Origin: Plazaster borealis
Lineage: Eukaryota; Echinodermata; Asteroidea; Forcipulatida; Labidiasteridae
Direction of reading: 5' to 3'
Assembly: GCA_021014325.1 (NCBI GenBank)
Contig: CM037470.1
Location: 7,729,147-7,793,146, forward strand
DNA length: 64,000 nucleotides
Shown: piece by piece, positions 1 through 64,000 of the stretch
How positions within the stretch are numbered: the first letter of the stretch is position 1
How the letters are laid out: every line of letters begins with the position of its first letter
Made by a program: the position numbers and the translations under genes
Notes under the pieces: generated by a model
Database searches by the model: none
The model's input: the letters and a program-made list of their open reading frames with translations, nothing else
What the model was told of the DNA's origin: nothing

Positions 1-598
1 TGGCATCATGGTTGTCATTGCAGTCCAATCTATAACCATACTGACAAGATTATCAGTTGAACAGTGTTCAATGGAGATCACAAAAGACTAATTATCATCT
101 AAAAAGAATGAAAAGAATCTTGGTAGTTAAATTTATATATTTAAAAACAAAATGATTTGGGGTTGAACAAAGAAAAATTTACTGGAGCGAGATTTGAATC
201 AATGACCTCCGGATTAATGTGCCGGCGCTTTACCAACTGAGCCATCTAGCCCTATGTTGGTGGTCTCTCTATTTATCAATATGTTTTCTCGGGAGTGTCG
301 CCAACATATGGAGACCGCCAACATAGGGCTAGATAGCTCAGTTATCAGAATGCCGGCACGTTAATCCAGACGTTGTTGGTTCAAATCCCGCTCAAGTAAA
401 AATTTTCTCTGCTCAACCCCAAATTATTAAAAATTTACCCAGTCAGTTTCCCTTGTGGTTTATTACTTGATATTTAAAAACAAACTGATGTGAATGTTAA
501 ATAAATAACTTGTTGGGAATCCTTTTTGCATCCATTTTGAGCACATCAATATTATTTAAAGGACCTAACTTATTGTACTCCATTTTGTATTTCCACAG
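1..598 (+). other. Robo intron with tRNA-like foldback
   Basis: Intron upstream of the FN3 exon. Apart from the foldback at 161-421 I see no gene. Confidence 0.5.
161..421. repeat. Foldback repeat made of two head-to-head tRNA-like units
   Basis: The left arm, read on minus, starts AGGGCTAGATGGCTCAGTTG and contains tRNA-like A and B box sequence (GATTCAAATC). The right arm on plus carries the same (GGGCTAGATAGCTCAGTTAT ... GGTTCAAATCCCGCTC). Both end in TTCTTTGTTCAACCC-like tails. The arms can fold on each other over about 100 bases. Related pieces occur at 4318-4395, 45180-45295 and 55567-55700. Confidence 0.75.
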
Positions 599-892
599 TT
601 CCTTACTCAGCCCCAAGGAACGTCTTTGGGAAGAGTAATGGTTCATCAGCCATTCTGGTAGGTTGGCTTCCTCCCCCTGTACACATGGTTCCTGGTATAC
701 TTGCTGGTTACTATATCTATGTCTTGGGAAATAGCTCAGATCAACACAGGAACATTGTAGCTGGTAATGTGAGCAGTAGTGCAATGGTAACAGGGTTAGA
801 CCATGGCAAGGCATACAGAGTTATGGTTGCTGCATTCACTACTGCAGGATCCGGACCCAACAGTACTGAAATCACTGTGCGAGTTCCTCCAG
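599..892 (+). CDS. robo: Robo exon: last fibronectin type III domain
   Basis: 294-nt exon after the acceptor TTTCCACAG; donor is GTAATA at 893. It starts with two bases completing a codon and ends in phase 1. It encodes a full FN3 fold: APRNV strand A, the SSAILVGWLPPP strand B tryptophan, YYIYVLG strand C, and a GLDHGKAYRVMVAAFTTAGSGP F-G hairpin. Robo FN3-3 shows the same ILV-W-PPP and AGSG pattern. Confidence 0.9.
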
Positions 893-3800
893 GTAATACA
901 ACATCTTTTGTTAATAGAACCAGTTTGTGTGCATTTTCTTTTGTTTAAATTCAGAGATTTTTGTCCCTTTTTCAGAGACAGAATTTACTACCGTGGCATG
1001 TATAAAGCACTGGTACAGCATTCCATTATACTCGGACACATTACTGACAACATCAAAAGCAACTTGATTTTTTGCCACAGCTTAAAAGCTGGATTTATTC
1101 ACATGCACCAAATTGTGAAATGTTCCCTAAGGAGATTTAGTAGTAGGCAAGGAGCCGGATACCGGACACAGGGCAAACCGGCTAAACAGACACACCTCAA
1201 CAAATACATTACAACATAAATTTTGAGGACTACCATCGTCCCAAAACACTTATGGACTACACGTCCAACCAAAACCCAAATGGACTACCACGTCCAAAGG
1301 GCACCACGCCCTTCCAACATTTATATATGGACTACCATGTCCAAAGGGTACCACGCCCTTCCAACATTTATATATGGACTTCCAGGTCCAAAGGGCACCA
1401 TGCCCTTCCAACATTTATATATGGACTACCACGTCCAAAGGGCACCACGCCCTTCCAACATTTATATATGGACTACCACGTCCAAAGGGTACCACGCCCT
1501 TCCAACATTTATATATGGACTTCCAGGTCCAAAGGGCACCACGCCCTTCCAACATTTATATATGGACTACCACGCCCTTCCAACATTTATATATGGACTA
1601 CCACGTCCAAAGGGCACCACGCCCTTCCAACATTTATATATGGACTACCATGTCCAAAGGGCACCACGCCCTTCCAACATTTATATATGGACTACCACGT
1701 CCAAAGGGCACCACGCCCTTCCAACATTTATATATGGACTACCATGTCCAAAGGGCACCACGCCCTTCCAACATTTATATATGGACTACCACGTCCAAAG
1801 GGCACCACGCCCTTCCAACATTTATATATGGACTACCATGTCCAAAGGGCACCACGCCCTTCCAACATTTATATATGGACTACCACGTCCAAAGGGTACC
1901 ACGCCCTTCCAACATTTATATATGGACTACCATGTCCAAAGGGCACCACGCCCTACCAACATTTATATATGGACTACCACGTCCAAAGGGCACCACGCCC
2001 TTCCAACATTTATATATGGACTACCATGTCCAAAGGGCACCACGCCCTTCCAACATTTATATATGGACTACCACGTCCAAAGGGCACCACGCCCTACCAA
2101 CATTTATATATGGACTACCATGTCCAAAGGGCACCACGCCCTTCCAACATTTATATATGGACTACCATGTCCAAAGGGCACCACGCCCTACCAACATTTA
2201 TATATGGACTACCATGTCCAAAGGGTACCACGCCCTACCAACATTTATATATGGACTACCATGTCCAAAGGGTACCACGCCCTTCCAACATTTATATATG
2301 GACTACCATGTCCAAAGGGCACCACGCCCTTCCAACATTTATATATGGACTACCACGTCCAAAGGGTACCACGCCCTTCCAACATTTATATATGGACTAC
2401 CATGTCCAAAGGGCACCACGCCCTTCCAACATTTATATATGGACTACCATGTCCAAAGGGCACCACGCCCTTCCAACATTTATATATGGACTACCACGTC
2501 CAAAGGGCACCACGCCCTACCAACATTTATATATGGACTACCATGTCCAAAGGGCACCACGCCCTACCAACATTTATATATGGACTACCATGTCCAAAGG
2601 GCACCACGCCCTTCCAACATTTATATATGGACTACCACGTCCAAAGGGCACCACGCCCTTCCAACATTTATATATGGACTACCATGTCCAAAGGGCACCA
2701 CGCCCTTCCAACATTTATATATGGACTACCATGTCCAAAGGGCACCACGCCCTTCCAACATTTATATATGGACTCATTTGTCCATACCCACAAAAAAGAC
2801 TGTGTACAAACACAACAATACATGACACACAGGTCACACCGGAACACCGGGACCCAGTTACAGGTCATCTACCGGACCTCCACAGTTGAACAACACAAAC
2901 GCACCTTGCCTTGATAGTACATAACAAACCATTGTACAGGAACAAACAAAATGTATCAACTTAGATTTGAACCCAAAGTGGAAGTCTGAGGGGATAAGAC
3001 TGTAGCCCCAATGGAACTGACGGGCGCTACAAAAAGTAACTAAAGTACCTAGTGTTTAAAGTTGGAATTTGTCCCCATAAGTTGGAACGCACAACGTGAA
3101 ACACATAGCCCCAATGGTACGGAAGGGCACTATGATTTTAATAACATAAAGTATATAGTGTAATTTAATATGACATATGTTAATAAATATTTGCATTTTC
3201 CCGAGTTGGCACGAACAAGGGTACATGTAAAAGTAGCCCTTTGAATTACCATCAGGCACTATTGTTCATGAAATCCCCAAAACAATTGTTACTTAAGATT
3301 AATATATTACCTGTACCTGCTAAAAGTTAACCTGCTGATATAATGCAGCTATAAAACCTGTGGTATTTTACGGCATAACCTTAGATCTCCAACCAAATCT
3401 GTCATTTTTCGGAAAAAAAACGCCAAACGCGCAAAGCGCGCCCCAAGAAAAACGACAGCGCGCCCCAAGAAAACGACAGTGCACACCAAGAAAACCCAAC
3501 ATAATGTTGGAATAGTGTAAACTGATGACCAATGACCTCCAATTCCTCCACAAGTTTACATGAAATAATGCATAGCCATGTACGTATACTTTGTTCTCAA
3601 CAACACAAAATTTTGCAACTGTCATCCTTGCAAACAAATATGACACCGGCCTCAGCAAAATAGATAGCCCCAAAACTCGCATATTATGATTTACTGAAAA
3701 AGTAACTGGGAACCATCCATAATTACTTTTCCGTTGGCAATTACACCATAATTTGTAATCATGACTGATTTAATCAACCTGTCGAATGTCGTTTGTAATG

Positions 3801-6800
3801 GATTATTACTGTTATTATTATGATTATATGTATGTATATTTTCTCAATTATTTTTAATTTTATATTTTTCACTTTCATTTTATTTATGTTTTTGTTTTTA
3901 TTATTATTACTATCATGTATATATATATTTCAATATATTATTATTATCCATATTTTATACATATACTATATATATATTATGATTATTATATATATCAAAT
4001 TTTTTTATATTTTTTTTTCTAGATTATTATTACTTTTTAAATTATTTTTTATTGTGATTATTATCATTTTCCTTAATTCAATATATACATGCATATGTAT
4101 ATCATAATTTATTAACCATCAACCACTCAATAGTTGGGACCTTTACCATATAACAAATGTTAATTACTGTTATTACACATTCATGGTAATATTATCATTG
4201 CATGCATTGTATAGGTCAGTGCATCCATATTGACCTCACTAAATTTTGATTATTACTATTTTATTTATTTATGTATACGAAAGCTAAGGCCATCTCCCCC
4301 ACAAATTTATATATATATAACGGCACGTTAAACCGGAGGTCGTTGGTTCAAATCCCACTCTAGTCAATTTTTCTTTGTTCAACCCAAAATCATTATATAT
4401 ATATATATATATACTTTTGTTACTGTTTTTTAAAAAGTTTATTAGCAATACTGCAACTCTTGTCACTGACCTCATACTTAGATTTTAACAGAGTTTAGGC
4501 CGCCATCTTAAAGGTAAACCAATGATGAAGCAATGAAAACCCAAAGACACACACTCGTGGCGCACAGGATCGGCCAATGACAGGCTGTCAATGAAGTCAA
4601 ATGACGTCATGTGCACAGGTCTAGTGCCAAATTAATATAATCCGCATTATTAGTAACATTATTACCATCATAATTCTGTCGCTAACAAGAAATATATAAT
4701 TGAAATATTATTTTCTTTTTATCATTTTTATTTATCTATTATTTTTTTTTTTTTTTTTTTAATATCTATATATATTTTTTTTATATATTATTTTAAATTA
4801 TTATTATTTTATAGTTTTGTTTATTTCTTTATTAAGTATTATTAATAATATACAATACATGTATAATATTTTTTTCCTTTTCTTTTTTATACATTTTTTA
4901 AAATAGGCCTACATATATATATCTACCTATATTATTATTATCATTATTATTAATTGAACACATATTTAATAATGTCATGGCAAGAGTAATGCTTTATGTC
5001 AACATTTATTCAGAACACCGAAAAGTCAACACAATACACAAGTTTTATGACACTTTAATTTAAAACCTCTGAACAAAATACCACCGATGTAACAGCTGCA
5101 TGTTACCAATGGCTAACACGCAAGCATTGCACAGGTGCCCCCAGCGCAGCCACATCACTCGGCGGGTAAGGGAGAGCCTAGTCAAGTCTAGGGAGAGCCG
5201 CGCCGCCGAGCCCAACACACACTAATGATATTTTAGGTGACTTATCACTACCAATCAGCGGCGAGCGGCGTAAACCAACTTGATGCTGAAACAGTATATT
5301 TCCCGCACTGTACGTGTACATTATTAACCATACGCGGGGCCGGTCGCCCAGCCCCAGACACTTCTGGCAAGCTGCCAAAATATCAGCACCATGCAGCGCG
5401 CACACGCGCAAAAATCCAGAAACCACTTCACAGCCCATCACGCACATGGACTGTGAAATGACGCATGCACAATACAATAGTGCATACACACCAAGCAATA
5501 GCTCAAATCAAAATTATTAGTATAAAGTTGCAGGTCCACGTTAACATCAGTTTCAAACAATGTACCCACCGCCCAACTGCTGCTATAAGTATAAATTTGA
5601 TGTTACACACTATCCAATAATTACTACCACTATCATCAAAATCAATTTAAAGTGTTGACAATACTCAAAGATAGATCAAGGGACAGCGATGTAAAAAATG
5701 CATGTAAACCAACCACTTCAAAGCAAAGATACAATACAAAAACATGTCAAACTGTGAACCTGTCCGCTCAAAAACGGGATATTTAACCGAAGCAAATGGC
5801 ACCAAGAATGGAACGAACGAAGAATGAAATAAAACTCACCAGAGAGCGGGCAGTCAACAGGATACTCAGCACCACCACTCGTATTGCACCCGACCGTGGC
5901 TAGCTAATTTACAGCTACGCGGGCCCTCAACAAATTTGACACGGCTACCCAAAATACAACACTCTGTTTTGTATGAACTACAAATGCTATGCGTCTGCGA
6001 AACTCTTCGGGCTAATTTATTAAGAAAAGTGTAAATATAATTTTACACTACACATTGTACCTGTTGTAGAAATTGCTTGCTGACCCTCCCAAACATATCA
6101 AATGGGTACATGGTACAGGATGTGTACTAATATGAAACTAGTAATTAGATGATTGCTGAACGTCAATATTTTGTTTCTAAAATCATTATCGTCGACATCA
6201 AAAGTAGGATAGGAATATATGCAAAACGATGAAATCACCGATGCCCAGCTGCGCGGCCCAGTCCAATTATTATTATACAATGATTTAATTGAAAACTGAA
6301 AGTGAAGATCATACTGACCAAACTGTCCCGACCACTGCCGCCACTCACTCAACTCAGTCATCATAGTCCAATAAAATAATAATAGATGAAACGTTTACGG
6401 TGGGGTCTATAGTTACGACACTCCTCACTCCAGAGTCATGGCACTACAGTTCGGAGGCTAGGCACACTCCTGACAATATACTGTATCGCCGTCGATGTTC
6501 GACTCAATGTTGCACTGTAGTGTTGTTGTTCGTTCTTTATCGAACCCAGCAGTTCATCTTCATCCATTGCCGGCTAAAGCCAAGGCACAACCCGCAACTC
6601 TCCACGTTGCTGACTGAAACCATGAAACGAAGTCACGTCAAGAAGCAAAAAACCATCGTTCAATGATTCTATGTCCGACATTGGCATGTCCACGAAAATG
6701 GCGAAGGCCGACGTAAACCGCGACCTTGACGACCATTGATCTTGACGTAATACTTGCTGTTGTACTTGTTGTAGTCTAGCATAAAATAAAAATGTACATG

Positions 6801-9800
6801 TACGTTGGTAGTGTCATAAACATGATAAAGTTGTGATCCCAGTTAGAGAAGGTAAGTTGCAGCCGAAACGCAGCCGAAACAATGGGTAGTTATCTGATTA
6901 TGGCGGGGTTGCATCTTGAACTCACTAGCTCAGATGTCACGAAATGTAAAAATACTCCCGGCGGCTGCAGCGCGATGAAAACGGTAGGTAGCATCCATCA
7001 TGTCTGTACAGTAGGCCTACACCATCAAGACCATACATAATGTTAACGGTAGTTAACTTTACATGTCACCTCCGTCCAAGTCCAATCCCAAAATCAAGCA
7101 GAAATGATCGGATATTACACTGCAGCCCTTACTGGGAAGAACATTCTGGCATCGAAATAATGACTAAACAAAAATGTGACTGCATGTTGACAAAACCAAC
7201 GTTGAATAACTTTTATCCTGAACGTAAAACCAACAATTTTAAGAGCAGAATTTCTTGAAAAGTTTCTGCAAGCATAAGCTGTGACAAAGTGACAATATTT
7301 GCTCCCGCCAAACTTTCAGCCACTCATTTGCAAGGCCAATTCTTATTGGTCAACCTCGCTAATCAAGCCAAAACAAACTTACGTAAACCTTGCTCTCATT
7401 GGTTGTCCTGAATCCTTCACTACCTATATAAATTATGCATAACTTCACAGGTAACACACTGAGAACTCTAACGCACACAACACGCAACAGTGTAAAGCCC
7501 TAGGAGAAAACCTAGACTGGCAAATCAGTCTTCCATGACTCACAAGAGCTAACCCAGGAGCAAAACGGGTGCTATGTGTCGAGTATAAAGAATTTGATCA
7601 TTTACTCGATAAAATGACTAAGTATTGTATGTGGAACCTATATTTCTCGCGGTGTTTCATGGTTTAACTGTTAATTTGATAAGTTCATTTAAAACTGAAT
7701 AGCATGTCTTTTCTATCAGCAAAAGTTGTTCGGGCTTCTAGGATAAGACATAATCTGAGACACTGGACCTTCACTAACATATCGAGTTGAGCGTCTCATT
7801 TCCTAAACATGACTGAGCAACAGAGGGCGCCAATACTTTGCGCGATAGCCAATCAGATCACGCGATATGATCTGTGTGCCGCGATTTCCTTGAGTACAAC
7901 CTGAATTAATGACAAACTTCACAGGCATAAGTACGTACACAAAATTTGAATAATTATTGTAATTTATCATGGAATATGAATGAGGAATATATAAATATTA
8001 ATGATTCAAGTGAACAAGTTGCCCACAAGCAGTTGTTTGGCCATAGAATGCAATTCAAAAACGTGTTGTTTACGGGCTTTTTCAATTCTATTGATTAAGC
8101 GTGGGGATCGCGAAAACACATATCGTTTACTAAATCGATAAAAGTACGTACATGAATTTGTCGTGAATTGACGTGGTTTTTTGGAGAGATAAACTTGAAT
8201 AGATGTAGAATCATATACTAAGTGAACAAATTGTTCAGACTATTCCCATTCGTCACTCTTTATCTCGCAATGTCGGGATGATGATTGTGCCTATTCAATT
8301 GTGCATGCCTCTCCTACTCCTGCCGATAGGTGGCGCTCTAATGAGACATTTCAACTCAATATGAGCTATTGGTATATTATGTACACATAATGAACAGCAA
8401 CTTTTTAACCCCCTCTGGCTGTTCACAGAAAATGACAGTGTGTACCAACATCATACTGTGAATACTGAAATGTACCTACCACATTGCCATGCTAGTGTTT
8501 GTTTCTTCATCACAATATTTATTGTGTTTATCTTGTAGTGTTGAAGACTGATGATCTTGGTGGGAATATAACAATGATTGTATCTCAGCCGTGGTTTATT
8601 GCAACCCTCGCTAGCCTCATGTTGATTACTATCATCTTTATTACTGCTTGGTTATGGAGGAGAAGACAGCAACAGAAGCAGTCAACAAACATCACTAAAG
8701 GTATAGTCAATCTACTGAATCATAGTCATATTTAATTATCTCTCAAAGGGAAGTTTATTTCAACCTTATTTCATTCCAGCCAAACTATTTTCAAACAGTT
8801 ACTTGTACATCACAGTTTATGTGCCAAAGTATCTGTGTTTGTCAATAATATTATTTTCTTTAGAAATTTTATGACATCCCATTTCATGCATTCATAACTT
8901 GCATGCAGTTTGCATTTGTAGTGACTAAACAATGTCATTAAGCTCAAAAAGGTTTGGAATGGAAAGTGTGACCTTTGAAAACTCATCAAGGTAACTTGCA
9001 AAATATATATATATGAAAGGAACCCTGAAATAATTGTACATTTTATGTTGTTTTCATTTTATATAAAAACATATACTACATAAAACATATACTACATTAT
9101 GTAATTACACTAGTACATAGCTTGTCAAACAAGTGGAGACCCTAAATCAAATTCATAATGAAAAAAGCTAATAACACATTGTTTTTATTTTGTTAGATTT
9201 ATAAATGTTCTTTGTTGTTCCTTCTAAATACAGCTTCCATTGGCAAAGATACTGGTGTGATGCAGAATACGTAAGTAGCCTTTATTTGATTGAGTTTAGA
9301 ATGAGTGGTTGAGTATTTGAGACAGTCCTCTCCAGATTGAACCTAGAGATTCAATCCCTTAGATGTCCACTTTACTGTAAGAACCAGAAGTCAGTCAGTG
9401 TCCTCAACAATGCATTGAGCATTTAGAATTATTATTACTATTATTTTGTATTATTATTATTATTATTATTTTTTGGGGAGGGGTCTGTGAATTGATATAT
9501 TTTGGGTAATTTGTATAATTCTGCCATTTGATATATTATCTTGCCGTTATTGATTTATTTCTGGTGATTGATACATTTTTGGCAATTGATATATTTCTGG
9601 CTATTGATTTTATTTCTGGCAATTGATGTAATTATTGCGGCGGTTTATATATTTGTGGTGGTGCTTTTTGAAAGAAAATTATATTTTTGTATTATGCTGA
9701 AATATTTGCCGATATTTAGGTGTTTTTGTAATGTTGTATTTTTTTGTTTGCCCCAATGGCAGCCCATAAAGGGCAGGTGTTATTGGTTTTAAGACTGTGA

Positions 9801-12800
9801 ATAAAACAAGGTAAAACCCTTGCTGTTTCCAAATAACAAGCAAACTAATACAACTTGGATCAGCATTTGAATCCTGAATTCAATTAAATCAACTAAATGT
9901 ATCAAGTGTCATCTTAGCAGCAGAATTCTGATACGAAAGATGAATTAACAGGTAATCATTATATGGTTTGATTGCAGAGGTGGTGTTGGTCCTGGGACTA
10001 CAGCAATCAACCAGAGTAATAACCAAGCCTGGGCAGAGACTCAATCCTGGCTTCATACTACAGCTAGTGATGGACATGGTAACCATCCAGGATGCATGAC
10101 TACTTGCTCTCATGCAAATAGCTCACTCAGCGATACCTTGGAAAAAACCAACTACTTTTTCCCTAACTGGGGCACAGGTGCAAGCTGGTACCATGCTAAC
10201 GGTGCGCTCACTTCATGTAACATTCACTAATCCCCCACCTCACTCCTCCCCTGCTATGGCATGAAATAGTCTAACCTTCTTCCTTATATGTCATGACAGT
10301 GTCCATATACAGCATGGCTTGTGGATGGATGGTTGAAATTACTCTACAATATATTTATGAGCTACATTTTTTAGATAGTTTTTTCAGAATTTGAGGAGTT
10401 ACAGTACATTGTTTCTGTACAGAGAAATGGGTTGCCAGTGAAAATGCAATGTATCCAATGAAACTGGGCCTTGAGTTGATTTCAAGTGGCCCTGATTTGT
10501 AGACTTGCTACCTTCTACATCAATTACCGTACACATTATAAAATGTAAAAAAAATAGAATTTGCTGTTGCAAACTGCTTACCAACCAAAATGACCTATGT
10601 TATAAATGCAAAATAATTTTAGTGGCATAAACAATTGTTTGCATTAAAACATAATGTAATAGTCATTCATAACTTGTCTTTAGTTATTCCAATCCCAAAG
10701 CATGAAGTGAATTGCACGTACCTCCTGCCAACTGTAGCATGATTGTCTACTTAATCCCTGAAAACTGTTACTAAATATATATTTTCACTCACATTGGGTA
10801 AAAAAAGAATTCCATGAAACTTTAAAGAAGTTAGAATTCGAACTGCCTCTAGCCACCGCACCAGCTCGGTGGTCTAGTGGTAAGACATCTGCTCTAGCAA
10901 TGCAAAGGCAGAGCTGCCAACTCTTCCGGATTTTGCGGAAGACTCCCACAAGCAGTCAAAATCTCCCGGATTCCCAACCTGCTAATGAAAAAAGTAATAA
11001 AATTGACAAATTTCCTAGCCCTCCGCCATCGTCCGTCCGTGTGTGTTTATAACGTTTGCGCGCTTGCATATTTAATTGCATAGATACGCAGAAAAAGTTG
11101 TTCTAACCGTAGTTTCGTGCGCTAGTAGATCGATCTTTTTGTATTAATAGTGTGCAGCGACTGGTACCCAGAAGTCAGCTATTTCGTAACGGTATTTCGC
11201 GTGCATTTTTCTCTGTGTCCCAGGGCATCCTGACTACATCTTTAGTCGATGAACGGAACCTTGTATCCAAGACTCAATAATTGAGTCGACCCCGCGCTAT
11301 CATGAGAGATATTATTGTACATTGTCCATCAGGGGCCCGAGGTTGACAATTCTTTGGATGTTGAAACAAACAGCGTGATATTAGGAGACCGATCAGATAG
11401 TTCGAAAAAAACCCGAATGCAAATCTGAAACTCGCATTCCAAGTAGAAGCTATCGGGCGATCGTGCACAAAGTGGATGGATTTTTAGTTCAGGATCAGTG
11501 GTTTTGTTCGTGCTGAAATGATTTGCACAAAAATGTTTGCACAATCAGTCGATCTTGCGGGAATAGTTTGTGCAATTGCCGATCGTGCAGGAATTTTTGT
11601 TTGTGCAATCGGCTTATCTATCATGCAGGAATAGTTTGCGCAATTTGCCAATAGTGCAGAAATAGTGTGCGCAATAATGCCGATAGTGCAGGAATAATTT
11701 GCACAATTTGGCAATCCTGCATGAAGTATTTGCACAATTTGACGATCGTGAAAATAAAATCTTCCGGATTTTCAAAAACCAATGTTGGCAGCTCTGCAAA
11801 GGTCGTGGGTTCGAATCCAATCCGAGTGATTTGCCTGTGAATTTTTTTCACAGAACTCAGGAAATTACTGAGTATATAGTGCTTAATACACATCAGTGGA
11901 AGGGTAAATGGTAATTATAACTTTAAAGAAGTTGTATTTGTGTTAATTTTGAACCTTTGAGCATCCCAAGTCGATCATTGATTCAAAACAACCTTGTTCG
12001 GTATAACACCATTGTTATTGTTTTCTGTACTTAATCAAGAGGTACATTGAAATGACTTTACAAAGAGAAAAAGATACATTCTTGGAAATGATTAACCAAC
12101 ATTAATTAAAACTTTGCATGATAATGGTATCTGTGTTATTTGAGTGTGAATACCTCAGCATGTTTTGTTTGTTATTTTACCTATGCATGACAATATGACG
12201 CAAGTATGAAAAGCTAACAATTCTTTTGTATGCTGCACAAAGTAATCTACATCAAGCTGTAACTGCATGCATGATTTGCTTCAACAATCAAGTTGGAATG
12301 CCTGATTTTTTGATTTCATTTGATTCAGTTGCAATCTTTGCTTGATACAGGGTGTGTAGAGGTTTTTATTCACATTTTCAAACCGTTGCATTAAAAGTAA
12401 ATACCTTGTTGCATAACTATTAGATGTATTGTTTATACATCTAATGTGGTGGATGATGCTCCTGTGCGGATATTTCATCTGAAGTTTTAAAAAAAATTAC
12501 ACTTGCTTCAGAAGATAAAAATAATTGAGTTTATTTAACTAACACCATTGTCCTGAAACTAATCTGCAAGTCTGATGAAAGGCTATGCTTTTGAAAGGAA
12601 ACACATGTAACTTGCTATTTTGTTAAAACATCATGTTTGACAATGAAACCAAATACAATTCTTAAAGGTGGTTTTGTAAGACTGACGTAAAAATTGTTGG
12701 AATATGGGCAGACCCATTGAGAGAGTCCAGGATTGCAACATGATTGATATAACAGCCTCTAACAATCCTGTGTAATAAAGAATCCTTTATTTGCAGAATT

Positions 12801-15800
12801 TCAAAATGAGCCTAACCTGTATCTACATAACTTGAATAGAAATGATCAATGGAAACAAATATCATTTGCTTAATTTCTATGGATGAGTGTGATGTTACAT
12901 TGGTTTATTCTAACTAATAACTTCCCCATCGCTAACATAAACATGAAACCTGCTCTGACAAAAAGCACAACTTTATTATTTAAAATGTAATTTATGAACC
13001 TTTTTTTGAACTGACTGAGACTTTTTCAAGTTTCAATCAATTTGAGGATTACATTCCATTTGATTGTTGGGAATGTGTGGCAAGCTCATATTATGCTAAA
13101 TGTAGAAACATGAAAATCTTAAGTTTGACAATTATTTCCTTTGCCAAGAATTTTGATAGAGCAGGTTGCATACACAAACTATTTTTTTTTCTAAAAAAAG
13201 AAATAGTGTGATTACACCTTCCATTTATTGATAATAGACTGTGCAGGTCTCGCGCATAACGAAAACCAGAAAACAAGAATCTTCTTTAAGTTCAATTTAT
13301 ACAAAATTAAAATACCCATAACAATTTGTTACAAAAACAATTTCAATATAATATAAAGTATATAATCAAAATAGTTTGTTAAAATTAACATTGAAACAAA
13401 AATTAGGATGCTTATTTCTTACAAAGCCCATTAACCAATCATGCCCAAATTTGTGCAAACATTACATTGGTTTTATGAAAACATAAACATCATTTGGGCA
13501 AAATCCTAAATGTTAACAAGTAACCGGAAACGGAGGTCAAGTCTTTTTTTCTGGTTTTCTTTGTTGAGTTGTTTTGTTTTGTTTACTTTCAAATGTTTCA
13601 TGGGTAAATTTTATTTTCCCAACATGAATAATTTACATTGAACTAAAAAAGTATTTGAAGAAAAAGAATCGCACACACGTAAAACTCAATATGGGTAGGA
13701 CCATCTTGGTCCCGGAAGTTTGAATACATGCGAGACTTGCACAGTCTGCAAGATCATGAAAGAGACAAATTTTACCTTTTAAATAATATATATATATGTA
13801 TAAGATGATTTTCGAGAAATTGTCAGTTTGTTATTTGTTTAAACCTCTGTCTATGAGAAAAACAAAATGTTGAAAGCAAGAGGTCATCTGTAAAAAATGT
13901 TGGAAAGAAATAATCAATAGTTTTTCCTTTCATGTAGATAATATTGTTTACATTGGGAAATCATAAAAATCTGACTTGTTGTAATGTGTAATAATTATAA
14001 TTGACCTTTTATGGTGGTTTGCAGATCCTGAGATGTGTAAACAAACCTTAGCTACAACTGACTGTCAAATTGAGTGCAAAGATGCTAATATGTCACAGCT
14101 TGCTGAGAGTCAACGCAGTAGTAACTTTGATGCTTCTAATCCTACACTGTCTACATTTCAAGGCTCCATTCCTAGACAGAGAGGGTATGTTCCTCCGATT
14201 CTATTATTGCACTACACTGATGTATAATAAAGCATTGTATACTCGGTGCTTTCCTAGTCCAGCCAAAGTAAACTTGGTTTTAAGCAGGATACATCCATGT
14301 AGAATCAAGAACTCAAAACTAATATTATTCATTATCCACTGTGCAAGAATTGCATCCTGTAAGATGGACCCTGGATTTTCTTAAGAACTGCATTGTATCA
14401 ACATGAAAATAATAGAGAGGGCAAGCAAGGAAAATAGTTGTATCAAACTGTAATGCATTATGAGAACGTCGTGTGTCCTTAACTTTGTTTGTTTCCAACT
14501 GTTTTCTTTGACATTTACTTAGTAATATATGATAATATGTACCCTTTCGTTACCGAATTTGTTGGACATAAGCAAGCGCTGGTGACCGCATTATTTGATC
14601 ACTCAAGTGTGAAGCACACATTCTTACACAACAGAAAGCTTTCGTTCAAAGGCCATTTTTACAAACTCTATTATCTCCTTGAAGATACTGGTTTACAGCA
14701 AAATAAGTAATACAAAAGTTCTTACTTATTGGATTCCCTTTCATATAATCAGAAAATTATTGAGATCGGTCAATAAATGTTATAAAGTTCTTTGGTAAGG
14801 TAAGGAAGAGGGGGTATGAGTGCAGTCAACTAAAGTCGTCTATTTTAAGGAAAGGGTTAACTAAACAGGATAGAATGTCTCAATTTTAGCTGGTCTCAAT
14901 TTTAGCTGGTTACAGTTATGTTTGAGCTGTCTATACGCTTCTGTCAATAGTATTATATCACATGTGTATTTGTAATGTGCAAGTATTATTGCTAATTGAA
15001 TGATTACTATGATTGAACCAATAGGAGTCCTGAATATGCTGTTGTGGAGAGTGAATTACACACACCTTGTTGTCAGGGTAGTTACCCCAGAGCTCCTCAT
15101 TTACTTTGTATCCATGACACTGAACCCTATGCCTCTGCTACCCTGGTATTGCCTCCTAACATACGAGAGTATGCAGCTAGGAGACAAAAATGTAGTGATA
15201 GCAGCTCCAACTCAGGCTCTGGGTACAATACCCAACCCACCGGAGTGAGAAAAACCAGTCGTTCTGGACTGGAGAATGTTGCATACAGTAGCAGTGGCTC
15301 TGGGCCACCTGCTGTACCCAAACGAGGTTAGTTCACACATTATAAAGAAAACATTCTTCTGATCTCTTTTAGTGATTTGTTAGACTACATTATAAGAAAT
15401 ATATGGCCTTGCTACTGGTTATATTGGTATTAAACACATTGTTTCTCTGAAGCACAGAAAATGTAGAGTTTTTGTTTTGAACTGGTTGGTGTTAAGTTTA
15501 TTCGGGGCATTTTTTTGTTTATGAAAAATAATGTTTTCATGAAGAGGTTATTTTTAAACATTTGTTTCATAGCAAACTGAATGGTTACAGTAATTGAGCC
15601 ATTTGTATTGACTGTTGAATGTTTTCTCTATAGATGGTAGTATGCCAAGTGATTGTCCGAGTTTGCCCAGCGATTCAGGAGCTAGCTCAGCAGGTATGTA
15701 CTCTCCATAACTTTACAATTCATCAACATTGTAGGATTTGTGCTGGATTTGTTATGTAACCATGTAAGGTACTTTTATATCAAGCATGTTCAAACCAAAT

Positions 15801-18800
15801 GTGCTTAAGGCACAGTTGAACTAAACAAAAAAAAACTTAACTTGGTTTGCACTTGACCAAGGTGGAGTTAAAATGCAGTTTGGCACTGATACTCAGAGTC
15901 CAAAAATCATGAAATTCCTTTGTTTAGTGAGAATGTAAAAAGTAATTATAAATAGTTTTACCCTGACCTTAAAATGTAACTATTTGTTCTAATTGCTCCA
16001 CTTTTTAATTTACTTTGATGTTTTCATAAAGCTTCTTTTTTAAAACCAAAATCTGTATGTAGCTTGTAGAGATGGTCCATTAATTGTCCTGTTCTAATTT
16101 TTTCACAAAAACCAAGACAGACTTTTTTGGGGAACTTCCATTGTTTATTGAATAAAGACCAAATTCTGATGAAGACCACATGAACTAAACACTAGATATT
16201 ATTGAGAATAAACGGACAAACTGCAATTGGAGTCTCCACTTCTTCCAAGATAAGATTGAAATAATTGCAAATTATTTATTTATAACTACTGATACGTTAG
16301 GTATAACACTATATAATGATATTTAGTATGATATTTAGTATTATATACCATACACACAGATTCTTGTCATTTGATTGGTGAAACATGCACCACTTGTCAT
16401 CCTTTATTTTGCCATGTATAATACCGTGATGTGCCAAAATTTAATACAGGAGTTCTATATGGATAATTATAGAATGCTTTAGACGCTTTGCAGCGTCATT
16501 TTCAAAATAAACATTCCTGCCCATTCGTCCCAATGATCACAGGGGACAAGGTTGGTGTCAACATGGAATCTTTTAGAGTGTGGGGTGGTCGAGTGTCCGT
16601 GTCTATTTTCTGTTTGTGTCAAAATGAAAATTCAAATGACAAGGGTCTATGTGCGAGTTATATAAACAACTATTAAATGCATTTCATTCAAGCATTGTTG
16701 CAGAATAATAATCAGTCGGTGAACTCTGGCTTTTCTATTTTACTCGGTTTCGCCTCGTGAAATGGAATAGTCCAGATTTTACCTTGTGATTTTATTCTGC
16801 GACAATGCACTCAAATGTATCCAATATTTGTATGTCATATCACTTGGAATATGGTCGCTACACTCTAATAACACACAATGTGATAATAATCTGTCACATT
16901 TTATCTTGTAGGGGACAGAGGAAGTAGGAAGAAGCAACGTCATAGAGGAGGCTCCAAACAACAACCTGCACGCAACTGGACTGAGTTACTGCCCCCACCC
17001 CCTGAACAACCTCCAACTGACATCGACTCACCTACTGGCACTACACCCTGCCTAGCACCCTGCTCACATGCTTCTACTAATGCACATATGAATCAAGCAC
17101 CACCCTGCTCACATGCTCCTACTAATGGACACATGGATGGGAAGTGTTGTTCATCTAGAATGCATCCACATATGGACAACGCACCTGCCCCACCTATAAG
17201 ACAACATCACTCCATGACTCCAGCATACCCCAATGACTCTCATCACACATATCCTGGGGGAGTACCATATGATAATCATGCATCACATAGACCACAACCA
17301 ACAAACTCATTGCCTAATAAACTAGGCAACAATAGGAGTGGTTCCCCTGCAGATCGCACGCAGCAATCTCGTCATGATGTACCTGATAGACCCACAGAGG
17401 CTAATCAGTTACATCCAGGGGGATCCTGTTTAGCAACAAAGCGGTTATTTGAGGATCCCAGACATGAGCAACTTGGTAAAGAGTTATTGGAGTTTAATGA
17501 TGATATGTCACAGAGTGAGATACTGTCTGATAATGACTATGCTCCAATGTCTCCTGTAAGGACAAGAACAATAACAGGTAATTAAAAAGTTCATATCAAG
17601 AATCACATCCATCAGTGTACTCCATAAGCTTTCAGAATAGATAGAAACCATACAAAATATTAGCAAACAACCAACAATACTGATCTTAAAGGGAACATTG
17701 CCTTCAGATTCGGTGCTTTTAGGCTTTAAAAGCATTTGTCATGAAATTAATTTGGTTGGAAAGATGTTTTAAAATTAAACCATAATGATTCACACATATA
17801 CAAATATCCCTCGAAATTGTGTGGTTTTCCTTTTACTTTGTGAACTAACACTGTCCGCCATTTTGTGGAACCAAATGTTTGACTCCACAAAATAACGGAC
17901 CGTGTCATGTGGCCGAGTGGTTTAGAGCATCGGATTCAAGTTCCGATGGTTAAGTCATCGGGGTGTGGGTTCGAATCCCGGTAATGACACTTGTATTCTA
18001 GAGCAAGATTGCTTCTCTTCACCCAGGGGTATAAATTGGTACCTGCGAGGGTAGAGGTTGAGATTGTGTTTGAAAAGCCTTCGGAGCGCCACGGCAGCTC
18101 GGGGCTGTATACTCCCCTGGAGCTGAGAAAGATTGGAGGAATGTTGATATTGGCCCAATGACCAGGGCATTAATGTAGTGTGCATTGATATGTTATTGTA
18201 AAATGGGCTATATAAGAACTATTTATTATTATTATTTGTTATTACTTTACGAAGTTGAAGGAAAACCACATAATTTGGAGTTTATGGTTGTGATTGTTTG
18301 TTGTAGATACAGAAGATGAGCCTGTCTATCAGCCGCAGTCACTTTGCTTATCAGAAATGGATCTTCCAGTTAGAGATGATTTGGAGACTGACATAGAGTC
18401 AGAAAGTAACTGTACTGGTAAGATTCACTTATTCCTGAAGTAACTTTAAACTACAATCAGTATGACAAAAACAATGTTATTATTTAATTGTTGTGTGCCT
18501 TGTGTAAAAAAAACAAATAATGATTTATGAAATTAAAGAAATAATGATTTTTCCCAATAACTATCTCACTAAATTTAAAAAGCACAGAGGTCACTGTGAA
18601 ATTCTAACTCTGAGCAGTAAGAGATATAAGACAACCACATTGAAAGTAGTACATTATTTGATATGATTTATTCCCAGATGCTATGCTTGGATCCTGGTCA
18701 TCAATGAATGGTAGTTCTAGCAGTGGTCGTCATAGCAGTGTCAGTGAAAGTTCTGATGGTTCATTCTTTACTGATGCTGATTTTGCTAGTGCTGTAGCAG

Positions 18801-21090
18801 CAGCAGCCCAGAGTTCGGGAATGAATGTTGTTGGCTCCACGGTCACAGATCCTCGAGCAGGTAAAACCAACAACTTTCACACTTATGAAACCATTACATG
18901 TAGACAGGATATGACTGTCCAGAGTTGGGTTTGACTTGGGTTCAACGTTTAGCCACATGTGGGTTATCCTACGTGACACTGAAACAGTACTTTCAGAGAA
19001 GGGCTAAATTAAATTAATTTGAATACCTTATTTAAAGATAATATTATATTGTTGACGTGTCCTGGCCGAGCTGTCAAGCACATTGGTTTGAGCTCTGGTG
19101 TCTCTGATCAGCAGAGTGTGGGTTCGAATCCGGGCCTTGACACTTGTGTCCTTAACCATTGTTGCTTAGTTCTGGGACAAAAAGCCACGGTCCTCTGTGT
19201 TGTGTAATGCACATAAAAGAACCCAGTACACTTATCGCAAAGAGAAGGGGTTTGCCTTGGTGTTTCTGGCAGTGGCTGCTGAATGCACCACAGCACGTTG
19301 TAAACCATTCAAAAGTGCTACATAAATGGGTCTTATAATAATTTTAAAAACCAGCTCTGCTTATCCTGTTGAAAGACAAATAATGAGCGCTGTGATATGG
19401 CCCTAGGGATGTGATAAAGCACTATATAAGAACCCAGTATAAGATATATTTGTGTGGATCTGTTAACACACTTATGTTAACGAATGAAAGGAACTTTGTT
19501 TATAGACAGTCCATTAATTTGTACATCATACAGGCTGGTAGTTCTTCAGCTGTATGAGTTTGACATCAGTTATAGGTAACTGTATTTGTCAAAACTTACA
19601 ATATAAGATGGCATTAAAAATCACAATAGAGGATTTGGTTGGAATAATGATCGATACTTTGTTTAATACTGATTAAGTTATCTTTGCTAAAAAGAGGGAT
19701 TAAGTTGGAATTAGGGGGTAACAATTGTTCACTGCATGATGAATTGGGAGAGGAACTAGCTTTTACGTTGTTTGTAATGATTGGTTTGATATGTTCTATT
19801 CAGGTAAAAAGCACAGTAGGAGAGGTTTGGTCACATCGAAAGCAGGCACTAATGGTTTGGAAGGAAGTAACTCTGGACACTATGGTTCTCATGAACACAG
19901 TCATCGGCATGGCAACCAAGGTATTTGGGTGATCATGTGTACATTCTTAAATCAGAACAAAATGCGAGGTTGATATGTCCATATGGGATATTTGAATCAA
20001 GTGCTTCAGCTAAAAGTGATAGTCAAAGGCCAAACATTGCAGCTTTCACTGATCATCTTAGACCTAAACTTCAGAACTTTTGTAAGAGAACATGTGTCAT
20101 TCCCAAATCCACTACTGCCCATTGTACTCACCAAATAGTTTTATCACAAAACTTTCCTCTGATGACAATTCAATCACTTTTTAGAAAAGGGCAGTTTCCT
20201 GTTTCCACTTGCAAAGTGCGACTTTCTAATAAATCAATAAATTGAACTGAACTCATCACATACATTTTGTTAACTTTGACTGACCATTCAGTTGTAACAT
20301 CAGTACAAATTGAAGAAATCCGTTTAGGTTTTCTAACAGTGGATTGAGAGTTGAATTCTTTTGAATCTGTGTCTCTTGAATCTTATTGTTATTGTTGATA
20401 TTCACTCATTGATGTTTGAAATGTGAGAGACATCCCTTAAAGGGAAAGTATACCTTTGGTTTTTTCGAACCGTTCGATTGTTTTAATCCTTAATATAAAT
20501 ATACAATTAAACTAACATGTGTAAATTTTATTTCAAAAGGTGGTTACGTTTTTGAGATACTGCCGAAAATCCAGAGTGGTTTTGTCCACGTAGGAAGAAT
20601 ATCAGTAATTGGAATACACAATCTGAGAAACGTATCTGACAGTAACGTTTCTCGGAACAGTAACGTTTCTCAGATTCAAATTTGTTGCGATAAAAACTGA
20701 TATCTTTTTCCATAACCACATTACTTCAAAGTAAAATTATTCTCAAAATGCTTTATACTATCGAAAGCTGCTGTACTTCTGACCAAGTAGGTTTTTATTG
20801 CCATTAATTATCAGAGTCATTACCAAACGTATACCTTCCGTTTAAAGCATATCATATTATGTCTGTGTACAGGTGGAATAAAGAGAGTAGGGGAGAGTCC
20901 ACATAGACCACCAATGACTACAGCTTCTACTCATCCAACATTACCCATTGGAGCAAGACAGCATCGAGATAAACAAAACAGTCTTAAAAAAGATCAACTG
21001 ATTCTACAAGATACCAACGATGTGGGCCTTACGGTCACTGCTAATCCTATGGCATTTGCTCTGGAGAAAAAAGAAACATTAAAAGTATAA
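599..21090 (+). CDS. robo: Roundabout (Robo) receptor, 3' part of gene (12 exons, N-terminus outside window)
   Basis: Span of the visible coding part of a Robo-family axon-guidance receptor, a single-pass membrane protein that binds Slit and signals repulsion through its cytoplasmic tail. Exons: 599-892, 8539-8700, 9234-9270, 9978-10201, 14025-14184, 15025-15326, 15634-15693, 16912-17577, 18307-18417, 18678-18860, 19804-19920 and 20873-21090. All have AG/GT borders and every junction phase matches, giving about 844 residues. Order: last fibronectin III domain, one transmembrane helix with an arginine-rich stop-transfer, then a long tail with a CC1-like tyrosine site (EPYASATL), an LPPPP site (NWTELLPPPP) and the Robo-typical block [17 protein letters not shown]. 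The Ig domains and first FN3 domains lie before position 1. No CC3-type LPPPPVPPP is seen before the stop. Family assignment is firm; the paralogue is unknown. Confidence 0.93.
1282..2770. repeat. 47-bp minisatellite, 32 units
   Basis: Thirty-one 47-bp units plus one 31-bp unit (16-bp deletion, near 1567) fill 1282-2769 exactly. The unit begins GGACTACCACGTCCAAAGGG and contains two small inverted repeats, GGAC-N6-GTCC and GGGC-N5-GCCC. Units differ mainly at three sites: CACGTCC/CATGTCC, GGCACC/GGTACC and CCTTCC/CCTACC. The long open frames over it are a by-product of the repeat, not genes. Confidence 0.97.
3820..4110. repeat. AT-rich low-complexity stretch
   Basis: Almost pure T/A sequence with TTATTA and ATATAT runs. 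The open frame over it encodes only F, I, L and Y and is not a gene. Confidence 0.8.
4318..4395 (+). repeat. tRNA-like repeat fragment
   Basis: GGCACGTTAAACCGGAGGTC followed by a B-box-like GGTTCAAATCCC and the tail TTCTTTGTTCAACCC, as in the foldback at 161-421. An (AT)n run follows. Confidence 0.65.
4690..4965. repeat. AT-rich low-complexity stretch
   Basis: Poly-T (about 20 T at 4743), TTATTA and TATATA runs; no coding potential. Confidence 0.75.
5140..7460. promoter_or_regulatory. Possible internal promoter region in the Robo intron
   Basis: CpG-richer sequence than its surroundings. A minus-strand donor lies at 5840 (CTCTCTG/GTGAGT) and a plus-strand donor at about 6851 (GAGAAG/GTAAGT), facing outward from the CpG-rich core. 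A TATATAAATT box occurs at about 7424. This would fit divergent start sites, but no transcript evidence is available. Confidence 0.25.
7778..8363. mobile_element. Inverted-repeat element (about 586 bp)
   Basis: Left end CATATCGAGTTGAGCGTCTC, right end reads in reverse complement CATATTGAGTTGAAATGTCT. Both ends also carry a GGCGC-type block just inside (AGAGGGCGCC and GGTGGCGCTC). No ORF inside, so non-autonomous. Target duplication not resolved. Confidence 0.65.
8539..8700 (+). CDS. robo: Robo exon: juxtamembrane and transmembrane helix
   Basis: 162-nt exon, in phase 1 and out phase 1. It encodes VSQPWFIATLASLM, a run of about 22 hydrophobic residues (PWFIATL to ITAWL), then WRRRQQQKQ as cytoplasmic stop-transfer. 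The QPxFIA start of the helix is characteristic of Robo receptors. Confidence 0.9.
9234..9270 (+). CDS. robo: Robo exon: small juxtamembrane exon
   Basis: 37-nt exon (ASIGKDTGVMQNT) between CTAAATACAG and GTAAGT, phase 1 in and phase 2 out. It joins the transmembrane exon to the next exon without a frame break. Its small size makes it a candidate for alternative splicing, but skipping it would shift the frame. Confidence 0.72.
9271..9977 (+). other. Robo intron
   Basis: T-rich intron with a TTA trinucleotide run (about 9420-9470) and several near-repeats of TTGATATATTTCTGGCAA (9495-9620). No gene seen. Confidence 0.6.
9978..10201 (+). CDS. robo: Robo exon: proximal cytoplasmic tail
   Basis: 224-nt exon after GATTGCAG. 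It is rich in N, T, S and G and ends with a CC0-like aromatic stretch, LEKTNYFFPNW. Two phase-1 donors are possible: GTGCGC after 10201, used here, and GTGCAA after 10177. Either joins the next exon in frame. Confidence 0.8.
10909..11796. mobile_element. DNA transposon (non-autonomous, about 888 bp) nested in a SINE-like repeat
   Basis: Perfect 13-bp terminal inverted repeats CAGAGCTGCCAAC / GTTGGCAGCTCTG, with TTCCGGATTTT repeated just inside both ends. Flanks TGCAAAGG at 10901-10908 and 11795-11802 give an 8-bp target duplication overlapping the last two element bases, or 6 bp if the perfect repeats are kept. The CAGAG termini and 8-bp duplication suggest the hAT superfamily. No transposase ORF. 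Confidence 0.8.
11518..11750. repeat. Degenerate tandem repeat, about 7 units of 30-36 bp
   Basis: Units share TTTGCACAAT ... GATCGTGCAGGAATA. It lies inside the right part of the nested transposon, as subterminal repeats often do. Confidence 0.75.
13236..13747. mobile_element. MITE, family A (about 512 bp)
   Basis: Left end AGACTGTGCAGGTCTCGCGC; right end is its near reverse complement (GCGAGACTTGCACAGTCT). Inside the right end, TAGGACCATCTTGGTCCCGG is shared with the shorter copy at 26216-26361. Confidence 0.75.
14025..14184 (+). CDS. robo: Robo exon: cytoplasmic linker
   Basis: 160-nt exon after GGTTTGCAG, donor GTATGT. It begins DPEMCKQTLATTD and ends STFQGSIPRQRG. Phase 1 in, phase 2 out. 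It is low-complexity, S/T/Q-rich tail sequence with no domain that I recognise. It is placed by frame continuity between the flanking exons. Confidence 0.78.
14185..15024 (+). other. Robo intron
   Basis: About 840 bases of AT-rich intron; nothing recognisable. Confidence 0.6.
15025..15326 (+). CDS. robo: Robo exon: CC1-like tyrosine motif
   Basis: 302-nt exon after AACCAATAG, donor GTTAGT. It contains EPYASATLVLPP, comparable with the CC1 site PYATTQLI of vertebrate Robo, whose tyrosine is a substrate of Abl-type kinases in known family members. It continues with basic and serine-rich stretches and ends PPAVPKRG. Confidence 0.85.
15327..15633 (+). other. Robo intron
   Basis: 307-base intron; nothing else seen. 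Confidence 0.6.
15634..15693 (+). CDS. robo: Robo exon: 60-nt tail exon
   Basis: 60-nt exon (DGSMPSDCPSLPSDSGASSA) between TCTCTATAG and GTATGT, phase 1 on both sides. It can be skipped without breaking the frame, so it is a plausible cassette exon. Confidence 0.78.
15694..16911 (+). other. Robo intron
   Basis: About 1.2 kb of intron. The part around 16300-16900 contains an imperfect inverted repeat with AGAATAATAATC / GTGATAATAATC-like segments. No clear element boundary. Confidence 0.5.
16912..17577 (+). CDS. robo: Robo exon: LPPPP (CC2-like) exon
   Basis: 666-nt exon, the largest of the gene. An early basic patch (RGSRKKQRHRGG) is followed by NWTELLPPPPEQPP, the match to vertebrate NWADLLPPPP, an Ena/VASP-type EVH1 ligand. 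The rest is P, H, N and S rich, with two similar APCSHAxTNxHM repeats, and ends with an acidic segment (EFNDDMSQSEILSDNDYAPM) and RTRTITG. Phase 1 at both ends. Confidence 0.9.
17687..18270. mobile_element. Palindromic MITE-like sequence carrying a SINE insertion
   Basis: The left part begins TTAAAGGGAACATTGCC and has ACACTGTCCGCCATTTTGTG with its reverse complement nearby. Its GTGTGGTTTTCCTTTTACTT pairs with AAGGAAAACCACAT found only after the SINE (about 18255-18275), which shows the SINE landed inside it. Confidence 0.5.
17904..18240 (+). repeat. tRNA-Leu-like SINE
   Basis: The head has tRNA-Leu features: A box GGCCGAGTGGTTTAGAGCA, anticodon-loop-like TTCAAGT between TCGGA and TCCGA, and B box GGGTTCGAATCCC. 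GTGTCAT and ATGACAC can pair as an acceptor stem. A non-tRNA body and a TTATTA tail follow, so this is a SINE and not a functional tRNA gene. Confidence 0.8.
18307..18417 (+). CDS. robo: Robo exon: acidic tail segment
   Basis: 111-nt exon after TTTGTTGTAG, donor GTAAGA. It encodes DTEDEPVYQPQSLCLSEM followed by an acidic run. Phase 1 at both ends, so it is removable without a frameshift. The tyrosine in PVYQP is a candidate phosphosite. Confidence 0.82.
18678..18860 (+). CDS. robo: Robo exon: FFTDADFA block
   Basis: 183-nt exon with SSSSGRHSSVSESSDG followed by [17 protein letters not shown]. This is nearly identical to the distal tail block of vertebrate ROBO1 ([20 protein letters not shown]) and is the strongest single piece of evidence for the family assignment. 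Confidence 0.95.
19050..19345 (+). repeat. tRNA-Leu-like SINE, second copy
   Basis: Head GTGTCCTGGCCGAGCTGTCA ... GGGTTCGAATCCGGGCC. Body contains CATAAAAGAACCCAGTACAC and GCTGCTGAATGC; tail TTATAATAAT. The body matches, in reverse, the sequence at 47795-48085. Confidence 0.75.
19804..19920 (+). CDS. robo: Robo exon: basic/histidine-rich distal tail
   Basis: 117-nt exon after TTCTATTCAG, donor GTATTT. It encodes KKHSRRGLVTSKAGTNG followed by a G, S and H rich run (HYGSHEHSHRHGNQ). Phase 1 at both ends keeps the frame with neighbours. Confidence 0.82.
20437..20847. mobile_element. TTAA-type MITE (about 410 bp)
   Basis: Left TTAAAGGGAAAGTATACCTT, right end in reverse complement TTAAACGGAAGGTATACGTT, both with TTAA at the edge. 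It ends about 25 bases before the last Robo exon. Confidence 0.75.
20873..21090 (+). CDS. robo: Robo terminal coding exon
   Basis: 218-nt terminal exon after CTGTGTACAG. It runs from GGIKRVGESPHRPP to the C-terminus EKKETLKV and ends with TAA at 21088-21090. No proline-rich CC3-like motif occurs here. The acceptor lies only about 25 bases past the right end of a TTAA-type MITE. Confidence 0.85.
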
Positions 21091-21342
21091 TTATTTAATT
21101 AAGAGTTTGATCATATATTTCAGATATTATTTTTTTGAAAAGCCCATCGTGTTTAAATTGTCCTGACTTTAACCAGAGCTTACATGTACAGATAAGAGCT
21201 GCATACGTTAGGAAATGAAGATAACTGAGTAGCTGAGCTTAATACTGTCAAGACTTTTATCAGACTACAGCCATCTTTGTCATATTACTTGTATACACAA
21301 TAACAAAGATGATGCTAACTATCATTTCTTTAAAGGTGACCA

Positions 21343-21482
21343 GGGGTCGATTTCACAAAACTCTTCCTAACTTAGGACTAGTCCTAGGCAATGCTAAGAG
21401 ATAGGACTAGTCTTAAGTTAAGACCAGTTACCGGTCCTAACTTCAGATAAGACTAGTCTTATCTCTTTGTGAAATCGGCCCC
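21343..21482. mobile_element. Short palindromic MITE in the Robo 3' UTR
   Basis: Ends GGGGTCGATTTCACAAA and TTTGTGAAATCGGCCCC. The interior repeats TAGGACTAGTCTTA-type palindromes. 140 bp, no coding. Confidence 0.85.
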
Positions 21483-23121
21483 AGACTATTTTCCCTTCCA
21501 GCCTCAGTTTGGTTACACTGAATTGAGGAAATCAAGAGGGCTGTACAATGAGAAAAGTCTTTAATTTTATCAGACGATATCAAGCCAACCTTGTAACCAA
21601 AGAGATGTCCAGTACTTCAAATATGTTGATTATGGCAACCTGTCTACCTCTGGGGTACAATGCTTAATGTTGTTTTAGTCCACCAAATCCTATGTATTTG
21701 AAACCATAGCTCAGACAGACATCTTGTCCCCAATACACACAGCTTCAAACTATCCTAACTTAATTCTGTGCTGTGGTTTTAAACGCAGGTGCATTGAAAT
21801 GCTGGTGGACTTACCTTAAGTAGAAAATGGAGTAGATTTTACTGGCTTAGATGAAAGTATGAATATCATTGTATACAAACATACATTAAAGATCAGTACT
21901 ACAGGCGTAGTCTGGATCTATGTGTATTTACTATCGGAGATGGATTGTTGATTATTATCAAGCAAATACAGCCAGGCTTTTGTAACAAATTAAATGGTCC
22001 CATTCTATAATCAATAAAAGTCGCTCATGTTCATTAGTATCCCTCCAATTGGCTGATCAATTTGATATCATATGGTGAGTGCACCAACTGTACTGAGTCA
22101 ACTACCATTCACTCAAATGGTTTTGTATTGTAGGATATTAAGTTTCAAACATGTTGGCTCTACCCAGCCCAACCTCCTGATGACTCATGGTTCAGTATTA
22201 TCTATGTGGTGGTTTTTATGATGAAAGTACTTTTCCAGTACAGGCAGGGTTCATTTTGTGCTTACAACATCATGGTTTCAGCTGATCAGTCAACATCTCT
22301 TGCTGTTGGAGGTTTAAACAATGTTGAATTGAAAAACAGCTGTTAGAAAATAAATTGTAGGTGAGATCCAACAATGATTGTTATGAATTAACACTATTTT
22401 TACTAGCATTAACTGTTAAAATGATCGATATTTGTAACTTGCCAATCAATTTCAAATCTTGCAAACTAAAAGAAAAAGTATATATATTTTTGTGTTTTAA
22501 AATTACTTAACAAATGTTTTGTTGTGGATTAGAGGATCTGGTGATATTTGGGATATCAGAGAATTGAAACAATACATTACCATCTCATGAATAATTCAAA
22601 CTTCAGTGATTAGATTTGATTCAAACTGAATGATAGAGGTATATTATTGGTTATGTTGACATTTCATGTTCTGTTGCCATACAGTTAGGGACATGTAGAT
22701 CTTATGTACCCATTAATACGCCAGCACTAGAGGTATCTATACAAGTTTCAGTCATGACTTTTACAAATTAACTTAGTGCTATTAACTTGATCTGTTGGAA
22801 GAAGTTTGCTCTTGTTTTACTTATGATACTTTGTCATCCTGAAAGACAACTTGATAATTGATCTTTTGGTATTGGTCTCATTTTGATCTAAGACTTGACT
22901 GTCTTTGTTAAAAGCTTCCAGGTTTTGACTGAAACAGTGAAATTTCATAAATTATTAACACATACATTTGTTTGAGAAAAAACAAGTCTGAATGTCCCAG
23001 TTCACTCTTGTATCTTCCCCAAAATGTCAATAGTTTGGGAAGACTATCTTTCCAGTTTAGATTCAAATTTGTCAACAGACATACATCAATACAAATGTTT
23101 ATGTAGTAGTGATTTCAGCCA

Positions 23122-23161
23122 GTGCTTCTGTCAGTCATACCTTTATGACTGACAGAAGCAC
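23122..23161 (+). repeat. Perfect 18-bp hairpin in the Robo 3' UTR
   Basis: GTGCTTCTGTCAGTCATA, four-base loop CCTT, then its exact reverse complement. It stands alone, without flanking transposon ends. Confidence 0.9.
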
Positions 23162-24401
23162 CGTCTTTTAATGACCCTTTTTGGCTGATAATCCTAATCG
23201 ATGCTGTACTCAATGCCACAACTCATAACATCGATATGTGACAATATAATTATGTTTAAAAGATGTACTGCTTTTGGTTTTAATACAATACTTCCTTTGT
23301 TTTTGTACAATTATCTCACAATCCAGTAATAAATAATTAATCAAAATCTTGTTTTGATTTCTATGAGCCATTAAGCAGAAGTTCTTGCTGTGCACAATGA
23401 TGCAACAAGCACGGATTGGTTGTAAAGCCAGTCACTTTTTCCTTCTAAGCAATACATTTCTGTGCTGAGAAAGTTTGTCATCTTAGAAGCTGAATGGAAA
23501 CTAAAGCTTCTGATCACACTTGTATCAAAATGGGGACAATGTATTTCAGGGTTTTTATTTGTCTTTGTGCACTGGTGATATCAATGCAAATAATGCCAAA
23601 TTTTGTAGCGTTCATTCATGAATGCATGAAGATTTTCTTAGGACTGTATTTAAACAAAAGCGACTGTATATTTCTGTACATGTACTTAAGACAAAGCAAT
23701 AACTTTGAACATAAATGGAAATAGGATGTAATATTCATTCAATAAGCCAATTTAAGTTCAACTAGTGCTACTTGTCTATCAAAAGGGTGTATTCAATCAC
23801 ATTGATAACATTCATTGGGGCTATAGGAAGTGTACATCGTTAGGTGAAAATTCTGTATATTAATAGATAGGCCTACTTAGTAAGAATTCAAGAGATGTGT
23901 TGAAAACCTAACTATTCAAACTCAACAATAAAAGGAACTGACTAGTTTGTTTACTGAATTGTTGACATGCTGTATTTCAGACAGTTGAGCAGATACACAA
24001 TGCTTTCCCTTTCTTCTGCAAAGTGGTAAACAAACTGTGACGTCATCAGTACTAATAAAATAATATGATAAAATAATATGCCATAATTGCTTATGTTTTG
24101 TTAACAATCCTAAGAATATAAACATCACAATGAACTGATACTGATTATACTACAAATGGTTCCACAACCATTTTGGTTTGAATTGTTCCTGTTGAGTCAT
24201 TCTTTAAATACTTGGCGATTTGATATCTCAGTGCCAATATTATCACTTTCTTTTGAACATTCCAAATGGACGACCGCCTTGATAATAGTTTGAGCTGTTC
24301 ATACTTGGTAGTGTACCAGAGTTAATGCTTTGATGGTAACATGTAACAACAAAAGGGTCTTGTATTGGCTATAAGCAGAAACATGGTTACTTTTTATACT
24401 A

Positions 24402-24536
24402 GGTTGCCAGCCAGAATGTCAAGCATCAACTACTACCTTTGACTGGTTCCCTGTGCCCAACATATACTTTTACCAGGTTGCCAGCCATAATGTCAAGTAT
24501 CAAGTATTACCTTTGACTGGTTCCCTGTGGCCAACC
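24402..24536. repeat. Tandem duplication (about 73 bp, two copies)
   Basis: AGGTTGCCAGCCAGAATGTC and AGGTTGCCAGCCATAATGTC each run on to CCTTTGACTGGTTCCCTGTG. Confidence 0.9.
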
Positions 24537-25954
24537 AATATTAGTTGATGAAGAAGTAGTTCTCTTGAGCATCTCAATGAAATGAGTTTTGGCAAACAAC
24601 TTGAATACAGTGCTCTCTATGGTACACAATAAGCATTAGAAATACATTAGAAAACAATCTTTGTCCGAATGTTTGCTGAGGATATTTCTCGTTTTTTGTT
24701 GCAAATATAATTAACAAACTAACATTGTCCAGTTTCAATGGTCTATAAACATGGTTCAATGGCTTGTCTTCCCTTCATTTAAATCAGTGTTATGAGGACG
24801 GTGTGCACCCAAGCCTTGTAAAACCCTTTTGGCAACAATGGCATCTATTCATTAAGGCGTTTTGAAAGCCACAGGCTGCCATTTTGAATTTCCTCTTCTC
24901 CAAGCAAGAGAATCACAGCCATGATTCAAAAAGGGTCTATAGAATATTAGTTATGAGAGCTGGACATGACCAATGAGAGGTCTAGCAGCAATGCATAATG
25001 TTAACCATTAATATGCATTATATCTTATATGAAGTAGAAACGAAGCCTTTCAAAGGGTAAAATGCAAGCATCATGATAAATGGCGCATGTCATTTAGCAA
25101 TATATACAGCTGTACAACCTAGATTTATTAACGCAAGTTAACATTATGTAGCTATATCATCTATTTAATAACTTAGCGCAAATTGACTAGGATTGCAGGA
25201 CTTGGTCTGACATGACACCATCACCTTGACAGGAAGTTTGACCATTGTTATTCTTTTCATAAGAAGTGCAGTATTTATGAGCTAGTGGGCATGTGTACAC
25301 TTTCTTTGTATCATATTTATGGCTCTATTTTAGTCTTGATTCAAGACTGGTTTGTTCAATTTTAGTTTGAATCTAAGGAGCTTAGGATTGTGTTTGAAAC
25401 CATGATTGAAACAATTCAACTACTTATTAAACTAATAGTGCTGACATTTACCATGCAAAGCTACACAGCTTGAAATCCTAAGCTTCCCTTAGCACCTGTA
25501 CATAGCACTATTGAAAATGAAACCACTGACTCCAAGAGATGTCTAGTCTGAAGAGGCTTGCTGGACCGATGTAAAGTGTTTTTAATCATTTCGGAAAAGG
25601 CCAACATCTCAATCCATACCAAATCATTCATACTAGACATCGCTATAGCAGCTGATTTAAAAACTGCAGATACACAATTCCAGTGTTGAATCAAGACTAG
25701 CTTGTCACACTTGTGAAAAGAGTAGTCAGAAAAGACCTTTAACCTGACGCTGTCAAAGCGCAGATTGGAGTCCTCAATACAGTACACTTCAATTATTTCA
25801 GCATTATCTATCGATCATTATCAATACTAGTCTGTGTGGTGTAAACACACAAATTAATATGTTCTTGTACAAAATTATTTGACAGACTATGTACAATTAT
25901 GTTGTTGTTTCCTTTTTTCTTTATGAAAAAAGTATTTTTTATCTTTGAAATCCA

Positions 25955-26422
25955 TATATACAGCTTTATTTTAATGAAGGCTTATTAATAATGTACCATA
26001 GCACATTCATTTGCAAAGAAATGCAGGCCACAAGTACTTCATGTTTAAGCTTTGTATAAATAATGTTTTGTAAACAATTTTTAACATGTAACTTGTAAGA
26101 AATAAAAAGCGTACTATGTACATGTGATTAAATTATAAATGTTGCTTTGCTTGTTTTCAAGATTTTGTCCAAATTGTCTGTTGCTTTTTGGAGTTGTGAT
26201 TAATCAGTTGGTAATGGACTGTGCAAGTCTCGTGCGTATTCGAACATTGGGACCCAATAAAGCATGTGAGTGTGTTTCCTTCACGCGTAAAAGCAATGTG
26301 CGTAGGACCAACCAAAGTGGTCCCAAAAATGTTTGAATACGCGCGAGACTTGCATGGTCTATAATGATAACAAGTTTAACCAACCCCCAAACGACTGGCA
26401 TCATTACCTGTATGTGTTATGA
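25955..26422 (-). other. Probable 3' UTR of the Roco-caspase gene
   Basis: Downstream of the caspase stop. An AATAAA on the minus strand is at 25975-25980. A MITE (26216-26361) lies inside. If both polyadenylation sites are used, this UTR overlaps the end of the Robo UTR by about 165 bases. Confidence 0.35.
26216..26361. mobile_element. MITE, family A short copy (about 146 bp)
   Basis: Left GGACTGTGCAAGTCTCGTGC, right end GCGCGAGACTTGCATGGTCT. TAGGACCAACCAAAGTGGTC inside matches the 13236-13747 copy. It lies between the two convergent genes. Confidence 0.8.
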
Positions 26423-26587
26423 CTACAGCCATGTGGACCCACTGGGTTTAGTATTGGGATACTTGGGCAGAAAGTACATATTCTTACGCATACGTTTGAT
26501 GCACTCTGGGGTCTGTGAAGCAGTCTTTAACTTCCGGGTCAAAGGGTCTCGAATCTCCCCTCGTTGACCTGTCACTCTATTGGTCAC
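26423..26587 (-). CDS. Roco-caspase exon 24: end of p10 and stop
   Basis: 165 nt including the TAG at 26425-26423. VTNRVTGQRGEIRDP, then SQTPECIKRMRKNMYFLPKY; the Q-x-P ... R-K-x-x-Y-F-x-P ending is that of caspases. A 12-residue extension (PNTKPSGSTWL) follows the last strand. The acceptor is preceded by a T-rich tract ending CCACCAG. Confidence 0.9.
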   Translation of the reverse strand: MTNRVTGQRGEIRDPLTRKLKTASQTPECIKRMRKNMYFLPKYPNTKPSGSTWL

Positions 26588-29500
26588 CTGGTGGAAAAAA
26601 ACGTACGATTTTATGAAGAATCTTCCAGTCTGGCTGAATACCCTTGGAATCACACATGTGCCTTTAAGGTCAAATTTAGTTTTGTGATCACTCATTTTTC
26701 AATAGATATAGCCCTTATGAAAGTGGGTGGAAAATTTTATGTCTCTAACCTCATGCTAAACAAATGTAAAATGCCATTGTATTTGACACCTTTCCTGTGC
26801 GAAATTTGTTGAAATCCAAAATTATTTCAAATTTATGGGTCTGTACATTTTTTATAGTGAATTTTTAGTTCCTTCTTGATATTCAATCAAAATGATATTC
26901 AATCAAAACAGCAATGAATTTGACTTGTTGACAATATTCCTGTGTAGATCTGTTTAATGTTTGCATCCAATGACGTCATGTTTCAAATTTGGCTCTAAAA
27001 GATTATCAAAGAGTGACACACCATTTTAACTTGAGGTTACAGACTTGTCCACTTTCACAAGTACTCTATTTGAAAATGATTGCATCACAAAACTGAATTT
27101 GACCTTAGAGCACCTCTTTAACTTTATAAGTGCTGATAATGTAGTATTCCACTGGACTGATTAATTTCCATGAATAGCTCCATGGCCCAGCAGCTTGACT
27201 GCCATTAAAACATTGACTTATAACATTAAATATCATTCTTAGACCATGTCCTAATTCATGGGTTTGGCCGTGGCTATAGCCGGACACTGATTCTTCAAGT
27301 CTTGTGATTCGGAATAGCCAAACATTATTAATATTCAATGTGATATACCAGGTAGTCTTGCTCTTTTGATATAGAAATTGTTGGTACTTTATCCACATGA
27401 CGCCATTTGAGTAGGGGATCAGACCGCGATGTCAAGAGAATGTTGGCCTTCCTGCACTACTCCATTATTGTATCATCGTTTGACCTCCAAGATGGCAGCA
27501 CAATGACATCAACAAACAAGGCCTATTAAACATGAAAGCAGTTTTATTATCCTTACCTTATTCATAAGAGTATCTAGACTATCCTCTGATGCACATTGTA
27601 TAAACACTTCACATAATGCTTGTATAAACCAAGAACCTTCAACCTGACTGCGAAGAGACACACTACCTAAGGATCAAACACAGACGACTCTTATATATCA
27701 GCTGCAAAGACTTGTTGATGATCCAAGCATCAACAAACATTAGCCAGCACTGTGAATGTATGTTGTTTGGTGTCCTAATAAAATCCTTGCTCTAGTGTCA
27801 TCATGTGTGCGTACTTGGTACTTGATAACTTTGTGTGGGGTAACATTTAAGGTTTTATTTCATTGGTTTTTAAATCCTCTGGTTTTCATCAATTCAATCA
27901 GTCAGTCAGCTAACCTTAACCCTGCGTCCCGAGGCTCCCCCCAAAAAAACAAAAAAAAATGGCTCATCCCACCAGCCTCTTTGGAAGGCACTTTTAATTA
28001 AAGGGTAATTAAGTGTGTTTGGGGGTGGTCCCAAGATATTTCCCATGCTAGAAAGACTTTGTAGTAGCCTGATGATTGATAAATTACATTGTGTTGGCTG
28101 CAGACCTTATCTAGAAATAAAATGCAAGGTTCGTGTACAAATTTGCATAGGCGAAAATCATACGTGTTTCAATGGTATGTTTTTTTGTGTGAGTAGACAT
28201 GTCATAGGGGACTGCCGCTGGCAAACTTCAAAGGGTGTTGGTGACCTGTTAGTGAACTAAACCCCATGGATGACTATACTATCTCAAAGGGGGGGGCTTC
28301 TGATAGAGGATAACATGTAATATGGCCGGTTTTGACTGAACGGTTCTTAATTTATTGAAAAAACTAAATAAAGTGCCTTCCGCTACAAGCCACCAGCTAG
28401 ACGCAGGGTAAAGGCATCTAGTTTACTAGACGAATGTTTCAAGAAAAAGGCAAATAATAGTAATCATAAATGAATAACTATTATTAGAATGGTTTCTTTT
28501 AGTACAGCTCAGATCCTTTTTTTAGTGTAAACTGATGGGAAATCCATTGATGAAAGTTATACACTATAAAGGAGTCTGTTTGGTTTTGAAATGTGGCGTT
28601 ATAAGATTTAAAAAGTGTACACTTTCCTCATAGAACTAATGATACATACCTTCAGTTGAAGCATAAGCAAAGAACATGTCAGCATTAGCTGGTAGGTCAT
28701 TAGCAAATGAATAATCAGCATTGATGGCAATATCATCACCATCATCATCATCATCTGAGTGACATTCAGTATCAGACACACATATGTCATTGTCTGCTTC
28801 CACTAGTTTTATGCTTTGATCTGAAACATAAAACACACACACACAAAAAAAAAAAAAAAATGATAAGAGCATTATAACCTCAAAGATTGTCACTTTCTAT
28901 GGAGTGACTCCATTTACAATCACCTACAGGCTGCTAGGGTTCACACAATACATGCACTCCTATAACCATGCCTACTCTGTGGATGCATTCTGACAGGATC
29001 TCCAACATGCCCCTTACTGACAAATTGAACTCAATAGAAGGTTGACAAAGTCTCTAAATCACCAGCTACCAATTGTTGAAAAACATAAGGTGTGGATATC
29101 AAATTCCACCTTCATCTGTATATATTAATACATGTTTTCATCTGTCACAAAACTTTACTTGGGGTACACACAATGAGATCGATTGATTGGCATTCACCAT
29201 ATACCTGACTTCTTTTCCTTTTTATCTCTAGTGTATCTCTTTTCATTTACTGTCTCTCCTAGCCTCAATAGAAAACCAAAGAAAATAACATGCAAGCTCC
29301 GAGATGATGTAAATCATGCTGAGATATCGAGCAAGTATACCTCCCCTGCAGGCTTGTATGAAGAAGAGCTTAGGTTTACCAAGGAGAGCAGGGCACCGAT
29401 GACCCTCAAACATTGAGTAGATATTTCTGAGTTGGATGCTGGTTTCATCAATTCCTTTGATTACTCCAGTATTACCATGACTCATCAATACAACAACAGC

Positions 29501-32500
29501 AGAACAGTAGTCATCACAATCAAACCTGCTCCTAAATCTTCCTAGACTGTCTGAAATGTCCTATTGAAGTATTCAATAATAATCAATACATTAACTAATT
29601 ATCAACAGAAAACACTGCATCGATACCTAGGCTGTCTAATATCTCCTGTTGAAATATTCAATAATAATCAATACATTAACTAATAAATCAACAGAAAACA
29701 CTGCATTGTTACCTGAGGTTTTCTGATATCTCCCGTTGAAATATTCAATAATAATCAATACAATAACTATAATCAGTCAACAGAAAACACTGCATTGTTG
29801 CCTAGGCTGTCTGATATCTCCTATTGCAGTATTTAATATAATCAATACATTAACTATATAATCAGTCAACAGAAAACACTGCATTGCTGCCTAGGCTGAT
29901 AGCTCTGAGTTAGTTATAATATCTCTTTGTTGGAGTATTCAATGATAACTAATTAAGTGTTTACACATACTCTAATTACTAGTGGATGTCAGAACTGGTT
30001 GTTACGAGGCATCAACAGGTTTCAAATAGAGTGGAGCTGAAACATGGAGTGCCACGACTATGAGAAGGCAACAACTTGGCTGAATGTGAGGTAACCAGTG
30101 AGCTAAACAAAACATATACAGCAAGTTTGTGCATTACACAATCAAAGAAGCCGTGACTAAACATCAAAACTAGAGCTATTTAGAATTGATCTTGCAAATG
30201 ATGAATAGATGTGATGCTACATTACCTTAGCAGTTAAATTGGTGTGAACTTGTACTACATATCCTAGTTCCTGTAGTACATGACATATATTACCAAGATC
30301 AACCTCTGATCCTTTCCTGCGTCTTCCATTGAAATCACTGTTATTTAAGACATACGCCAATCCCTTAGTGTCCTTCCACATACAGTAGTTCTATTTAGAA
30401 AAAGAAAAAAAAATAGAAACAATTCCATTCTAAATCATTAAAAGGAACTTTTGCAGTGTAGCTATTCTTAAACAATATATTCTGTACAAAAGTATTAGAT
30501 TGTGACTGCTCATTGGTCGAGAACCCAACATGTAACAATTTCTTTACATTTTACAACATAAAAATAAACTTTTGGTTGCACAAGATTTGCTTTCAGGTAG
30601 GTTTAACCAATTGTCCATTGTCTTATCATCAGGTGTTTCAGTGTTGTTGTTTGAAGTGAATTGCCAAGTACATATATTATTCATATAGTTAAAAAAAAGT
30701 AGTATAGCAGGGCCACAATGGAAATCAATTTTTTAACTGGTTAGGAAATTAGGTTTACCATATGAATTGCTATTTTTTGTAAAAGAAAACCATTTGTTTC
30801 CAAATTAAGGAATTATAAGTTCACTTCTGTGGCAAGACAGTTTATGAGTTTACAGGAAAAGAAGGTACTTTTACTTAATGTTGCAAAGCAATGTTTTATT
30901 TTTATTTTGTTACCCTACACCGATGTGTGGTAGGCATCTGTACGGTATACTCGGTGTTGAGTAAACAGTGCTCCATTGGATTAAGGTAAAAAAGCAAAAT
31001 AGTATACTTTATCCAAGATGCAAGTATTTTTTATATCTATTTCAATATACAAGCCCCATAGAAAATGAAACCTGGATCATCCTGGTGGGATCCCGGCGGG
31101 ATACAGAAATCCCGGCAGGATCCCAGTTTCTTAACGGATCCCGGTTGAATTTACTGGGAATCTACATGTAGGTTGGATTTACTGGGTTCCCAAAATTACT
31201 CACAAGTTTTTCCCGGGTTCCCAGTGGGATCATAGGCGGAATCCATGTGGGATCCGGTATTTTCTATAGGGTGTACATGTATTGCAAATAATCTTGAACC
31301 ACTTAGATTCCTGCCTATTTACAGTTAAATGTATAACAAAGATTTCTATTGTACAATGTTCATAATACCCAATGGTTCAGTTCTCGATCTTATTTATTTA
31401 TCTACTGGCCCTAATCCCTTCCACCTTGGCTAACGATAAAGATTGTATTTTGAAAACATTCAATCCCCACATCTGGGTCATTAAATATTATTGCCAAGCA
31501 GATCGACTAACAGCACAATGTCATTCAAGTTCTGGTTGGTTCAAATCCTGTTGGCTAAAATCCAACTCATGGTACACACCTGTGTCTGCTCCAGCAAAAA
31601 CCCATCAAACTCTTGTTGCCTATTAAGAGTACCTATGCACTGTAATGGCTAATGAGAGGAAAGATTGCTACAGTGATTGATCGTCTGCAAACTAACCATG
31701 GAGTTGAGATCATTTCAAGAAGTTGTCATAGCATATTGAACATGGGTAGCCGGTAATAATGAAGGCTTCTTATTATTACTTTCTCAAACTTTGTAAGCCT
31801 TTCTTGTATGAAACACACTTTGTTTGTGCAGCGCATGAGTCAACTGAAGATGACTGACTTACATTGTGTGGATCGAGCAGTGATTGTGATGGCTTAGCAG
31901 CAAGTATGCTATAATCCTTATAAGATCCTTGTGCATCAGGAATAACCTCCTTCAATGTCTCAACACCTAAAGTAGCAATAAACCAATACAAATAATAAAT
32001 CAGTTGGCAGTGTCAGAACTTATCATCACAACTACTCAGCATGTTATTAGTACTGATTTACAAAACGTTCCAAGTAACATACTATTGTTGATAAAATACA
32101 CAAAAGTATCCAGATTATCACATAACAATTTCAACTGAACGTCTTTTCTGCCACTGTCGAAACTCACTTTGGAAAATGTACATGAAGTGGTTTTCAACAA
32201 TGTACAAACAACACAATAAATAGAAATTGATTACATATTCCTTAACCACCAAAAAACAAACCCACATTTGAACAAAACTGTTATAATTTTAAAAGCAGGA
32301 TTAAAGCTACTGTAGTTTGAAAGATTGTACATGAAGTCTGTCAGACAAGAGAATTTTCTTCAAAAGGGACTGAGAAGGGTAAAGAAAAAGTAAATAAATA
32401 AGTAAATATCAAACAAAAACCAGGGCATATTGACTTGGGAGGGGACTTTTATTGAGCTCCATCACTTAAATTGGAACACTAAGGTACATACTAAAACAAA

Positions 32501-35500
32501 CTTTGCTATTGCTTTATTCTGTTCATATGTCTGGAAATAAAAAATAAATCCTGAAAAGTGAACTCAATCACTATGAATACATGAAGCTCTAATGACAAAA
32601 GATCATTCCATTAACCAAGAGTTTTATTGCTACAAACCAGATATGACAATTTTAAGCATTGTAGGGTTTTACACATCATTCTAGCTGTGCCTAAATTTGA
32701 ATCAGTGCTTAAAAACATTACCTTTTGTAGTATTCTGTTGTCCTTCCAAGGCCACACTGAAGTCATGATACAACTGTTTATCATGTGACTTAATGACTTT
32801 ATACAACATCCTATCCACTGCTTTAGTCCTTCCTAATGTCCGCTGAGTGGCTTCAATCTCCTCCCTATCACTGATATCAAACAGTGATGGGGACGAAGCT
32901 AGTAAGGATTCTGGGTTTATGACTTCACGTAAGGCACCAGCCTCGTATCTCAAATCCTCTCTCCATACTAAAACCTTTATGCTGATCTTATCAGGTTTGT
33001 ACTTTTCCTCTATAAGAGAAACAAAAGTCTCATTTCACTTCATGGCCAACTTTTTGTTCAATAAAATACCCTCAAATGCCAGTTATTTATGACAAAGCAA
33101 CCACATGGCAAAGGATCACACCATAAACAGTGCTCATCTGCAGCTAATTGTAATATTTACTACTTATAAAATGCATGGCCATTTATAGCTGGTATAAGCC
33201 CACTCCTAGATCTATGAGGTTTGTTCCGCTATTGTCTAAGTGGAAGAAACCCCATAGTTCTAGGAGAAGTAAGCCTATAAGGTGCACTTTATACACTTAC
33301 TGTGTGCTTGTTTGTACAGGTTTTGACAGCGATTGTGGGTTGGTATCGCAGTATTAGGCTGAGGGAATTATTGTAATTATAAGGACATTGGAAATGAGTT
33401 AGATACTCAAAAGGAATATGGCTGATTGCGAATGGGGTTTACCTAGTGCACAGTGTGATGATTTCGTAGACAAGAGGCAACATTTGTATACACACATTTT
33501 AGGTTTGTAGGTCTGAATGAACTGAGATTTACTATGATGTAATTATTTCATGTGCACACAACAATACTCACCAACACTGAAGCTGGCATCACTACTGGGC
33601 ACCTGTGAGAAGAAGAAAATAATTTCCAACTTATTATATAATTCTTGTAAATGGAATTCAAATAAGGTTACTACTTCAAGTTTTTAACATAATTATGTTA
33701 CCCATTAGCCTTTGCAGTGCCTTTCCTGACAATACCTTTTGCATCTGAAGTTAACACTACATTGATGGCCATGTAGAGATATGCTCATTTTGATCAACAT
33801 ACAGTACAGTATTTTGTTTTGTTGTTGTGCTATGTATGTATAACTGACTGAAACACATATTAAACTCTATAATGATGACAGTAGCTTTTTTCAAATTGGT
33901 ATTAAGGTAAACTTTCACTCATTTATTTATATCAGAAATGCTGCAAGCAAGTATTTAAACATCTCCATAATATATATTTTTACCTGATGTCCTAATCGTT
34001 GCAACATTTTATCAATGACATTAACTGCCTCTTTGCAGCCCACCAGACCAGGATGTTTACATATAGCTCTCAGATGACCTACACTAGGCTGAACTCGTTC
34101 TAGTAGCGCCCTCGTTGGTGACGTATCTCTGCGTACACAGATATGATACATATAATCCATTTCAGACTCAGTTACATTAAGGGCCTCTGCCAGACCTCTA
34201 TAGTCCTGCCCTAGAGGATGAATAATATCCAAACATCGACAGAGAGCTACCAGATCTTCTTCTAGCAGCCAAGCACTACTACACTCCAACCCATCACGTC
34301 TCAGGAAGGTGCTATTATAACCCACACACAGTACATCAGTTACTAGTTCAGTATTCCTAGTCTTAGGATGGACAACAACACGATGCTTAGCAGACTGAAT
34401 GTCTGCCTCAGTGTAGTAGGAAATATTTTCTAAGTCATTATGCTGTAGCAATGATCGAGGGCTAAGGTAACTGATATTGATAGCAGTTCCTGGTGAGCGT
34501 TGCTCAATTTCACTCAATACCATACCTAACACATACTCCAGTTGTGTATAACATGCACTGCGATCTACCTTTCCTGATCTACCACGTACACAGACATGAA
34601 TAGCTCTCTGATAGCTTGTCAGTTGAACTAGCCCCTCGATATCTCGAGAAAACTTGAGGGAGTGCCTAGAGATGCAAACTCCACTTTGTGCATCACAGAA
34701 ACACCTCATGATGCGCACTTGTAGACATGGAAACACATCAGGGGAAAATATATCAGTGTCATCTTTACATTCAATCCTACGCCCATAATACTCAGTGAAA
34801 CGTGTGTCTTTACTCCATACTACAGGGTCTAAATCCATTGGTAACCGAGCTGGTATTACAAAATGAGTGTCATCATAGCGAAACACCAGCTCCAGATGTT
34901 GCAGTAGATCCATAAGAATATCTACATCAGCTAAATCTTGCAGTAACTCCCTTATATTTGATACTGAATACAACTGCTTGTTGTCAAGGCGACTAATGTT
35001 ACTAGGGAAGTCATCACCTGCAAACAATCGACCAATAATGTCATAGCTCAACCAACGTGGCTCTAATACAACCCAGTCCATTTCACCAGATTGCTTCTTG
35101 TAGTAGATCTGAAATCAAAATACAAATATTTTAAGAGTTTGGATTCTTTGTTTTGTTGAAACCATGTGGATAAGATTTGAAGAATCAATTGCACTGGATT
35201 TAAGGGTAAAATAAAGGTAGTAGAACGATAAAGGTGCACACACTTCTAAAGGAGAGCCATTGGACAATGATTACATTCTCTTCAATCCTCAATAAGGACA
35301 TTTCTTGTGCAAGTGTCATTCACATGGGATAATAATCTGAAGCAATCTGTCAAGTTCATGTCTGATTTCTGAAAGATGAGGATATTCAGGCAGAAATAAT
35401 TCCTGCATCTCATTTGTCACTTCACTTGATGCAAGTTGGACTGATAAATGTTTTTCCTAAAATTTTAAAATTCCTAAATAGTGGTCTGAAAGATTCTCTT

Positions 35501-38500
35501 CTTAACATTTAAAACACCTGAACCCCCAATGTTGATATCTGATATTCAACATAACTAAGTTTTTTTCTCATAAGAAAATGCATTTGATGTAAAAACCTGA
35601 CTATTTTGTAATGATCCATCATTATCAAACAGCCTTATGATCTTGAGGGTACAGTAACCTCCATTGTCCTACAATAATTAGTCAGAACATCCAATCTAAT
35701 AACGTCCAATCAGAACATTGTATAAGTATGGTACTTTAGTATTGGCTTTTTCACTATTTCTCTTGTTGCTCATTATTTAATACCCCCACACCTTGCCCCG
35801 CCTCCTGGAAGATGGAGTTTGGTAAGGCATCCCAGGCAGCTATACATCCACCAGTATCTCTGAAATGAATGTAAGATCCTTATCATTAGTCATACCTCAC
35901 TCATTGCAGTCAAGAAGACAGCTGCAGTTCGATGTAAACTATCATCAGCTGATCTGTTGACAGTCTTCACCTTACAACAGAACTGTTTCCATGAAATGAC
36001 CGGATATTTGGCTTCATACCATGTATGCTTCAATCGTCTGATTTCTTCACATAGTCGAGGCATTACTCGACTCCCCTATCAATTCAATCAAAGTAAAGAA
36101 TAAATGCAGGTTTGGTTAGTCATATATCCACTCTAGTTAAGTATGTGACATGGAAGACCCAACAATCTTTAATATAAAAACATGTTCATATTAAAGATTG
36201 TCCAGTCCTCTATCCTTATCAAAATGAGGGATCAAATAAGCTCCAATTTCAATGAAATATTGAAATTATAGTCCTTATCATATCAAGTGAGACTTATGTC
36301 CCTAATCTATAAAGGAACACAAACTTGCAAGGACTGATAATAATAATAATAATAGTGCAATTTATAAAGGGACTTTTGTAGAAACAGCCCAAAGCATAAC
36401 TAATTATAATTTTAAACTAAACAAGAACAAACTACACTAAAAAATATTACCAATTAAAACAATCTGAGAAACTTGCAATTTCAAAACTACATGAAAAATA
36501 AAGAGATTTAGCATGTAAAGTCTAATACATTATAGAAGAAATGACAAGCCACCACTCCGTTGATAGACAAAGCAAACCACAATAAATAGATACATTCCAG
36601 AGATACATAAACCATAAAGGTATAAAAACATGGCAACAGTAATATTTACAGTTAACACAGGTAAGCTCATACAGTTCCTTTATTTAATATGTGACAGTTG
36701 AATTTTCCAAAAACAGCACCAACATTACCAAATAAAATATATCACTAAAAACTCTATAGTAAAAACTAGGACATTATTGAGTTAAATGTGGAACCATCCT
36801 TTAATTTGACAACTTGAATACTTCCTGATGACACACTTCCTTACCTTAATACGAGATGCAAGGGACTCAAGTGTGCCCCTTAGTCTAACCATTGCCTTAG
36901 ATCCATACTTGATGCTATTTATAGCAATGACATCATTCAATACATTGAGATGATTGGAAAATTCTGCTTGAATCTGTTTCAGCATTGATGCAGCCTGTAC
37001 TTTACCTAGTGACAACAAAGTCATAAACAGATTTCATGAAATGAAGCAAGACAGACCCAACAGTTGCATCACATACTCAGTACTAGCATCATATACATCC
37101 ATACCCTATTAAAACTTTCCGCTATGCACAAAAAAGGAAAGCTTTTGTTTAAAGGTAATGTTGAAAACTCAACAATTATTGTTTGAATAATGCATTTGTA
37201 GAGTGTTTGGTTGTATTGAGTTTGACACACTTCACTGTACTATACTTACCTTCTATGTGGCTGGTCAGTTGATCTAGATGGGTAGCAACAAGTACAACAT
37301 CAGGTTTAGTCTGGTAAGCGTAGTCATGTCCAGCTTTCACAAAGGCCAACCATCTTCGTAACTGCAGTCAGAATGGGAATCACGTTAGCCTTATTACACA
37401 TACTTTTGCTTTTATTTTGTTCATACAAATGTGTTGTTACCCCCTTGTATTATGATGATATGATGTGTCCCCCTCACTTGGGCCAAAAGAAAATTTTTCA
37501 TGAAAAATTGACCTTGATGGATAATGAAGTGTTTGAACAAGTTTTATCATTACAACTCTGAAAATCTCCGAGTGAGAAAACCGTAAACTATCACCTCTGA
37601 CCATCATATACATATGTATCACTTCATCAGATAATGTTCTAAATCCTATGCATGGTATTTTCAGTAGTAAAACAACATCATCCATAAAGAGCTGTACAAT
37701 TGCAGGGAAAATTTACTGAAATTAATTGTTCATGTTTTGAATGGATCACCAGCGGGTTCAGATTTGTACAATAATTCTAACATGTCGCAATCAGTAGGAG
37801 ATACTACGAGGCAGTTTTGTACTTGAACAGTTAACTTGTTTTTCATCATGATGTGATTATTTCTCAAATATCCAACTTACCGATCCATATTGGTTTTGTT
37901 TGGTGACGTCATACACAAGTGCATATATACAGTTCTGTGCTCCGAGGAACATAGCGTGGGTCACATGATATTCCAGTTGCCCAGCACAATCCCAGAATGC
38001 AAAGGTTCCAGCTCCCGGTACATTGCATTTACTCAGCTCAATCCCTGGCGTCGCCTTGTAGTCATGGTAACCACTTGGTAAGTTTTGCCAGTTACCAGGT
38101 AGCCACCATTGGGGCTTCTGGATATAAAACCAATATTAAGAAAAACAGGTTGAAATAATGATGTCACAGAAAGAATAACATTAATATTTAAAGAGCTTTT
38201 TTTCAGTTTCTTCTTCTCAAACAAGTTGAAAAAATTCCATTCAATGAAAGCAAGAGTTGAATGATGTAACTATGCCATGGACTGGTAAGTTCTACCTCCA
38301 TGTTTAGAATTAATACAAAATTTCTGATTAACTTAGTCTTGCCTTTTTATAAATACTCAGCACTTTCCTGAGGTAACAATGATAATATAATTATACAGAT
38401 TTCAACTTTACCTTGACCAGTGCCTTCTGCAGTGTGGTTTTACCAGCTTTAGGATCACCGATTAAGAACAGTTTGACAACATCAATGGGAACAGTCCCCA

Positions 38501-41500
38501 TTTGAACTAACTTGTCATACTTTTGCTTCTGTAACATCAAAATCACAATATTCATATATAAGAATTTTTGATAGAAGTTGGCATAAATAATTTGGTGCAA
38601 TGTATTCTTTTCTTTAGTGGCACAAAATGTTGAAGACCCAGCTGGCCTCCTTGTCTAAGCAACTATTCTAAATCAAAGTCTTGGGTAAAGATCTGCGCCA
38701 AATTGTAAAAAACGTCTACGGTTTTTTTTAATTCTTGTTTTTTCAGAAGTTTTAAATTGTCAGATAGGCTTAGAATGTTAACATTTATTGAGTAATTCTT
38801 GCTGCGTGGTCAAGCTGTAAACCAGCTGTGGCCTAAGCTGAACGATTCAATGTAAACTGAAGTAGAAAGCGATTCAAACCTTCTCTGCTTGTGTAATGAT
38901 CTTGGCAGCTTTACCTGACCTACGAGGCAGCAGACCACTCGGTGTCTTACCCTCCTAGTTTGTAATGACAAAAAGGGGTCATTAATAATCAAACACTGAT
39001 TAATATGTCAAAGAGACTGTGCTTAAAATAGTGAAAATAACACACAACAATTAATAACCAAATCAATAACTGGGTAAGTTTTATTACTTTTAAGAAATAA
39101 TATATTGAATATGGTCAAACAGATAGTTCAGCCATTGCCAATTGTAACTACTACAATCAAAATAAAAAGAGCATTATCAACAATGCTTTCTTTTCTAGAA
39201 ACCAAACAAAGATGTATGATTTGATTAAGCTTTTTGAAATGTGACAATGTAATAGTAAGGTTATATTGCTACTTAACTTTGCACGTTTATTTTGAATGGG
39301 TATCAGAACTTTTTAACATGAACCACAGGCCACATTTACTTCAAAGGAGGGGGAAACTTTTGCATTATCTTATAATGTCCATATTGTTTGGTGTGATGTC
39401 TGATTTTAGTCTTCATTGTTGTACTGTTACTTTGTATTTTTCTAATAGGTTTAGAATTAAAAACAACTTTTTAAGCAGTTGAAGTTGTAAATTCTTAAAT
39501 TGTAAACTGTTTAAATGGTTTCATGTAGTTTGTAATGTTCATACCAATAATTATTTGTAATGTACTTTTAACTTCAGCATGATAAATTATTGAATTGAAT
39601 GTTGATACAAGTGTTACTTATTTGTACTCAATTACAGTTGAGCATACACCTTACACAACTTAACTACCACACTGGTGACTCTATAGGCCCATACAGGAGT
39701 CACAATTTCAGATGTTTTAATTTCATCTTAGAGCTTTGTAAATTTATCAAGTCCAAGCCTCTATCACTGGAAAGATGGGATTAATCTTATGACACAAACT
39801 ATCAGTGGTGCGGATGGAGTAAGATTAATGAATTAAAGAGGCTGTCGGTATAAATGTCTAGAGTTTCATAGTGGTACATGACTTACATTATTAATGAGCA
39901 GAGCATCAGAACCAGATGTGATGAGTAAATGACATATGTCTGCATTACCAAGACTTGCTGCTACATGTAACGCACAGTTACCATTCTAAAACCAAAACAA
40001 TATTTTAAAGTAGGTCAAGTTTCTTGAGTAAACACAATACTGTATTTATCAAACAATAAGTAATTTTTTAATAAAAGAAAGGGTATGTTTCCTGGGAATA
40101 TAATTTGGTGTAACCTTGGACCTTCAGATGTGTCTGAAATATAAATTTGGATTATTAAGGGTACTTTGGATAACCTTATCAGCATGGTGGGTGTAATGAG
40201 GGGACAAAGACCAAGACACAGGCCCCAATGGAAGCAATGGTCTCTCTGCCTTCTAGACATTCTAAAACTCATCAGGGAAGAGGTCTGTTGCTCATCACTA
40301 TCATTCAACATGCATTATGATGAATTCATTATGAATCTCCTCCTCATTACCTCTTCATACAATATTATTTTAATAGATGTGAAATTTACATCGGGATAAA
40401 GAAAAATGTTTGGTTCTATCCATACACCGATGTGCGTTATGTACTGTACACTCAGAACTTTCCCCGAATCTTGTGAAAAAAATGCACTAAGCACTTAAGC
40501 ACTCTGACCTTTGAAATGCAAGAGTAGATGTCTTACCACTAGACCACCAAGATTGCCCAATAGTTAGAGGCCGTTCAGATCCTATATTTTAGCAATAAGG
40601 CTGTTATCAATGAGTAAATAACAACTTACTTTGAAATTAAACTCAAATGTTATTGGAAGTTAAACAATTATGAAGTCAGCAGTAGGTTTGTTCCCCTATA
40701 AGTGTCGGCAAATTAATTTACAGAAACTTCTAGTGGTTAGTTTCTTGCCCTGTGTTTTTATTTATAAAAGGTTAGAACTGTTAATTCTGCAATGAAATAC
40801 CTGCCCACCTGTTCAAATGAAAACTACACACACACTTATCCAAATTCCTAAGTATTGCAAACTGCAATTAAATAGGAATCTGCTACCTGAAGCACTGTTT
40901 TCTTACTAAAGTATTGATGCCTATGATGTATGTAAAGGTAATTGTAGTTTAACTGTGCTCAAAAAAGCTTCCTGCACTTACTTTATTTCTTGATGTGATA
41001 TCAGCTCCATTCTGTAGAATGATTTTACAGGTTACCAGTTTGCCACTAGTTGCTGCTGCATGTAACACTGTATCACCAAGCTGCTCGAAGACAAGAAAAT
41101 TATTAATATGTGGCTCAATATAGTCAAACATATATCAATATCCAATCCAATAATGTATTGCTTCATCAAACACCCTCATGGCAAAAATAGTTGTTTTTCG
41201 GGGTAAACAAATTACAAATTGATAGGTAATTTTCTTCCAGGGTTTCATATTAAATACAAGATTTGCCGGTTTCATGTTTACAAAATGAACGAGAAATGTC
41301 TGTCTTTACCGCTCCTGAAGAATGATTTTAGAATATACTTCATTGCGGAGAAATTTATGTACGTCTCAAACAGCAACATCATTAAATTCTTAAGTAAATG
41401 GGGCGCTCTCTCGGCACTGTGCACGACTAATGTCTTTTAATTAATTTGTAACATAATTTGTATTACTATTGTTATTTTCTTCTTTCTAATGTTAATCAAG

Positions 41501-44500
41501 TGATCAATAAATGAGAATCCCCGGGATTGAAAATAAAATTAAAATAAATGAATGACTAAGAACTACATACTACATAGTATAAAACCATGTTCGTGGTAAC
41601 AGCCAATTGTTGGATCAGGATGCTACCTGCTAAACATGCAAAGCTTATACCAAAGTGGCCTTACAATGTAACACTCAGCCTTATAAAAAATACGTTTATT
41701 TAGAGGGCCATGTGACGGCCTCAAGGTGCTTCAGAGATAAAAACAGAAGCAAATAAGTAAAAAGTAAAAAGTAAGCAAAAGTACAGAATACAAGAAACAA
41801 TTAGTCAGTAAAAAATATAAGTAAGACTCAAAGCCTCAAAATACAAGTACTGGAAACAAAATGTGGAAAACTCATCCAGAGACAATAAGCTACAAAATAC
41901 AACTGTTAAAAGGAATCTATATGTGAGGGTAGAGGTTACTAGCACATACACCCTTGGCCAAAAGATCCTCAGCATCTGGCTATAGATCGTTACCATGCAA
42001 TTCAATAAGCTAGTTTCCTTGAACAAACTATTACCAACCTGATTCTTAGTAAGAATATCTGCACCTCGGTCAAGTAGTAGTTGACACATTTGATGATGTC
42101 CTTGTATACAGGCTATGTGTAGTGCAGTATTACCATCCTGTGAATTGAAACCATAGCACTCTCAGTCTACCAGACTATTGGTTCAATGTTAACGGTAGCA
42201 ATTAGACTATTCATCAACTGAAATGCTCTCAAGTGTGAGTAGAGGAAACATGAAAGGGGGAACAAGTATTACATGCATAAAACATTTTAATATAAACACA
42301 TGGACCATAATTAAAAACAATTCTGTCATAAGGTAGCTATAATAACAATTTGAAACCTTTCAAATATTTCACAAAGGTATTGAATTTAAAGCTATGCAGT
42401 TTGTGGGCGGGTGGGGGGGGGGAATGTTGGCATTTATTATGTTTACAAACTCCATCCCCCTCTTCTCCCATCCAGATCTTAGTTTTTGCTGCCTTTCTAA
42501 CAATGACTACACTTACCTTATTACGTGCATTGACATTGGATCCCTTATCAAGTAATATGCGACATGTGTTGATTTTACCACTGAAAACTGCAGAGTGCAG
42601 TGGCGTATTGCATAACTTTAAAGAAATCAAATGTATTAATAGATTCAGTACAAACTTGGAAAACACAAGTATTCAGCCACAGTACATCAATTAAGAAATT
42701 ATTAATTTAAATATTAGTTAAATGGTATGTGAAAATCAAATATTTGATATACAATTTTATTGTTTTCCCCCACAAATGTTCAATGAAAAGTCAAGTTGTG
42801 ATTTAAAGAACTTCTAAGGTTTTCCAACTAATATACAAAATAATTCCCTTCTAAGGAATGTGGTTCTAGAGAAAGGGATTCAAAAAATGTCAATTGTGTA
42901 TTCCAATTACGGATTATTCTTCCTCCAGTTCTTTGGCAATATCTCAGAATCGCTACCACCTTTTGAAAAGAAATTTTCACAGGTTAGTTTTATTGTATAT
43001 ATCTACATTTACGTAGAATTGAAACAATCAAATGGTTCCAAAAACCAAAGGTATACTTTGCCTTTAATGGGTAGAATTGTTGATGTTGTAGTTACCTGAT
43101 CCAATGCAAATGGACTAGCTCCTGCATTAATGAGTGTCTTACAAGTATCTACATGGCCAGCAGCTGATGCCTCATGTAAAGCACTATGACCATTCTATAA
43201 AAGACAAATCAGTCATCAAATACATTTCACTGCATGAAGACCAGAACGTTTCAACAAACATAATTAATTTTGTTCTTTCCAAGTAAAGCACTATGACCAT
43301 GCTAAAAAAAGACAAATCGTTCATCAAATACATTTCACTGCATGAAGACCAGAACCTTTCAACAAACATAAATTGGTCTCTCCAACAAAACATCCATCAT
43401 CAATCTTTATCTACTGGTTGATTTATGTCACTCAAAAGAGTGTATCCAGCGGATTTTGTAATAGTGTATCAAGTAGTTACCTTTTTTAATGTACCACTGA
43501 CTATGAATAACTTTTTAAAAAACGTAACAAAAAAACCTCTTTGCCATCAAATTAAAACAGTTTTTCAGAAAGAAAACAAGGTTAGGATATTTATTTATTT
43601 ATTTATGTATTTCGTATTATTTAACCAGGGTAGCCCCATCAGTTTTAAATCAACTATTCTCCCTTGGGCCCCTGCATGGATAATAGCCAAGTAAATATTT
43701 GTTTTAAAATCTTTTGCCTGAGTACTTTGATGGTGGTTTGAAAAGAACAAAGGATAGAAGGTCTCGCACCTCTCTGGTGAAAATCCAACCAACACCTTCC
43801 ACAAGCAAGAGGCCAGCTTCATTCATGTAATGAGTAACTTCTAGGGAAGTTAGGTGGATGTAGCATTACCACGTAAACCAACCCTTCTTACATTTGTAAA
43901 TAAAGGACAATTATCCAGAATGCCTTTTGCCACCAAGCCTAATCTATTTAGATGATAAGTAAAATTTGAAACTTTGAATGGTGAAGAAACAATCAAGTGA
44001 AGTTTGCGGAGACACGTAATAAATCTCTTACAAGCTGTGGTGGTTCTAAAAGATCTATTAAATGGTGTCTCCGCATACCTCACTTGATTATTTAGTCGAT
44101 AGAAGTTTTGCTTTGAGCAATTGGGATTTGGTAAATCATGAGCCAGCTTTTATAACTCTTTTTGCGTGGCCTATGATCATATGAATGAATGGAACTATCA
44201 ATCATACATATAGTAATAGCAGTCTCAATCCTGCACAGGTAGTGAAACAGACTGAAGTATAAGGACAAACTATAAACATCTCCATACTGTACCTGGTTTT
44301 TAGCTGTGACATTAGCTCCTGCTGATATCAATGCATGACAAACACCCTTGCTTCCCCAAGAAGCTGCAGTTAACAAAGCGGTATCACCAAACTAAATCAA
44401 GATAAATGAAAATAAAAATCATTTTAAAACCCTTAAATATCACATCGTAAGAGGCATGTCAATCTTCTGATTTTAACTGCTTCTATTTTATCGCCATGAC

Positions 44501-47500
44501 AGGATATTTTATTAGTACGCAGTCATGACTGTGACTATATATTAAATTGATAATTTTGTGCCAGTTAATACAAAATCCAAGTGTAAACATTATGTGGCAC
44601 CATTTGCAATTTAATTGTCCACCTTTCACAAACCCCCAGTAATCCAACTAAATCCTAATTGTGATGAATCGACTGACAAATTATTGCGGTAAATTCAACT
44701 GATAAATTTCACCAATGATTCTTTTCTGAATTATCATAAAACTTATTTATGAAGTGAATAATCCGCCCCACAGCAGCCACAATTCTATGTTTTGAGTTTG
44801 AGATAGAGACCAGGAATGGGTGGATGATTGGTCAATACATAACGGCTTTCCAACAGTCTGATCGAGCCAATAAAATTTGTAAATGTCTGTAAGAAAATGT
44901 CTTTATATGGATGTACAAACTGAGTTTCATTAAACAAACAATTTAATAATGGCTAGAAATTTCTTTGACTTTTGACTGTAAATAATCCAGCACTGTAATG
45001 GAAAAAGGACTTAATCCCGAAGCGAACTGGTTTACATTTTGTAATCAGGACTCATTCAATCATATTTATAATCCTTGTACCAACAAATGATAATGAACTC
45101 AACATTAACATTAAAAAAATTGTATCTTCAAGTAATTAACCACAACGAAAACTGACTATGGGTAAATTTGTTTAATAATCTTGGGTTGAACAAAGAAAAA
45201 ATTACTACAGTGGGACTTGAACCTGCGGCTTATTATGTGCGAGGTTCAATTCCTTCTCTAGTCAAGTTTTCTTTGTTCAGCCCAAAATTAATGACATAAT
45301 GTACTTGATCTGTCTGCTCCAGCAATGCAGATGCTTGTAACATGGCTTTACAGATGTACACATGACCACTCTTAGCAGCATAGTGTAAAGGACTCCTCCC
45401 ACTCTAAATATACAGCAGAAACATACACAACATTCCTAGTTATAAGAACTGACATTGTTCAGAAACAATAAAGAGTCAATTAATCAGAGCTTATATGGCA
45501 ATTAATATGATTATGAATGCTTGTTATATATTACTTTAATGATGTCATACTTTAAAAAAATTAAATAGATCTTATAATATTATGGGAAGATTACTAAAAG
45601 TATTAAATAAACTGATGCGTGTTAAACACTGTTACTCTCTACCGGTACTTTCCTGGTTCCTGTGAAAATAATCCACAGGCATATTACTCGGGTGGGATCC
45701 GAACCTACGAGCGACCTTTCCAATTCTAGAGCAGATGTCTTACCACTGGACCACTGAGATTACCCAGTTAGATGCAGTTTGGGTATAACCAAATAATATT
45801 CTTTATCCTTGATGCAAATTAAACATCTATTAAAACGTATTACAATATGTATATGGATTAAGACATGGTATCAAACACAATTCACCTCCAGTGTACGGAG
45901 TCTTCTCTTTAAGACTGTGTAATAAAGCTAGTATCCTTCATTGCATAAATTCTAAACATTACCTTTGTACACTGTTCATTAACCACTGTCAATCAGTTTG
46001 GTGATACACATATACTTCAGTTGCAGTACTTTTTCCATTAACTGAGACAGCGCATAAAAAGTAAGCATGGGACAATAAAACTCTTGTTTGATATAATTAT
46101 GTTTCCAGCTTTTAGTTTGTACAAAACAACCAAACGTCCATCAACCATGTAGGATGTATCTTCTTTTCTGAAGCCAAAATCACAAAAACTACAAATTGAG
46201 AATATTTCTTTTTATCGTCAAAAGATAAATATTAATATTACCAATCTAGTGAACATAACTAAAGATGGGTTTGTTTCCAATTGGCCTAAAGTGCAAATAA
46301 TTTATTGAGATTTTTGAACCTTCAAAACTTGATGAACTTTCCAAGTCCATACCAGAATCATGTTAATTATGATTTGTGACAGAACATAAAGTTCATGTAT
46401 ACTACAATTCCATCAGAAAACAATATTATGAAAACAAACTCTTAGAAAGATCAACATTATACTGCAAGAAGAATGAGGGCCAGTTTGTTTGTAATGCCAT
46501 TTGTTATGGATGTACTTATATTTGTCTATTGATTCTTAGCAACATAAATAATAATACTATTAAACGTAAAGTCAAAGATTTATTTGTGTCACAGTCAGTA
46601 ATGTCAACATAATGCTGATTTATAGGCCAAATTGCAAGAGTATAAGTCATCTGTGCAAATTTCAGCTGAATACAATGTCTACTTGCTGAGAACCCAGAAA
46701 AAAAATGCATTTTTTCATCAAGAACCTCAAACCCTCAAACCCATCCACTTTGGTAGGCCTACCAACTGCATCTCCGGCTGCAGCATTCACAAAAATGGAC
46801 ACCAACAAAATTTGAATCCCCAAAACTCGCCTTGAGTTTTGGAGATTCAAATTTGTAGACATACTTTTATTGATTTCTAATCAATGGGGGCATTTCAGAA
46901 GAAATGATTTTGAGGGTTTGGGTTGCCACCATTTCCATCTTTATAACAAGAAAGCTCTTGGAAAGAAATTACACAATATTTGGGGGGTCATTACCAAAGT
47001 ATGACCCTACCTTTAATAATAATCAATACCTCACATACCTTATCAACAGCATTAACCCCTGCACCTGCCTGTATCAATATATCACAGATAACATCATAGC
47101 CACTTCCAGCAGCATAGTGTAATGGGGTCCTGGCAAACTGAATACACAATACAAAAGTATAACTATAATAAAAGAAAGGCAAAATTTTAATTATTTTGAA
47201 TATCCTTTCCTTTTTCTTCTACTATAACTTACATGCAAAGGACAGTAAAAATGTTGTCGTAAAGAGCATTCTTCTCCTGGGATATGCACATCTGGCCTGG
47301 CTGACACAAAATTGTGATGCTCTTGACAATGACAATATAAACAAATCTCAAGTTCACCAGACTTGGTTAAACACATTGTATGACATTCGTTTATGATCTC
47401 ACATATTTATTTCTCTATGAAGGGGTCTTGTGAACTATGGTTTTAGGTTATTATCACAGGTATCACTGGAGTTCGAGTTAATTGTTTGACAATGTTAAAA

Positions 47501-47624
47501 TACGTACCAATAATTGTATATCTCTAGCATTGACATTGGCTCCTTGCTGTATACAACGTTGGAGTTTATTTGAATCTCCACTCATAGCTGCTGATAACAA
47601 CATCTCTGTAGCAGCACTCCCCAT
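26423..47624 (-). CDS. Ankyrin-ROC-COR-death-CARD-caspase fusion protein (24 coding exons)
   Basis: Predicted protein of about 1389 residues. Coding exons in transcript order: 47624-47508, 47137-47039, 45403-45305, 44391-44293, 43194-43096, 42615-42517, 42137-42039, 41080-40982, 39985-39887, 38954-38880, 38528-38412, 38117-37881, 37361-37250, 37005-36845, 36075-35896, 35108-33984, 33602-33572, 33009-32722, 31966-31863, 30390-30226, 29560-29341, 28820-28650, 27666-27557, 26587-26423. All borders are AG/GT and all phases agree. Domains: ankyrin repeats (about 8-328), ROC GTPase (about 340-540; P-loop 352-360, DCAGQ 410-414, THLD 473-476), COR (about 600-860), death domain (about 878-972), CARD (about 998-1075), caspase p20 (about 1080-1242; H1196, C1239) and p10 (about 1284-1389). 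The front half is DAPK1-like but lacks the kinase. The back half is an initiator-type CARD caspase. The protein is expected to be cytosolic. The alternative is two adjacent genes split near 33.6-34.0 kb; phase continuity and lack of intergenic space argue against that. Confidence 0.82.
26588..27556 (-). other. Intron of the Roco-caspase gene
   Basis: About 970 bases; the plus-strand open frames here are chance. Nothing else seen. Confidence 0.6.
27557..27666 (-). CDS. Roco-caspase exon 23: p10 core
   Basis: 110 nt, phase 1 to 0. SVSLRSQVEGSWFIQALCEV, then SEDSLDTLMNK. GSWFIQALCEV is the canonical p10 motif. S-L-R replaces the usual S-[WY]-R of the substrate pocket; the arginine (R1304) is kept. 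Confidence 0.95.
27914..28414. mobile_element. MITE in a p10 intron (about 501 bp)
   Basis: Left CCTTAACCCTGCGTC, right GACGCAGGGTAAAGG, inverted with one mismatch. No ORF. Confidence 0.75.
28650..28820 (-). CDS. Roco-caspase exon 22: p20/p10 linker and start of p10
   Basis: 171 nt, phase 1 to 1. QSIKLVEADNDICVSD, then a five-aspartate run (D1264-D1268) encoded by a GAT repeat, then LPANADMFFAYASTEG, the first p10 strand. VEAD1251 and INAD1277 are candidate self-cleavage sites for separating large and small subunits. Confidence 0.93.
29341..29560 (-). CDS. Roco-caspase exon 21: caspase catalytic exon (SHG and QACRG)
   Basis: 220 nt, phase 0 to 1. CSAVVVLMSHGNTGVIKG carries the catalytic histidine (H1196). 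GKPKLFFIQACRG carries the catalytic cysteine (C1239). Both active-site motifs are intact, so a working protease is expected. The acceptor and first 19-20 bases are copied several times upstream in the intron (29541-29895). Confidence 0.96.
29541..29895. repeat. Tandem repeat (about 87 bp, four copies) that duplicates a splice acceptor
   Basis: Units share CAATAATAATCAATAC and CAACAGAAAACACTGCAT. The first unit overlaps the start of the caspase catalytic exon. The other copies carry a decayed acceptor and exon start upstream of it in the transcript. Confidence 0.9.
30226..30390 (-). CDS. Roco-caspase exon 20: start of caspase p20
   Basis: 165 nt, phase 0 to 0. YCMWKDTKGLAYVLNNSDF, RRRKGSEVDLGNI, LQELGYVVQVHTNLT. 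The first substrate-pocket arginine is R1138 in the R-x-G-S-E-x-D motif, and the LGYxVxxxxNLT strand is as in active caspases. Confidence 0.94.
30391..31862 (-). other. Intron of the Roco-caspase gene
   Basis: About 1.5 kb with the GGATCC-rich element at 31055-31271; otherwise nothing recognisable. Confidence 0.55.
31055..31271. mobile_element. Short inverted-repeat element rich in GGGATCCCGG
   Basis: Left CCCATAGAAAATGAAACC, right end in reverse complement CCCTATAGAAAATACC. The interior has five or more GGGATCC/GGATCCC-type words in 170 bases. Confidence 0.6.
31863..31966 (-). CDS. Roco-caspase exon 19: CARD-to-p20 linker
   Basis: 104 nt, phase 1 to 0. GVETLKEVIPDAQGSYKDYS, then SLLDPHN. 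It leads into the first p20 strand. D1089 and D1096 are possible prodomain-release sites. Confidence 0.82.
32722..33009 (-). CDS. Roco-caspase exon 18: CARD
   Basis: 288 nt, phase 1 to 1. EEKYKPDKISIKVLVWREDL, then ALREVINPESLL, LFDISDREEIEAT, AVDRMLYKVIKSHDKQLYHD and FSVALEG. The sequence fits the six-helix CARD pattern: L-x-x-V-x-P-x-x-L, D-x-x-x-I, then R-x-x-L-x-x-V/I with a final F-x-x-AL-E. A death-effector or other death-fold domain is less likely. Confidence 0.8.
33572..33602 (-). CDS. Roco-caspase exon 17: 31-nt linker microexon
   Basis: 31 nt between TTCTCACAG and GTGAGT, encoding VPSSDASFSV plus one base. It changes the phase from 0 to 1, exactly as the next exon requires. It is the link between the Roco half and the caspase half, so it is the exon to confirm by RNA evidence. 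Confidence 0.68.
33984..35108 (-). CDS. Roco-caspase exon 16: COR domain and death domain
   Basis: 1125 nt, 375 codons, phase 0 to 0, by far the largest exon. It begins IYYKKQSGEMDWVVLEPRWL, the COR signature, where DAPK1-type proteins have LDPRWL. COR continues with LLQHLELVFRYDD and PARLPMDLDPVVW. The C-terminal 95 residues form a death domain: LLEEDLVALCRCLD, QDYRGLAEALNVTESEMDYM, then TRALLERVQPSVGHLRAICK. If the donor at 33983 were not used, translation would stop 18 codons later, which would give a DAPK-like protein without protease. That is a possible alternative isoform. Confidence 0.93.
35109..35895 (-). other. Intron of the Roco-caspase gene
   Basis: About 790 bases; no exon accepted (see rejected item near 35790). 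Confidence 0.5.
35896..36075 (-). CDS. Roco-caspase exon 15: ROC-COR junction
   Basis: 180 nt, phase 0 to 0. GSRVMPRLCEEIRRLKHTW, YPVISWKQFCCKVKT, DDSLHRTAAVFLTAMSE. The P-x-x-W-x-x-F pattern is typical of the start of COR. Confidence 0.85.
36076..36844 (-). other. Intron of the Roco-caspase gene
   Basis: AT-rich intron with an AATAAT run near 36340; nothing else seen. Confidence 0.55.
36845..37005 (-). CDS. Roco-caspase exon 14: ROC C-terminal part
   Basis: 161 nt, phase 1 to 0. KVQAASMLKQIQAEFSNHL, INSIKYGSKAMVRLRGTLES. Matches the end of a ROC domain with the variable strand and last helix. Confidence 0.85.
37250..37361 (-). CDS. Roco-caspase exon 13: ROC G4 motif
   Basis: 112 nt, phase 0 to 1. 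LRRWLAFVKAGHDY, then DVVLVATHLDQL; THLD is the guanine-specificity (G4) motif in the THxD form seen in Roco proteins. Confidence 0.9.
37881..38117 (-). CDS. Roco-caspase exon 12: ROC switch regions
   Basis: 237 nt, phase 0 to 0. It holds the candidate switch I threonine in KATPGIELSK, the G3 motif FWDCAGQLEYHVTHAMFLG, and the strand CIYALVYDVT. The DxAGQLEYHxTH string is characteristic of ROC domains rather than of small Ras-type GTPases. Confidence 0.93.
38412..38528 (-). CDS. Roco-caspase exon 11: ROC P-loop
   Basis: 117 nt, phase 0 to 0. It encodes VKLFLIGDPKAGKTTLQKAL, a textbook Walker A/P-loop (GxxxxGKT) preceded by a hydrophobic beta strand, as in the ROC GTPase domain of DAPK1 and other Roco proteins. 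The P-loop is residues 352-360 of the assembled protein. Confidence 0.93.
38880..38954 (-). CDS. Roco-caspase exon 10: terminal half repeat / linker
   Basis: 75 nt, 25 codons, phase 0 to 0. EGKTPSGLLPRRSGKAAKII then TQAEK. It has the TPxxL start of an ankyrin capping helix and runs into the ROC domain. Donor GTTTGA is non-consensus. Confidence 0.75.
39001..39886 (-). other. Intron of the Roco-caspase gene
   Basis: About 890 bases with no recognisable feature on either strand. Confidence 0.55.
39887..39985 (-). CDS. Roco-caspase exon 9: ankyrin repeat
   Basis: 99 nt, phase 0 to 0. NGNCALHVAASLGNADICH, then LITSGSDALLINN. Last full ankyrin repeat before the ROC domain. Confidence 0.92.
40480..40560 (-). 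repeat. tRNA-derived repeat fragment
   Basis: On minus: GGTGGTCTAGTGGTAAGACA followed by TCTACTCTTGCATTTCAAAG. Same family as 10858-11860, truncated after the anticodon region. Confidence 0.7.
40982..41080 (-). CDS. Roco-caspase exon 8: ankyrin repeat
   Basis: 99 nt, phase 0 to 0. LGDTVLHAAATSGKLVTCK, then ILQNGADITSRNK. Donor is GTAAGT. Confidence 0.93.
42039..42137 (-). CDS. Roco-caspase exon 7: ankyrin repeat
   Basis: 99 nt, phase 0 to 0. DGNTALHIACIQGHHQMCQ, then LLDRGADILTKNQ. Donor GTTGGT is weak. Confidence 0.92.
42517..42615 (-). CDS. Roco-caspase exon 6: ankyrin repeat
   Basis: 99 nt, phase 0 to 0. LCNTPLHSAVFSGKINTCR, then LLDKGSNVNARNK. Donor is a consensus GTAAGT. Confidence 0.93.
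42803..43067. mobile_element. TTAA-type MITE, second copy (about 265 bp)
   Basis: The right end in reverse complement, TTAAAGGCAAAGTATACCTT, matches the element at 20437-20847. The left end TTAAAGAACTTCTAAGG is decayed. It stops about 29 bases from an ankyrin exon. Confidence 0.55.
43096..43194 (-). CDS. Roco-caspase exon 5: ankyrin repeat
   Basis: 99 nt, phase 0 to 0. NGHSALHEASAAGHVDTCK, then LINAGASPFALDQ. Its acceptor and first bases are duplicated upstream near 43301. Confidence 0.92.
43177..43370. repeat. Tandem duplication including the start of ankyrin exon 5
   Basis: Two copies, offset about 107 bp, of AAGCACTATGACCAT through CATTTCACTGCATGAAGACC and CAACAAACATAA. The first copy contains the real acceptor at 43195-43196. 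Confidence 0.9.
44293..44391 (-). CDS. Roco-caspase exon 4: ankyrin repeat
   Basis: 99 nt, phase 0 to 0. FGDTALLTAASWGSKGVCH, then LISAGANVTAKNQ. The usual histidine of TPLH is replaced by leucine. Confidence 0.9.
44392..45304 (-). other. Intron of the Roco-caspase gene with foldback fragment
   Basis: AT-rich; contains the tRNA-like foldback at 45180-45295. Nothing else seen. Confidence 0.55.
45180..45295. repeat. Small foldback of the tRNA-like family
   Basis: Left TTGGGTTGAACAAAGAAAAA, right TTTTCTTTGTTCAGCCCAAA, with GGGACTTGAACC and GAGGTTCAATTCC between. A contracted version of 161-421. Confidence 0.75.
45305..45403 (-). CDS. Roco-caspase exon 3: ankyrin repeat
   Basis: 99 nt, phase 0 to 0. 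SGRSPLHYAAKSGHVYICK is followed by a degenerate second half ending LLEQTDQ. Donor GTACAT is weak. Confidence 0.85.
45640..45775 (-). repeat. tRNA-derived SINE-like repeat, uninterrupted copy
   Basis: On minus: GTGGTCCAGTGGTAAGACAT, then GTAGGTTCGGATCCCACC and a tail GTGGATTATTTTCACAGGAA. It shows the pre-insertion form of the repeat at 10858. Confidence 0.75.
46805..46857. repeat. Imperfect inverted repeat (hairpin)
   Basis: CAAAATTTGAATCCCCAAAA CTC, short loop, GAGTTTTGGAGATTCAAATT TG. Flanking CTCAAACCCTCAAACCC and GAGGGTTTGGG suggest a larger inverted-repeat element (about 46720-46925). Confidence 0.7.
47039..47137 (-). CDS. Roco-caspase exon 2: ankyrin repeat
   Basis: Exactly 99 nt, phase 0 to 0. 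Motif RTPLHYAAGSG, then LIQAGAGVNAVDK. A complete 33-residue ankyrin repeat in one exon. Confidence 0.92.
47508..47624 (-). CDS. Roco-caspase exon 1: start codon and first ankyrin repeat
   Basis: 117 nt, 39 codons. The ATG is at 47624-47622 (MGSAATEMLLSAAMSG), 37 nt after an untranslated acceptor at 47661. It encodes an ankyrin-like repeat ending QQGANVNARDIQLL, donor GTACGT, phase 0. No kinase exon precedes it. Confidence 0.82.
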
Positions 47625-47661
47625 GTTTTAAACTATGTACTGTAAGAACTTCTTTAAAATA
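47625..47661 (-). other. 5' untranslated part of Roco-caspase exon 1
   Basis: A strong acceptor (TTTTTTATTTTGCAG) ends at 47662 on the minus strand, 37 bases before the ATG, so the exon is probably spliced to an untranslated first exon. Confidence 0.55.
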
Positions 47662-47794
47662 CTGCAAAATAAAAAACATTTCTTGAACATTTCAACCATG
47701 CTCTTTAAGAGAATAATCAACTGAGTCAGAAGGGTCGTCCAAACAAATCGACTACTCCACTCAACAAACTCAAGGTACAAGTAACATGGACTGT

Positions 47795-48085
47795 AAATGA
47801 CAACAGGCAGTTCTTATGAGAGCACTTTATCACACCTCAAGGGTGTCTTAACACTCATTATTGTTACTCCAGAAACTCTTATCCATGCAATATGTAGTAC
47901 AATGCAGCCAACACCAGAAACACTGGGGCAAACCTTAAAGTGTAACAATAAGTGTACTGGGTTCTTATACATACATGTACATACATTACACAGAACACAC
48001 GACCTACAGCTTTATATAATGTACCAATGCTATAAACGGGTCCCTTGTGTCAACAGCAATCAATCCTGCTCAATTTATACCCTAT
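47795..48085 (-). repeat. SINE body, reverse copy
   Basis: On minus it reads ... ATAAGAACCCAGTACACTTA ... GGTTTGCCCCAGTGTTTCTG, matching the body of the SINE at 19050-19345. It sits between the first coding exon and the possible 5' UTR exon. Confidence 0.7.
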
Positions 48086-48130
48086 TACATGGAACATGAC
48101 AAAATGATGACTGTATTTCTCATAACTTAC

Positions 48131-48357
48131 CAAAAGATGACAATGAAGTTGTAGCTACAGGCAGTATGGGCAGAACTTAAAGTCACAACAGCAAATATTA
48201 CAATCCATTGTCTGGACTACAGTCTTTTGCAAGCAAAACACTCAGTTACAAACAACGGAACACACACTTTGGGACCACGGAGCTATACAAGATGTCTGCT
48301 TGGATGTAATTCTGAGTGTGTTTTAATGTGACAGGAAGTTGGATATTAGTACTTACC
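48131..48357 (-). promoter_or_regulatory. Possible untranslated first exon(s) and promoter region of the Roco-caspase gene
   Basis: Two good minus-strand donors with no coding potential upstream of them lie here: CATCTTTTG/GTAAGT with exon end at 48131, and CTGCAG/GTAAGT with exon end at 48357. Either could be the end of a 5' UTR exon spliced to 47661. The transcription start is not identified. Confidence 0.35.
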
Positions 48358-49804
48358 TGCAGGCAGTGTTAGAGGAGAAGGTGGCCCTACTTGATCTCAG
48401 TCTGAATCATCATGCATATTTAGTACAGGCAGTCCAACAAACACAATCCATCCCTCCCCTTAATCATAAATATTTACATGCAACTAATTCTATAAAAGTA
48501 CACAAAGAGCACAGAAGAAAACACACATAGGCCCTAGTTGGCAAAAGGTAATAATTGCATTTACCAGCAAAATATTTATTCTTTTAAACTACATATCTAA
48601 ATAGGATAAAACTAATAGTGCTCAAAACTAAAGGTAAGGCCAAATATTGTTTACAAAATAGTCTATGTTCTTATTAAAATAATTAATGTGTTTTCTTAAA
48701 ACACATATATTAGTATGGGTACATTCATTAGTATGATTGATTGTTCTTATTTCAGTATGGCAAATCCAAATGAGAACAGAGTACTCAGTTTTTCGGAGGA
48801 AAATATATTTCAGAACAATGTACAAATGCATGTAGTGTCACCTAATCTTTCATTTGAGTCACTAAAAAAATTGTTTTAACTTAACAAACATACAAAACAA
48901 AAATCAAAATTAAATTGTATTAAAAATTCTGATCCGATGGATTATTCCCCTGAAATGTTACTTTGAAAACAATGTAAAAACATCACCAAGTAAATCGTTT
49001 GTTGTTTTTCTTCTTTTAGTAATTTAATTAGGTCATTATTTTCCTGATTTTTTTCACTTAAGATCTTTTGCAAAAGTTGTACACTGCCACCAGTGACACT
49101 TCACACTAGTTGCAATCAACCTTTACCTTAGAATCAAAACTCCTTAAAGTCTGCAGTAGTAGCATTCTCAAACAGAAACTTCTTAAGGTGCAACACAAGT
49201 CAGAAATAAACAAAGCAAAGATTGTTTTCTAAAAAACACAGGAATCTACACAGCGCACCAGTATTTGAGCATTTCTCATGCACTATGAACCATTATGTAG
49301 GCCTATTTGGCTGTCAAGTCCCAAGTTACAAACATTGAGTTTGAGTGCAAAGTATGGTTCAAACTGGTCGAGTTTGCATCAGATTCATAAAAAATGTGAC
49401 TCAAGTCAGGAAAAAAAAACATTCTGGAAATACATTCTAATTATTATGTGGCAAAAAGATGGTGACTATTACCTTTCTTATATTTATGCTTATATTTATA
49501 CTTTGCATTTGACCTCCAATTACCTTCCCTTTTTTCTCTTAATATCTCACACTTCGTTTACATCAAAATACATGACACAGTCATATGTCAGCTTATTTTA
49601 GTTTTATGCAATATATTTGGAAGATACCACGGTAACTTCCAACTGACTTGCACAAAAGTTCAGGTTCAAATTGTCAAGACGAAGCCAAGCCAATTCCAAA
49701 ATAAAATTAACAGAGGACATGCCAATATTTCTGATATCAACCCTCGCTTATTATGAGTGAATGTATACCCTTTGTATACCAAAAGGGTTGAAGGTCTTAT
49801 AGAT

Positions 49805-50226
49805 GGTTACAGCTCAATAGTCCGAAGGTTCGATGGTCGGAAGGTTCGTTAGTCCGAAGGTTCGTTTGTCCGAAGGTTCGTAAGTCCGAAGGTTCAATAG
49901 TCCGAAGGTTCGATAGTCTGAAGGTTCGATAGTCCGAATTGACAATAAGGTTCGACAGTCCGAATTGACAATAAGGTTCGATCATCGATTCGGACTATCG
50001 GACCTTATCGTCTATTCGGACTACCGAACCTTCGGACCAGTGAACCTTCAGATTAATGAACCTTCGGACTAATGAACCTTCGGACTATCGCATCAAATGT
50101 TCGGATTAACGAACCCTATTTCATTTTCGGACTAATGAACCCCCTGTTATGGGAAATTTGTGCGTTCGGACTATCGAACCTTTGGACTATTGAACCTACG
50201 GACTAACGGACCTTCGGGCGGACACC
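49805..50226. mobile_element. Hairpin-forming element of GGTTCGATAGTCCGAA repeats
   Basis: The left half is about ten degenerate 15-17-bp units GTCCGAAGGTTCGATA. The right half is the reverse complement (CGGACTATCGAACCTT). Flanking TTATAGAT at 49797-49804 and 50227-50234 is an 8-bp target duplication; the paralogous site near 51440 lacks the insert. Confidence 0.85.
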
Positions 50227-50374
50227 TTATAGATACCCCCTTCATCAAACTACTATTCTTGTTGTTTTATATGTTTGTTTTGCTGGTCTTGGTACTTGAG
50301 GTCTTGCATTGTGGGAAAAATATTTCTCTAGTAAATAAGGTTCCTAGAGAATTTTAACCAATGTCATCCAACAT

Positions 50375-50766
50375 AGCCTTGATCAAGGCAGTCGCATTTT
50401 TCACTCCAAAAAAGACGCCGTAAACACATGTATCAATTTTTTGCTATCAATGTATACGCTGTGCGTAAGGTGTGTATCACATCGCACGACCCACCCGTAT
50501 ACACTGTGCGTAATGTGTGTATCACGTCGCACGACGCCCGTACACACACTGTGGTGCAGGTCATCCGCACTCGTACCACTCTCCGCATGCGGAGGCCGTC
50601 AGGTGAGACACGCATACAGCTCACACGAGCACGCGCACAGACAGACACCACGCACACAGCTCGGGCGGGTTGGTAGCTCGGGTGGGTAGCGCGGCGCAAA
50701 TAAAATAAAAATGAAAACAATAAAATAAAATTGAGAAAAAAACTCCAACGCCTTGATCAAGGCTAC
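50375..50766. mobile_element. Palindrome-ended element (392 bp), Mutator-like size of target duplication
   Basis: Starts AGCCTTGATCAAGGC and ends GCCTTGATCAAGGCTAC. Flanked by ATCCAACAT (50366-50374 and 50767-50775). Copy 2 of the duplication (about 51593-51605) has the empty site with one ATCCAACAT. The interior is GC-rich, with GTGCGTAAGGTGTGTATCAC repeated, and has GTAGCGCGGCGCAAATAAAA near the right end. Confidence 0.82.
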
Positions 50767-51016
50767 ATCCAACATTGAAATAAATTATTCATGCGGCATC
50801 TTTTACACACCAAAAAGTATGCTTCATGATTGTATGTAGAAATAAGTACTGCTATAGATTTTAAGTCACTCGATCATTGCAGGATGGATACCGAGTATGT
50901 CAGTCATAAAATAACACTACAGTATAGTAGCAGTGTTTGTTATAGAAGGATGGCATTATAGGACTATAAACTCATTCAAACTAATTTAAAACAATTTAAA
51001 ACTCTATTTATTAATT

Positions 51017-51745
51017 GTATGCAATACGTTTGGAAGATACTGCAATCCACAAGGCTTATAAGATTATAATCAACTCTAAAATTGATCTAATTTTGTAATT
51101 CATAGTTTACAATCTACAGCTGTAAGCCTGCAAATGTAAATGTTTAAACCAATACATACAACTACATTCTTAATAAATGTAAAGAACGGTATTTAGAAAT
51201 TGCTAAAAGACTACCTACCAATAACTATTGAAGAGTAAGATTTGTTGAATAAAATTTATAAACGCCACAATTTTATGAAAGGCACTTCGTTGCTGTGGCC
51301 AAAGTTCAAGTTCAAATTGTCAAGACAAAGCCAAGCTGATTCCAAAATAAAATTAACAGAAAACAAATGCCAACAATTTTTACATCGATGCATATTTTAA
51401 CTGTAAATGTATAGTTTTCAACACAAAAGTTTTGTAGGTCTTACAGGATTGCCCCATTAGTCAAACAAGTGTTTTTTTTTTTTGTTTTTTTTTTCTGGTC
51501 TTGTCTGGGTCTTGGACCTTGAGGTCTTGCACTGTGGGAATCTCAAAATATTTCCTTGAAAAACAAAATTCCTCTGGAATTTTAACCCAATGCTATCCAA
51601 CATTGGAAACAATTATTAATGCAGCATATTTTACAAACCAAAAAGTATGCTTTGTGAATGTATGTAGAAGTGATGCTATAGATGTTAGGTCACTCATTGC
51701 ATGACCGATATGTTAGTCATTAAAAAAAAACTACAGTTGTTTTTT
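51017..51745. repeat. Segmental duplication, copy 2 (uninterrupted)
   Basis: See copy 1. It also contains a poly-T run near 51472-51494. Confidence 0.75.
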
Positions 51746-52333
51746 ATAGAAGGATGTACAGTGAACGAGTTCCCTTGTATAGCATCAAAATGCTACTACT
51801 CAAAAATCAACATTTGTTATCATTCCATGTGCACAAAATCTGTTTAGTCAAAATATTGTTGCTCTGCAAAAGTGCTGGATGAAACCTTTCCCTGATGTAT
51901 TAAAACACTTTGAAACAATTTAAAACACTATTAAAATACCGTATACCTAATTGAGTGTATTATTATTGTAACTTACAAACTAAGCTAAAAACATTGATTT
52001 ACTGATAAAAACAGCTGTACATAATTCAATTTTGTTTCAATATTTTGTAACTGAGTACCATTATGCACTGCATTCACACTATCACTTACATCCCCTTCTT
52101 AAATGGTGATTTTATATCAGGTAAACAAAATGTGACCAATCTATCAAAAAGATTAAACTTTCTGTGGTATTTATGAATTTCCCATAAAAACTGATCAAGG
52201 ATGACTAGTTTACTTCAAGTTTGACTCAATAATATGTACATGTATTTAAAAAAAACTCATAAAAATGAAGTAGTGAGAAAACAAGGACCTCTGATGCTAC
52301 ACAATGACCTAAACAATTAATGTAGTTAAATGT

Positions 52334-52990
52334 AAGAGATAAAAACATTAATCATTTGAAAAATTTAAATTTTATAGCAATTCAATCATATTCTGTGCTT
52401 TAGTTCCAGTGGACCACGATACATACAGTCCAGCAGATATATACATGTATTTGTTTAGAAGTACAACATTTATTTATCTTAAACCAAATCATGGAATTCG
52501 GTATCGGTAGGCTACCATACTAGATTCAAACCCAATATCACAGCAACCAACTACTTTTGCTAAATTTCTAGCAGGAATTAAGAGATACAAACATTAATCA
52601 TTTAGAAATAGCAATTTTATAGCAATTCAATCATATATTCTTTGCTTCAGTTCCAGTGGACCACAATTCATACAGTTCAGCAGATATGTATTTGTTTGAA
52701 GTACTTAATATTTTAATCTTTCACAAAATCATGGAATTTGATACCATTGGTTTAAACCCAATTTTACTAGCAAACAACTATTTTTGCTATATTTCTAGCA
52801 GGAATTGAGAGATACAAATATTAATCATTTAGAAATAGCAATTTTATTGCAATTCAATCATATATTCTTTGCTTTAGTTCCAGTGGACCACGATACATAC
52901 AGTCCAGCAGATATATACATGTATTTGTTTGAAATACTTAAGTCTTTAATCTTTCACAAAAGCATGGAATTTGGTACCACATTTGGTTTT
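52334..52990. repeat. Tandem triplication (about 230-bp units)
   Basis: Three copies beginning near 52334, 52575 and 52801, each with AGAGATA-AA-ATTAATCAT, GCAATTCAATCATAT and AGTTCCAGTGGACCAC, then CAGCAGATAT. Confidence 0.85.
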
Positions 52991-54560
52991 CCGGTAACAT
53001 TATGTCCTAAACTGACATAACTGAACTGGCAAATCCAGATATTATTTCATAAGTAAACAGATACCATACTCAAATTACTGGCATACTAGCCTACTTGAAT
53101 AAACAACTAAATAATTATATTCACACTTTAAATGAGGTGGCACTTGCTAATTACATGTATTTTCAGGTTTTCTTTTACCTTTTACCCATTGAAGATATCA
53201 ACGTGTATCTATGTAATTTACACAAGGGAGATAATACAATACAGTACCACTCAAACAGGAATAAAAACCAATCTATTAATACTTATAACACAGCTCTAGC
53301 AGTTGGTGCGACTCTTATCTATAACCTTGCTTAGTTTTAGGCACACATTTTTTTCCAAGTGAACCTTTCACTATTGGCTGGTAAAGACAGTTTATCGATG
53401 TCTTCTTCCAAACGTTATTGTTAACTGGACGTGACTGTTTTCTCCTTAAAATTATATGAGAGTAAAATTAGCAACTTCTTGGAGTTTTAAAGTTTATGAG
53501 CTTGATTTAATTGATAAGAACAGATACATTGAGCTGATTCTAAACCAAGCATAATAGAAGCAAGAGTGGTTGTAAATAAAATCACAGCTAAAACACATCC
53601 TCCTCTTAAGTGTCACCCTCCAAAGTTAAAACGTGTCCCTCATAACAGAAAAAAGCTTTAACATTTCAATTAAACCTTTTTGTGTTACAATAAGTAGCTT
53701 CTAATTTGATTGTACCAACTGAAAATAGAGTTTAGAAATTTAAATCTCATACATAAATTTGAAAATTAGCCAGGCAAACTGGGGGAGGGGAAGCTGTCAA
53801 AAGAAAAGCTTTTTCATTTACAAACAAGCTGCACGAGTGTGCGGAACTCCTTCACCTACAACCATACACCCCAACACAACCAATGCTCTGTGTTTACATT
53901 GCGTTGCCACTGTGTGCAATGTACATGCACACATGTACTTACATCACTGTTAAATACAAACCAGCACTACTTGGCGATTCCATTCTAGTATCCGGACGTT
54001 TAACTTTGAAAAGTACAAATGTTGATTGGTGACAATGAACAGCTTGTTCATTCTTACAGATATCAGAGAAGACAATTTGTTCTTTCAATGAAAGGAGAAA
54101 ACTTTAGGTAGAACTATATTTTTCTTCAAAATAGATGGTCTTTTTGGAAGTGTTGAGGGTTGTATACATTGTACCATACAGAGTTCGTGCCGCTGCTTGT
54201 CATCTAGTTAACTGCAGACGCTAGATGTTAAGTGACCACTAAGACTTTACATGATCTATCAACTGTTTTCAATAATATACACACAAACAAAACATTTGAA
54301 CTTATGTTAACCTTGACAGATGTTTTCATTTAATGTCTGATATAAATATATTCCTTCATTAGCCTCGGAAAAAATAAACTGCCCAAGTTGACAAAATTAG
54401 GCATAACACGTACTTTCTTGTTTTTCCTTTTCCCCCAAGAATAGGTATAGAGATGCAGAGAAGCTTTTGTGTAATACTACCTTAAACAAATACATTCATC
54501 AATGATAGAGACACTAAGCCATGACTCAGAAGCTAGAGCTGTACCTTTGTTTATTTTCAT

Positions 54561-54878
54561 TTACAATATTCTGTTGTTTCGTCTTTTAAAGAACATCATG
54601 CTTGTTACCTTTCGCTTTAAAAACTCAACCAGATCATTCCTTCCAATCCTCTCCAGCTTAGATGATAAAGTGTTGAAAGCCTTCTCTCCAAATGGTCCAA
54701 ATCCCTGCTGCCATTTCACTAACATGCAGAATATCTGGTTACGGACACTATCTGCATTTTCACTTTTCAATTTGGTTACGTCGCTATTGCTAATGCCTAA
54801 ATGTGTGGCTAAACTTTCCCAATTTGTTACTAGTTTTTCATCTATTTCTCGAAAACACACCTCAGTTTCAATTCCGGT
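54561..54878 (-). CDS. Death-domain terminal exon
   Basis: 318 nt with stop. Acceptor is TTCGTTTGTTTGCAG. Pattern: CFREIDEKLVTNWESLATHL, GISNSDVTKLKSENAD, MLVKWQQGFG, FNTLSSKLERIGRNDLVEFL. The W-x-x-LA-x-x-LG-I and the final L-x-x-I-G-R-x-D-L-V motifs are those of death domains. A polyadenylation hexamer (AATAAA on minus) sits at 54548-54553. Confidence 0.85.
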   Translation of the reverse strand, partial: TGIETEVCFREIDEKLVTNWESLATHLGISNSDVTKLKSENADSVRNQIFCMLVKWQQGFGPFGEKAFNTLSSKLERIGRNDLVEFLKRKVTSMMFFKRRNNRIL

Positions 54879-57800
54879 CTGCAAACAAACGAAAATGACA
54901 AACAAAAATCACACTTTACTTTTAAGTTTTGATTTGCTGATTGTGTCTCTCTTGTAGAGACCTTTCTGGAAGAAACCTGTGTTTGATAATAATAATATAT
55001 ATATATATAACTTTCAGCATTTAATACCCTACTTATACTATCCTAATAAAACATTTTAGCTATAATGTAACTTTCAAAATTATGACATAAAAAAAAACAA
55101 CTAAATATTACTTTTTACAAGAAATGAGTTTTCATGAATTAGTTTTAGCACTCTTGACTAACCAGTATGGTACCAACCATTAAAACATGAGATGGTATTA
55201 TGATTTAAGAGAAATGGTGAAAAATGTTTTCTGGTCAACAATTTCTATCAAATAAGTCTGACTAAATAAATTATTTTCCTGTCGAAAAACTGGATCACCA
55301 CTTATAAAAATGTTCTTTATGAAAATATTTTATATGTACATTTTGAGCAAGAAGTGAAGTTGAAATGGAAATCAGCAAAAAAGTACTGTGTATATACCTT
55401 TAAACCATAGAATGCCTCAAATACGATCCCAGTTGTGAATATGGGTCATTTCACAAGGTTGGGACATTGTGCAACATTTGTCCTCATTAATTAAGAATTC
55501 TCACCTTTGACTCGATTGTTTCTTTTACTTTTGTCTTTGGGTGTGAAAGAGTTAGTTATATTGTTTAAATAATTTTGGGTTCAACAAAGCAAAATTTACT
55601 ACAGCGGGACTTGAACCTGCAACCTCCGGATTAATGTGCTGGTGCTCTACCAACAGCTATCTAGCCCTAACTTTGGCAGTCTCCCTATTTGTCAATATCT
55701 TTGGGTGCCATTCAGAAGAAATTCAATCTGTAGCCAAGGATCACACCCAAGTTTACGATACAACATGGGAAGCAGCAAGAGAGGGATCATCTTTAGGGAG
55801 GGCCTTGGGGGCACGTGCCCCCACAAATTTCCAGTGCCCCCCCAGGTGCCCCCCCCCATGAAAAAATTGCAATAGTGCCCACACAAAAAGAAAGTTAAAA
55901 GAATGAAAACAAAACATTACAAAACAAAATACATCTGCTATTTGTAGGCCTTCATTTACAATAAAGTAAAACAAAACTTTAGTCGTATTCAAAGCCAATA
56001 ATTATTGTTTAAGTTATGCTGTGGGGATTGTCGCTATCATCACCGGAAGCGCGCGAACCAACGTGTTGATCAATGCAATGCAGCGGAATGAACAGGGCCC
56101 AATTTCATGGCTCTGCTTACCGCGGAATTCTGCGCTTACGCCCAGCTGCGTCCTATAGAAATACACACGTTTCAATGCGCGTAAGCGCCAAATTATTTGG
56201 TAAGCAGTGCCATGAAATTGGGGCCCAGTTGGTGTGCTGCACGCTACGCTGGTAAACGATAACCAACGGTTCACGTGTATAAACATAAGCCGTTGGCAAT
56301 TGCCAGCGTTGCGCGCTGCAAACCATTGATTACCTACATGCCAGAGAGACCAAAAAGTTATGCTACGCGCACGCGCAACGATGGTCCAAATAAACCAATG
56401 TTTTGTACACGAACCGTTGGTTATCGTTACCAGCGATTACGGTGGCGGCCATATTGCTACCGGAAGGTGAGGATTCTGAAAAACAGTGAGATTTTAACTT
56501 TTTTTTTAAGAGGAGTGGATTTTCTGGACCCGCGCCGAGCTCACTGTGAGAACAAAAAACACGTAGAGCCTAATTTTCGCGAGATCTGGTTTCAAAAGAG
56601 AACTCCAGGTGCATTTAAATGTGAAGGGCAACAAGTTTCTAATAGGATTTTGTACATGGTACTCTATGAGGTTCGTGGAGACGATAGCGGATCAAACCTC
56701 ATAGTTCTAGGGCTAGGAGTACATGACCCCACCACTGACACACCCATTCTCCCTGGGCCCCCCCCCCCCCACTTGGAAGCAATGCCCCCCTGTGCCCCCC
56801 CCCCCCCACCACCACCGAAAAAATTCCTAGCTACGCCGCTGAATGCACCAGCAAAAACATTTGTTATGTTAGTTGGTGATTAAATACAGAAGGAATGGGC
56901 AGAACTAAAAACGTTTAGACGTCACAGTGGCTTGTAACATTTTGGTGCCTTTGCTACGCACACAGTCACTGTTTTCATCCTGCCATTTATGTTGTATTCA
57001 CTGACTACCATAACGAAGGTTTTTCTTGGTGCAATGTGTGTCGTGTAAATTAGTGGATAAAGTGAGTTTGCATTTGAGTGTTGAGAAAGGTTTACAACTG
57101 TGTTCATGTTACGTCTAAATACATTTTTGATGATATTTTTGTTAAAATGAACTCCTGGACTCTCAAAGGTATTGTTACATGAAATAATTGAATCAAACGT
57201 AAGAATGCTTTAAAAAAATATGCCTTTATGGATAAAGGTCACACCGAGTGTTCCAACCTTTTTTTTTAATGTGCCTTAGTTTGACAATGAGAAGTAAAAA
57301 TGAAATGCGTGGACTAGAATTGACGAGGAAATTAATGTCAAATTAGTTTGAAACTTGCATGGACGACTGATATTATATCAAACGGGGTGCAAAAAGATCC
57401 CTCCTAAAACATTTCTCTTGGCAAATATCTCTCTGAATCCACAACAAAGCTTTACATTTATATTTACCAGTGACACATTGTCGGGAAGCAGCAGGATTGG
57501 TCCAGGCTCATCATCTGCTATTTGATTGATTGAAGATCCAGTCGAGAGTTAAAGAAATAAAAAATATAAATAACTTTAAAATTAGAATGATTGATGGATT
57601 AAACATGTGCTGAATATCAGGACCAGATGCCAGTGGGATTAGCCCTTTTACATCAAGTTCAAATAATTTGATTAGGTCAAATAAACTAATACATGTGTTC
57701 CAAGTTACATGACCCCTCCTAGAAAGTCAAGCCAACCATTGATAATTTTATTTATAACACACAACAAATAATAGAAAATGAAACAAAACCCCTGCTCTCA

Positions 57801-58028
57801 TGATAATTTTGAAAACTTGATGTGGGATTGCAATTTTTAAACCATAGTTTTTTCCACACCTGTAAAAACTGTTTATAATAAATGTTTTTAACCACTTTAC
57901 GTCGGTTGACGTAAATACATGCAAAAATATTTCCCAACTGGCTTACTTTGGCTGTTTATAAATTCCCAGAACAACTTTGTCAACTCCGGGCATTGTCCTC
58001 TCCTCGTGACTGCACTTGAAATTGCTCC
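54561..58028 (-). CDS. Death-domain protein, last three recognisable exons
   Basis: Exons 58028-57947, 57517-57468 and 54878-54561 in transcript order. Phases agree (0 to 1, 1 to 0, 0 to stop), giving a C-terminal 149 residues. The first two encode KGAISSAV-type linker and DDEPGPILLLPDNVSL. The last encodes a complete death domain and ends FFKRRNNRIL before TAA. Death domains mediate homotypic contacts in apoptosis and immune signalling. The gene is upstream of, and parallel to, the Roco-caspase gene but has its own stop, so I treat it as separate. The 5' exons are not found. I cannot name the family. Confidence 0.6.
55567..55700 (-). repeat. tRNA-like repeat, half of the foldback family
   Basis: On minus: CTAGATAGCTGTTGGTAGAG ... 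CAGGTTCAAGTCCCGC, then TTTGCTTTGTTGAACCC. The arm also carries GACTGCCAAAGTTAGGGCTA, as at 161-421. Confidence 0.7.
55790..56840. mobile_element. Decayed repeat with C-rich ends
   Basis: Begins near GGCCTTGGGGGCACGTGCCC and ends near CCTAGCTACGCCGCTG, with poly-C runs at 55826-55858 and 56756-56812. Open frames across it are low-complexity proline runs. Family uncertain. The centre (56030-56470) is unlike the ends and may be a separate insertion. Confidence 0.45.
56095..56226. mobile_element. Palindromic MITE (132 bp)
   Basis: Left GGGCCCAATTTCATGGCTCT, right reads CATGAAATTGGGGCCC; internal GCTTACCG / GGTAAGC also pair. Confidence 0.85.
57468..57517 (-). CDS. Death-domain gene, penultimate exon
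   Basis: 50 nt, phase 1 to 0, acceptor CAATCAAATAG, donor GTAAAT. It encodes DDEPGPILLLPDNVSL. It is supported mainly by phase agreement with both neighbours. Confidence 0.5.
57947..58028 (-). CDS. Death-domain gene, upstream exon
   Basis: 82 nt, phase 0 to 1, acceptor GCCATTAAG, donor GTAAGC. It encodes GAISSAVTRRGQCPEL then TKLFWEFINSQ. No domain recognised. The acceptor lacks a strong pyrimidine tract, so confidence is moderate. Confidence 0.48.
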
Positions 58029-59204
58029 CTTAATGGCAAAAAAAACAATAAACAAATGAATATCAATGTTATACTTTGCATTTTGTTGAGGGAAAGATAG
58101 CAACACGCAAGTGCAACACGCCATGGGAAAAAGGTTGTATCTTCAGAAAATGTGATATCTTGACAAAGAAGCAGTGCATATCAGTAGACTGTTTGAAAAT
58201 CGAAACCACAACAGGTCTTCTCAGAACCAACACTTTACAACCACTTGGTCTTGGCCTATACTCTTTCTCCATGGCCTACTACTACTATTACTAAATGATA
58301 ATGAAGTGTAATGTCAAAAGATAAACTGACCGAGCATGCTAAGCACTCCAGTTACCAAGCTGCAATCCACCCACCAATATAAAGGTTAATTGGAAGGACG
58401 GAAACTTGACAATTGAGAAGTAACTGTCACTTAAGATGACTGTATACGCAATCTGAACCAGATACTCTCCTCCAGTGTGTTGGTAAAAAGTCTGAAAAGG
58501 AGATGTGCTTGTCTGAATGCAGAGCTATCATGCACAACACACATGTGCAAATGCACATATTGCAGCAACTGTAGAGAAGAAGTTGATGGCATCAGGTTGT
58601 GATTGCTGAGTGGTTTCTTCCTTACCTTTCACCTCTTTAACCCCGGTTTGAATCCCACACCGGAACCTTGCATGTGGATTGGGTTTTCAGTCCCTACCCA
58701 ATAGCATGGGTTTTCCCCCAGTTTGGGGTTTTCCTCCCAATTTAAAACTGACATTTCTTCATAATCTCTCTCTACACAGGTGTCTTCAGGCCTACAGTGT
58801 TTGCCCTGAGTATCTATGTATATTTCAAAGGGAACGCTGGCTAGGCTTATTCATACCCTAAAAAAATTCCATTTTGATAGCAAATTCATGCACTCAATCA
58901 TCATACAGGCAAATGCAATCTGTCTGAAGGCCGATGTTGGTGATCTTTCCTCATCATCAAACAGAAATAGCGCACCTGTGCTGCTGATGGCATGAGAGAT
59001 CAGCTGAAGAAGTCAATGCTTCCAAGGAGGCATCATATAAGTGGATAGTCAGCTCAAACCAGAAACAAAGGGAATGGCTGTGGCTATTCGAGATCAAGTC
59101 ATAGGCACACATTCATATGAAGAAAACATCTTTTAGATCCAGGTTGCTGCCGCGCGCCGAGTGTGTAGAGAAGCTGCAGAAACTATCCACCATACAGTGA
59201 ATAT
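58029..59204. other. No gene recognised
   Basis: About 1.2 kb. The minus-strand frame at 58069-58272 has no domain I recognise. Upstream exons of the death-domain gene should lie here or further right but I could not place any. Short GGTTTT/CCCAATT repeats occur near 58680-58745. Confidence 0.45.
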
Positions 59205-59456
59205 TGTAGCGATGGTGCTGTTCGACCGGAAGGGGGCGCCAGCACGACTGTGGAGCACTGCTGGCTGCCCCTGCCGGTCGATCGGGGAACCCGCCTGCCA
59301 GAGAGGGCGTCCTCTGGCTTCGGCCTTCTTCTTCATGTATAAGTCAAGACTTGTTGAATGTGAATAAAGCTCCGGAACAAGGGACAGAAAAGCCAGTAAA
59401 GAGTATTCTTGTGTCATTTAAAGCTGTGTACATCGCAACCCCCGGTCAACGCTACA
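59205..59456 (+). mobile_element. 5' long terminal repeat (252 bp)
   Basis: Begins TGTAGCG and ends CGCTACA, an inverted pair with TG...CA termini. It contains an AATAAA at about 59363. It is immediately followed by TTGGTGGCAGCGGTGGGAC, the primer-binding region typical of Gypsy-type LTR retrotransposons. The 3' LTR is not seen and should lie beyond 64000. Confidence 0.72.
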
Positions 59457-60066
59457 TTGGTGGCAGCGGTGGGACAGTTTAGAGGACCGGACAAGAAGGT
59501 AAATTTGTGTTATTTCTGGGATGCTGAACACACGAGGCCAGGGTAGTGTAGCATCGGACTCTCCACAGGCAGGAGACGATGGGTGCCGGGGGGGAGGCCA
59601 GACTGGCTCCCCGAGCCGGGGACTATTCATCAGTATGGATGATTTGTTGTCCTTCAAAGGATCAGAGGACAAGGAGGAAGTTTTATCCCCAGAGATTTTA
59701 TGGCGTTCTCGGGGACTGTTCATCAGTAGTGTGGATGATTTGTTGTCCTTCGAGGGACCAGAGGACAAGAAGGAAGTTTTATCCCCAGAGATATGATGGG
59801 GGTCTCGGACTGTCAGGTCTCGCTGGACCTGGGGAAATGCTCGTAGGGACAGGCCAGGACGAGACACCTTTCAATTGTAGCAGCCCCACGCTGCGAACAC
59901 ATCTATGTCGGACGCACGGGTCCACTCGGAGCCGTCCCGTCCGACTAGCATTCAAACACAAGACACACAATTCACTCCAGAGCAGCCCCACGCTGCGTAC
60001 ACATCTACGTCGGACGCACGGGTCCACTCGGAGCCGTCCCGTCCGACAAGCATTCAAACACAAGAC
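59457..60066 (+). mobile_element. Interior of the LTR retroelement, left part
   Basis: Starts with the primer-binding region. No gag or pol motif. It has two blocks of GTTGTCCTTCAAAGG-type repeat (59643-59790). It also has two of three tandem units beginning AGCAGCCCCACGCTGCG (59879 and 59981); the third is at 63255, beyond the insertion. Probably non-autonomous or heavily decayed. Confidence 0.6.
59879..60066 (+). repeat. 102-bp tandem units inside the retroelement
   Basis: Two units, each AGCAGCCCCACGCTGCG ... GTCGGACGCACGGGTCCACT ... CATTCAAACACAAGAC. A third, diverged unit starts at 63255, interrupted from the first two by the 3.16-kb insertion. Confidence 0.88.
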
Positions 60067-63000
60067 TAGCCTTGATTCAAGGCTGTTGGCGTAGTGTACC
60101 CCGGCCCGGTGCGGCACGATTCGGCAACAACTGCAGTGCATAGACAGTGTACATTGTACATGTACAGTACATGTACATACATTGTACAGCGAGAACAGTA
60201 TAGCCAACCTCGAGCGCGTGACTCAAACAACAGCCTTGACCGGTTTGTAACTGAAAGCTTATGTGTTTCTTTATATTTTATTGGAAATCCAATAAAAAGC
60301 GCTTATGCAGGATGTGGGCGTTTCATTCTAAACATTGGCCAATCACAGGTGCGATTGAGAATGACGTATTTGACCTGAACGACAAGGCTGCATAATTACT
60401 GCTGCTATAGCTAGCATGCAATCCATGACGACTGTGTTGGTTATGTATACGCTGTACACGCGGATCGGCCGGTCGCGGCGGCCGGCTGGAGCGCCTTGAT
60501 CAAGGATATGGACAACCCTGATCATTCGCCATTTTTTTGGTTATTAATTCTGGAGTTGATGTAGTTTCTGCATTTGTGTTTTCCTTACATGTCCTCTCGA
60601 AGTCCGACTTAACTCTGTGCAGCCACACCGTCTTCATACTTTTGAATTGTTCTCGGGCAGGGTCTTAAGAATTTACTGCTGAGCAAAAATTGAAAGGATA
60701 CAGTCACACATGATACATGTGAATTAGAGTTTTAGCTACCTTATTCTAGTAAGTGTACTTAGGAAATGTGCTTTAAATAAATAGGCAGCTCTGAAATTGG
60801 GCACCTCTTGGGGCGGCCCACAAGATATAAAAAGTGCAATAAGCTATTAATTGCCTCCATGATGAAACAATCAACAATATTGTAGTTATTTGAGGTCTTT
60901 GTTTTGTATATTCTACCTCCAATGAATGCACCAACAATGATTAAATCACTGTTTTAATGGTGCGAGATGGAGACAGGAGATGGTCAATCGGGCTTATAGG
61001 CCATTATAAAATAAAATAAAACGTCAGAAAAGCGTCTTCCTGATGGGAAATGGTGTATACATTTTATGTACTAAATCGATCCACTCAACCTCATATTCCT
61101 GCCCTCATTGTCTCGCTCAGCTGACAATTTGTGGAGAATACGCAACATTTTCAGATAGATATTATTATAACAAAATATTCCCAAATTCAAACCGGCGCGC
61201 CAGTGCATGCAAGTAGCCACATCTGGATACTGCATGCATATTCATAAGAATGAGTAAACAAGACTTCCGCCACTGACCAATGGGGTCTCGCCTTTCGCGC
61301 GCATATTAGTAATGAGTCATTGGCTTAAATACAAAACCATCAAGGCGTTGATTCGGTGAGTAAACGGGACGTATAGCTCACAATAATATGAGCATGCGCA
61401 CACTGATACTGCACACAGACACGTCCATGCACGTAGCTGGTAGCTCGGGCGGGTAGCTCGGGCGGGTAGCGCGGCGCAAATAAAATAAAAATTAAAACAT
61501 TACAATAACAATTAAAAACTAGAGATTTAGTGTTTGTTGGAACAAACACTAGGTGTTCGGATTTCATTAGGGTCAGTGTTGTGTCAATGTGTGAAATATT
61601 TTATTGAGTCGATGAAAAAATTGCTGATAGCTTTTGAAATTTTAAAGTGTAAATCAATTACGTGTATACATTTAGTTTACACGGGAAATAAATGCTAACG
61701 TTCCTACTTAAGACTGCAAAGAGCTCTAGAACGTGTATTTATTGAACATTCTGTTTCAATGTTCATGTAAATATTCATAAACTGTACCGTATACAAGACT
61801 TTTACTGACAATTCAAAAAAGAGCCTCTTAATATATATTTATTTTACTTCCGGTTGGACAGGAAGCCAGGTCAAATCATGTCATTATCAATTATACAGAA
61901 CTTTAACACGTAAAACATTCACAAAAAATGCAAAGCTTAAAATCATAATAGATATATTTCTCAAGATATGATTTTTCGAAATAATAAACTTTAAATAGAT
62001 CAAGTTAAACTGCACCTTTAGGGTGACTTCATAATTAGATGACAATTGATGACGTCATTTGAACAGGATCTTAAATTTTGGATGTTACAAATCCCGGCTT
62101 GAATACATGCAAGGTTATAGCTTTAATCGCGCATTTTTGCCGTAAACATACATCTTTGAAAAGTGCACCTTTAAGCCGACTCACGTAAAGCTTGTTGACG
62201 TCATCGTAATGCGACGTTAAATTCTAGATGTAACACATCCCAACTTGAATACATGCAAGGTTTCAGCTCGATTGCACATTTTTTCTGCATTTATCAATCT
62301 TGTATTTCTGCACCTTTAAGTTCACGCGATCCACGGCGATATTAATTTTTGATGACGCCAATCTTCTACAAAGCTCACAGAGCAAGTTGTAGAGCCGACC
62401 GTCAACATTCCACTTTGCTCCAATGACCTATTCTTCGGGTTTTACTCTAAACATATGGGGTGAAAACCTGGGCCTATTACTTACACACATTAAATGTGTT
62501 AACAACTGCGCATGACAGACTGTTCTATATGTGTGCATAACTAATTAGATCACGCTACTCGCATGTATGCAACATGTGATATCACCCGGAACGATCTCAA
62601 CACTATAGCGCGTTGTATGTGTTTTCAGTGCAATTCTTTTCACACGCAATTTAATTCAAGAGTCATTCGATACCGGATTTCAACCGGAAGTTAAGGTCAA
62701 ATAGGTAACATGTCTGTGGAAAAGTTTGAGAGGACTTAAGGACATACAACCTGATGTTAAAATTGTGAGTAAGGTGTTTGTAAAATGCATGAATATTTCT
62801 TAAAGTATGAATTGTGAACTTTTCAACTTCCGGTTTGAACAGGAAGCTGAGGTCCAATGGGGTCACACTCTGTGTGCAGTTTGCTACATTTTGCCAGACC
62901 TATCCGATGATTTATAGATTGTTGAAATAGCTTCTATAATTCTTGAGTTATGATTTTTTGAAATAATAAACTTTGATTTATTGTTTTTCAAAAACTGATG

Positions 63001-63226
63001 ACGTCACCATGACGTAACAACTTTTAGAATCATCTACAAGTTATGGTCTACCTACATGTAAAGTTTCAAGTTAATATAAATTTTGCAACTACGCGTTTGC
63101 TTGCAGACAAACGAGACTCCGAAAAATAATAAAAACTAAAAAAAACCTTAAAAAAACGAACAAAAACAATAGGTGTTCGGCTATTGCCCGAACACCTAAA
63201 AACCCTCCAACGCCTTGATCAAGGCT
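60067..63226. mobile_element. Palindrome-ended element, long copy (about 3.16 kb)
   Basis: Left TAGCCTTGATTCAAGGC, right GCCTTGATCAAGGCT, with AACACAAGAC duplicated at 60057-60066 and 63227-63236. Same family as 50375-50766. Further CCTTGATCAAGG (60494) and ATCAAGGCGTTGATTC (61342) inside suggest nested copies. GTAGCGCGGCGCAAATAAAA recurs at about 61467. No transposase frame seen. Confidence 0.72.
61840..63190. repeat. Internal repeats with ACTTCCGGTTxGAACAGGAAG
   Basis: CTTCCGGTT-GACAGGAAGC near 61850 and 62830 and TTTTTTGAAATAATAAACTT near 61975 and 62953 mark two related blocks. A hairpin ATAGGTGTTCGG / CCGAACACCTA lies at 63170-63199. Confidence 0.6.
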
Positions 63227-63236
63227 AACACAAGAC

Positions 63237-63650
63237 ACACATTTCACTTCAGAGCAGCCCCACGCTGCGTACACATCTACGTCGGACGCACGGGTTCACT
63301 CGGAGCCATCCTGTCCGACACACACCCACGCACCAGACAGTTGTTTTCTCTTTGAGCAGCCCCATCGCACCAACTCAGGCGAGCCGGGTGCACGGATTCA
63401 CTCGAAGCCGTCCCAGAGTTGGAGGGAGGTTCGCGACCACTCGGAACGTCCTCCAACCATTCCATCATCCATTAGCAGCTGTGCTGTCAGGCAGACCTCA
63501 ATACTACTTCCAAATGGTTTGAGCACACACTACAGTCTGTTACAGAACATGTCAACATGAAATTACTCTGAGACCAACCTATACAAGCAGACCACACAAC
63601 ATCCTGGGGGTGGGGGAGAAGGGGTAACCCATCAAAAGATTGAGGGAGCA
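63237..63650 (+). mobile_element. Interior of the LTR retroelement, right part
   Basis: Continues the tandem unit interrupted at 60066 (CAGCCCCACGCTGCGTACAC at 63257). A more divergent unit starts near 63354 (GAGCAGCCCCATCGCACC). No coding motif. Confidence 0.5.
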
Positions 63651-63654
63651 AAAA

Positions 63655-63987
63655 CTATTGCCGCAGCTGAAATTTCCCCGCTAACACCACCAGTTGAGAT
63701 GAAAGAGAACTCGGGGCAGTACTTGAACTGATAACAAGAGAGGGTCTCATTTCTGACAGTTTGGCAAGGAGATGGAGTTGGATTGGATGCATGCGCATCC
63801 TGCACCAAGAGACCAGATATAATAGGCTTGCCAATAGCCCAAGGAGGCATAAACAGGCCAAAGCCAGTTTTGCTCTTGCAGAGATAAAGAGGTTCACACA
63901 CTGCAAAAGTTTGTGAATCCTCTCCTCCTTGGGTGTGGCTATGCACCGATGGAGGTCTAGCACAGGTCCGAGAAAGGTTGGGTTCAA
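63655..63987 (-). pseudogene. DIRS-like retrotransposon reverse-transcriptase fragment
   Basis: Minus-strand frame: FLGPVLDLHRCIATPKEERI, then LACLCLLGLLASLLYLVSWC and RMRMHPIQLHLL. The FLG-x-x-LD ... LLG-x-x-AS ... V-x-x-x-R-x-x-MRP-x-Q pattern is that of the end of the reverse transcriptase and connection region in DIRS-type elements. It degenerates after HLLAKL and the start is cut by the window edge or missing, so it is a relic. Confidence 0.62.
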
Positions 63988-64000
63988 TGAAGGTGTCAGG

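What the first reader, a model, noticed from the sequence alone, without database searches (positions are those of the whole stretch)
26423..47624. A single gene appears to fuse a DAPK-like Roco protein to a CARD caspase
Seen: 24 exons on the minus strand join in phase to give ankyrin repeats, ROC, COR, death domain, CARD, and full p20/p10 caspase with SHG and QACRG. Known: DAPK1 has kinase-ankyrin-ROC-COR-death; initiator caspases have CARD or DED prodomains. Inference: the two halves were joined so that a GTP-switch scaffold directly carries the protease. I know of no described protein with this order.
Basis: partly seen in the sequence, partly recalled or inferred. Interest (0 to 1): 0.95.

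Follow-up and report, generated by a model that had tools for sequence, protein, structure and literature searches.

The report
Sea-star Roco GTPase fused to caspase
A single sea-star gene appears to join a cell-death GTPase scaffold directly to a caspase, a protease of cell death, so that one protein could both receive a signal and make the cut; relatives predicted in two other sea stars show the same layout, one of them cut short.

Summary
The 24 minus-strand exons reassemble exactly as described into ANK-ROC-COR-Death-CARD-caspase with GTPase and caspase active-site motifs intact. Patiria miniata has a predicted 1389-aa protein, 72% identical; Asterias rubens an isoform with the same order up to early p20. 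Both are named after DAPK. The genome (560.6 Mb) fits Plazaster borealis. I correct the origin story: the CARD seems to belong to the Roco half, since brittle-star relatives carry ROC-COR-CARD and no caspase, and the caspase groups with echinoderm caspases, apart from the CARD caspases sampled. The gene has no kinase, and a separate COR-Death locus lies elsewhere, so it is a DAPK relative, not DAPK1. The A. rubens isoform fits skipping of exon 21, which holds both catalytic residues. Likely mechanism, inferred: ROC-COR and CARD/Death assembly bring tethered caspases together. Sensor-caspase hybrids (amphioxus) and bacterial ROC-COR-caspase proteins are in print; I found no paper on this animal order in the rows listed. 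No transcript was seen.

The parts
47508..47624 (-). exon 1: ATG and first ankyrin repeat (aa 1-39); in-frame TAA two codons upstream of the ATG
39887..47137 (-). exons 2-9 (47137-47039, 45403-45305, 44391-44293, 43194-43096, 42615-42517, 42137-42039, 41080-40982, 39985-39887): eight 99-nt phase-0 exons of the ankyrin array
38880..38954 (-). exon 10: end of ankyrin region (aa 304-328)
36845..38528 (-). exons 11-14 (38528-38412, 38117-37881, 37361-37250, 37005-36845): ROC GTPase domain with GDPKAGKTT (aa 352), TPGI (390), DCAGQ (410), THLD (473)
35896..36075 (-). exon 15: start of COR (COR-A), aa 538-597
33984..35108 (-). exon 16: rest of COR and Death domain (aa 598-972)
33572..33602 (-). exon 17: 31-nt linker exon (18% identical to Patiria), moves the phase from 0 to 1
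32722..33009 (-). exon 18: CARD (aa 983-1078)
31863..31966 (-). exon 19: linker to caspase with candidate cleavage site after Asp1089 (Asn in Asterias rubens)
30226..30390 (-). exon 20: first part of p20 (aa 1114-1168)
29341..29560 (-). exon 21: p20 with catalytic His1196 (SHG) and Cys1239 (QACRG); missing from Asterias rubens isoform X2
28650..28820 (-). exon 22: intersubunit linker with VEAD (Asp1251, candidate cleavage site) and start of p10
27557..27666 (-). exon 23: p10, with the SLR arginine aligned to that of caspase-3
26423..26587 (-). exon 24: end of p10 and TAG stop
29541..29898 (-). 87-bp tandem array (4.1 copies) over intron 20 and the exon-21 acceptor; three earlier copies resemble the real junction, two with AG kept

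Best explanation
A sea-star gene encodes a one-chain, GTPase-linked caspase: ankyrin repeats (partner binding), ROC-COR (dimerisation and GTP module), Death domain and CARD (further assembly), then a complete caspase. Shown here: gene structure, domain order, intact ROC and caspase motifs, the same order in Patiria and, as far as its record runs, in A. rubens, and a separate COR-Death locus in the genome. Inferred: the protein is idle as a monomer; binding through ankyrin, Death or CARD parts and the ROC-COR cycle bring two tethered caspase domains together, which dimerise, cut the intersubunit linker (VEAD1251) and act either tethered or, where Asp1089 is present, after release. Skipping exon 21 gives a scaffold without catalytic residues, a plausible brake. 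Origin, inferred: an asterozoan ANK-ROC-COR-Death-CARD scaffold gained a member of an echinoderm caspase family at its C-terminus.
For: Model and phases; domains; folds of CARD and COR (54, 59, 65); motifs; relatives, with p20 82% and p10 83% identical to Patiria, the best-kept regions, above ROC 77% and COR 75%, which argues the protease is maintained; brittle-star scaffold without caspase; caspase clade; exon-21 skip; no Met in frame after residue 972 before Met1050. From papers, passages only: COR and ROC in Roco dimerisation and GTP cycling, DAPK1 dimerising through ROC (PMC6337361); receptor-caspase hybrids with cDNA and artificially dimerised caspases (PMC2575513).
Against: No read or cDNA was seen; the Patiria and A. 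rubens proteins are database predictions. The one A. rubens sequence seen lacks the catalytic exon (its cluster holds 8 members, the others unseen). Asp1089 is Asn in A. rubens, so release there is not general. CARD and COR score below Pfam's cut-offs. No full-length match from Acanthaster planci appeared although its proteins are in the database. The tree tool warned of long branches meeting, among them a member of the echinoderm clade, P0012. Brittle stars may have lost the caspase. GTP control is untested, and published DAPK1 data do not show ROC simply switching its kinase on.
Confidence: 0.6

Rival explanations
1. Two neighbouring genes (a Roco gene and a caspase gene) are merged by the model; the protein does not exist as one chain.
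For: Only predictions, no reads. An AATAAA starts at 33927, 57 nt past the exon-16 end, and readthrough there stops after 18 codons; AATAAA occurs 82 times on this strand of the window, so this is weak. Brittle-star relatives make the scaffold without caspase.
Against: Same order in predicted proteins of two other sea stars, one of them of another order than the likely source. Exons 17, 18, 19 have no upstream in-frame ATG before a stop; the 31-nt exon 17 is needed for phase. The A. rubens isoform itself runs from the ankyrins into p20.
Confidence: 0.06
2. Real single chain, but the caspase stays tethered and serves a local, non-death cutting role, with ROC acting only as scaffold.
For: Asn in place of Asp1089 in A. 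rubens would keep the caspase attached; DAPK1 passages show no simple ROC-on, kinase-on link (PMC6337361, PMC4104024).
Against: Candidate linker site VEAD in the window, Patiria and brittle-star P0003; ROC motifs intact in 5 of 5 proteins examined. Neither excludes a tethered role.
Confidence: 0.22
3. The main product is the exon-21-skipped, catalytically dead scaffold; the full-length protease is rare.
For: The one A. rubens sequence seen is of this form; in the window three copies resembling the exon-21 acceptor precede the real one and two keep AG.
Against: p20 and p10 are the best-kept regions against Patiria; the Patiria record is full length.
Confidence: 0.12

Closest known systems
Predicted proteins P0001 (Patiria miniata, 'death-associated protein kinase dapk-1-like') and P0002 (Asterias rubens, 'death-associated protein kinase 1-like isoform X2')
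   Same: Same order; of residues 600-1389, 72% identity over 100% and 94% over 72%
   Different: P0002 stops at 1173 aa without exon-21 residues; no kinase domain in either
Amphiura filiformis P0005 (1471 aa) and P0004 (792 aa)
   Same: ROC-COR-CARD, P0005 with ankyrins and a weak Death match; 36% over ROC-COR-Death of Patiria
   Different: End after the CARD, no caspase
DAPK1
   Same: ankyrin-ROC-COR-Death part (PMC6337361 passage for ROC-COR and Death; ankyrins recalled)
   Different: Has a kinase before ROC-COR; here no kinase, and CARD and caspase follow; a separate DAPK1-like locus lies on C5
Amphioxus hybrids: TNFR-caspase, LRRs-caspase, death-caspase (PMC2575513, passages)
   Same: Receptor or assembly domains and caspase in one chain; cDNA stated for TNFR-caspase and death-caspase
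   Different: No ROC-COR in the passages read
Bacterial LRR-AP-GTPase (ROC)-COR proteins with C-terminal effectors, caspase among them (PMC8195603, passage)
   Same: ROC-COR followed by a caspase-type effector
   Different: Bacterial, LRR not ankyrin; 'caspase' there is used for the wider superfamily
Amphiura P0003: DBB-ANK-ZU5-caspase
   Same: Same echinoderm caspase clade on another platform
   Different: No ROC-COR, Death or CARD match

Membership tests
Roco proteins | ROC-COR tandem | tested here: met
   Roc 1.3e-10 (above cut-off); COR-A 1.7e-5 (below cut-off), fold match to Roco proteins 11 of 11 at E<=0.001 from a weak model
Roco proteins | GTP-binding motifs | tested here: met
   G1, TPGI, DxAGQ and THxD in 5 of 5 proteins; binding not tested
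DAPK1 | N-terminal kinase | tested here: not met
   in-frame TAA two codons before the ATG; kinase-motif scan of the window gave 4 DFG-like strings, each in a frame with stops close by or in an intron; no kinase in Pfam
DAPK1 | ankyrin-ROC-COR-Death order | tested here: met
DAPK1 | orthology by descent | tested here: inconclusive
   another locus on C5 has a COR-B (sub-cut-off)/Death exon 27% identical and ankyrin-like exons; its presumed ROC exon matched no Roc model and no kinase exon was found by motif; no tree with DAPK1 of other animals
Caspases (C14) | caspase domain with His/Cys dyad, p20 and p10 | tested here: met
   PF00656 1.5e-50 over profile 1-233 of 233; SHG, QACRG, aligned arginines
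Caspases (C14) | Asp-directed activity | not testable with these tools
   needs expression
CARD initiator caspases (caspase-2/9 type) | CARD next to caspase | tested here: met
   exon 18 then 19
CARD initiator caspases (caspase-2/9 type) | caspase domain groups with them | tested here: not met
   echinoderm-only clade of 21 of 44 rows, 100/99; amphioxus CARD caspases were in the tree, Mytilus P0038 was dropped, starfish caspase-3/9 was absent
Sensor-caspase 'shortcut' hybrids | upstream modules and caspase in one chain | tested here: met
   transcript not shown

The most novel reading that the evidence does not exclude
A self-contained, GTP-gated caspase: a Roco GTPase does within one chain what Apaf-1 or NLR ATPases do in multi-protein assemblies, with splicing of the one exon that holds both catalytic residues as its on/off switch; an animal counterpart, arisen independently, of bacterial ROC-COR-caspase conflict proteins.
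Probability: 0.35. Interest if true: 0.8.

Novelty: new variant of a known kind. Interest (0 to 1): 0.66.

Why it matters
If the chain is made and works, caspase activation would be put under a Roco GTPase without an adaptor, giving a simple protein in which to ask how ROC-COR nucleotide state controls an attached enzyme, a question still open for DAPK1 and LRRK2. It also works as a 'Rosetta stone': it predicts that the brittle-star scaffold without a caspase works with that caspase family. And both database relatives are named after a kinase for which no domain was found in them.

Tried and rejected
Chance or artefact: rejected by the end-to-end relative. N-terminal kinase missed upstream: rejected (relatives start at the same Met). 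CARD brought in by the caspase: rejected, with the caveat that the CARD link is weak (25% over 60 columns) and that the same profile method did not link amphioxus caspase CARDs to either set. Alternative last exon for A. rubens X2 inside intron 20: looked for, not found; the tail fits exon 20 to exon 22. Kinase exons at the C5 locus: motif scans over 80 kb found none; left open. Its presumed ROC exon matched no Roc model at E<=0.1. DAPK1 of other animals by protein search: one search scored only the 7989 candidates sharing most words and returned 4, so it neither supports nor excludes kinship. Rfam: nothing at the gathering score. Exon-16 model too weak to place the Death domain by fold.

Rows dropped: the tree used 45 chosen rows of 126 (125 proteins and the window model); P0038 was dropped for lack of the QAC pattern, leaving 44. 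One search gave 198 of 3649 candidates, 120 listed. PDxxGxY: 12 of the 22 printed rows that have the QAC pattern (25 rows printed), 10 lack it. VEAD shortly after the active Cys: 4 of those 22 (window, P0001, P0003, and P0016, labelled as an insect, Diamesa tonsa).

Literature: nine searches on the topic; a tenth was for the genome. They are of an open-access library; I saw the listed rows (at most 20 a search; held 154, 45 and 73 papers), and no listed title or abstract described an animal ROC-COR-caspase protein. The 2006 sea-urchin apoptosis survey is recalled and was not looked for by title. Passages were seen of PMC8195603, PMC3196919, PMC6337361, PMC5785508, PMC11378527, PMC4104024, PMC2575513 and PMC6321704; of PMC9270726 abstract and outline; no supplementary file was read.

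Full report
WHAT IS THERE. The finding describes 24 minus-strand exons from 47624 to 26423. Rebuilt from the raw sequence, they give one frame of 4170 nt and 1389 residues plus stop, with 23 of 23 introns GT-AG. An in-frame TAA lies two codons before the ATG. Pfam finds ankyrin repeats, Roc, COR-A, Death, CARD_2 and a caspase domain over its whole profile, in that order. COR-A and CARD_2 score below their curated cut-offs, so I tested them by fold. The CARD exon gives a good model (pLDDT 84) whose best PDB matches are CARDs, led by RIG-I (TM 0.72-0.75 for the first six; best E 0.015, none at 0.001). The exon-16 model is weak (pLDDT 56), yet 11 of 11 PDB matches at E<=0.001 are Roco proteins, with low TM. 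The ROC G-motifs are present, as are SHG (His1196), QACRG (Cys1239) and the arginines that align with those of caspase-3 (their role in the S1 pocket is recalled).

WHOSE GENE IT IS. The window is C16:7729147-7793146 of a 560.6-Mb genome. Plazaster borealis has a 561-Mb assembly in 22 chromosomal scaffolds (PMC9270726, abstract), and the protein is 94% identical to Asterias rubens over the part aligned. Plazaster, a forcipulatid sea star, is therefore the likely source, not proven.

IT IS NOT AN ISOLATED MODEL. A search with residues 600-1389 returned 3 of 7065 candidates: P0001 of Patiria miniata (1389 aa, 72%, whole region), P0002 of A. rubens (1173 aa, 94% over 72%; it ends early in p20), and P0003 of the brittle star Amphiura filiformis (43% over 38%; the caspase is its only shared Pfam domain besides a weak ankyrin match). 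Patiria is a valvatid, so the order is kept across two sea-star orders. Against Patiria the identities are p20 81.7%, p10 83.2%, ROC 76.9%, COR 74.9%, Death 71.6%, linker before p20 67.4%, ankyrins 66.5%, CARD 66.3%, intersubunit linker 46.2%, exon-17 linker 18.2%. The protease is the best-kept part. Nothing from Acanthaster planci appeared at full length, though its proteins are in the database (P0009); I cannot explain this. Both relatives are predictions; no transcript was seen.

WHERE THE JOIN IS. Three results place it after the CARD. First, brittle-star P0005 (ANK-ROC-COR-CARD, with a Death match of only E 0.035) and P0004 (ROC-COR-CARD, no Death match) have no caspase and align with the sea-star scaffold at 36% over ROC-COR-Death. 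Second, profile comparison links the sea-star and brittle-star CARDs (69%, E 4e-5) and Death regions (98.5%), while the 8 other comparisons gave under 1%. Those 8 include amphioxus caspase CARDs, which are CARDs too, so the method misses distant kin. Third, in a 44-row tree the Roco-caspases sit in an echinoderm-only clade of 21 rows (100/99), apart from amphioxus CARD caspases and the caspase-3/7 and caspase-8/10 types sampled. The tool warned of long branches meeting, P0012 of this clade among them; the known starfish CARD caspase-3/9 (PMC5785508, passages) was not in the tree. Members of the clade sit on several platforms: alone (P0006), DBB-ANK-ZU5 (P0003), and longer proteins with hydrophobic segments seen by eye (P0007-P0009). 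Whether sea stars gained the caspase or brittle stars lost it is open.

NOT DAPK1. A genome search with ROC-COR-Death gave 7 matches from 10 candidates: 6 exons of this gene and one exon on C5, 27% identical. That exon holds a COR-B match (1.9e-4, below cut-off) and a Death domain (8e-11), and its frame ends 35 residues after the Death match; ankyrin-like exons lie upstream. I take it for the DAPK1 of this genome, partly by recall of DAPK1's C-terminus. Against this, its presumed ROC exon matched no Roc model and no kinase exon was found by motif in 80 kb. The gene in hand has no second copy in that search, no kinase, and is a DAPK relative at most.

A SPLICING SWITCH. The A. rubens isoform X2 ends ...LTAKIKAFN. 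Exon 20 spliced to exon 22 in the window gives ...LTAKIKA-stop, 1171 aa. X2 therefore fits the exon-21-skipped form, and exon 21 holds both catalytic residues. In the window an 87-bp tandem array (29541-29898) runs over the exon-21 acceptor; three earlier copies match the real junction at 35, 34 and 31 of 44 bases, two with AG kept, and their use would end the protein at 1184 or 1183 aa. Whether the array affects splicing is unknown.

MECHANISM. For Roco proteins, COR and ROC mediate dimerisation coupled to the GTP cycle (PMC6337361, passages). Caspases fire when brought together (established knowledge; PMC2575513 cites caspases activated by induced dimerisation). In this chain the two are joined, with Death and CARD as further assembly domains. 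I infer: signal at ankyrins, Death or CARD; ROC-COR pairing; caspase dimerisation; cut at VEAD1251. VEAD follows the active Cys in 4 of 22 caspases examined: window, Patiria, P0003 and the insect-labelled P0016. The linker motif PDxxGxY (Asp1089) is in 12 of those 22, but A. rubens has Asn there, so release is not general and tethered action is possible. DAPK1 work does not show ROC simply switching an attached enzyme on.

AGAINST WHAT IS KNOWN. Receptor-caspase and death-caspase hybrids with cDNA exist in amphioxus (PMC2575513); Roco proteins with CARD and Death domains in Trichoplax (PMC4104024); bacterial ROC-COR proteins with caspase-type effectors (PMC8195603). Nine searches on the topic listed no paper on an animal ROC-COR-caspase protein, in a library that lacks most subscription papers and with only the top rows seen. 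I therefore call it a new variant of a known kind, with transcript proof as the missing piece.

Noticed in passing
54564-54908, minus strand: A further Death-domain exon upstream of the gene (Pfam E 7e-12), closest in the PDB to the Death domains of PIDD and CRADD (E about 1e-5); its gene was not resolved.
   Followed up: partly
29541-29898: 87-bp tandem array copying the exon-21 3' splice site into intron 20 as possible decoy acceptors.
   Followed up: partly
541-945, plus strand: Fibronectin type III match (E 7e-12) of another gene.
   Followed up: no
1280-2774: 47-bp (141-bp) tandem array that leaves three plus-strand frames open for over 500 codons; probably no gene.
   Followed up: no
17904-17990, plus strand: ARAGORN tRNA-Leu (caa), without an Rfam match at the gathering score.
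   Followed up: no
about 63650-64000, minus strand, running past the window: Open frame with a YLDDWLL stretch like retrotransposon reverse transcriptase, by eye; no Pfam match for the in-window part.
   Followed up: no
P0003 (Amphiura filiformis): A second platform-caspase fusion: DBB-ANK(weak)-ZU5-caspase.
   Followed up: partly
G000 contig C22, 26.84-26.96 Mb: Six caspase exon matches close together, four without stops inside, of 31 caspase matches in the genome.
   Followed up: no
about 35320-35450, minus strand: Open stretch behind an AG between exons 15 and 16, absent from the relatives' proteins; seen by eye.
   Followed up: no
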